DNA from: Cliona cf. orientalis
Lineage: Eukaryota; Porifera; Demospongiae; Clionaida; Clionaidae
Assembly (NCBI GenBank): GCA_963930775.1
Contig: OZ005696.1
Span: 7,006,001-7,070,000 of the forward strand
Reading direction: 5' to 3'
Length of the DNA stretch: 64,000 bases
Below the pieces are notes generated by a model. That model was not told the origin of the DNA and did no database searches. It was given only the letters and a program-made list of their open reading frames with translations. Of the stretch, positions 1 through 64,000 are shown one piece after another. Both the position numbers and the translations under genes were made by a program. Numbering within the stretch: the stretch's first letter is position 1; each line of letters begins with the position of its first letter.

Positions 1-113
1 CTTACAATGACATAATCATAGCGAGCATGAAGTAACACATGAAGAAGATCATAAACCTTAATGAGTTCTCGATACAATGCCCTTGGTCAAGAAGAGTTGC
101 TGTCTACCACTGA

Positions 114-960
114 ATGCGGCGATACGTTGCTCACATATTCAATGGTTCCTTACTGTTCACTCTTTCTGACCTTTATAGGATACTGGTGAGTTCAATCATC
201 CACCGTAACATAGTGAAGGTAGGCCATACATGTAGGTGTGAGTCTGAGTTGGATCCAAACGATGATGATTATTTACGCACATTACCACTTCCATTCCACG
301 AGCAATTCGCTAATCTTTGCAAGATGGCATTTGATGGTGTGATGAAAAATGTGACCATTTTTTCAGCAGATGACCTAAAATGTGATAAGGTTTCACCAGA
401 ATCCGCACTTAGCCTGCTCCATGGTGTACCTAGCTTTGTTCGTTGTATATAGACAGTCTGTTTTCTACAATTTTGTGCACTTGATGATTCAAGAATTCCT
501 TGCAGCTGACTATATCTTACAGTTGCCTTTAGAGGATCAGATTGAAGCATTTAAGAAACTATTTGGCCAGCCCCGATTTGTGGCAGTATTTCAATTTTAT
601 GCTAATAAGGCAAAGTTCGATCAGATGGAGTCAGCTTCTACATTTTGCTCATTTTTTGCACAATTTTTTAGACGAATTCGTTCCCATGTTGATAGCCAAA
701 GTCAGAGACTCCCTCAGAAATGGCAGGGAGATCTAGAATGTCTTAAACACACCGATCCACAAGTTGCCATCTCGGAGGTTACAAACATAGAGCCAAATTC
801 TGTTCCTCAACCACTTTCATTGCTTGACCCACTTCATATTGTGATGTACATTTCTTTGCCCTATTTCGATGTAGGATATGTGCTGGGTTCTGTGAGTGTA
901 GCACGTGATGGTGAAATCAAAATTGAGATTAATTTTGTCTTTGTGTTAGAGATGATGTAA
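114..960 (+). pseudogene. NLR (NACHT-type) gene fragment, frame-broken
   Basis: Two overlapping reading frames together resemble the region just after the NACHT ATPase in animal NLR immune receptors. The first frame (114-452) has a winged-helix-like segment, TLSDLYRILVSS followed by FANLCKMAFDGV and TIFSADDL. The second (open to 960) continues with the family hallmark FVHLMIQEFLAADYIL and then RFVAVFQFYA; PYFDVGYVLGSV near the end resembles the start of an LRR region. A stop codon directly precedes 114 and the frame changes near 430-450, where the family normally reads straight through, so this looks like a decayed or mis-sequenced gene. No P-loop is present; it would lie left of the window. 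An intron at the frame change cannot be excluded. Family assignment comes from motif memory, without a search. Confidence 0.6.
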
Positions 961-1780
961 TGATGTATGGCCATATGAGTGGAGCACGCGTACGACTTCC
1001 GTCTGCATCACAACATGCAAGCACACCTCCTACTGGGCTATCCAATACGTATTGTTCGGTTGATCTATACTTAGTATGTTAGCTTCAAGTACAGACTTTG
1101 ACAGTACACAGCTATTGCAGAGTCTTCCCAAGGTGTGTTCCACCATAAAGGATCGTTTCCTTGTGATGTCGTACATTTCACCAACACTTTTTCGCGGGTT
1201 AATTTCTGTCTTTAGTAGCGATGCTGAATATGACCGCAGCAACATCCTTTTTGTCGGCAATGCCACAAGTGAAGTGCAAATGATGCAAAGTGTTCATCAA
1301 GAATTTGAAGCTTTTCAACAAAACTGTGTGACTCAGTAGCTAATGTACTCTAGACCTACACTAGCGATATCAGACCTCCAAGGGCCTCCAGTAAATCGAA
1401 AATATCTCGGCTCTGGCTGGGAGTACACTCACAGAAAAATTGCGCCAGGTAGCTCACTGAATGAGCTATCTACTGATGCCTTAACTCTGCAAATTGGTTC
1501 AGCGGAATCGCCGCTAGCTTCGTTTTTGTTTGTATTAAGTTTAGGTGGGCGTGGCTACGTAACGGTTTTACGTACGGACGCGTTACAAGCGCCGTTGGAT
1601 AGAGCTCGTGGAGAGCTATCTTCTGATACTCGAACATTGATATTCCACTTAAAAATAATCCGCGGAAAAATCGGTGAAATTTGGAGGTCTGAAATCGCTA
1701 CCTACACTATGACCAGCAAGCAGCTATCGAATCTTATGATTATTATTGAATTGTATTAAGGTACCATTAAATTGCGTGGG
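961..1780. other. Unassigned sequence after the NLR fragment
   Basis: An open frame at 1076-1339 (87 codons, plus) follows an acceptor-like site (ending CTTAG at 1073) and could be an NLR-associated exon, but I recognise no domain in it. The open frame at 1343-1759 has no recognisable motif or coding character and is not called. The first 45 bases of the window resemble a stretch near 33520-33555, suggesting a short dispersed repeat. Confidence 0.3.
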
Positions 1781-2520
1781 CGTGAGGTGGGGGATATGAC
1801 ACCTAAACCACATCAAAGTCATTAGTGAGGTGCATGCTGTGTAACCACGCCCTTTTAATTGCACAGGTCTCAGGGGTGTGGCTGCTAGAGCCGGAAGTGT
1901 TCATTTAATATCCTCCATGGACCGGAAGCCGAGCCGGAAGGGAGGGGCCAGGCCACGCCCAAAACAGCCCCACCCTGTTCCCCAAGGACCACCATTCTCA
2001 ATCAAGTGCCTACTAACCACCGGATGTCCACCGGAAGCCCACAATCAATCCCAATTAAAACACACAGCTTCCTCAAGGCCAAAACACACACAAACACTTG
2101 GAGGCCGTTCTGCCACACCGCCCACGCAAGAGCTCACCTCATTTCCTGTGTGGGCGGAGTAACAACACGTCATCGCAACCACATCCGCTTCAAACCATCG
2201 TCAGCTTCCGTCCAGCCGTACAGGCCCCTCGATTGCACCGCCGTACAGTGCCTCATTAACAGATATGGCCTCACCTTTGACCTCCTGCCACGCCCCCAAA
2301 GCCTCCTGGACGGGTTCAAAGGTCACCACCGCATCCGGGACACGCCCACCTATCGCCGCAGCCAAGTCCCCGGCCCCGATGTCCAAGCACTGGCCTGTGA
2401 AGCCACGCCCAATCGGAAGCAATAAAACCTGCATTAACGCACACGCACACACTCCACACAGTGCCAGGAACACGCCCACATGCTTAATTAGGCCTAATTA
2501 GCTTTTTTTTTTTTTTTTTT
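1781..2520. other. GC-rich intergenic stretch ending in poly-T
   Basis: Rich in CACGCCC and CCGGAAG words. A minus-strand open frame at 2201-2479 looks superficially like a signal peptide plus a small domain, but it begins at GTG, has no upstream in-frame ATG and matches no family I know, so it is not called as a gene. The stretch ends in about 27 nt of mostly T (from 2503) that abuts the family A array. Confidence 0.35.
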
Positions 2521-2529
2521 TTCTTTTTT

Positions 2530-4664
2530 CAAGGCGACCTGAACACTAAGCAGAAAAAAATTGTCCAAAAACCACCATATAATCGAGCTGGGTGCATAGT
2601 GGAACCATACAATGCAAGCAGGCAGCCTAAATTTCAATTTTGTCAAAAAGTTGGTAATGGTCGTCACGTTTATGTGCGCGCGTGGCCCCGCCCCTCACGT
2701 AGCGCGTGGGCAGAAACATTGCAAACGCATGGCTTCCCTGTACAAACATATGGGGAAACTTCAAAGGGCCGTAACTTTAATTGTAAGGTGTGAATCAAAA
2801 ATCTGTCCGGTCAAATCTCTAGTTTCGACCCATTCTGCGTGCCCATGTAAAAATTATCTCCCCAAGTACTCCCAAACCCCCCATGAATTAGATTATTTAA
2901 TTATTTAATTATTTAAATCTTTTCTTTTTTTCTACTTAGTGTTTAACAAGGAGACCAGAACACTAAGCAGAAAAAAAAACTGTCCAAAACCACCACATAG
3001 TTGAGCTGGATGCTTAGTAGAGCCATACAATGCAAGCAGGCACCCTATACTTCAATTTTGACCAAAGTAGGTAAAGGTCGTCACGTTTGTGTGCGCGTGC
3101 CTAACGGGGATTCCCCGTTTTTCACGTAGCGCGTGGGCGGAAAACATTGCAAACGCATGGCTTCCCTATACAAACATATGGGAAAACTTCAAAGGGCCGT
3201 AACTTTAATTCTAAAGTGTGAATCAAAATTCCCTGCCATCAAAATTCTAGTTTTGACTCATTCTGCATGCTCATGTAAAAATTATCCCCCCAAGTACTCC
3301 CAAACCCCCCATGAATTAGATTATTTAATTATTTAATTATTTAAATTTGCTTTTTTTTTCTACTTAGTGTTTAACAAGGAGACCTGAACACTAAGCAGAA
3401 AAAAAAATTGTCCAGAAAACCACATAATACACCTAGGATGCACAGTAGAGCCAATGCAAGCCGCAGGCAGCCTAAACTTCAATTTTGTCAAAAAGTTGGT
3501 AAAAGTCGTCAGAAATCCACAAAATACACCTAGGATGCACAGTAGAGCCTTACAAAGCAAGCAAACAACCTATACTCCAATTTTGAGAATTTTTCTAAAT
3601 AACGCACACCACGGGAATTTCCCGTTTTTCACGTAGCGCGTGGGCGGAAAACATTGCAAACGTATGGCTTCCCTATACAAACATATGGGAAACTTTAAAG
3701 GACCGTAACTTTAATTCTAAGGTGTGAATCAAAATTCCGCTTCCAAGAAATTTCCAAGTACGATCCATTCTGCGTGCTCATATGAATAGTTTGTCATGAA
3801 TAGCTTCCCAGAGTCTCAAACATTATTTACATTAAATCTTTTTTTTTTTCTACTTAGTGTTTAACAAGGCGACCTGAACACTAAGCAGAAAAAAAAATGT
3901 CCAAAACCACCACATAGTTGAGCTGGATGCTTAGTAGAGCCATACAATGCAAGCAGGCAGTCTATACTCCAATTTTGACCAAAGTAGGTAAAGGTCGTCA
4001 CGTTTGTGTGCGCGGGTATTCCCCGTTTTTCACGTAGCGCGTGGGCGGAAAACATTGCAAACGCATGGCTTCCTATACAAACATATGGGAAAACTTCAAA
4101 GGGCCGTAACTTCGATACAAAGGCGTGAATCAAAATTCTTTCAGGTCAAATCTCTAATTTCGACCCATTCTGCGTGCCCATGTAAAAATTATGTCCCTAA
4201 GTACTCCCAAACCCCCCATGAATTAGATTATTTATTTAATTATTTAAATCTTTTTTTTTCTACTTAGTGTTTAACAAGGCGACCAGAACACTAAGCAGAA
4301 AAAAAAATTGTTCGAAAACCGCCACATAGTTGAGCTGGATGCATAGTAGAGCCATACAATGCAAGCAGGCAGCTTATACATCAATTTGATCAAAGTGGGT
4401 AATGGTCGTCACGTTAATGTGCGCGCGTGGCCCCGCCCCTCACGTAGCACGTGGGCGGAAAACATTGCAAATGCATGGCTTCCTATACAAACATATGGGG
4501 TAACTTCGAAGGGCCGTAACTTTAATTCTAAGGTGTGAATCAAAATTCCCCAGGGTCAAATCTCTAGTTTCGACCCATTCTGTGTGCCCATGTAAAAATT
4601 ATCTCCCCAAGTGCTCCCAAACCCCCCAAACATTAATTAATTATATAAATCTTTTTTTTTTTTC
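2530..4664 (+). repeat. Tandem array of family A elements (five units)
   Basis: Five head-to-tail copies of a roughly 390-475 bp element: about 2542-2943, 2959-3371, 3387-3861, 3877-4271 and 4287-4664. Each begins AACACTAAGCAG plus an A-run and ends with a T-run plus CTACTTAGTGTT, imperfect inverted repeats of about 19 bp. Units are separated by a 15-nt spacer such as TAACAAGGCGACCTG. Unit 3 is longer because about 80 bp around a CACCTAGGATGCACAG word is duplicated inside it. The last unit lacks its final CTACTTAGTGT, which reappears at 6684-6694 on the far side of the family B array. Open frames here only reflect shared repeat sequence. No transposase is present, so the units are non-autonomous. 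Confidence 0.85.
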
Positions 4665-6683
4665 AAGCTAAACCACAACCTAAGATAAAAGAATTTTATC
4701 AGCAAGTAATTAGTTAATGGTATGTCACCAGTTCCTATCATATATGTCTGCTACAATAGGTCAGGTATGTGGTAAGGCAGAAAATCTCAACTTGCAAACA
4801 TTGATTACTATACCCACTATAACGTCATAATACTAATGTACAACGTGACATCTGAGATCTGTGTATTTGAGAGTGACTTGGGGCTTGTATATGTAATCAT
4901 CCCCCAGTCTAGATCCAACATAAGGAGCATCACCCTGGAATGTTATTTGTGTATGTAGACTGCCTTCCCAGCATCACTGGCAGTGAAAAAAAAAAGATGG
5001 AAAAAAATTGGCCCCGGGTGGGATTCGAACCAGTGCACGCATTTGACACTGGTTGGCAGACACTGAGCTTAACCATTGCACCATCTGGATAGAAGTCATT
5101 TCCTGCATGCTTTAGTGGTCAGAAATTACTACGACTCGTATTTCAAAACTGAAAGTGAAAATCAAAAATCTGAGACGATTCAATTATTATTTTTGATCTA
5201 CTCTACATGCTGATATAAAAATTATTGCACAATACCTTTTCCTGTGCTTCGAATGCATTATTTACATTACATTACATTACATTACATTACATTACATTTA
5301 TTACATTACATTACACACTCACATATTCTTTTATCTTAGGTTGTAACAAGCTAAACCACAACCTAAGATAAAAGAATTTTATCAACAAGTAATTAGTTAA
5401 CGGTATGTCACCAGTTCCTATCATATATGTCTGCTACAATAGGTCAGGTATGTGGTAAGGCAGAAAATCTCAACTTGCAAACATTGATTACTATACCCAC
5501 TATAACGTCATAATACTAATGTACAACGTGACATCTGAGATCTGTGTATTTGAGAGTGACTTGGGGCTTGTATATGTAATCATCCCCCAGTCTAGATCCA
5601 ACATAAGGAGCATCACCCATGGAATGTTATTTGTGTATGTAGACTGCCTTCCCAGCATCACTGGCAGTGAAAAAAAAAGATGGAAAAAAATTGGCCCCGG
5701 GTTGGATTCGAACCAGTGCACGCATTTGACACTGGTTGGCAGACACTGAGCTTAACCATTGCACCATCTGGATAGAAGTCATTTCCTGCATGCTTTAGTG
5801 GTCAGAAACTACTACGACTCGTATTTAAAAACTGAAAGTGAAAATCAAAAATCTGAGACGATTCAATTATTATTTTTGATCCACTCTACATGCTGATATA
5901 AAAATTATTGCACAATACCTTTTCCTGTGCTTCGAATGCATTATTTACATTACATTACATTACATTACATTACATTACATTTATTACATTACATTACACA
6001 CTCACATATTCTTTTATCTTAGGTTGTAACAAGCTAAACCACAACCTAAGATAAAAGAATTTTATCAACCAGTAATTAGTTAATGGTATGTCACCAGTTC
6101 CTATCATATATGTCTGCTACAATAGGTCAGGTATGTGGTAAGGCAGAAAATCTCAACTTGCAAACATTGATTACTATACCCACTATAATGTCATAATACT
6201 AATGCACAACGTATATCTGGGGCTTGTATATGTAATCATCCCCCAGTCTAGATCCAACATAAGGAGCATTACCCATGGAATGTTATTTGTGTATGTAGAC
6301 TGCCTTCCCAGCATCACTAGCAGTGAAAAAAAGATGGAAAAAAATTGGCCCTGGGTGGGATTCGAACCAGTGCACGCATTTGACACTGGTTGGCAGACAC
6401 TGAGCTTAACCATTGCACCATCTGGACAGTAGTCATTTCCTGCATACTTTAGTGGTCAGAAACTACTACGACTCGTATTTCAAAACTGAAAGTGAAAATC
6501 AAAAATCTGAGACGATTCAATTATTATTTTTGATCCACTCTACATGCTGATATAAAAATTATTGCACAATACCTTTTCCTGTGCTTCGAATGAATTATTT
6601 ACATTACATTACATTACATTACATTACATTACATTAATTACATTACATTACACGCTCACATATTCTTTTATCTTAGGTTGTAA
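4665..6683 (+). repeat. Tandem array of family B elements (three units), inserted in family A
   Basis: Three copies of a 640-670 bp element: 4675-5344, 5358-6027 and 6041-6681. Each begins ACAACCTAAGATAAAAGAA and ends with its exact inverse, TTCTTTTATCTTAGGTTGT. Units are joined by AACAAGCTAAACC. Each carries an (ATTAC)n microsatellite near its right end and a tRNA-like Pol III promoter on the minus strand. Copies are nearly identical, apart from a deletion of about 20 bp near 6210 in the third, so amplification is recent. The array sits between TTTTTTC and TACTTAGTGT, splitting the right end of the fifth family A unit. Confidence 0.85.
5010..5092 (-). repeat. tRNA-like segment with A and B boxes inside family B
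   Basis: On the minus strand each family B unit reads TGGTGCAATGG, a full match to the tRNA A-box consensus (plus coordinates 5073-5083), followed about 40 nt later by GGTTCGAATCC, a perfect B box (5021-5031). The same pair lies at 5756-5766 with 5704-5714 and at 6410-6420 with 6358-6368. The T-stem and acceptor stem pair poorly, so I read this as a tRNA-derived, SINE-like promoter rather than a working tRNA gene. Confidence 0.65.
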
Positions 6684-7540
6684 CTACTTAGTGTATAATA
6701 AGTCGTTGCGGTTAATAGTTAAGCAAGAATGCTTTGATCTTGCTTTGATGTGGGCAATTACCGGCCTTTTCTTCAGGGGCCACTTCCGGTCGCTAATTAC
6801 ACGCGCATAATCATCCCTGGCCGATTCTGGACACGCCCACCTTCGACCAAAAGCACTCGTATGGCCTCTTCGGCCACGCCCCTTCACGATTCGCTAATTG
6901 AATTAGCCATTCCTGACGCTCACGCCCACGCAATTAAATGGTACCTTAAGCTTTCTACAGCGCTATACTAGTGTCATGCAGGGCCTGTTTGGGGCGAGCC
7001 TGAGCTGAGCCTCTGAAAGTCTCTGTCAGTAGCTAGTCTCGTGCCCAGCCCCCTTCATGCACGCGCGAGAAAGGGTCTGGTGAAAAGGGCCGCACTACCG
7101 TGTCCCTCTGGAATGCAATAATTGTCGTTTTGGTGTGCGTTAAATAAGAAACTCGAAAACTTTAACAAAGCTATAGCACAATAGATCAAGAAGACCACTG
7201 ACACATATCCAAGCAGACAATATTAAACAGACAGTCTCATAGTGCCGTGTAGGCCTATACAGCTGCATGCATGATAGTTCCCTCCACATATATAGTCACG
7301 GTCTGCCAACAGTCAAGCCTGATAAAATTTAATTTTAGCTGCCTGTATTGTCAGAGTCAGTTAGCAACACGTCTAACACTAGTTAGTATATACTGTGTAC
7401 AATAGATAGGTCTTAAATAATATTTCCTGCATGCAGTGTGTACACCTATTATACTCTTGGTGAGGCATGAGGGTGGATATTAGCTATAGCTTGATTTGAC
7501 CATGGCCATTACCTGACGCTCTTGTTGACGATCTTTACCG
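6684..7540. other. Right end of family A unit 5, then repeat-rich upstream sequence
   Basis: Bases 6684-6694 are the displaced right end of the last family A unit, followed by a diverged copy of the family A spacer (TAATAAGTCG). The remainder has no gene. A segment near 7030-7110 (TAGTCTCGTGCCCAGCCCCC, later AAAGGGTCTGG) resembles the AGCCTCGTCCCCAGGCC miniature element found elsewhere. A fragment of the same kind at about 7545-7607 lies just before the proposed first exon at 7649. Confidence 0.4.
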
Positions 7541-7648
7541 GAAAAAGTGCCTCATTCTGGATCCCAACCCTCAATCCCCGTTCCTGGAGGGTGGGTCTGG
7601 GAACGAGACTAAGAAGCCGCCCTGCCCTTTTAGGACCTTGAGTTTATA

Positions 7649-7673
7649 ATGGCAGATCATCAGGCCAGTAGAG
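7649..7673 (+). CDS. Candidate first coding exon (25 nt)
   Basis: Reads ATG plus seven codons (MADHQASR) and ends AGAG before GTCAGT, a good donor. It ends in phase 1, exactly what the next Death exon at 8251 needs. Nothing else supports it: an eight-codon match to ATG, donor and phase can arise by chance, so this is only the best start I can see upstream of 8251. Confidence 0.35.
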
Positions 7674-10600
7674 GTCAGTCACATATTTGATCTGCGTTAG
7701 AATTTCTACAAATAATTTACACTTGTATAATTGTTGTAGCGCATGGATGCCTTTTGTTAATTATTGCGGCGTGGCAGAAAGTATTATGGGTGTGTCTAGC
7801 CTCGTCCCCAGGCCCTTTTGTGTTTCCCGGTTTATAAATACGACCCCTACTCTCAGTAAACATACACTCACACACAGGATGATAGCCAAGTAGCCTTCAA
7901 TCTTGAGATCATTCTGTACCACACTAGATCTACCTGCCCCCCAAACTGGTGCCACACCCCCTAACTTTGGCCGATCAGCTTGTAGTGTGGAGGCTGATAA
8001 GCATACCAGCGCTTATGCTGCCTCCTTTTGGGTGGGATCTGGGCTACCCATAGTTCCATACTTGACCGTTTAATCTGGTTCAAAATTTCACCTTGACCAC
8101 TGGCCTGATATCCCAAGCGAGTGGGAGTACGTGTACATGTGCAGTCACCTACACTATGCCTTTCCCTCCCTTGAGGTCCTAATAGAGCTGTAAATTACAA
8201 AAAAAAAAAATATTTTTTAACATCTTATTGATAGCCTTCTTTCCTTGTAGCCCCACTCCTCTCAGTGGATGAGGTGCTCAAAGCAGTGGCAGGAGTCAAC
8301 TGGAGGACACTGGGAAAGTGGCTCGTAGGAGAAGAAATTGAACCTCATATGATAAGATACACTAACCTGGACAGAATCCGTGATACACATAAATCTGATG
8401 AGGCCCGTCTCAGAGCAGTAGTGGAGAAATCTCTCACTAAACTTAGCAGATCATGGAGGCCAATAATTCGGGCTCTTTACTGCGTTGGTGAGATTGACAA
8501 GGCACAACAGATCAGCAGCTATGCTGAACTAATGCAAGGTATGTCACTGTGTAGTGAAATTATTCGACCTGAGCTATATAAAATCTTCTTTGCTGGCTTT
8601 GCTGGACTTATGATATTACAATAGGCAGTCTACTATCACAGCTAGCTATGGTCCAAACTGTGACTAAAGCTAATAATTATTTATAAGGTCATGTGACCAG
8701 CCTGGATGAGTACATGTAGCGTAAAACCTTGACTATCAGCCATAGGGCATAACTCGAAGTAGGAACGGTTCTAGGCTCTACTTCAAAGACCTACAGACTG
8801 GTCTTATGGTTCTCTACACAGGGATATAAAAATACTAGAGCTCTGTAGAGCACATACCCCGCGCGCACATTGTGCAATCTATAGATTTATTTTCGGTGCA
8901 TGGTTTATGAACTTCAGAGAAATAGAAATGCTGCTTTAATAGCCTACTGGGGGTTCCGGTGACACTTGTAAAAGCATGCACTCTCTGAACCCAGACCTAG
9001 CCCAGACTAGGAAGATATGAATTTCTACCTATAATATTATTTTTGTAGCAATAGTAGTATAGCTGTCTTACATTATGATTGGTTCCAGATTTCAGTCACT
9101 ATAGACATCACAAGCATTATTTAGAACATTTAGTTGTGCGCATGAGCAGAAAGCACAATTGGTATGCATATGCATTGATGAGCACTGTCGATAGGCGTGG
9201 CTACGGTGGCCAACAAAAGGGCACTATTTGTGACGCTCGTAGACAGTATTCCTCGATTTGACACACACTAAAGCCAGTTTTTCGCCGAATTCGATTGATT
9301 CGTTGTGATTACGATTTTTGTGCTAACGACAACAACAACAACGACGACACGATGATTACTTTACCCCCTTGCGCATGCGCACGGGGTAAATATACCTTTG
9401 AATAGCAGACACAGTACAGTGATCTCTCCAAACTCCTGTTCGCTGGCCTGTATTATCATCAACCACCAGGTATTATCAGCTGTACATACACCTGCTCTAC
9501 AATTATTATCGGCCAAATCGAGCCTTTTTGTCTGTTGACTCTTACCTGTTCAAAATTGCCACTCCTGGTCAACAGTACTGAAACCAGCAGGTGTGATTAC
9601 CCTTACCAACTAGAGCTCTGTAGAGCACATACCCCGCGCGCTCTGTAGCTATAGTATTGCAACATTCTTGTGTAGAGCTGTTTTGTGACTTGATGATCTT
9701 TACTCTTGTACATCGCAATAATCATCAGAATTCCATTTTAATTATTATTATAATATATAGTTAATGAATCCCTCAGATTATGAAGTGTTGAGCTTTATTT
9801 TCACACAGTTGTGCCTTTGCTAGTCGAACATACTGGTACATATAGTGTCCCTTATAACACAGCTTCCTCTTCAGCTTCATAGGGACCATCTGTGTTTGAG
9901 ATGGAAGCCTTGGCAGAAGGGTACACACAGGAGTGAGATCAGTGGGTACATTGACAGCTGGCCCATGAATCGCACGTTGCTTGCCACAAGGAAGTGCTAC
10001 CATTTTCATGAAGGGGATTCGAAGAGAAATGAGACGTATCTCCAGTGGATTCAGATCTGATATATAGTTCCATTGGAATGTCATCAAGATTCAAATTATT
10101 TGCTTTGGCCTGAGCAGGTAATACTCCCCGTTTCAGACCACTGTGACACGTCTTGCAAATCCATTGCTTATCCTGTGTACTTGCAGATTTAGGGATGACA
10201 AATTCGCTGGGGGCTTTATCATAACTAAATTCTTTAAACTGTTGCACTGTTTTACGGTACATTAGTCGATTGCAGCATACACAGACATAGTCTGGTCCTT
10301 CCTTGATAGCAGAAATAAAAGCTTGGGAAGCTTCAAATACTGTACAACTCTGTCCAATTCTTCTCTGCTTTTGTGCTATTCTCCCTTCTTGACGTTGATT
10401 TTCTCTGGCGTCGTTATCTAGTGAAGCTCGTTTCCTATATATATACAAAAGGTATAATATCAATAATTCAGGAATAATATTATCAATAATTGCATATAAA
10501 CATTCTAATGCACTACCGTTTCTTTGAGGTGGCATCCTTTTGCCTTCTTTCCTCTTTCTCTATTAGTATCTCTAACTGGCGCTTGGCTGCCTTGGCCTCG

Positions 10601-13600
10601 GCTTCCTTTCGTCGTACAGTGGGCGCCAGGGACTGACGCTTGGCTGCCATGGCCTCGGCTTCCTTTTGACGTACACTGGGTGACTGGCGTTTTGCTGCCA
10701 TGGCCTCGGCCTCCTTCTGTCGTACACTGGGCGACTGGCGTTTCGCTGCCTTGGCCTCGGCCTCCTTCTGTCGTACACTGGGCGACTGGCGTTTCGCTGC
10801 CTTGGCCTCAGCCTCCTTCTGTCGTACACTGGGCGACTGGCGCTTGACTACCTTGGCCTCAGCCTCCTTTTGACGTACAATGGGCGATTGACGTTTGGCT
10901 GCCATGGCTTCAGCCTCCTTTTGTCGTACAACTGGTGATTGGCGCTTAACTGCCTTGGCTTCGGCGTCTTTTTGACATCGCCTACAAAAGTATTAAAAAA
11001 CAGTGAATTTAATAGTAGAAACAAACCATAACGTCTATTCCGTAGCTACCTTTTCTTAGTGGCTTGTATTCTTTCAAGTTCAGCTTCCTGTTGCTCTCGA
11101 ACTTTAAGTGAACGCTTTCGCTCTCTTCTGAGATCCATTGCAACGACAACTAGCGTGAAAGCTAGAAAAACTCAGAACTGTATGAAAGCACGTGGTCGGG
11201 TGAGCTTTGACGACCTTTTCCTATGCTGAGCTCGAGCATGCGCAGTCGCATCAGCATAATATAAGCCAGTGGAGTGGGTGTGGTCGATAAACCACAGGCA
11301 TGCTGAACAGAAAAGGCACGATTTATAGCGCTAGTAAGCTATTTTCAGCAATTCGAAACTTATAGAAACCAATTTTTTAACGATATCTACCGATTAGTTG
11401 TGCTTACAGCACGCACGGACGCCTAGAACTCGAGATTTGGCAATTTTCGTGCCGACAACGACAACGACGACAACGACAACAATGACAGACAGACAAACCG
11501 ATTGCTTTACCCCTTGCGCACGCGCGCGGGGTAATTACAACCAACTCGTTCTTATGCACCATTACTGAGATACAGTGAAAACGAGCTATGAATAATCATT
11601 ATTGCATTGTATGATTGTATACAATACATTTTATGATTGATAATGAATGCTGCTTTCTGGGGTTCATATGAGAACTGTCTCCTTTCTTCTGATCTGGATA
11701 AAAGTAAGTAAAGTGTCTACTATCAGGTTAGGTGATGTAGCTAGTTTCCAGCCCTCACGATCCACCACCATTCAGTACGCCATGTCACGCCCATTCAAAT
11801 TGGTTCAACACCATTCTATACCCTTCTCTCCCTTGTATTTATGTTGTAGAAGTAAGTTAAGCCTACCTGGTATCTTCAAACGAGTCTAAAACCTCTGATC
11901 CAGTCTTTGAGCATAAATGGAGCTCTGCATCACCTTTGTAAATTTTTCCGTATAAACACATAAATGTCCGTAAAATAGTGGTCGATAATCGATGTGCACT
12001 CGGCCGATAACACAAGTCGGCCGATAATCGAGGTTTTACGCTATGTGCCCTATAGTCAACCCATGTACTTTCTGCTTGAGCTCATGCACACATTATGAAT
12101 AGTTACCCCGCGCGCATGCGCAAGGGGTAAAGTAATCGGTCGTGTCGTTGTCGTGAGCACAAAAATTGCCATATCTTGAGATGTAGGCATCTAAGCGACT
12201 CGTAAGCACAACGAATCAATTGAATTCGGCGAAAAACTGCCTTCAGTGTGCGTCAAATCGATGGACACAGTCCACGGGTATCACAAATAGTGCCTTTTTG
12301 TTAGCTAATGTAGCCATACCTATCGGCAATGCCTACTCAATGCATAATGCATGTCCATTGTGTTTTCTGCTCATGCGCACAACTAAGTACTCAAGAATAA
12401 TAATTATTATGACTGGTAAAGATTGTCGAAACTAATAATGCTCGTGTCCGCTGATGGAGCTGAAATCTGCAGCCCTATGGAACCAAAATTTATCATAATG
12501 TAACACGGCTATACTATTACAACAAAGTATCAGTTCATCCTAGTAGTCTAGATCTGGTGCAGAGAGACTCAGAGAGAGATGGTGCTTTTTGTCACCGGGA
12601 CGTCCGGTAGCTACGTACAATTAAGCAGCATTTCCACTAATTTTCTGAAATTTACAAAATTATAACCATACCAGAGGCGGCGGAAACAGTTGAGTTTTGA
12701 TACGGCTAAAGTAGGGTAAAAGCAGTGCGCGCGCAAAGCGCGCGCGCAAAAATGTGGGCCACGCCCCCCCCTTTAAGCCATGCGCATGCGTAATTGTGCA
12801 TGGGGAGGGGTCTGGAGCGGTGTACTTAACTTGCGAGCTAGCTGCTCTTTGCGTTCGAGGGAGCTAGCTGGGGTCTAGAAACCAAGCTAGTGAATAGCTT
12901 AATCATGTAAGTACTGAATGATATTAGAGTGATACACTGCTAATTTTGGTACGGCTCAGCCCCCACTTGTCAAACTTTGGTACGGCTGTAGCCGTACTAG
13001 TTTCCGCCGCCTATGCATACACACAAAAGCAATTCTAGCTATAGATTGCACAATGTGCGCACAGGGTATGTGCTCTACAGAGCTTTGACTACTGGCCTGA
13101 TGTCATTTTGACCCCAGTAGCGAGTGGGAGTACACGTACAGTCACCTACATTATGCCTTTCCCTCCCTTCAGGTCCTATTATAGCTATAAATCACACAAA
13201 AAACTTTTTAATATCTTATTGATAGCCTTCCTTGTAGCCCCGCCCCTCTCAGTGGATGAGGTGCTCAAAGCAGTGGCAGGAGTCAACTGGACGAAACTCT
13301 CCCTAAACCAAGAACAAATGGTCAAGTATGGAACTGCAGGTAGCCCAGATCCCACCCAAAAGGAGGCAGCATAAGAGCCGGCATGCTTATCAGCAATAAC
13401 AACAGCCTCGTCCTCAGGGGCACTGCTTCTTGAAAAGATATAGATGGATATGCAATCGCTTCATTTCAACAAGGCGAGTGTGTAGGTCTAGTGATAGTGC
13501 TTACAACTTGACTGACTCATCACTGGTCACAGTAGGCTAATCAACTACTCTTCTTTGAGTCATGAGTTTTCAAGCTAGACCCCGTTTTAGCCTGACGACC

Positions 13601-13947
13601 TTCACCTACTCCATCCACCCTACCAACAGCAATAGTGTTGCTCCATCATACATCAGTGTTTCATTTAGAGGGGGTGCCCTGGGATTTCCCCCCCCCCCTA
13701 AAATATTGAGAAATTTTAGTATAATATATGCTAAATAAACAAATACCAAGATTTAAATTAAGGTTAAAGAGTGATTCGTCGGTTTGACTGTTTGAAATGT
13801 CTAATATCGAGTCTGTGATTTGGGAAAGTTAATCTACATGTGTATATGCACTAATTTCACACTTACTTAGTGGGTATGTATTTGTCAACCACAATCTATC
13901 AGCACTAAATTTTGATCAAAATAGGCCTAAGATGCAATTCTTTATTC

Positions 13948-13978
<31 letters not shown>

Positions 13979-16900
13979 ATACTGACATATAGTTCCCCCC
14001 CTAACAAAAAAATCCTGTATGAAACCCTGTACATCTATGCCTCAATGGCTTAGCTTGCAAATTTGCGGCCGGTAGATTATCAACTATAGCTACCTGTGCC
14101 TTTAGATTCAGAGTATTTTGCTACTGATTTCTCACAGAGTCGAGGGTTTGGCACCAGTGGTGTTCATCAAATATTAGCTCATAATTATTTCAGTTTGGAT
14201 TTTATGATAATTGCCCCATATTTGACATCAAGCAAGGTTTATTTCACTCAAGAGGGGACAAACAATTACATAATATAGCAGCAAACTTCAAGAGGGGGGC
14301 AACCCCCGTATTAAATATAGGGAAAGCCAATTTCTAAGGGGGGCAAATCAAAGCACCCCAGGCCCCCTGAAATAAACCCTGTCTAGCTCCAGAAAAATAA
14401 GCTACTGGGGATTGGATGGTTGGTGTCTGTAAATTATTTTAATCTAGCCTATACACTGGCTACACCTGTATAACCATTCACTGCGTGTCCGTCTGTTACC
14501 ACAAAATCAGCTGCCTAGCTTGTTTTTAAGTCACAAACAAAGTTTTATAGGGTTCTTTATGGTGTTTTAGATGTTTTTACTGTTTGGCTTTCCCTGAAAA
14601 CCCCTTCGTTCATGAGTTCTGGCGCCATTTGCCGGTCGCCACTGCCTTCCTTGCTCCCTGGCGAACTTTCGACGGCCAAACGAGACAGCGATGGCTTCTT
14701 TTCAATTCGAAAAGTATGCATGTATATGGTTGGTTATAGATCCAACAACACACTGATTCATCACTGATCGTAGTACACTGGCACTGGCAAAGAATCTTCT
14801 TGGCTATCTCTGCATGCTATAAACTGCTGACACAGGATGATACTGCTGGACGTTACGCAATCGTGTGCAATGTGCATTCTTGTGGTTATGTGCTAGGAAG
14901 CCTATATATAGGATCCATGTAAGCATCTTGCAGTAATATTGGACAGCTAGGCAGTACTGCTCAGTGCTTGCGCACCGAGGGTTTTGCACTATAGTGCTGT
15001 ATTTATTGTGGGTGTGGCTTACCAATGTGAATTATGAACAAAGTGTCTGCAAAGGTGGCTTGTACTGAGGCCCTATGTCAATAATAATTGATATGATAAT
15101 GCAGGAATAATAATTGCTCATGGTCAGTAATTGGCATTTATCTATCTGGTATTTAACTATGGCTATTATCCTTAGGTTATAGAGTATTATGTAACGATTT
15201 TCACAGATCCCACACTGACTGTGGAGAATGTGACTAGAGCCATGGAGAAGGTCACAGTGGACAAGAGGCGAGGGGTGTGGGTGAGGATGTTGAGACGGGG
15301 AGCTGTTGAAGAGATTTACAGCAGCCATTCCAGTGAAAAAGAGAGGCTATATTCTTGTGCTGGCCATTATGTTTGCGAACATGATGCATCCTGGAAAGAC
15401 CTTGTTCAGCGGTTGTATGCCAATAGTGAAATGGCGGCAGCAAAAGAAGCAAAGGTTTTCCTTCAACAAAAAGGTAGGTGGCTAATACTATTATGAGTAC
15501 ATGTATAATATCACTTTCCTTACCTCACATGCATGAGTGAGATATCATTGTCCACGCATTGCATGACCTCTATATCTAGTGGAGTCCACAATTTAGCAAA
15601 ATTATGAGCAACATAAATCACCCATACCAGAAAATCATTATACATGCATACCGTATGGCAGGTAATTTTCGTGGGATCTAATTTTCATGGAAAGTCCGAA
15701 AAGGCCCTCAAAATTAATTTTCGTGGTTTTAAATTTCGTGACAGCAACCAGTCTAGGGGCGTGGCCATGGCACTGCTGCATAAACGATGATGTAATCAAT
15801 ACACACGCTCGCGATCACTTTGTTACTAAGCCATACCTATAGAGACTTGGACAAAAGGCATGAGATAGAAGAATATTAGTGTCGAAGACGCTATCAGCTG
15901 GATGATGGTGACTACTGTTGCTTGCTAACACTGGAAAATGTTGGCCGCGCTGCCACAATATGTTTGTGGCCACGCCCATCATCATGGACCCATATCATCG
16001 TAGGCATTAATTTTCGTGGGTGGGAAAATTTCGTGACTGCCAAGTCAATCATGAAAATAACAAAAATTACCGGCCATACGTAGATACATGTACATGTACA
16101 TAATATTATATGTTGTCCATTAGCCTCATACCCAGGCTCTAATGGGAGGGGAAAGAAGAGCCTGGAATCAGTTGCGTGCATATTCATTTAATTAAAGCCA
16201 CGTGACTACAATCAAATTACGTAATCAACATTTGAATAGTGCTGGTATCTCAATAATGAACACGAATTTTCTTGTGCTGGTTAGATCATGCGTTTTATTA
16301 GCATAAACACGGTACATGCACAGTAGCTGGTGTGATATTATGTAATTAACAATGTCCTCTCTGTCCCCAGACCCCACACTGACAGTGGAGAATGTGACTA
16401 GAGCCATGGAGAAGGTCACAGTGGACGAGAGGAGACGAGTGTGGGAGGAGGTGTTGGAGGAGGGAGCTGTTGAAGAGATTTACAGCAGCCATTCCAGTGA
16501 AGAGGAGAAACTACATTCTTGTGCTGACATCTATGCTAACTGCAAACCTGACTCATCATGGGAAACTCTTGTTAGTTTGTCGTTTTTCTGTGGTGAAATA
16601 GCAGCAGCCAAGGAGGCAAAATCTTTCCTTCAACACAATGGTGGGTGGTTCATAGTATAATACATCAGGTGTTCCCTGCACACTAGCCAAATTACATGTA
16701 GCTGTTTGCTACTTCTGTACCCTAAGTGCTGTTTCGTATCTAACTGCAACAGTGATACTTAAATATCGGCCCATGGCTTCCCCCAGTATATGTCCGATGT
16801 AAGGTGCCACCGCCCATGGGCCCTTTTTCGCAAAGGTGCAGTCATTTTTGCTACTACAGTGGAACTGGACAACTGGAACCTCTCTATAGCGGCCACCGCT

Positions 16901-19900
16901 GGGGAATAAAGTTTGGCCTTTATAGAGGGGTGGCCCTATCTCAGGGTTTTTTTTTCCAAAATTGAAACAAATCTATAATACAACTTGGATTATGCATACA
17001 AAAACATTAAGCAAGGTGAAAATATTATTCGAATGTGCTCTCCCTAGCGGAGTTGGGGTTCGTACAGTGAAGGGAGGTTAGCCCTGTCAGTGCATGTTGC
17101 ACCTGTATCTAGCATCTATCTGCACAGATTGGTGTGGCATACCTAGAAAACTTTTATGGGTGGGCTAGAAAATCGTGAAATTTGAAGGTTTTCTCCCTCA
17201 AAAGTTTTTTTTTGCTATACTGTATAATGATGTTAAGAGGAAAATTGGAACTGTAATTGTTGTACCTGTGGTTTTCCCCAGACCCCACTTTGACAGTAGA
17301 GAATGTGGCTGGTGTGATGGAAAAAGTTGTAGTGGATAAGAGGAGACAGCTGTGGGAGAGAATGCTTGGAAAGGAGGAAAAGTTAATGGTGCAAAGGATG
17401 TCAAATCCCACTCTCAGCTACACGTATTCCAGTGAGAAAGCGAGGACCCATGCCTGTAGTGATGTGTATGTCAACTGTCGTCCAGAGTCATCCTGGGAAC
17501 ACCTCACCTCACTGCTGTATGAAAAGGATGAGCTGACTGCAATGGATCAGGCCAGACTATTTCTGCCTCCTAGAGGTAAATTGTACACATTAATGATAGT
17601 AACACTCAGTACTTGAGAGGTATTAATCCTTGGTGCATATGCCGTAGGGTACAGTACTCGTTCTGTCTGTCTGCGTGTGTATATCTGTTACCATGAAATC
17701 TGCTGCTTACCTTGTTTTTTACGTCGAAAGGGAGGTGTCGTAGGGTTCTTTATGGTGTTTTCAAGATTTTGGTTTTTGCTAAAAACCCTTTGTTCAAGAG
17801 TTCTGGTGTCATTCGCAGGTCACCGCCCCCTTTCTTGCTCAATGCATGGTGAACTTTTGGTTGACAGAAGAGACAGCAATGGCTTCTTTTTAACGTATGT
17901 ATGGCAGACATGGATCCAACAAGCTAAGATGACTGGCTCACATGTATCTTGAATAACACTGCTATGCTATAATATTATTGTCGTTGCCTGCTTGTGCAAC
18001 TAATGTCAATGTGCCAAGGATTATGTGCTCTAGACAGCTCTAGTTACTTCCCATGGTTCAACTACAATGTACCTCATGGTCACTCACACCCATCCCACAC
18101 AGCCAGCAATTTGCCTACAATGCATTTTAATATTCCTAGGCAATGGCATTAAGACATATTTGCGACTACCCTAGTTTTAAATTAAATTTTCGTACCTCTA
18201 ATAATTATTCCTAGCCTCGTCCCCAGGCCCTCCCAGTTTTTAATGTTGCACGCAAAAAACGGGAGGGCCTGGTACGCGAAGTCACGTGCATAGTGTCATG
18301 ATGATCGATCGTGACGTGGCATGACGCGAACGAAAAGTAGGTCGATCGAGGTCAACAAAACCGGGGCGTTTCTACGCTATCCATGCCTTCTATCAACTAC
18401 AAACATACAGTTTGAGCCGACGAAGGATCACCTTTTACTCGTATGACAGCGATATCTCTATATTTCTTATCATTTGCGAGCTGTAGCGCTCATAAGTCTG
18501 GTGACCTTCGACCCGCGAGGTGTTGTGGACCTTCTCTCACCTTCTCTCTCCATCACGTGACTTCGCGTACCAGGCCCTCCCCCTTTTCTGCGTGTAACAT
18601 TGAAAACGTGGGAGTGGCCTGGGGACGAGGCTAAATTATTCCTAGTTATACTGTATACAATGGGTCAGACGGACATTTTTTCTTATACAGTTTGTGTCTT
18701 AACCTGGAGGGCATAAAAGATACACTCTCCTACAAGTTTAGAAGGCTCACAGTTGGTCAAAATTATTGTACCGTGTACACAAGCGAGGTTACCAGGGCCT
18801 AGGGCCTATATGGGCCATAGAGACGCATTCTTGAGCTCGAGCGAGTGGCACAAAGCACCGTGCATTTCAACAGGCCTGCTCAGCAGGCCTCAGAGCTTCG
18901 AGTGAAGTGAGAGCAAGAATGGATAAGTATTCATGTGCAATCATCTTCGCGTGCACAAAATATAGGAATGACAGATTTTAGTTTGGCGGCTGGCTGGCTG
19001 ATCCGCCAAACCGCAAATTTTCCAGCTATATGGTGTATTAAAGTCTATTATAGTAATGTCATGCCTTGTACATTCTGGGCAAATGCCCACTACTGGATAA
19101 GTGTTCATGTGCCCACAATGTATCACTGTTTACTTGTCCCCGCAGACCTCACTCTCACCACTGATAGACTCACGGAGCTGTTTCAATCAGTTGAGGATCC
19201 AGATAAATTAGTATTTGTGAGATCAGATGGATCTTTGATTCCTGGAATTGGAAGGTCCCTTGGTCTACCAGAGTCTGCATTAGAGGAAATCAAGAGCAGC
19301 TACCAGAGCAAGACTAAACGAAAAGAGGCTTACCTTGATACATACATCCACCGTCACCCGTGCCCATCGTGGAAGAAGATTAGTGAGCTTCTGAAGGAAT
19401 ATTCCCTCGAACAACAGGCTAGTGAGGTGGAGGACACCTACATTCAAGGTATGCATCTAACACAAAGTCAAGATCATGTACAATATGGCATGTCATGTAG
19501 CTGTGTACTTGAGCACAATCGACAGCAGTGCATGCATAGTACCATAGTTATTATATATATACAACGAAAAATATTTTTCAGACGATCATTTTTCTTATAT
19601 AGTCCGTGTCATTACATGAGGGCATGGATACGCGTCTTTGATGCGCCCGGTTGCTATGAACGCGCGGCGCGGGCTGAGAGAAGTCAGCGCTTACAAGGCT
19701 CGGGATTGGTCAGAACTATGGTGGCCGAGAGCGTCAGTTTTTCGTGTACGGTTCCGGCTCCTGAATAAGAATGCGGGTCCGGTTCCGGCTCCAAAATACG
19801 AACACGGATCCGGTCCCGGCTCCGAAATAGGGATACGGGTCCAGTTCTGAAATAAGAACACGGATCCGGTCCCGAATTAGGTTTACGGTTCCGGAATGAT

Positions 19901-22900
19901 AACATGGATTCTGCTCTCTGAAGACTCTATGCACAGATTACGTACTTGCTTCATTGATGTCCCATCCCAGACAGAATAGCATCTACAATAATAATTTGCA
20001 AATCAGTGCTACAGTTAGGTTGTCAACACTGTGAGCATGCGTGGTATAGGTATTGGTACGCGCTTGCTCATGTACGTGTCACGCACCGTTAGCATCCGGT
20101 TCCCTTGTTGTGCGATCAGTTCTGACCCCGAGATTCCAAAATCAGTATTTGATCCCGTTTCCGAAAATCCGACGTTGGTACCCGGGTCCGTTATTGCGCA
20201 ATCTGTTTACGGTTCCGACCCCGAAATTTGACAGGGATTGCTCTAGATACCCTGCTGTCAAATGATTATTTCACTTGTCGTGCAAGGGCCAAGTGGTCGC
20301 TATTGTATTGAAATACTGCTCGAAGCGACGAAGGGAACCTATATGAGCTTAACCCACTAACGTCTATACTGTTCTTTTCAGTTTTGTGCTCTCGTATCCA
20401 ACTAATCATCAGCTACAATAGAGGGATCGCGCTTGGACGTACTGGTAGCAGCCTACGCCTCGATTGCGCGCCACCACCCCCCTCCCAATCCAAGGGATTG
20501 ACGGGTGTGGCTCAACACGCATGCTCACAGCGTTCAGTTCATGAACGATATAGGCTACTCCTAATCATTAGTTATTTCCCATTTCCCCCTGCGTCCTTTC
20601 CATAATTTCCAGATTATAGTCTATTAGTATATCTGCTTTATCTCATTGTATAACAGTAGCTTTGGCATGCGTCGTCAATGTTGCTAGCGCGTTCAGTGAT
20701 ATTCCGGGCAATGAACTGCCCGCCCGCATGCCCCATGAAGGCTTTCTGATGAAAGAGGAAAGAGTGAATCGTAATTATTGGAGTGGCCTTAGCTACAGCA
20801 CAGATGCTATGCTATCTAGGACGGCGCATTTTCGGAAACAGGACCGAAAAATATTTCGGGATCGGATCCGTATTCGTATTTCGGAGCCGGAACCGGACCT
20901 GCATTCGTATTCAGGAGCCGGAACCGGATCCGTGTACTTATTTCGGACCCGGACCCGCATTCTTATTCAGGAGCCGGGACCGTACACGAAAAACTGACAC
21001 TCTCGGCCACCATACAGAACTGTAGGGCCGTGTGTACAAAGAAGGGTGGCCTTAATGCCTCGGGCCATAGAGACGCATTGTCGAACGATCAGCGCGAAAG
21101 CGCCGCGCGTTTCGAGAGGCCTGGTAAAGCAGGTGCTGGCGCTAGCCACCGAGCCTCGAGCGAAGCGAGAGGCGAGGTCTGTTCTTTGTCTTACCTGTCA
21201 GTAGTCCGGTAGCAACGTTCGAGCAGAGCGAGGACGTTGCCATTGCACACTTAGCAGTGGCGTATCCAGGATTTAACAAAGGGGGGTGCTTAGCGATCTG
21301 CGCGCGAAGCGCGCGCGAAAATTTGGAGGCCACGCCCACTTTTGTTGACCACACCCACCATTTTCGCCCGTTATTGGGTGTGCATTATTAAGAATCGACC
21401 ATGCTTTTCACTCTTCACCGCTCAAAAACCATGAAAACCGTTCAGGTGAGCAGCTACTAATGAACTAGCTAGCGATTTTGAAGCTTTAGTATAGCGTTTT
21501 TATCTAGTAAAATGCTAGTGACATTATTTATTGATGTAAATTAAGGCATGTTAGCACTAATTAATTGTATGCCTCTGAGCCTAAGGGGGGTGCTCGAGCA
21601 CCCTGAGCACCCCCCCTGGATACGCCAGTGCTTAGTTGGTAGTTGCTTGCTATGAGGGGTGTGGTCTCTACAACCGCTTCGATCTGCGCATGCGCACGGT
21701 ACTAATAGCTACTCTTGACCAGGCAGGATATATGAACTACGTCTCTATGTTTTGTGAGCATGTACTGTTAATAGATGATCATGCATGCTAGGCACATTAT
21801 CCCATGATTGTGACATTAAACATACTTGTATACATACAACGAAAAATATTTTTCAGACAATCGATTTTCTTATATTATAGTCCGTGTCCTAACCTGGAGG
21901 GCATAAAAGATGCGCTCTCCTACAAGTTCAGAAGACTCACGATTGGTCAGAATTGGTGTGCCGTGTGCACAAACGAGGTTGCCAGGGCCTAGGGGCCATA
22001 GAGATGCATTCTTGAGCTCGAGCGAGCGGCGCAAGCGCCGTGCGTTTCGACAGGCCTGCTCAGCAGGCCACCGAGCCTCGAGCAAAGCAAGAGGTGATGT
22101 CTGCTCTTTGTCATGGTCTGGTGGTAGATTCGACGTTCGAGCGGAGTGAGAACATCGCCATTACACGGTGAGTTTGAGCAGCTACTCTTGGCCTGCAGTG
22201 AGGGGTGTGGTCTACGGTGCTGCTTTCATCTGCGCATGCGCACTGTACTAACTGGCACTCGATTATACATACGTAGCATGCTGTTAGTAGTGTTCAGTCA
22301 TAATAATTATTATTATCCCATGATTGTGACATCAAACGTACTTGTTTGGGAAGATGAGTATTATTGGATGACTGAAAAAGGTGATCATGCGTGGACAATT
22401 CTAAACTATCTCTACACATAATGACCTACATGTACAATATACATGTAGGTGCGCATGCATGCCGAGACTTTCTGCATTTCACAAGTACATATTTTGTGAG
22501 ATTTCCTATACTGCTATGAACATGAGCACACATTATGGTTTTAAATCAGCCTTCATAATTCACCTAAAACTATTAAACCAAACTATCCTATACCTACAGT
22601 ATCTTAACAGTAGCTGGAAACATAATAAAATTGTTGTATGTTGCCGTAGTGATCAAAAGTAGAGCTACATATAATACAATTCGTGAAACAGTTACCATAT
22701 TCTAGCAAAAAAGAGCCAATGGTTAGTGCACCTTACCTTAGGTTCAAACTGAGGTGTGCAGCTACATTGTATAATACCGTATAGCCGGAAAATTTGGTGG
22801 GGACTTAAATTTGGCGGTTTGGCGGTCTATGTTACAACTGCCAAAATTTCCTACTCGCATATATTATACGTATGGCGATCCTGTACCTAACTGCCAAATT

Positions 22901-25900
22901 TAAATCCGCTAATATTCTTGTATTAGCGATTTTGGGCTCAACCGCCAAATTTAATTCCCGCCAATATTTCCGGCTATACGGTAAATATTAAGCTACCAGT
23001 GCAAACTTCCATTATTAACCCTCAGCTCATGTGTGAGATTATGGTAGTTGTTCTGTGTGTACATGTGTGTGTGTCTGTCTCTCTGTCTATCTGTTACCAA
23101 GCTAACTGCTATAGTGATTGTTATATTTCAAGAAGACTAGTGAGTGATAGTTCTTCATCAGGCCACCTTATCATAGAGTCGGTAGACTCTATAAGTAGGG
23201 ATGGCCCGGATATGCCATATATGTAATATATTATAAATACCCAAATATCTCAAAATAAGTAATTTTGTGAAATTTCTAAGTGTGAAAATCAGAATCTCCA
23301 GCAAATTGTACATCTAACAAGACCAAGATCATCCATCAAAACAATTGTACACGTCAGAACCAGATGTTAAAAAAATAGGCCATTTCTCATTCTTTCTTCT
23401 TTCTTTCTTTCTTTCTCATTTCCAGGGCTAAGTCAAGACTGTCTGGACCTCTCACCTTAGTTTTCATATAGATCCACTCTATTTTGTAGCGCACAGTGCA
23501 GTGGCACGCTAGTTTGGCGTTATCTCGACAATTACATAACAGTGGGTGTGTACGGCACATTATCGAATGGGTGTGTCTGATACATCATTTTTGTGATATA
23601 ATGCGCATGCTCGGAATGTGTTGCCATGGTGAAGTCATGTGACATGCAGCGCCTGGCCCTAGGCGAGCTAGCTAGCTTAGATGATTACTAGCTCGTACAT
23701 CGCTAGCGCGTGCAACGGCGCACTGGACCGATCATGGATATGATGGTTTGCTTTTTGAGGGGTGCAAAAATAGCCAGTAATAATGCGATTGAATCAAAAC
23801 TGATAAACCCGAACCATCGTGACAACTAGGGAACAACCTGCACGAATGTCTCCCACATACCGCACTCAACAAACACATCAACCATGATCAATAGGTGCAC
23901 AATAGTCGAGAAAAGCAAGTGTAGGGATGTATAGTAGATGCGATTATCCCTTGTTTGTGTACTTTTTGATCCTGTCATCCCTACTTCATTTTTCAATTTT
24001 ATTCAATTGTTTTTATACTTGTGTAAGTGTACAGTGCAATCTAATTCTTCCCAGCCGTCCTTTGATGCAGCCTACTTTTAAATTAGTCATGGCTTGGGCA
24101 AAGCTAACTGAATAAGTGGATTGCATACGCAAATCCAGCAATGCCGAGAAAAAAAGGTTGTTTATACCTCAGATCGAGTGGCTTCTGGTCACTATAAGAT
24201 TAGTATAATAAAGTATAGCAATAAAACCTGTGTATGGATATCACATTACGTAGGGTGCATGATTTCCAACCTTTTTTCGGTCTTAACCCCAACTAGATAA
24301 CTACCTTCAGGCTTTAGTATCAGTGAGTTCGACCATTTGGTACCACGATGATTATCTGACAGCTTGCCAGCAAATACCTTCAGTGCAAGTGTGGTAGACA
24401 TGTAGATAATATTGGTATCCTAACACTACATCTAAATAACGTCTGGGGGATGTGAACAGATTAATGAGCTACGTCTGGGAGCACGCATGTCGCCATCAAA
24501 TATTGTCTGGTGGGAGAAATTCATCGTTGAATTATGTCCCCTACGCATGTGCTTCTGCTGACTTGGATAAGTTTTAAATTTGATGTTATTAGCTACTGTC
24601 ATATAAACTATACAGATCAAAATGTAAACATCAGCTCAAAAATGTAAGTTCCATAGTTCAGTATCTCCAGGAAGACTAACACATCGCATATGATACTGTA
24701 ATTAATCGAATATAATGCATGATCCAATTTTATACGCAAGAAATTAGCTTTTTACGAATTCTCATAACGCTTATATATGAGCGATTGACGACCTTTACCA
24801 GAAAAACGCGCGTTTTTCAAAATTGAAATTATTCTTTTTCCATGCATTGTATTAGTAGGCATATTACATCAAAATTTTAGATTATCCCTTACACTTTCTT
24901 TGCTACACATAATAATAAAGGAGGCTTCAAGATACAATTTAGTCTTTGTTCCGTAAAATTTCATTGAATGGTTGCGGAGATATGGCTGTTTTAATATTTC
25001 TAAACATCACAATTTTTCTGCCAGGCTTGTGTGTACTATTCCAATAGGGGAATGGCACGAAACATGTTGATTGCTTTAGAGGCCTATAACTCAAAAACTA
25101 CACTACTGATTGACTCCAAACTTGAAATATAGCATGTAAGTACCTTTCTGCTTATTCTACTGATGAATTTAACATGCATTAATGAATATATAAAAAAAAA
25201 AAATTGGTGTGCATACCTGTTTGGCTGCTATTGTAGCTAATACTTCACTGCCTCAGAATTCCAGAAGCTGACTTAGCTTCATGCATGATTTTTTGAAATT
25301 TCTAGTTTAGATGTCCACTCAAACACATACATAAACTCTCACAGTGGTACACACACATGTTCACACATGTACATGCACATTATGCACATATTAATATTGT
25401 TTTTTGAAGTGGAATCTATTCTTAAAGTGTAAGATGAGCCCTGAGTTCCTTAGAAGCAACAAAGAGTTTAAAGTGCGTGCACTTTCTGTGTAACGTATTT
25501 TTTGGCAAAAATAGTCTAGCTAGGGGTAGTTTGAGCCAAAAATTTCATTTTTCATATTTTCAACGCATTTTCTCATATGTACACATGCTATTTTACACAA
25601 AGTAAAATGCTGATTGAGCTCTTTTCGACCGAACACTTCAAAAATGGTTGAAACTACTGAAAAATTTGAAATCAGCACCTTAAAGTACCTCTAGAAGCAT
25701 AAAATGCCCTGGAGAAATGAGCAGCATGGAGCAAGTTGAAGTTATCCATTAGCAATATTTGTGTGCCACAGTAGTTAAGTATGTGGTATTTATGGAGTTT
25801 TTCTGAAGCCCTGCAATGCCGGAAGTGGTTACAACCCAACACTTTGGATACTGCAGTGTAGTGTAGTGCTATCTTTGCTGAAGCCTGTGGTGCAAGTTTG

Positions 25901-28900
25901 GTGTTCGTAGCACATTGTAGTGAGTAGTTATGATCCCTGAAACTTCATAATATTTAAATGTGTGCAGGTTTTTATAGGCATTTTTTTGGGATTCTGATAT
26001 GCCTAGTATTAGATTAAATACGGTAGCTACCAATGCTCACTTAATCTTATTCTCCCACCCTGGCATCTCCTCTTCAGTCTCCACAACTAGAGCTCTCTAG
26101 AGCACATACCCCGTGCGCTGCATCTGCATCTATCTGCACTCTCTGGGGACGAGACTACTTGTTGTGCGCACGAGCAGAAAGCACAAGTGGGTGTGGTTGA
26201 TAGATGTGGCCAGTAAAAACGCAGTTTTGCAGTGCTCGTGGGCCTTACCGAATGATTCGAAAAAAACAATGGAGTAAATTTATCGATGATTTCAGCAGAG
26301 TTATAATGCTTATGAGTCGCTCAGATACCTAGATCTTGAGATCTGGCAATTTTTATGCTAATAGACAAACTTCGCCATAATTAAATTTTATTTTAAAAAC
26401 CATACCCACTAAGCTGCGAGTGAGAGAGGATTTAGCTTGCCAGACACTAATCTAGCAAGCTAAACCCTTTCTTGATGGTCACTTAGCCATGGTGTTTGCT
26501 AGCTTGGTTTTATACAGTGACACTTTGTATTCTGATTGGCACGTCAGTTGATTTTTTGACTCATTTTTTACATTAGAGCGGTAACCTTGGCCGGGTAGAC
26601 ATTATCACAAATGGGACAGACATGTTAATTGATGGCATCCCCCTGGACATATAATTTATATCCCCCAGACACGATTCTACGAGGGATGCTATATGGTGTG
26701 ACACCGGTATGCATGAAAGTTGCATGGTATTTGATGAATTTTGCATTCATCCACGAGAATTTAGCAAATAGTGTGATCCTATCTATAATGTACTGTACAC
26801 TATAGCTAATTAATGGCTCCAGATGGGCCCTAAAATTCACTTGAAATACCAAATACAGTATAGATTACCTCATGCATGTATTTATGCACTCAGTAACGAT
26901 TTACTTTTTTGCGGTTATTAGGTAATTATGAGTAATTATGATGAAACCTATGGTGTAATCTCTTAGGTAATCTATGAGGTAATTATGAGAAAATTTAGGG
27001 CCTCGATGGAGCCCTTCTGGGACTTGAAATTTAGTGAAATATATTGCGCGTGTATCCAGCGAATACCTTACAAGCAGCGTGTTGCCTTCTCTGATGAGCA
27101 GCGACGGCCGAACTTCACGCGTTCTCTAGGCTGACGTAATCCCGTGATTATATATAGATATAGCCCTGCGCTATATATAGCACCAGGAGCGCATGATAAA
27201 TAATGAAGAGGAGGAGGGGAAGGGAAGGAGCGCGAAGCACCCACACAAAAGATTAAAATTTCAAATTTTTCCCACGGTAGTCACGTTACTAAGTTATGAA
27301 CAATGGCGCAACGCGCATGGCGCTAACCGGCCAGATGCTAGATGAGTCAGCAATTTTTACAATGGACACGAGAAGCTAGTCATGCCTGGGAGACTCTGTG
27401 GAGCTCGTCTGCAAACCGAAAGAAGTAGCAGTATAGCCCGATCGTTCTGATTTAACACCCCCTCACCAAACGAGATCGGACTCGGCGAGTACGTACTTTC
27501 TGTCTATCAATTATACGTACTTACTTTCTCTTGGCATGGATCAACTCGTTTGGTACGTGTACAGTACTAATAGCTCGCGATCGCGAAGCCAGTCTTGTCC
27601 ACAGCGACTAGCTTCTCGTCCATTGTCCAACGCAAAAATTGCTGACTCGTCTGCCATCTGGCCGGTTAGCGCCATGCGCGTTGCGCCATTGTTCTAAACT
27701 TAGTAACGCGACTACCGTGGGAAAAATTTGAAATTTTAATCTCACGTGGGCGCTTCGCGCTCCTTCCCTTCCCCTCCTCCTCTTCATTATTAATTTTATC
27801 ATGCGCTCCTGATAGCACACACCATGAGCAGCGTGCTGCCTGGACCAGTCTAGCTGTACTGCGCTGTTGAGTTCTTCTTAGCTTACGTTGAAAGTTTTCA
27901 CTATCGAGGTCCAGAGACACTCAGATTCCCGATGATTGAGGCGCCAGCATCATACTGTACAGTGAAGTGAACCCACTATATTGACGACCTTTACCACATA
28001 CACCATTTCAACTATGCAGCTACTGAGTGCATGGTCAGGTTTTCATATAATTATCTAGTTACCACAGAAAAAAGTAAAGTGCTACTATATCTGATTAGTT
28101 TTTAACTATTGGCCATGCCATTACATATAACTATGCAGTGTCTGAGAGAACTCAGCATTACTTTGACATTGCCATGAAAGAAGGAACTTTGATGATCCGA
28201 AATGGTGGCATATTTTTCCTTGGTCCTGGTGGGTCAGGAAAGACCTGCACTCTTCACGCTCTCCTTCTGGAGCCACCTCCATCTGTACGACAAAGCACTC
28301 CATGTGCTAAACGAACAGTGAGAACTATAGCTCAATGCAAGGTGGGAGTGGAGGGAGTTTACTTCATTCGAATCCAAGATGACCAGTATTCCGACATGCT
28401 CAGCACAACAGCCAAGCAGTTAGAGCCGCCCAGCATCAGCACAGCCACTCCCACACCAGCTGAAGAAGGAGCAATATCGAGAGAAGATGCTTCAGTGCCC
28501 AGTCCAGCATCAGTCAGTCAACACATTGAGGAGGCTGACTTACACACTACCGAACAAGAAGAGAATCCAGATGTTAGTCCAGAAAAGAAGCAGAAGAAAC
28601 CTTCATCTCGTCGTAGTGGTTTTGAGAGAGAATTGCTTCGTCGAATGCAGTTGGTGCCAAAGAGATCAGAAAATCTCATCGACAAAGATCTAATAGACAT
28701 GAAGGATTCAGGGGGGCAACCAATGTTCCATGAAGTGCTACCCCTCTTTGTCAAAAACACCACGTTCGGTGTACTCACAGTGAAGTTGAATGAAAGGCTG
28801 GATAGCTACCCCATGGTAGACTATTACAGCAATGGCAAGCCGGTAGGAGAGCCGTTCCCATCTCCCTTTACACACATGCAGACCTTTCGTCACTGTATGA

Positions 28901-31215
28901 GGGTCCTTCAGTCGACTTGTAGCAAAGGCACCTGCCCAAAGCTTGTGTTCATTGGCACTCATAAAGACCTCGAGCAGGAGTGCCCAGATGAAAACAGAGA
29001 GGAAAAAAATCGAAAGCTTCGAAGCATAATCCCTCCAAATCTGAAGCAAAGCATCCTCTACTATGAGCATTCAAATGAAGAGCTTCTGTTTGGGGTCAAT
29101 GTCAAAGCACCAGAAGATATTGATCGTAAGATGATAGGATGCGTACGAGAAAGAATGATAAAGGAGTTACGAAAGCTCCCACAGGAAAAAATTCCACTTC
29201 AGTACTTTGCCTTGGAGAATGCCTTCTTGCGGTTGGCAAAGTATCAGCGTAAAGGAGTTCTGAGCAAAGAAGATTGCTTTAGAGAGGCATCTGTGTATCA
29301 TTTCACCAAGGAGTCTTTTGAAGCAGCCCTGAAGTACCTCCGTGGCCTCAAGCTTATCTTTCACTATGAAGAGGTTCTTCCAGAAGTGGTCTTCATTGAT
29401 GCCCAGACCATCCTTGACAAGATCACTGAGCTTGTTGAATTTAGTTTATCAGTATCTTCACAGTCCAAGCCAGTACATGAGTTAACCATATCTATGGATA
29501 TCAAGGAGTTTCAAGAATTCAAAGCTTATGGCATTGTCACACTGGAGCTTCTTTCACAGTTTAGCTCTCACTATGTGCCAGGCTTATTCATGCAGCAGCA
29601 GCTAGTCATTGTCTTGAAGTACCTACGGGTGATTGCTGAAGTTGGCAAAGGTAAGTACCTCATGCCCTGTCTCCTCAGAGTGTCAACCATACCTCGTCTC
29701 TTACCATGCTCTACTGGGCCATCCATCTCTGCACTTCTCTTCTATTTTGGTCCGAATGGTCCTAAACTTGGGGTCTACTGCTGTCTCCTTGCTTCTCTCA
29801 TCACTGAAGCCAATTGGGAGCTCATGACTGAGAATAATTGCCCTGTCCAAGTTTCACGCAACCAAGTTCAGTTCAGGCTTCCAGGAGATAATCCTGGTGC
29901 TATCACTATAACCGATTCATTCTCTACTTCATTTCATGTCAGTGTCGACTTTCCTGAGAACATGGATTCTACCAAAGTTCTTCAAATATGCACTAAATCC
30001 TGTCCGAGTATTCGTGAAATCATCCTAACTGGCATTCGAAAAGTATCACACAGGCTGAACTACAACAATTCAGTCCCAAAAGTAGCATTCCCCTGTTCAT
30101 TCCACCTACCAAATGATCTACACCCTGCCACTATCTCTGAGAGTCAAGTTTTGACTTGTACCACTCATCCTCGCTCTGTGTGTAATGAACTAACGACTGA
30201 ACACAAGTTGTGGCTTGGAGAAGAAGAGCACACTGGTAAGCATGATATGCAGTGTGTCATAATAATAATATAGCATGATTATTATTAACAAGTGTTGATA
30301 TTGTTTTACTGCTCTCCTATTCCTTTCTCTATAGTCAGAGAGCCTAAGAAGAAGATGCTGGATCAAGTTCTCGACTGTGATGGTGGGGGAGTTTCCAAGC
30401 ACCTTGGTCAGATAGCTGACTCCATGAATGAGTGGGAAGGACCAGTTGCTGAAGAACTGGGCCTCAGTCCAGCAGACATCACTGCTATTAAGATAGAAAA
30501 CCCTTCCAAATTCAACCTACAAGCGTGAGTACATACTAGCTGTAGTTAGCTCTTGTATATAAAGTACTTATATCACAATTCATGTTTTATACTTCTTACC
30601 ATTCTTCTTCATCTCCTTATGGAATGAATGATAACTAATAGAAATTATATATAATCTATCCTCAGGAGAGCTGCTCTGGAGAAATGGAAGCAGTACAATG
30701 GCCCTAGTGCCACCTACAGGAAACTGATTGCTGCATTTGAACAAGCTGGTCGGAAAGATTTTGCTAGCAAAGTTTACGACATAGCTGGTAGGTAACTCAA
30801 AAGTAACTATAGTGACCATTGCTCACTGTATTTTCTTTTCTTAGGTGTACCTTCAACTGTCACAGAAGCTAAGATTGAAAGTGGCCAAGCAAAAGCCCAT
30901 GTTGGGGTTCAGAAAAAGCGTGAGTCAGCCACAATAGCAGCTGAAGGTGGTAAAAAGCCACAATTGGCTAAAGCATTCAAACTTCTTATTCCAATTGCGG
31001 AGGAGTGGCAAAATGTTGGAACTCTATTGGAACTTAAGGACGATGCCCTCACATCAATTGCTGCAGCTGGTAAAAAAGACACTGATCGCCTACGAGAGAT
31101 GCTGAAACTGTGGTTGGGCCAAGAGGACCCTGTACCCTCATGGGAAGCACTGACTGAAGCTGTGGAACCATTCAGTGGTGAAGTGGTTGCCAAGGTGAAG
31201 TCACAGTATGCTTGA
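7649..31215 (+). CDS. Multi-Death-domain Roc-COR GTPase gene (assembled model)
   Basis: Proposed model with ten exons: 7649-7673, 8251-8538, 15207-15473, 16371-16640, 17282-17575, 19146-19448, 28139-30235, 30335-30524, 30666-30787 and 30845-31215. They sum to 4227 nt, 1408 codons plus stop, with the frame kept at every junction. Order of domains: five Death-like modules (about residues 9-483), a Roc-type GTPase with COR (about 483-1180), then two Death domains. This recalls DAPK1 (kinase, ankyrin, Roc-COR, Death) without kinase or ankyrins. A role in a death or innate-signalling scaffold, with GTP binding controlling assembly, is inference. The four exons from 28139 surely belong together. 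Joining the five upstream Death exons, across introns of up to 8.7 kb full of transposons, rests on matching phase 1 and shared module type; two neighbouring genes are the main alternative. Confidence 0.55.
8251..8538 (+). CDS. Death-domain exon 1
   Basis: Begins after TTCCTTGTAG and ends CAAG before GTATGT; 288 nt, phase 1 at both ends. The product starts PLLSVDEVLKAVAGVNWRTL and ends SWRPIIRALYCVGEIDKAQQI, the pattern of a Death fold: a first tryptophan after helix 1, then a W..I..AL segment in the last helices. A truncated copy lies at 13238. Death domains pair with other Death domains in receptor-proximal complexes; no partner can be named here. Confidence 0.7.
8539..9132. other. Intronic sequence with short dispersed repeats
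   Basis: No exon seen. Bases near 8836-8885 carry the repeat TAGAGCTCTGTAGAGCACAT followed by ACCCCGCGCGC; similar copies occur near 9611, near 13040-13080 (inverted) and near 26089. The segment 8898-8965 is also found inverted near 12590-12660. Confidence 0.4.
9133..9388 (+). mobile_element. Miniature element, GTTGTGCGCATGAGCAGAAA family
   Basis: Begins GTTGTGCGCATGAGCAGAAA and ends with a near-palindrome TTACCCCCTTGCGCATGCGC followed by ACGGGGTAA, preceded by an (ACAACG)n-like stretch. Other copies: 11273-11534 (diverged at its left end), 12103-12382 on the minus strand, 26161-26378 (right end missing) and 54741-54974. No coding capacity. Confidence 0.6.
9389..9772. other. Intronic sequence without genes
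   Basis: Contains a second copy of the TAGAGCTCTGTAGAGCACAT motif near 9611. No exon, RNA gene or further repeat structure recognised. Confidence 0.3.
9773..11138 (-). pseudogene. Helitron-type protein gene remnant (DUF6570-like N-terminal region)
   Basis: Three exons on the minus strand: 11050-11138 (ATG at 11138), 10517-10981, and 10434 down to about 9775. Splice sites fit and the frame is kept across both introns. The first part is highly charged, with seven 17-residue repeats of the type AAKRQSPSVRQKEAEAK. It is followed by CVCCNRLMYRKTVQQFKEF, WICKTCHSGLKRG and ANNLNLDDIPMEL, then in another frame SDLNPLEIRLISLRIPFMKM and LKRKLCYKGHYMY. This cysteine-rich block precedes the Rep and helicase domains in Helitron proteins of many animals. 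A four-base TATA insertion near 10063-10070 breaks the frame, and sequence stops before any Rep or helicase motif. It is therefore a truncated, dead copy lying in an intron, opposite to the host gene. Confidence 0.75.
10620..10975 (-). repeat. 51-bp tandem repeats in the Helitron remnant
   Basis: About seven units of 51 bp encode the 17-residue KRQSPSVRQKEAEA repeat described for the surrounding gene. The spacing is exact, so the protein frame is preserved through the array. Confidence 0.8.
11273..11534 (+). mobile_element. Second copy of the GTTGTGCGC...GGGGTAA miniature element
   Basis: Right half matches the copy at 9133-9388: an (ACAACG)n-like tract, then GATTGCTTTACCCCTTGCGC and GCGGGGTAA. 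The left end is diverged (CATGCTGAACAGAAAAGGCA instead of CATGAGCAGAAAGCAC). Confidence 0.5.
11535..12102. other. Intronic sequence without recognised features
   Basis: An open frame at 11647-11889 has no recognisable motif. I see no exon, RNA gene or clear repeat. Confidence 0.3.
12103..12382 (-). mobile_element. Inverted copy of the GTTGTGCGC...GGGGTAA miniature element
   Basis: Starts TTACCCCGCGCGCATGCGCA then AGGGGTAAAG, and ends CTGCTCATGCGCACAAC, the reverse complement of the copy at 9133. Together with the following 200 bp it mirrors the order found at 8.85-9.39 kb. Confidence 0.6.
12675..13012. mobile_element. Miniature inverted-repeat element (AGGCGGCGGAAAC ends)
   Basis: Left end AGGCGGCGGAAACAGTTG, right end CTAGTTTCCGCCGCCT; the outer 13 bases are exact inverses. 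Subterminal TACGGCT also occurs on both sides. Inside are GCGCGCGCAAAGCGCGCGCG and CACGCCCCCCCC. No clear target duplication. Confidence 0.7.
13085..13376 (+). pseudogene. Truncated duplicate of Death exon 1 with its intron flank
   Basis: Bases 13085-13295 repeat the segment 8095-8300: the upstream intron, the acceptor (CCTTGTAG) and the opening of the exon (PPLSVDEVLKAVAGVNW). After that tryptophan the match stops. Bases 13300-13376 instead match 8090-8010 in reverse orientation (GGTCAAGTATGGAACT, CCCACCCAAAAGGAGGCAGC). The Death fold is cut after helix 1 and the frame ends at TAA, so this exon copy is dead. Confidence 0.7.
13655..14029. mobile_element. Miniature element with G-tract and TACATC target duplication
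   Basis: Flanked on both sides by TACATC. Left end AGTGTTTCATTTAGAGGGGG; right end, read inverted, ACAGGGTTTCATACAGGATT. Contains a C-run near 13690 and about 28 consecutive G near 13950-13978. A related element lies at 40444-40607, and an end-like fragment at about 14280-14385. Confidence 0.6.
14030..14485. other. Intronic sequence, repeat fragments only
   Basis: Holds a fragment around 14280-14385 (GGGGGGCAACCCCC, then GCCCCCTGAAATAAACCCTG) related to the element at 13655. No exon recognised. Confidence 0.35.
14486..14755 (+). repeat. Dispersed repeat shared with 17665-17925
   Basis: Direct copies share TCTGTTACCA, AGGGTTCTTTATGGTGTTTT, AACCCCTTCGTTCATGAGTT and AGACAGCGATGGCTTCTTTT with small differences. 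A short piece of its left end recurs near 23063-23120. No inverted ends or coding potential. Confidence 0.6.
15207..15473 (+). CDS. Death-like exon 2 (first of three related copies)
   Basis: Acceptor TTTTCACAG, donor AAAG/GTAGGT; 267 nt, phase 1 at both ends. Starts DPTLTVENVTRAMEKVTVDK and ends SWKDLVQRLYANSEMAAAKE, with the SW..L...L signature of Death folds near the C-terminus. It is clearly paralogous to the exons at 16371 and 17282, including the SSHSSE stretch in the middle. The first half is shorter and more charged than a usual Death domain, so the fold call is moderate. Confidence 0.6.
15649..16082. mobile_element. Miniature element with TACCGTATGGC ends
   Basis: Left end TACCGTATGGCAGGTAATTT, right end AAAAATTACCGGCCATACGTA in inverse order. 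AATTTTCGTGG words are repeated inside on both strands. It lies in the intron between Death exons 2 and 3. Confidence 0.6.
16371..16640 (+). CDS. Death-like exon 3 (second related copy)
   Basis: Acceptor CTGTCCCCAG, donor AATG/GTGGGT; 270 nt, phase 1 at both ends. Opens with the same DPTLTVENVTRAMEKV as the exon at 15207 and carries SSHSSEEEKLHSC in the middle and SSWETLVSLSFFCGEIAAAK near the end. It is the closest copy to exon 15207, consistent with a recent tandem exon duplication. Confidence 0.6.
16641..17281. other. Intron between Death exons 3 and 4
   Basis: Bases near 16856-16945 (AACCTCTCTATAGCGGCCAC, then GGCCTTTATAGAGGGGTGGC) form an inverted pair that looks like the end of a DNA transposon; the family is uncertain. 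Nothing else recognised. Confidence 0.4.
17282..17575 (+). CDS. Death-like exon 4 (third, more diverged copy)
   Basis: Acceptor GTTTTCCCCAG, donor AGAG/GTAAAT; 294 nt, phase 1 at both ends. Opens DPTLTVENVAGVMEKVVVDK, has a longer middle than its two relatives (region around SNPTLSYTYSSEKARTHAC) and ends with SSWEHLTSLLYEKDELTAMD. Same module as 15207 and 16371 but older. Confidence 0.6.
17665..17925 (+). repeat. Second copy of the 14486-14755 dispersed repeat
   Basis: Shares GGGTTCTTTATGGTGTTTT and AGACAGCAATGGCTTCTTTT in the same order and orientation as the copy at 14486. Confidence 0.55.
18213..18632. mobile_element. Long-inverted-repeat miniature element (AGCCTCGTCCCCAGGCC family)
   Basis: Begins AGCCTCGTCCCCAGGCCCTC and ends GGCCTGGGGACGAGGCT. 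The inverted arms extend about 85 bp, to CGCGAAGTCACGTG and its inverse. AATTATTCCT flanks both sides, a 10-bp target duplication. Shorter relatives: 40311-40392, 50926-50992, 16124-16163 and a left end at 7797. Confidence 0.8.
18670..18920 (+). repeat. Dispersed repeat (ACCTGGAGGGCATAAAAGAT type)
   Basis: Matches 21855-22095 in order: ACCTGGAGGGCATAAAAGAT, CTCTCCTACAAGTT, GGGCCATAGAGA, CATTCTTGAGCTCGAGCGAG and CAGGCCTGCTCAGCAGGCC. Partial copies lie at 19558-19718 and 21040-21250. Confidence 0.6.
19146..19448 (+). CDS. Death-domain exon 5
   Basis: Acceptor TGTCCCCGCAG, donor CAAG/GTATGC; 303 nt, phase 1 at both ends. Product has GIGRSLGLPESALEEIKSSY, then SWKKISELLKEYSLEQQASE, matching helices 2-3 and 5-6 of a typical Death domain better than the preceding exons. 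Its phase joins in frame to the GTPase exon at 28139, although 8.7 kb of repeat-filled intron would lie between. Confidence 0.65.
19718..19905 (+). repeat. Left arm of a large inverted repeat (CCGGTTCCGG-rich)
   Basis: Reads GGTGGCCGAGAGCGTCAGTT, then TTCGTGTACGGTTCCGGCTC followed by four to five degenerate 30-bp repeats of the CGGGTCCGGTTCCGGCTCC type. The reverse complement is at 20825-21018, with about 920 bp between. The middle (20050-20230) contains more diverged units. Open frames rich in Arg, Pro and Asp here are repeat artefacts. Confidence 0.7.
20825..21018 (-). repeat. Right arm of the CCGGTTCCGG inverted repeat
   Basis: Inverse of 19718-19905, ending CGTACACGAAAAACTGACAC then TCTCGGCCACCAT. 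Beyond it lies a partial copy of the GGGCCATAGAGACGCATT repeat. Confidence 0.7.
21255..21630. mobile_element. hAT-like miniature element (CAGTGGCGTATCCAGG ends)
   Basis: Left end CAGTGGCGTATCCAGG and right end CCTGGATACGCCAGTG are inverse apart from one base, flanked by CTTAG on each side. The CAGTGGCG start is typical of hAT superfamily elements. Inside: GCGCGCGAAGCGCGCGCG and a second inverted pair GGGGGGTGCT/AGCACCCCCC. No transposase. Confidence 0.7.
21840..22190 (+). repeat. Second full copy of the ACCTGGAGGGCATAAAAGAT repeat
   Basis: As described for 18670-18920, with a longer right part (TTCGACGTTCGAGCGGAGTG). Open frames through it change between copies and show no conserved protein. 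Confidence 0.55.
22775..22983. mobile_element. Palindromic miniature element (TACCGTATAGCCGGAAA ends)
   Basis: Left end TACCGTATAGCCGGAAAA, right end TTTCCGGCTATACGGTA, with the inner AAATTTGGCGG also inverted. A TA target would fit a Tc1/mariner-type origin. A related fragment (TATAGCCGGAAATA) is at about 42783. Confidence 0.7.
22984..27183. other. Long gene-poor intronic region
   Basis: No exon, RNA gene or conserved protein recognised on either strand; the scattered open frames lack motifs. It holds a (TTTC)n stretch near 23395-23415, a fragment of the GTTGTGCGC miniature element at 26161-26378, a short inverted pair near 26432-26467 (TTTAGCTTGCCAGA / TCTAGCAAGCTAAA) and one GACGACCTTTACC motif at 24787. 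If the Death/Roc-COR model is right, this is part of its largest intron. Confidence 0.4.
26161..26378 (+). mobile_element. Right-truncated GTTGTGCGC miniature element
   Basis: Begins GTTGTGCGCACGAGCAGAAA and continues through GATCTTGAGATCTGGCAATT, as in the copies at 9133 and 54741, but stops before the GGGGTAA end. Just upstream (26089-26115) is TAGAGCTCTCTAGAGCACAT. Confidence 0.5.
27184..27811. mobile_element. Fold-back element with ~200-bp inverted arms
   Basis: Arms 27184-27381 and 27606-27811 are inverse copies, beginning CAGGAGCGCATGATAAA and ending TTTATCATGCGCTCCTG. The sequence ATAGCAC flanks both ends, a 7-bp target duplication. The loop of about 225 bp has no gene. Open frames on the minus strand of both arms encode the same meaningless peptide. 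The arm includes GCGCAACGCGCATGGCGC. Confidence 0.8.
28139..31215 (+). CDS. Roc-COR GTPase exon plus two C-terminal Death domains
   Basis: Exon 28139-30235 (2097 nt) encodes a Roc-like GTPase: P-loop GPGGSGKT (about residue 511 of the full model), DSGGQP as G3, THKD as G4. A low-complexity Ser/Pro/Glu insert lies between G1 and G3. A COR-like region follows (FMQQQLVIVLKYLRVIAEV, KGKYLMPCLL). Exons 30335-30524 and 30666-30787 encode one Death domain split by a phase 2 intron (SKHLGQIADSMNEWEGPVAE, ELGLSPADI, then YRKLIAAFEQAGRKDFASKV). Exon 30845-31215 encodes a second (AFKLLIPIAEEWQNVGTLLE, SWEALTEAVEPFSGEVV) and the stop. Roc-COR proteins include LRRK2, MFHAS1 and DAPK1; the C-terminal Death domains make DAPK1 the nearest layout. 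No ATG exists at the exon start, so coding must continue upstream. Confidence 0.85.
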
Positions 31216-31822
31216 AACAAATAATTATATAGGTCCCCATCATGTAGTTGCAGTTTCCACTAACGAACCGTAAAATTATTAGTTCATGACGGTGAAATCA
31301 GACATAAATTTAATGCTATAATATTATATCAATCTTCAAGGAATTATATATATTTTCCCAGCAATATGATAGATACAGGTTATCAAGTGTTGTAATTATA
31401 TATAGCTTGTGCCAGAAAGGAATTATAATTATGCTTAACAGGAAGCATGCATTTAATAATTAGGGCTCACTCAGGTGAACCATAGCAAAATAATATGACG
31501 TGCCCTGAGGGTGGCCAGGCCAAAATGCTTGATGAAATGTGAGCGTAACAATATTATTTGCAATTGAAGTCTCTCCAGTAACTTCTAGCTACATATTATT
31601 ATCTATAGCCTAGCTCCCTTCGATGTCCCTGCATCATGATCAATTCGCTTGCTAGATGTATGTGCCTAACAGTGAGCATGCAACGAATTAAACGTGCATG
31701 TGCATGTGCTTAACATTGAGCTGCACTGAACAACCAGTGTTTATGGTAATTTCAAAAAAATTAATAATACTCTGTTAATAATTGTACAAAATAATTATAA
31801 ATTTTTCTACTTCTGAATGTTA
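31216..31822. terminator. Convergent 3' intergenic region
   Basis: AT-rich DNA between the stops of the Roc-COR gene (plus) and GBE1 (minus). It must contain both 3' UTRs and cleavage sites, but I see no unambiguous AATAAA close to either stop, so the exact ends are open. Confidence 0.4.
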
Positions 31823-34800
31823 TTAATCAACTTTGCATAGCACCAGTGCTACCCTGGAGGGGATGTAGACCATGAGCGAGTGTGAGCGCCCATCCCAGTC
31901 TTCTCGGTTTGTGAAGTGGTCAACGTTGTGGTCGATGCGGCCATGGCCATCAAACTCTTTAGCATCACTGTCCAGAGCAACACGATACTTCCCACCAACA
32001 TCCACTCCTATCTTGTAGTCTGTGAAACTCTTTTTGACAATAGGTAAAAAGGAGAGAATGGGAACAGAATGAGAGAGAAAGGGAGGAGGAGAGATAAGAA
32101 GGGAAAAGAGCGGAGTGAGGGGGTTGGAGAGGAAGGGAGAGGGGAGAGAACAGGAGAAGAAAGAAGAGATGAAAAGAGGAGAGGAAGAGAGAGTGGAGGG
32201 AGGGAATTTTTAAACATTACTGAGTTGGCAGTAGACACAATCCACTCACCTGTGTCGGATGGAAATTGAATACCCAAAGCAGTCCTCCTCTTTCGAAGAC
32301 GATGAGCTTGTCTCCATCGTGTTTTCTGCTGACGTAGCCAGGGCCCTGGGTCATGAAGTTGAATTTTTCATCCAGCTGCATCATGGCACGGTCAAAATCA
32401 CGAAGATACTGATATCTGGAAAGAAAAATTCCCAGTTATATGCATCATGTACATTTTGTAGACTTCCTCGCATGGAGTCCAACAGAACTAACCTGAGCAG
32501 GTGATCATCGACCAGGTTCATTTGCCTTCTGGCGTAGTAGTAGCTGAAGCCGTTGCCCTCTCGAGGGAAATCCAGCCACTCGGGGTGACCAAACTCATTA
32601 CCGATGAAGTTGAGGTAGGCCTCTCCACCCAGACCCATCGTTATCAACCTGGACACAAAAATGTATCTCACTATTTGCATGCAGTGTGGACTTTATTGGA
32701 GGGTATTCACCTCCACAAGCCAAGCATTTCCCCTTTTGTGACAACTATCTTGGCCTGTCACTTGTATACTAAAACATTTCTTTGTTTTGCTGCTACCCCC
32801 ATCCTAACTGTACTGCAACACTACCAAATATCTCAGTAGTACTCACAGGCTTATTTATACGAAATTATCACCTAGATCTGACCTGATCATCTTGTGTAGA
32901 GCAAGTCCTCTGTCCACGACCACCGTGCGAGGAGAGATTGTGGACATGTGGACATACATCTCAGCGTCCATTAGCCAGAAGGCGATGGTCTTGTCCCCCA
33001 CTAGGGCCTGGTCATGACACTCCGTGTAGGCTATGCACTTTTCATGGTACCTAGACAAAGAAAATTGGGATCTTTTGAACATTTGTTTTAAAAATTGCAT
33101 AATATTAATATAGTGTCCTCCCCGAGGTAAGGCATATTGGTAGTGGGTGTGGTTTGGGTGGAGCTTGTAACCACATCAATTATTAATTTTCTTATGCACA
33201 ATATTATTATAACATTGCTGAAGCTCTATTGTCTAAATAACAGCAGCATGACATTACATAATAATCACACATATACCTCCTGTTGGTGAGGGCCCACCAG
33301 ATGTTGCTCATGTTCCAGTCTTCATCTTTCGTCTCCTTGAGCAGTTTGATCCAGATGTCTGGGATGGCCATGGCCATTCGGAAATCAAACCCAGCTCCAC
33401 CCTCTCGAACTGGCCTGGAAAATTAGTACATTATTGCTAGCACAATGTATGCATCTAACATATTATCTGCATAGCATTAATTATTATGTATAGATTATGA
33501 ATCTCTTTGCCTGAATTGGCTTACAATGATAACCATAGTGAGCATGAAGAACACATGGAGACTTTAAAATGTATTCATTTTGCGTGAACAATATTTATTA
33601 CTTAGTTGACCAGCTGTTGCTTCATGCACGTATATGTATAATATTACTTCACACACCTGCAGAGAGTAGGCATACCGGACACATCTTCAGCGATTGTGAG
33701 GACAAATGGGTACATATCGTGGAGCATCTTATTGGCCAGCATCATGTAGACCACTGCGTCTATGTCCACGCTCATGTTGAAGTACTCATGGTAGCCTCCG
33801 GTGAACCCAGTACCAATACCTCTGGGAAAATAAATGCAATAAGAATATGGTAAACAAAATAAATATTATTATGCATAGTGGTTAGCTAACTACATACATG
33901 CACATGTACATGTACATGTACGTGGACTTGTGACCTACATACCTGTGCAGATAGAGCATGGAAGTGACCCCATCGAACCTAAAGCCATCGACACGGTACT
34001 CTTCAATGTACCATCTGAGGTTAGAGAGAAGAAAGCGAAGCACCTCCCATTTGGAGAAATCAAAGATCTTTGAATCCCACAGCTGATGCTCACCCTGTGT
34101 GTGTAAGAGAGAGAGAGAGAGAAGGGGGATGGAGGGAGGAAGAAAGATGAACAGTAACTGATCAATAAATAAACAAGCCAATTAAAAATACCTTGGAACC
34201 TCCATGGAAGTAGCAGTGATCAGTACCATCGAACTGATTCAGCCCATCATTGACGTTTCGAGCAGCATGTGAGTGCACAATGTCGAGAATCACATAGAGT
34301 CCGAGACTGTGTGCCTTATCGACGAGGTACTTGAACTCGTCTGGGGTCCCGTAGCGACTGGAGGTGGCAAAGAAGCCGGTCACATGATAACCAAAACTGC
34401 CGTAGTAGGCATGCTCCATGACTGCCATCAGTTCAACACAGTTGTAGCCGAGGTCCTTGATGCGAGGGAGCAAGTTATCAGCAAAGTAGATGTAACTGGC
34501 CACCTTGGCTTCAGGAGAAGAGATTCCGACGTGACCCTCGTAGATTCGAAAGCTCTTAGGCCTTGGTGGTCGCTCGTATCGCCACTTGTGACCTCCATCT
34601 TCCGGGTTCCAATGTCTGGGCTGGTAATCCATACTCACTTCTTCTATCTGGACAGCGTACTTTGTCCAGGGAGACATTCGCCAGAGCTTCTGCCCATCCC
34701 TGGTCGTGATGAGAAGCTTGACTATGCTGTTGTGAGGGATAGGAGATTTCCCTCCGGAGAGAGCGGGAATCGTCAGGCGAAATTTCCCAAAATCGTCCTT

Positions 34801-35694
34801 GGTGCAGATATGGCTCGTCTCGTTCCATTCGTTGAAGTCGCCAACGACTGCTACTGTCTCCGCATTGGGCACCCACTCACACACCTACATGTACATATAA
34901 TGCAGTAACAGATAAGGGTATTATTTGTGTGTTTATGATATGCCTACTTATGATGAAAACAAAAGCTTTTAGCTTCAACAATAAACAGTCCCTGTGGTCG
35001 GAAGTTTGACCATTAAATTTTCTTTATTGGTCGTTTGTAAACAGTGGAGTGGAAATTTGTCAAAAGGGGGAAGAAATTGTTTAGTCCCAGTTGGCCGCAA
35101 AACTAATTCTCCCATCCACAACAATCACTAAAATTAATATCGGGCGGAGGAGGAGGGGACATTTCATTTGGGGTTCTTTTTCTCGATCACATGCAAATAT
35201 ACAGCACTACATTTAAATTTCCCTCAGTGCAAAGCTGCCAGCCCCAAAAGACACATGTATTTTAAATAGCAACGAAGCCAGCTCAACAGCATCTGCCAAA
35301 CCACTACCTGACTTTGATGTGTCCTAGCTCATTCACTGTGGGCAAAAAATTAATCACTTTTCCATAACAAGAGGGTGTGTACCTACAGCACAAGGTACAG
35401 CAAGATTTTCTTTTTGTCATGCACAAATTTATTTATGTAGCTATACTGTCACTCAAACAGAATCATGCTAATAATTATTTCACTGACCTCCACGTCGCCA
35501 TTCTCCCGCTGTACGATGCCATAGTGCTTGTAGCTGTAGGCAAACTGCGCGAGGCCGCCTTCATTGGTCTCCAGCGAACTCTCCAGGTGAGCAAACCTGT
35601 TCCATCGGAGAAGCAGGTCTGACTCGTGCGTTCGAAGGTAGCCATCACCTTCAAAGAGCTTGTCCAATTCCGGGGGACGACTTTCAACAGACAT
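31823..35694 (-). CDS. GBE1: 1,4-alpha-glucan branching enzyme
   Basis: Nine exons: 35488-35694, 34192-34884, 33943-34094, 33657-33821, 33277-33414, 32883-33050, 32493-32648, 32250-32415 and 31823-32029. They encode 683 aa, close to human GBE1 (702). The enzyme cuts alpha-1,4 glucan and rejoins it by alpha-1,6 bonds in cytosolic glycogen synthesis. N-terminal CBM48 region ([20 protein letters not shown]), then a GH13 barrel: [10 protein letters not shown], nucleophile D341 in [12 protein letters not shown], acid/base E396 in TIAEDVSG, D465 in [11 protein letters not shown]. The C-terminal beta domain ends [15 protein letters not shown] chose [11 protein letters not shown] as start; the frame stays open upstream to a Met codon at 35865, but that part does not resemble the family. 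Divergent to the ATP13A gene. Complete and probably functional. Confidence 0.95.
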
Positions 35695-36680
35695 CGCGAG
35701 CGGAGGATCACTGCAAACCAATCGAAGATAGATCGTGCAACTACCTGTGTCTTTATACTCACTATGATCTGCAAAACTCGTGACAGAACGCTCGATCGAG
35801 TATGCATATGTGGTTAACCACCTGGACATGGACAGTACACATGTTCTGCATGTGGGTGGGGTCAACCCAACCTTTTATTGATTAGCGTATTACTATGCGC
35901 ATGCGTGTTCAGATCAAGTGGGCGGACGGACGTGGGTGGAGATTGCGGGGGGCGCCGCGCCTGGGATAATAATGGGTGTGGTTGAGTATAGTAGCGAGCT
36001 AGCTATTATATTAAAGCTAGAGAGAGACCAGCACGTGTGGTTACGATCGAGAAGCCTGTGGTTTTAATACAGTGTTGTTGTGTGTCAAGGTGAGTCTGAT
36101 AGAGAAAGTGGAAATAGACTTTCAGCCTCTTCACGAGAGAAGAAAGGGCCAACTATATCTCTGTTTATATTATAAATAGTGGTACTTTGATTTTACAACA
36201 TGAATAAATTTTGTTATGGTTCAAAGATGTATCATAGGATTATTTCTTGTATGCTCTACTGTCTTTTCAGAAAACCAGTTGTCTCCCAGCAAATCAAGAT
36301 AATTTCATACCTTCATCGACATCTACCCTATTAAATTCCTGAACTTGAGTTGACTTTTGGTACCAATCTGCTCCAGTTCCGTCTCTTCATTGTCCTCTTC
36401 TCTTCACCTTGTGTCCGTGTAGCAACCCTGTCTAGATGATGTGTAGTTGAGATGTGTCCGTCCTGCGATCTGATTGGTCATCCTGTTGAGGACGACTACA
36501 GCAGTCTCGCCCGTCCCAGCTAGTATCTGCTAAGCGTAACGGCTAGGAGATTTGTAAATTACGCAAAATTCTCTTAAAATAGAAGTTGATTGTTCCCGTG
36601 ATTCGTACAAACTTTGTTGTATGTGAAGTATTACTTTTTGAATTCTGCCGATTGATTTTCTTTAAATTCTCAACAAAAAA
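35695..36680. promoter_or_regulatory. Shared promoter and spliced 5' UTR between GBE1 and ATP13A
   Basis: The two start codons are 986 bp apart and point away from each other. A likely 5' UTR intron of the ATP13A gene has donor CAAG/GTGAGT at 36089 and acceptor GTCTTTTCAG at 36270; the UTR then runs to the ATG at 36681. This would place the transcription start before about 36050 and the shared promoter near 35700-36000. No TATA box is evident. UTR splicing is inferred from splice-site quality alone. Confidence 0.5.
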
Positions 36681-48364
<11,684 letters not shown>

Positions 48365-48711
48365 TTACCCCAAACAGCTAATCATTGATTATTAATTATA
48401 AATTTTTGTGTTGCCTGTCATCTTAATTCAGTCCAATTGGTTTCTTTGTTGTATGAATCTCATTATTTTTTATTTACCTGTTGATATGCACAATGCATAT
48501 ACACGTACACACATTCACATCAAAATTGTTAACAATCTGTATCAGTACACCTATATCCACTTTTTATAACTACAATGCAAGGTTTCAGTTTGACTAGTAC
48601 ACACATGTACACTGCAATGACTTGTAAACACTGACATTGTGAACACTGAATTATTATAATTATTATGATAATGAATAAAAAAAACCCAAACCACATTGAA
48701 GTACTGGTGTG
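48365..48711. terminator. Convergent 3' region of ATP13A and the UBX gene
   Basis: 347 bp separate the two stops. A plus-strand AATAAA at 48674-48679 (for ATP13A) lies only 33 bp from the UBX gene's stop. A minus-strand AATAAA (TTTATT at 48469-48474) lies about 105 bp from the ATP13A stop. If both are used, the two 3' UTRs overlap by some 200 bp as antisense RNAs. Confidence 0.5.
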
Positions 48712-49998
48712 CTATAAACGTTCATAGTCTAGGTGTAGTAAGGTGTTGTGCACTAGCCCTGCTTGCTCTAGTGTTAAAGACAGATCGCTGTAGACAACCT
48801 TAGGGACACAGTTACTGCTCAGACTCACACTATCCACAGACAGATTCAAGTCGTTACCATCTTTGGAGTTTATCACTGAGCAAGCATAGCTCACAACGGA
48901 GCCCAGCTGATCCACCTGATAGTTGAATCTTCTCTGAATACACTCGCCCCCTGGTAACCTCAACTTGAGCACAACAGTGTGGGGGGCATCCTTAGCGGGT
49001 TCAGGGGGAACCTCAAAAGTCTGCTTGCCATGGGGGGCATCCTTGGAAGGTTCAGGGGGAACCTCAAAAGTTTGCTTGTGATGGGGGACATCGGGGTGAG
49101 CCTCAAAGTTTGGTTCACTAGCTCGTGGTTTAGATTTGACTTTTGATTTTGATGACCCCCTAGTTGTCCTCCTACCTCTGCTGCTCTCATCACCAGCTGT
49201 GGCCTGTGAAGTTGTCACCTCTATGGGTGGTTTAGTGTCAATCTTAGCTGCTTTGGTTGTTGATCGACCCTCTTGGGAAGAAGATCGACTGTCGTTGCTC
49301 ATGTGCGAGTGCTTCCGGTCAGATCTGAGTGTGATGGTTCTTGTTGATACAGAAGCTGCTTTTATCTCTGTCGTGGAGGTAGGGGGAGAGGGTGAGGTGA
49401 GGTCAACAGCTGAGTCAGCACCAATAACTTCATTCTGGGTTGATCTGATTGATGGTAGAGGCTTGAATCGCTGCATAATTCAGTGTTTATATTTATTTAA
49501 TATACCAAGGGTATACTTTCTCATACCTGATAAGGAAAGGGTACTTTGGATGCTGGTGCTTGTATGCTCCCCCTACTCTTCCCAGATGGAGGTGTGGGTG
49601 GTGGCAAAGTGTGAGATGCTGCAAGTGTTCACAAAAGTTTGCAGATGTTAATAATACTCCATCAGACTGCGAGAGTAATGCAGTGCCTCCAAGTATACGG
49701 ATTTGTCAGTATTTTTACTGAATTCTGACCATAAATACTGATAAAATTTCAAAAATACTGAAAATTGGGAGAATTAAGTACATACGCCATATATGGAGCC
49801 CTTTGTAAAATACTGAAAAATACTGAAAATGCATGCAAAATACTGAAAAATGGGAATATTTATACTGAAAGATAGGAGAGAAGCTTGGAGGCACTGGTAA
49901 TGTAAAAGCCTACTATTCTTCGCAGCACTACTTGTCCTGGCAGAAGTGCGCCTAAAGCGTCTTCCCTTGTGATGCACAAGCCCCGGAGGCTCTTCCAT
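48712..49998 (-). CDS. UBX domain-containing protein, UBXN10-like
   Basis: Three exons: 49914-49998 (ATG at 49998), 49527-49618 and 48712-49470, giving 311 aa in frame. The N-terminal three quarters is disordered: basic start (GRRFRRTSARTSS), Pro-rich LPPPTPPSGK, Ser/Thr-rich middle, and a duplicated KQTFEVPPEPSKDAPH-type unit. The last 85 residues form a ubiquitin-like UBX fold (VVLKLRLPGGECIQRRFNYQ, later VVYSDLSLTLEQAGL, LLHLDYERL). UBX domains dock on the p97/VCP unfoldase. A single C-terminal UBX behind a long unstructured region fits UBXN10, a ciliary p97 adaptor, better than UBXN1 or FAF-type proteins, which carry UBA or UAS domains. Paralogue assignment is tentative; the UBX call is firmer. 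Start codon is 135 bp from that of DR1. Confidence 0.75.
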
Positions 49999-50132
49999 CT
50001 CCCGTTGTCGTTTTCGTCGCTATGGTGACATATGGGTGCGCTTTATTTAGACTTCAGAGCTCCCACGGTGGTGCGCTTCTATTAGAGTAATTTCCATGTG
50101 ATCGAGCAGGCCAGGACAGATTAAAGAGAATC
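49999..50132. promoter_or_regulatory. Bidirectional promoter between UBX gene and DR1
   Basis: Only 134 bp separate the two divergent start codons, so 5' UTRs and promoter must be shared or overlapping. No TATA box. A CACGGTGGTGCGC stretch and a start-flanking ATGGTGACATATGGGTGCGC are present, but I can assign no factor. Confidence 0.6.
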
Positions 50133-53100
50133 ATGGCCGAGGGAAGCGGTAGCAGCGGGCTACAGGACGACGAGCTGTACCTGCCAAGAAGTAGGCATAT
50201 AATTCACTATATAATTTCTATCCACCTTCATAAAGCTATACATATAGTATACATATGTACTTTGAGTTGGTGCAGCATGCACACATGTCTGTACTGAATT
50301 TGTGTACTATTCTGTAAGTGCTGTAGTATATTCCATGGTATATATTGTGTATATTTTCACTTTTAATACAGCTGTGGTGAATAAGCTAATCAAAGAGATA
50401 GTTCCCAACATCCGAGTCACCAATGACGCCAGAGACCTTCTGCTCAACTGCTGTACAGGTATAAATGTGTATATCTGTCCATATCAAGACCTCAGTATAA
50501 ATGCACTATTTAAGTCAACCTTCTTAGCGTCTAGTTCTGCATGAGTGTGTATTGAGAATACCAGCACAAGCTAACATACGGAATCGAAAAATTATGTGGA
50601 ATAAAAAATTTGTACATATTATAGAAACACTAAGCATGCAGTTGTATATTGTAAGTTATTGTATAGTATCTCAATGGAGTGTGCAGTTACCAATTATACA
50701 TCATATACATGTACACTACACATAAACATACACACACGCTCGCAGAATTTATTCATCTGATAGCGAGTGAAGCCAGTGACATATCAGAGAACCAGCAGAA
50801 GAAAGTGATCTCCCCTGAGCATGTGGTGGAGGCCCTCAACACTCTGGGCTTCCAGGAGTATGTGGCTGACGTGGAGGCAGTGCATAAGGAGTACAAGGAA
50901 CAGGCTTCTGTGAGTTACTGTAGAGTAGCTTCATCCTCAGGCCCCCACTGATCTGTGCCTTGAAACGATCGGAGAGCCTGGGGATGAGGCTACAGTTGAG
51001 TACATGTACATGTAGCTCTATAAGTTCTAACACTCCTCATTATTTTGGTCCAAAATGATGCATGTTACATGTACCTAAGGGAAGCCATGGTTGTAGTGTT
51101 CTTCATGGGATGTTGAGTGAAAGTGTAGATGTAGTGTGGATGAATGCAGACTTGTAGGGTTTCACACATTTGCTGAGTCAGCAAAATGTATACTGCAGTT
51201 TGTGAGTGTGTACGCACATTGTAACTAAATAATTTTAGCTTTGATCCTTGTGGTACCTACTAGGCTCATCAAATGGTAGTGATAAGCTCCGCTAGCACGG
51301 TCATGTGTACAATAGTATTATGTTTACTCCAAGAAATGAACCTGAGTTTATTATTTTATGCCTTTCTCTTGGTGGGTGGTTATAGAAACATCGCAAGCGT
51401 GGCAAGAGTAAGCTGGACCGGCTGGGGATTCCCGAGGAAGAACTGCTGCGTCAGCAACAACAGCTGTTTGAGGAGGCCAGGCAACAGCAAATGGAGGTAC
51501 ATGAAGTTAGGGGAAATTAAAGGGAATGTTTCGTTTGAGCCCTAATTCGGGTAGTTTCAATGTCATGATACACTAGCCATTGGGACTGATTGGCTATTTT
51601 AGTGTTTTGATTACAGGGGATATTCTTGTTTCCTGGCTTTAGTGAAAGTTTGCTTATAAAATGCATGATATATCGATGTTGTACATCTGCGTTACATGTA
51701 CTGTAGCATGGTTGAAATGGTTGTGGTTGAAACCATACCCCTATATGAAAGTACTCTAAAGGAGATCCAGCTTCCTGTGTATGTGTAACTTAAGATTTCT
51801 CTCAACTGCTGATCGTAGGCTATACATGTACATTGTAGCGTGCTTTTATTGACTCATGCACTCGTTCTATTTCAGAGTGACCTGCTGGAGCATCAAAGAG
51901 CCCAGCAGCAGCTACAACAGCAACAGCAGCAACAACAGCTTCAACAGCAGCCACAACCAACTCAGCAATCTATTCAGCAGCCACCTCCTCTACAACAACA
52001 GACCTCCCTTCCACCAAACTCCCTACAACAACAGCAACTACCACACACCCTTCCTCAGCCCCAGCCCCAGCCCCAGACCCAGGCCCAGGCCCCTGCTAAT
52101 CAGCCTAATCTTGCAGCCATGGTGGGTGCACAGCAATTTCAGCAGCTTCAGGGACTAACTTTGCCGCCCGCAGCTGCTTCTCCCTCGCAGGTGCCGGCAG
52201 TTGTGTCGTCGCAGACTGCGTCCCTTGTGACAGCGAATGCAGGGGGAGCGTCGACATTGGTGGGACCAGGAAGATCTGTCCCTTCTCAGGGAGGAGTCAC
52301 ACTGCCACCTACTGCTGCACCAGTTTCGGCAAGAAGTACAGTATCAGGCCAACCTGTTGGAGTACATGGTGGCGAGCTTCAGAAGACAACTGTAGGGGCA
52401 GCCGTGGTACAACCGAGGCCTATTCTCCCGGCACCCCCCACCGCCACAGCCCAGGGGACTGGGACGACGGGGACTGGGGGCATCAATATGGCCGGTCTGA
52501 ACATGCTGGCTGCAGTCGGCGCTAGACAACAACAACAGCTACAGCAGCAGCAACAGCAGCAGGCCACTGCTTCCCCACAACCGGCTCAGGCTAAGGTATA
52601 TACGTATAGTACATGCATGTGCGTAATGTTTTAATAGCTGAATATGGCGTGAAAATTATTGTATTGAGTGAGCAAAATTTAATTTTCACGATTGGAAAGC
52701 TGTAATGTTGATACAATGTATTTTCTGTGGGGAAATGAAAACACGGCAGAGTGGGACTGTTCAGTGTGTGTGGTTCATTGTCATTAATTTTTCCGTTCTG
52801 TATAATAACTTTACTTACTCAAATCACTCTGCTTCATTGTATAGTTACGCACGATGTACATTCATTTTTAATGTTGTCACAAATTAACTTGGGATGCGTT
52901 GGCTATACACAGGGTCCTCCACCTATTCTGCCCAACAACGCTGCCATCACCGTTGCCAGCCTCCAGGCCACCTCCTCCCTCCTACAGCAGGCTCTGGCCA
53001 TGGCATCAGCGCAGGTCGCTGCCAACAATACTGCCCAGCAACAGCAACAACAGGTATATACTCTGTCACGTAACCATGTGACAATATGTACTGTACTGTA

Positions 53101-53736
53101 GTAGAAACCAGCAGGAGTACATGTACATATACCATCCTATATCTTCCACATCATATTATTTAAAACTACTTAAAATTTAATATCCAAATTAATTTTAGAT
53201 TAAGAGGTGCTCCCATTTCAGGGCCAAATAATAGATTCTTGCATGTTGGAATTGTCTGGCCATCCTGATTTAAAGCTTAGGGTCCCCTTTCAAGTAGCCT
53301 TTTGTGACTATATCGACTGACTGTTGCATATAATATTATAGTAATTGTGTCAAAAATTATTGTACAATCATGCACATAATATTAGCGACCTCCAGCGACA
53401 AGTGGTGCTCCCTCGTCAGTCTTGGGTGGAGCCACAGGGGCGGGGTTACCCCTCCCACAATCACTTCTACTCCAGCAGCAAGCCTTGGCTGCACTAGCTG
53501 CCCAGCAAGTACAGATGGGCTCACAACTAGGACAGCAGCTTGCTGGTCAAACAGCAGCCACAAAGGCCCCCTTTCCTGCTTCAAGCTCGTCAGCTGGTGT
53601 CCCGGGTATTCCGGGAACTGGTGCTGGGATTCAGTTACCCATGGCCACCACTGCCGGGAATCTGACAGGAAGTGGTATGGAATCGGGACTGTCCCATCAG
53701 TTGGATTCCAAGGTCTTTCCCCCAACCTGCAGCTGA
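50133..53736 (+). CDS. DR1: Negative cofactor 2 beta / Dr1 with long Gln-rich tail
   Basis: Seven exons: 50133-50190, 50372-50458, 50746-50909, 51386-51496, 51876-52595, 52913-53053 and 53386-53736; 543 aa in frame. Residues 10-105 are the H2B-like histone fold of NC2 beta (VVNKLIKEIVPNIRVTNDAR, LLNCCTEFIHLIASEASDIS, KKVISPEHVVEALNTLGFQE). The conserved tail RLGIPEEELLRQQQ-type helix follows (KLDRLGIPEEELLRQQQQLF). NC2 beta pairs with NC2 alpha (DRAP1), binds TBP on DNA and blocks TFIIA and TFIIB. Human DR1 has 176 aa. Here exons 5-7 add about 400 residues of Gln, Pro and Ala-rich low-complexity sequence with polyQ runs, in place of the short human tail. All junctions are phase-consistent, so the extension looks genuine. 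Confidence 0.93.
50926..50992. mobile_element. Tiny AGCCTC-family hairpin element next to a DR1 donor
   Basis: TAGCTTCATCCTCAGGCCCC at the left and GAGCCTGGGGATGAGGCTA at the right are inverse. It begins 17 nt after the exon 3 splice donor of DR1. Confidence 0.6.
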
Positions 53737-54253
53737 AACAAAACTGCATAGGGAAAATAATTAATTAAAAACTGTGAATATTGATTGGTGATTGTTAATC
53801 AATTATTTGAGTGTCGCTCATGTACTGTGTCTGATGTAATAATATTATTATTACTGGAATCACTGTAACATACTATAATAATAATAATTATTATTATATT
53901 AATGTACGTGTGTGTGTTTTATTGGTCCTGTGCGATTATAATATTCTGCATAAAAATTCATGAAAGATCATGACGTGTGGTACCGGTATTACTCTATTGT
54001 GGTTATTTTCAGGTTATGGTATATACATGTAGTCAAAATAGTTAGCAGATAATAATAATAATAAAATTCTAGCTGCTAAGCAAAGACCAGCAACAATAAT
54101 ATTAATAATAATAATAACACCACCGGTGATCACTCACACATTCTATACAGTGCGCATGTTGCTAAAATTTAATAATATAATAATATAGAACCATAAGATA
54201 TCATACGCAACACAATAGAGAGACGAAATCTACTAGTACTAGCTATAGAACTA
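53737..54253. terminator. Convergent 3' region of DR1 and the caspase gene
   Basis: 517 bp of AT-rich DNA with several AATAAT/ATTATT clusters near 53840-53900 and 54050-54120. No single polyadenylation signal stands out and no gene is seen. Confidence 0.4.
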
Positions 54254-57200
54254 TCACTTGTAGCTGCCAGGCCTGAAATAGAGCTTCCTAGTGAGCATGG
54301 TAACGGGCGCTGGCATTTGTTTGTTTCTACCCTTCGACTGGAACTCCTCAGCCACGCGTCGGTTCACCTCGGTCAGCATGTCCAAAAAGTGCTCCTTTCC
54401 AGCCGACTCAAACATGGTGTCTGTCAGCGCCTTGATGAACCACGACCCAAACTCGGAATTACGCCAGGACACAAAGTTAGGTAGCGTGGCATAGGCAATG
54501 ACGAAATCAGCCTCAGTGGGCAGGGAGGATCTGCTGTAGCCACCACCGTCTGTGTCCTCCCCACTGGAGTTCTTCTCCGTTTCATTAAGGGTCTTTTCAA
54601 TAATTACATCGATCTGTTTGGATATGAGAACAGAAGTGTGCAGATTTTAAAAAATAATAATGTTCATTCTATCAATAACAAGGGCTCTCTATATAGCAAC
54701 ATGCGACGATTGCACGATGACCTTTTACCTACCCAGTGTACCAGTGCAAGAGCAGAAAAGTCATGGGCTGCAGTGGGTAGCGTCGATAGGCATGGCCAAC
54801 AAAAACATAGCGTCATGAGGCTTGCCAAACAATAATGAAGCAAGTTAGTTTTTCAATAATTTTATTGTGTACTTTGTGCTTATGATTCGCTCAGATGCCT
54901 AGATCTCCAGGTCTGGCGATTTTAGAGACCACACAGATTGCTTTATCCCTTGCTGTGTATGTGCACGTGGGGTAATCAACCAGTTGCTGATTGCTATACT
55001 GGTTCATATTTTAGATGCAAGCAACAAAAATTAATAATCAAATGACGGGCAGCATTGCAATGGAGCTTAGGAGTGTAACTATTCTCACCTGTTCTTCCAT
55101 GAGCTGTTTCATCTGGTCTTCAGGGATTGACTCCTCCACAGGACCGTCTGTGCTTTCTAAATCCACTCCATAGTCAAATGTGCCACCACGACAGGCCTGT
55201 AATCATAATAAATATTTAATATGATAAGCAGCTTGTCAAGGAGGTTGTAGATTCTGAAGGCCAGTTCACAAGGTCTTGCGTTGCGTTTTCGCGAAACGCA
55301 AAAATTTATACTCAACCATGGTGATTTTCTTACGATCTAATGCAAGAACCCAACACTAAGGAGCACAACGATAGGATCTGAGTCTGTCCCAGCGTTGCGT
55401 TACACTCCTACAAGTGTCAACATGAAGGCGACGCAACGCATTGTGTAGCGTTGTATTGTGAATTGTCCTTGACTTGGGTTTCTTGCATTCTCAAGTATTG
55501 CGAGAGGAGCTACGAGAAAGCTAACAGCTTTTTGGACAGTTAATTGATTTAGCCATATTATGCTCAAACAGGATGTCATATGCACATACTCAATAGAATG
55601 TCTTATACACTATGCAGGAAAGAGACCATTGTACAGCACGTACTTGGGTGAAGTGGACTAATTCAGTACATTGTACTACCTTTGTACATGCAGTTGTATA
55701 CATGCAATTCCCCTCTATTTTATGGACTCCTAAAAGCCAAAAATACAACAATCAGGTGAAGCAGGGGAGAGCGAGAAAAGTGAGCCCCTGCTTTTACATG
55801 ACATTGTGTATAACAATAATAAAAGTATGTATAACAAGTAATATAACATGTATACCTGCAGAATGAAAACCTTGGGTTTGGCAATGAGAGAGGGACAGCG
55901 GTTTCCATCAAAGTACCTACAAAGTTAATAGTAATGTGGTATCACACCAAGGCACTGTTATCATAAATAGCAAAATAATTACTTGGTGATTTCCGCCACA
56001 TCAATTAGGTCCCCATCAGTGCTGTAGACTTTATCACCCTTGATACCATGAGTTAGGATGGCCACAATGAGGCAGTCGAATTTGGAGTGGTCCAAGTCAG
56101 CTACGTCCTAAAAAATTATATTTCAGCTATAATATTGGTACATTCTAATGATACCATACTTAATCTAATAGAACGTATGGAAAATCAAGTGCTCGATTTT
56201 CTGATAAAGGTCGTCAATCGCTTCATACATACACATCATGAGAATTCTAATTTCTTACATTAAATTGGATCATAATATGTTGTAACTACAGTATACTGTG
56301 CTGAGTAAGTGCATTACGTACCTGAAGCCGCCTTCTGAAGTCTTTCCCCTTGAGGTTGTCGTATCTATTGGTGTGAAATCCCAGGTAAACGAAGAGCCTG
56401 GTCAGTTGCTCGGCATCGACGTCAGTACCCACACGGTCCTTCATGCCACACGTGAACTTCTTGTTGTTTATAATGACGGCTATGGAAGTACGAATGAAGG
56501 ATACACATTGTCCAATAGTATACAAGTATTATGATAATATTATCATTATACAAAAGTTCAACTCACCAACACCTCTCGGTTTTGCGTTCATTTTGTAGAC
56601 GTCTTTCTTGCCTGCATCCACTCCCTCGATCGGGGGAGGGGGGATGGGTAGGGAGGGCTCCGAAACAGATGAACGACGAGGAAAAGGCCACTCCCCATTC
56701 CCGAGCAGTTCCCGTTCCGTCTCGGCCGGGATAGGCGGATGAGCGGGACGACCTAACAGGAACATACATGTAACAGATCGATAGTTAAGAAATCACTCCA
56801 TATCTAAGCAGCATTAAGTAATTAAATTTGACTATACATGTAACTATGGTCAAAAGAGGAAGGCTTTAAGTATAATATTATATACACACAGCTGTATGTA
56901 TAATAATAATGTACATAATCTAAAACATGCATTGTTAGCATAACTATGCTAACAATCTGGTTAAGACCATAAAATATCCTGTACTCCCTCACATAGTATA
57001 TAGAGGGAACTCAATATTCTACCAGAGTGAGCATCATTCAACTACGGTATTACTATAATATAATGATATCATTGTTTCCCGGTGTATACATTCCTTCCTT
57101 ACCTTCACCAAACACACCCACGGGAGGTGGACCAGTCTCCTGAACTGGAACCTTGGGCCACTCTAGGAGGAAAAAAGAGATACGGGTATAGATAAGATAA

Positions 57201-58413
57201 ATAATTAAATAGCCAAGGTAGTCAAAAAAGTGGTACACACACACATGGCATAAAGTGTTATGAAATACTTGAGGAATGTACACAGATTCTTAGGTAGATT
57301 ACACTTGGTATGTATGGACATTGAGCAAACATAATGTTATGGAGATGAGTTACCCATACCAGCAATAGATGGACAAAAAACACACACACACGGCTTTCCC
57401 CTATGGAGAATTTTTAGCGTGTACACAGAGCGTGAGATAATGCTAAAGCATTGGAATATGTCTGATTCTACCCCTCCCCCTCAATTGACTATGGCAATTC
57501 TGTATTCATCCCTGGTATATATAGAACACCATTGGATGTGCATATAATAATATTATTATTACAGCGACTAAACACTCAGTAACTACAGTAGACTGACTAC
57601 TTTAAGGTTTTCCACCACACTATGATCACTCACCTGTCCTGATAATTTTGATGAGGTCAGCATTGGCCTCCTCCTCCTCCAGAGCCTCCACGAGGGCATC
57701 CAGTCCACGGGGACCTCGACGGTCGAGGGCCCTGATCAGCTCGGTGATACCCTCACTGTTTGAGCGCTTAGCTGCCGCTTCTGTAGTGCCACACAGAGGG
57801 AACATATTTCATAAATAATTTCACAGTATTGGGATACTGTATAGTGGGAGAATTTCGCTATTTGAGAGCTGCCCACGAAAGTTTTCCTTAGGCATGCCAC
57901 ACCCACCTATACGATGGGTTTAGCGTTAATTTTTCTCCACAAAAGTGTCCTGCTATATATACTGTAATGATTGTGAACAGGGGTGCTTGTACACGTATGT
58001 GCATACATGTACATGTATTAGTTTCCTACCCTGAAGTAGGAAGGCAGTATCGCTTATTAGGGGTAATTCCTACCTGTTGATGGGATTCATGAACCATACA
58101 GGCATGGCACAAACATGCACACTCCCTTATGTGGGGGGAGGTGAGAAAATTACAAAGAGATCAGGTAAATTTATTTCAAAAAGTACCACTGAAATTGTAA
58201 GTGATACAGATACAGAGAGGGTTAGACATGAAAGACCTTCCCTTTCTACCAAACACGTCTTGATCACATACCGATTTTCTCGTTTTCGCTCCAGGTAAGG
58301 ACATCCTTGCCGTAGAGATCAATACGGATATCGGCGCTCAGCTTCTTGTAGAGGGTCTTGTTTAAGTGTCTCAAAGCCGTTTCAGCGGCTTTCTCTCGCT
58401 CTGTGAAAGACAT
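54254..58413 (-). CDS. CARD-containing caspase (initiator type)
   Basis: Nine exons: 58272-58413, 57634-57780, 57103-57162, 56567-56752, 56322-56479, 55983-56107, 55856-55916, 55089-55196 and 54254-54613; 448 aa in frame. Residues 1-95 form a CARD (ALRHLNKTLYKKLSADIRID, ITELIRALDRRGPRGLDALV), as in CED-3, caspase-2 and caspase-9. A Pro-rich linker (to about 160) precedes the protease: NAKPRGVAVIINNKKF, His251 in LTHGIKG, Cys295 in QACRGG, then FVSWRNSEFGSWFIKAL and MLTRKLYFRPG of the small subunit. Candidate self-cleavage sites are EGVD162/A and EDTD351/G. The CARD would recruit it to an adaptor platform, where it activates by proximity. Both catalytic residues are intact. Head-to-head with CFAP107. 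Confidence 0.93.
54741..54974 (+). mobile_element. GTTGTGCGC...GGGGTAA miniature element in the caspase gene
   Basis: Diverged copy in the last caspase intron: GTGCAAGAGCAGAAAAGTCA at the left, GATTGCTTTATCCCTTGCTG and GGGGTAA at the right. Same family as 9133-9388. Confidence 0.5.
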
Positions 58414-58656
58414 CTTTATCTGAACGGCTCGAGATCAGTCCCTGCTTTCAGTTGACCTTGACGTGACCCGAAATCGCAAAAATTTTGCGCAATATGCGCG
58501 CGGATCCAGGCTAGGCTAACCACGCCCCCTGTACGTGACAATAATTAATTAAATTCAATAGGTCACGTGCATCCTCGCCCTCGTTTCTATGGTAACTACT
58601 CAGAAGCTGTACTTTGCTGGAGGTCCTCTTATCAGGTTATCAAAAGAAGCCCCGCG
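58414..58656. promoter_or_regulatory. Bidirectional promoter between caspase and CFAP107
   Basis: 243 bp between divergent start codons. Contains GCGCAATATGCGCGCGGATC and a GGTCACGTGCATCC segment with a CACGTG E-box (about 58561). The reading frame of CFAP107 stays open upstream of its ATG, but family comparison supports the start at 58657. No TATA box near either start. Confidence 0.55.
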
Positions 58657-60550
58657 ATGAATGTGCACCTAGGGGATCCTAAGTGGCAGCTACCAGGATG
58701 GAGAATTGAGCAAAAGTACTCCACTGGAGTGCTCATTGGAAACTGGTCAGAAGATAGACTGGGAAAGGTGTCAAATTACAGCAGCAGCACGCTTTAAACA
58801 TACAACGTTATCATAGATTATAATAGACTATGTATTTAACTGTTACGTAGTCTATAATATCTATGACAATACTTAATTAATATCAAGGGGAATCTTAATA
58901 GCTATTATTATCCATGCTATTGCCTGCAGTTTCAGCGTGGAACTACATATGGCAACAGCACGAATCGTGCAGATTTCCAATTTTACCCGACTGATGCTTA
59001 CAGACCGGATGTGTCCACCAGGAGGAGGGGACTGCTCATGAATGATGTATGTCACAAACACTAAAGCCGTAATAAGCACTTACAACCTTGGTCATTTTGA
59101 GGGATAGAGTTAGTGGAAGTTCAGCATAGCTTCCTAGGCATACCGTAGGATGGGTTTTAATTGTGTAGTTTAATGATTGCGTTCTAGTCAAGTCAGGCCA
59201 AATTGTGAATCCAATAATTGCGATGGACGACCCCGTACCGTACTGTAGTATATTATGTGCACGTTTATGTTTGTGAATCTATTACCGTAAATCGCGAATA
59301 TTTCGTTGTTAAAATATTTTCGGACAGCCTGGCTTGTGCGAAAATTAAACGTACGAAAATAAATGCGCAATATTAACGATAATGCGGTACAGGGTCGTTT
59401 GTCCGAAAATTATTTAACGTGAAAATTTATCGCATGAAATATTTTAGACACGAAATATTCGCGAATTACGGTAATTGCGAAACGTATAAAAACTCACAAT
59501 TTGCAATTAATAGATACTTGCAATTAAAACCTGACCTACGGTAGTATAGACCATTGTTTACATAGACCAATAATGAAATTGATCATGATTAAGGTCAAAT
59601 CATATAGTTCCCGAGTCTATTAATATACGGCTGAGACTAGTATGGCTCTGTGCTGAAGCTTTGCTCACTTGACTGCAGGGTCTTGGTAGGGATCAGATCT
59701 TCACCCACCATGGCAAGCGCTACATGCACAACAACATCTCCCTCTATGACCAGCAGTTCAACCGCAGACGCTCGATGGGGTCCAGGAGCTGGGACAGACA
59801 CGGAATGGCATGGCAGCCTGAAGCATCTGACAATCCACTACAAGGTGAACATTTGTGTAGAGTAAAAAAAACAACTTATAATCAATGCCACCACGTCACA
59901 TAAAACATAATTAATTCTGCTCTCTGTAAAATTAAAATCTGTAGTACTTTACTATCATTCACTATCAATTCTCCCCCCATCCCCACTAGCCTCACACCCT
60001 CTCTGGCTCTCCTTCTCTTTATTTTGATGCTAATCCTAAAATTTTTAGTGATACCCATCTATAGTGATTGTTATTGTGATGTTTGCAGGCCAGAGCACCA
60101 ATTTTGGACTGAAAGAAGCTATAGCATTGAAGTGGAAGAAGCTGGAGGAGATCGAACGTCACGGTGACTACAAAACCTCTTATGGAGTCACATACAGGTA
60201 AAGTACACAATGCAAAGCCGTTTAAGCCGTTCGACCTGGATTACAAAAACAACCGTCAATGATGATTATTATTAGTGCATAATTTTACGCTTTCAGTTTT
60301 TGCCGTTGCAAGAAGTACTGAAATTTATATATTATAATAATAATATTATCATAATAATGATATTTGCAGGCCTCCTAGCCTTGAGGACACCACAGGGACC
60401 CAGCGGTCGGCGACTGCCCGCCATCTCTCCATCCACCTACACCCTCATCAAGTCAACAAGGACCTCCACCTCAGGGGGAAGCCCCTCATAATCAAGCCGG
60501 AAGTAGTCGATCCAAAACTCTTAGAAAAGAAGCTCTCTGCAACTGTATAG
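58657..60550 (+). CDS. CFAP107: Cilia and flagella associated protein 107
   Basis: Five exons: 58657-58767, 58930-59046, 59679-59844, 60089-60197 and 60370-60550; 227 aa in frame. Resembles human CFAP107 (C1orf158): PGWRIEQKYSTGVLIGNWSE at the start, then ISLYDQQFNRR, GMAWQPEASDNPLQGQSTNF and GLKEAIALKW, in the same order as the human protein. CFAP107 is a microtubule inner protein in the doublets of motile cilia, so an animal with motile flagella is implied. Small, basic, no domains or signals beyond the filamentous binding pattern. The first donor (AAAG/GTGTCA) is weaker than the others. Shares a promoter region with the caspase. Confidence 0.85.
59282..59474. mobile_element. Miniature inverted-repeat element (TTACCGTAAATCGCGAATAT)
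   Basis: Left end TTACCGTAAATCGCGAATAT, right end ATATTCGCGAATTACGGTAA, nearly exact inverses. It lies in CFAP107 intron 2. Confidence 0.75.
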
Positions 60551-60905
60551 TATTGTTACAGCAGTCCCATAAATGTCTATGTGTGCATTCATATCTGCCA
60601 ATATTGAGTTCATGTGTAGGTTAATGATATTCATGGTCGGTAAACTTTGCACCCACGTGGTGAAGCCAGCCAAATGATAACAATGAGCCTTTGTTGATTG
60701 AATAAGACGCGGGGCATAGTCGAGTCGTGGATCTCTAGGCCTTTTTATAATACGTATTAGATTGTCGCTGCGTGGCAGTCATCGAAGGTAAGAGATCGAG
60801 CGAGTCTCTAGTGTATCAAGACCTCTGACAAAGATCCACTGGCTGGAGTTGATCAGGTGTACATTCGATTTGACCACAACAACCTATTAAAGTCGACGAA
60901 TAGTG
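60551..60905. promoter_or_regulatory. Intergenic region: CFAP107 3' end and PLOD promoter
   Basis: 355 bp between a plus-strand stop and the next plus-strand ATG. It holds the 3' UTR of CFAP107 and the promoter and 5' UTR of PLOD. A CTTTTTATAATACG sequence near 60740 might act as a TATA-like element; this is weak. Confidence 0.35.
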
Positions 60906-63900
60906 ATGAAGCTGTTCCAGTCATTACTGGTGCTGTTGGTACACTTACTCGTGAACAGGAGCACTGCTGAAGGTGAGAATCATCCAGTCGGTGACTGTCG
61001 AGCACAGAGACTACACTAAACGGAACCATAATTATACTCTATTGTCTACGATAGAACACACATACACTATTTGTTATGTCTTAGAAGAGTGTATGCTGGT
61101 AGAGCACCCTGCCTTACTTTCTCTGCCTATGCAGCACAAGAAAAGGCTATAATGATATTATTATGATCGTTTTCCTCATTGCTATTATCCTACTATATAG
61201 AGGAACTTCGTCTTCGTGTGGTTACCATTGCTACCAGTGAGACAGATGGCTACCAGAGGTTCATTAGATCAGCCAGGCTCTTTGATCTCGACGTTGAGGT
61301 GGGTGCACTATTGACTTGTATGTCCTCTACATAGAGTGTGTGTATGTGTGTTATACATAATCCATTAGAATAATATTAAATTATTAATGTGGACTACCAT
61401 TACTTCATTAAGTCATTCATAGATTTTTTCGACTACTTATTGGTCATACAACTTAGTAGGAGTATGATATAATCCAAAAGTGATAAATCTCAAATCTGTA
61501 GTTGTCCTGTATTTAATGCACTGCAATGGAACCTACAGTTCAACTATTAGCGACTCCACTGAGAGGTTTGCTCACTTCAGTGATAGTTTTCGTGCTCCTC
61601 TATGTAGCATGGACCATGCATAAGTATTGTCTTGATATTATCTCCTTAGAGGGGCTCCACCTTGTGCTTTTTCCATGTGTTGATCTATACTCATATGGTA
61701 ATAGGCATCATTATCTTGTTTAAGTCATAGCTGTGACTAGGAGCAAGCAGGTGTGGCGCTTACTGAGCACGGGATGTTAAAAAAGGAAACGCAATATGAT
61801 GCATAGGTTGGCTCTTCTACAATCAGTCACAAAACCTGGGTGCTTACGATTAACTCCCTTCAGGTTTGAATAAAAAGTATTGTCACGGAGTGTCAAGAAT
61901 TTATCGTTTTAAGTTCAGTGACCCCTAATGCGTTGGCTGGTTGTGGGCACAACACACACTGAACCGCTTCATTTAGTCTAAACACAGAGAATCCCTCAAC
62001 CCACTGAATTAAAAACTGCTTCATTTAGTCCAAACACAGAGAATCCCTCGAATTAGAAATGTATGCACCAATAAACTGTCCATGTCCTTTTCCCCCTTTT
62101 CTGTTTGACTTTGTTGCCCAACTTACCAAGCTTACCAAGTGTGAAGTGATTGAAACGTGTGAATTATTATGTCCATTTTGGCTCATTAGCAAATTTGGTC
62201 AATCATTGTTCTCTGGGAAGTAATTCAATCGTATGTGCATTTGTTGACACAAAATTGTGTTATGCTTGACTTTTTGTGTTCATGCAGGTAGTGGGGATGG
62301 GTCAGGACTGGAAAGGAGGTGATGTCATCCGGTATCCCGGAGGAGGTCATAAGGTCAACCTGCTCAAGCCTGTCGTGGAGAAGTGGAAGGATGAGAAGAA
62401 CACTGTCGTTATGTTTGTGGACAGGTGACTGAGTGGGGGTGTGTGTGTGTGTTGGTGTGAATCGAAGATTTTAATGCCTTTCTCTCTCTCTCCTCTCACT
62501 CTCCCTCCATTCTTCCTGCAGCTATGATGTGATATTCACAGCTGGTGCTGATGTCATTCTGAAGAAGTTCCAGGACTTCAAGTCTCGAGTTGTCTTCTCA
62601 GCTGAGGGATTCTGTTGGCCAGACAAATCATTAGCAGTAAGCTTTTTTCGTGCTAATCAAGACTTTAGGAATTTTGTACCAATAAGCAGTGAAATGCATG
62701 CCTTATAATATTCATTTTTGCCTGTTTCTAGAGCAAGTACCCTCGTGTTGGACTTGGGAAACGATTCTTGAATTCTGGAGGTACATATAATAATTATTAT
62801 ATTTGTTCTTTGCTGATATCGAGTATGTAATAGCTATAGTATGGTGTGATATATACAGGGTTTATGGGCTATGCTCCCGAGATCCACACCATAGTATCAG
62901 ACCACGAGATAGCTGACACTGATGATGACCAGCTCTACTACACTCTTATCTACCTTGACCAACAGAAGAGGGTATGTCGACAATAGGCCTCATTGAGGCT
63001 TAGCTTACAATGTGCACTTAACTCCTGGTGATATGAACTAATTTTTACCTCGTCAATCTCTCTCTCTCACTCATGATCACTTACTCTCTTCCCAACCCCC
63101 CCCCCCCTCTCTCTCTCACACACACACATACGTGCACACACAGATCGACCTTAGCATTCGTCTTGACCACAGAGCTAGCATCTTTCAGAACCTGAATGGT
63201 GCCACGGATGAAGTCAACCTCATGTTTACGTCCAACAGCACACATGCCTACAATTCCATCTATGACACAACAGCTGCTGTCTACCATGGCAACGGACCAT
63301 CCAAGGTAAACAGTGCATAAGGTTAAAAAAAAAAGAATAGCTGTGCATCTTGGGAATGGTGTAATGGTATGCTGTACATCTGGAAATTTTCAACAGAGAT
63401 ATTGTTTATGAATCAGAAAATTAAAGAAAACTGCAAGTATTGGTGTATTAAAACTTGTGCTGATTCATTTTGCTCCTTTGCATGGGTATTGCAAATAAGG
63501 TATATAATATTATGTATCATACTATCCACAAGAATTAATGTTAAAGATTTATTTTGTATACCCTCTTATTCTCCAGCTATACCTGAACAATCTTGGCAAC
63601 TACATCCCGAGTGCTTGGAATTCCACAGAGGGCTGCATGATTTGCAAAGAGTGGGCCCAGGAGCTGCCCGAGGAGAGAGAGAGCTGGCCCACGGTGCTGC
63701 TGGCTGTCTTCATCGAGCGCCCATCCCCCTTCCTCACGGAGATGCTGGAGAGAGTCGCCCTTCTCGACTACCCGAAGGACAAAATGACACTCCTCGTACA
63801 CAATGCCGTGAGTCCTATGCATTAATTATAATTAGTAGCCATCAGTATTTACATCGCTTATTTAATTTGCAACCACAAAGAGGTGTTTGGAGCGTTGTGG

Positions 63901-64000
63901 TTTATGTGCAAGTCATAAAATTTTCAGTGAAACGTTTCATATTGTTAAATTTTGTGCAAATGGTGTAAATTGAACTAGTGATGCATAGATGGTCAATGAA
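60906..64000 (+). CDS. Procollagen-lysine 2-oxoglutarate 5-dioxygenase (5' part)
   Basis: Eight exons in the window: 60906-60972, 61201-61298, 62288-62424, 62522-62636, 62732-62780, 62859-62971, 63144-63305 and 63577-63807, in frame for 324 codons; the gene runs off the right edge. It starts with a signal peptide (MKLFQSLLVLLVHLLVNRST). Then comes the N-terminal glycosyltransferase domain of lysyl hydroxylases: LRLRVVTIATSETDGYQRFI, VVGMGQDWKGGDVIRYPGGG, FVDSYDVIFTAG with the metal-binding D-x-x-D, SAEGFCWPD, KRFLNSGGFMGYAPEI and DTDDDQLYYT. PLOD enzymes hydroxylate lysines of collagens in the ER, and PLOD3 also glycosylates them; the dioxygenase domain would lie to the right. Which PLOD paralogue cannot be said; a single ancestral-type gene is likely. 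Confidence 0.93.

Follow-up and report, generated by a model that had tools for sequence, protein, structure and literature searches.

A sponge Roc-COR GTPase gene that very probably carries about seven Death modules

Can many Death-fold modules and a Roc-COR GTPase be parts of one and the same protein? Death folds bind other Death folds, and Death domains, usually present once per protein, signal via multi-protein helical assembly. Roco GTPases are known through LRRK2 in Parkinson's disease. The question is raised by a locus of the sponge Cliona cf. orientalis, which lies in the window analysed here, a stretch of 64,000 nucleotides (contig OZ005696.1, positions 7,006,001 to 7,070,000). A first-pass annotation had proposed that seven Death-type modules and one Roc-COR GTPase belong to one gene, with the junction of 19448 to 28139 as its doubtful point. 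The reading that we favour, and consider fairly probable, is that of one Roco-type GTPase gene whose Death array gathers Death-domain partners under nucleotide control.

The ten exons between 7649 and 31215 have canonical borders and contain no stops (Table 1). Spliced in frame, they give 1408 codons plus a stop (1408 aa), so that the assembly described in the first-pass annotation as exactly in frame was recovered when rebuilt. Phase 1 at both the 5′ and 3′ ends, which it had assigned to all exons of the interval 8251-30235, was likewise verified for each of these six consecutive exons.

Table 1. Features of the Roc-COR/Death gene model, in window coordinates.
Feature	Position	Strand	Phase	Basis or remark
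Start exon, MADHQASR	7649..7673	+	0 to 1	In frame with model
E1, Death-like module 1	8251..8538	+	1-1	Paralogues; hhalign to E3
E2, Death-like module 2 (E3 type)	15207..15473	+	1-1	66-67% identity with E3
E3, Death-like module 3	16371..16640	+	1-1	
E4, Death-like module 4 (E3 type)	17282..17575	+	1-1	45-46% identity with E3
E5, Death-like module 5, last before Roc-COR	19146..19448	+	1-1	Pfam Death below cut-off
Roc-COR GTPase exon	28139..30235	+	1-1	Structure model; genome matches
P-loop GPGGSGKT (G1)	28222..28245	+		Motif in Roc-COR exon
DSGGQ, switch II (G3)	28705..28719	+		Motif in Roc-COR exon
GTHKD (G4-like)	28954..28968	+		Motif in Roc-COR exon
Death domain D7, first part	30335..30524	+		Pfam Death when joined with 30666-30787
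Death domain D7, second part	30666..30787	+	2 in, 1 out	
D8, C-terminal Death domain and stop codon	30845..31215	+		Pfam Death

The evidence for a Death fold differs from module to module. D7 and D8 are clear from Pfam: the joined parts of D7 match Death with an E value of 6.4e-14, and D8 reaches 24.0 bits (cut-off 22.6). The identity of E5 is marginal, its Pfam Death match (E 0.004, 17.7 bits) being under the 22.6 cut-off, and profile comparison links it to E3. No Pfam match was obtained for E1, E2, E3 or E4, and none of 31 E3-type modules rose above the Pfam Death cut-off; weak matches of these modules to CysG_dimeriser (5/31) and RdRP_1 (2/31) were taken to have no meaning. The identity of E3, the only module modelled, is structural, a six-helix Death fold being present in its predicted structure. 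E2 and E4 are assigned the same fold because they are homologous to E3, and the case for E1 is indirect (probability 84 in an hhalign comparison with E3). All 30 E3-type loci read, two of which are the window's own, have an AG acceptor and a GT donor of phase 1 near the match end. At 15 of the 30, for example at window position 16352, an ATG stands about 15-25 nt before the exon, so that gene finders may call the module as a separate small protein (compare the 98-aa ORFs).

The Pfam scan of the GTPase exon gave neither a Roc nor a COR match, and a weak Microtub_bd match (E 0.041) was regarded as meaningless. Since the Pfam Roc search of the sponge's own genome also missed this exon, fold comparison was used. 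An AlphaFold model built from 50 sequences (mean pLDDT 79.1, pTM 0.80) has as its top three PDB matches LRRK1 (E 1.1e-14), LRRK2 (2.2e-14) and the Chlorobium tepidum RocCOR structure 3dpu (2.2e-13), at about 11% identity and with an rmsd of 7 to 10. Rab structures occur together with LRRK2 among its PDB matches, which points to a Ras-like G domain. COR follows directly after Roc, with 719 columns aligned to RocCOR 3dpu and 343 to chain B of COR 3dpt. Among the 50 sequences, G29, G32, G34 and K35 of G1, G193 of G3 and G273, H275 and D277 of G4 are invariant, and D190 and Q194 of G3 nearly so. Residues 99-158, in the interval from G1 to G3, have very low confidence in the model and may be disordered.

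When solved structures were searched by sequence with the Roc-COR exon alone or with E1, E3 or E5, no useful match came back; a profile search picked up Death chains matching the C-terminal part, together with weak matches to LRRK2 Roc (best E 0.035). Matches in the NCBIfam scan were at chance level only, and the viral scan found no relative. The Pfam labels of 49 protein homologues of the exon include COR-A in some and Death in one; in the eight that were scanned with Pfam, COR-A was found in six, always below cut-off, and Death in four, twice above it. These homologues are single-exon frames, possibly from the same or a close species, and were excluded as cross-species evidence of splicing. 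We conclude that this exon has a predicted Roc-COR fold and that its putative nucleotide-binding motifs are intact.

The gene was then compared with its paralogues by exon-wise searches of the window's own 216.8-Mb genome. Three more units lie near the window on the same strand, each with the order E1, E3-type, E5, Roc-COR, D8. Each neighbour has 4 or 5 E3-type exons and the window unit has 3; their E1 paralogues are 76-77% identical and their D8 exons 87-90%. The 25-base start exon followed by GT, with up to three mismatches allowed, occurs five times in the genome, window included (four exact, one with one mismatch), whereas the reversed control pattern gave no match. All occurrences are on the plus strand of C8, upstream of this Roc-COR/Death gene type, and they mark four tandem units and one broken unit that carries an E1 fragment; the mismatch is in unit C, whose start exon lies 4.3 kb before E1.

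Genome-wide, the Roc-COR exon gave 64 scored matches including the window's, 62 of them stop-free. A shorter COR query retained 129 loci of at least 119.7 bits, window included; the next row had 75.9 bits, and the 21 of 150 COR rows at or below that value were excluded. The upstream modules found per COR locus range from 0 (5 loci) to 12 (one relative), counts that are lower bounds because only the best candidates were scored. The locus is thus no single oddity, as it had first appeared, but one of about 129, and sequence comparison indicates that it typifies a large family of interchangeable-exon genes in the same genome. Three Roc-COR loci of near-equal score, at C8 2763154, 2802475 and 2840677, lie 38-39 kb apart, the outcome of either a recent tandem duplication or an assembly duplication. 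A second, more distant cluster at C18 5.21-6.35 Mb comprises 11 COR matches (50-54% identity, frames of 417-925 aa), several of which have Pfam Death matches within 2 kb.

The order of modules is also regular. The last upstream module is of E5 type in all 64 chains and at 122 of 129 loci in the wider set; three of the 129 COR loci have no E5 within 20 kb, and at two loci the last module found is of E3 type. E1-type exons come first in 42 of the 45 chains with more than one module, and E5 alone was found in 19 of 64. The strongest alternative to the hub model, although we regard it as rather unlikely, is that splicing chooses subsets of the array: a single gene would then provide each mRNA with some of its Death exons, as cassette or mutually exclusive exons, and no protein would have all seven. 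Because every module is a symmetric phase 1-1 exon, the frame is kept whichever subset is used. The range of 0 to 12 upstream modules among loci would agree with such an arrangement, as would the alternative splicing described for brown-algal ROCO genes with shuffled LRR exons (PMC11378527). However, the ranks of E1, E3-type and E5 exons are nearly fixed, which exclusive exons would not need.

The favoured reading of one gene with a complete array can also be considered in the light of constraint. Pooled over the units, dN/dS is 0.22 for Roc-COR and 0.46 for D8, as compared with 0.73 for E1, 0.85 for both E2 and E3, 0.53 for E4 and 0.63 for E5 (E2-, E3- and E4-type exons were paired between units by likeness, E2 in units A, C and D, E3 in units A, B and D). 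No stop was found in the exons compared among units A-D. The window Roc-COR exon gives 0.23-0.25 against units A-C; its value against the nearby paralogue L040 (0.74) was out of line and was dropped, probably reflecting the stop and frame shift of that copy. That constraint is lower on the upstream modules points to docking sites with varied partners and not to identical ones.

Fifty-two E3-type modules were gathered, of which 15 were omitted from the selection tests as another subfamily. In the remaining 37, from other genes, amino-acid changes are concentrated in two regions, one comprising the end of helix 2 and loop 2-3, the other helix 5 and its flanking loops. Omega is 1.0 for the whole module and 1.74 for the two change-rich regions, which were chosen after the fact. 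Hot sites selected in a set of 12 modules gave an omega of 1.34 in the 25 others; this is no significant excess over 1 (p 0.11), but it is higher than at the remaining sites (0.74; one-sided p 0.0096). Positive selection on E3 modules, suggested by the 12, was weaker in the 37 and non-significant in the 25 held out, so that we claim lowered constraint only. These data bear on another possibility, that the Death modules act as receptors or decoys which bind foreign proteins or mimic their targets, with Roc-COR reporting the binding. The lower constraint upstream and the clustering of changes would fit this idea, but with a whole-module omega of 1.0 and the held-out result we find it clearly improbable.

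Could the window instead contain a poly-Death gene at 7.6-19.5 kb and, next to it, an independent Roc-COR-Death gene at 28.1-31.2 kb? In the window, E5 and Roc-COR are separated by an 8.7 kb intron with repeats, which speaks for such an arrangement, yet 11 of the 25 ORFs in this gap (at least 70 aa) were scanned and yielded no Pfam domain. The Roc exon starts at a phase-1 acceptor, near-identical across units A-D, and therefore needs an upstream donor. An E5-type exon was found upstream on the same strand of all 64 scored Roc-COR exons within 20 kb, and of 59 within 10 kb, whereas no opposite-strand E5 was found upstream of the 64 within 10 kb. For 18 of the 64, an E5 also lies on the 3′ side within 10 kb on the same strand, which we read as the next gene in a tandem row. 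In the wider set, 126 of 129 COR loci have a 5′ E5-type exon on the same strand within 20 kb, and for 122 of 127 the nearest module lies on the 5′ side in the same orientation (19 of 145 E5 matches, at E 1.9e-6 or weaker, were excluded from the positional counts).

In seven relatives, hand-picked among the shortest E5-Roc gaps, E5 has a matching donor and the intron measures 250-362 bp, is of GT-AG type and has phase 1 in every case; read-through meets 3 to 9 stops, and the joined frame aligns without gaps to the E5-Roc junction of the window. These sequences seem to leave little room for a separate promoter between E5 and Roc in the seven relatives. With order and strand the same in 64 of 64, two genes are in our view very improbable. 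The paralogues thus support the junction that had been in doubt and, with it, the proposal of seven Death-type modules and one Roc-COR in a single gene. From the sequence comparisons, it is very probable that a single gene in the window encodes a large GTPase protein with about seven Death modules.

That it is a decaying copy in a birth-and-death family, from which no protein is made, is hardly credible: fragments exist (an E1 piece in the window, a Roc-COR stop in one neighbour, a rearranged 3′ end in L041), but the window exons are free of stops and the Roc-COR ratio of 0.23-0.25 against units A-C is low.

Several features were noted around the gene and its relatives. The E1 piece, at 13237-13299 in the E1-E2 intron, stands alone and corresponds, with 86% identity, to codons 1-21 of an E1-type exon; it represents a remnant of a duplicated unit or module. 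The same intron holds, on the minus strand at 9939-10992, a frame of 206 aa that contains cysteine, lacks a Pfam match and is possibly a mobile-element remnant; it is adjoined by a 51-bp minisatellite of 7.7 copies (10575-10974). The E5-Roc intron has an inverted repeat at 19717-21014 with 168-nt arms (77%) and 31-bp tandem units. Upstream of the start exon, at 4664-6623, a direct repeat of about 680 bp is present in three copies; one part is 97-99% identical throughout, and another is 99% identical in the second copy and 73% in the third. A neighbouring minus-strand gene at 32217-33175 has an alpha-amylase C-terminal domain (E 1.3e-6) and presumably resembles the end of a glycogen branching enzyme. 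Two paralogues close by seem to be damaged: L040 has a stop in Roc-COR (C8 7289673), and the 3′ end of L041 has additional or inverted pieces of Roc and D7. In L085 (unit A) the E5 donor is GC, not GT, which is either a rare GC-AG intron or a defect.

For the single gene that we favour, the layout would be a start exon, five Death-fold modules, Roc-COR and two Death domains. Roc-COR relatives dimerise, and the bacterial one switches its oligomeric state with the bound nucleotide, according to a Roco review (PMC6337361). By analogy with such nucleotide-dependent dimerisers, Roc-COR would bring the Death array together or release it, after which the Death modules would attract partners with Death domains from the machinery of cell death and innate immunity. 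Modules would be gained and lost as phase 1-1 exons with the GTPase core unchanged, so that the number of docking sites and the partner surface would differ among paralogues. Our inference is a hub for Death-fold assembly, controlled by GTP and acting in cell death or immunity, and it looks like a new kind of signalling hub in one or the other; less constrained module surfaces and tandem expansion would suit an immune role. A bolder extension, which we rate as rather doubtful, is that together the loci, roughly 129 in number, make up a combinatorial innate repertoire: the order, number and surface of the Death folds, with splicing perhaps adding variation, would encode which Death-domain partners or foreign proteins are brought together, and a common Roc-COR would read this code.

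How does this protein compare with known systems? The Roco review describes one group in which a C-terminal kinase is added to LRR-RocCOR, and a third group, that of DAPK1, which has a Death domain, lacks LRRs and carries its kinase ahead of Roc-COR (PMC6337361); another paper deals with simple LRR-ROC-COR proteins (PMC11378527). No Pfam match to LRR, NACHT or kinase was found in any model exon (for the kinase, introns were also scanned in part), nor to TRADD-N, for which the divergent Amphimedon clade may have no Pfam model. The window exons share the Roc-COR fold of LRRK1, LRRK2 and the Chlorobium tepidum Roco protein, but differ from these in lacking an LRR or kinase match and in their low sequence identity. 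The metazoan DAPK1 group has Roc-COR followed by a C-terminal Death domain (PMC6337361), as here, but in DAPK1 the kinase is N-terminal and the Death domain single, in contrast to five modules before and two Death domains behind Roc-COR. Sea-anemone NG3 joins Death and Roc/COR in one invertebrate protein, but with a single Death domain, a kinase and TIR (PMC5094078). Sponge NLRD receptors form an expanded family with Death before a nucleotide-binding switch, which is NACHT with LRR and not Roc-COR (PMC12909245). Amphimedon has 357 TRADD-N proteins, most with 1-3 N-terminal Death-like domains in variable architecture (PMC8195603); this is also a large animal family with Death-like domains, but its centre is TRADD-N.

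In gene design the window gene comes closest to the brown-algal LRR-ROCO family, whose genes are proposed immune receptors (PMC11378527). It too is large and has single-exon module arrays of one phase before Roc-COR; however, its LRRs lie in 72-bp phase-2 exons, whereas the window has Death-type folds in 267-303-bp phase-1 exons and Death domains also behind COR. With Death modules on both sides and neither LRR nor kinase found in its exons, the window protein fits no Roco group described in these sources. The earlier statement that known Roc-COR proteins have at most one Death domain agrees with the open-access papers PMC6337361 and PMC5094078, and no description of a multi-Death Roc-COR protein was found among the open-access papers searched.

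If the favoured reading is true, a nucleotide switch that bears many covalently linked Death folds could fix in advance how large a Death-domain assembly becomes and what it contains, and Roco GTPases would become tied to an expanded repertoire that resembles an immune family. Natural variants that differ in module count, up to 129 of them, would offer material for asking how many docking sites are needed. The combinatorial repertoire, if it exists, would be the Death-fold counterpart of the NLR and brown-algal LRR-ROCO repertoires.
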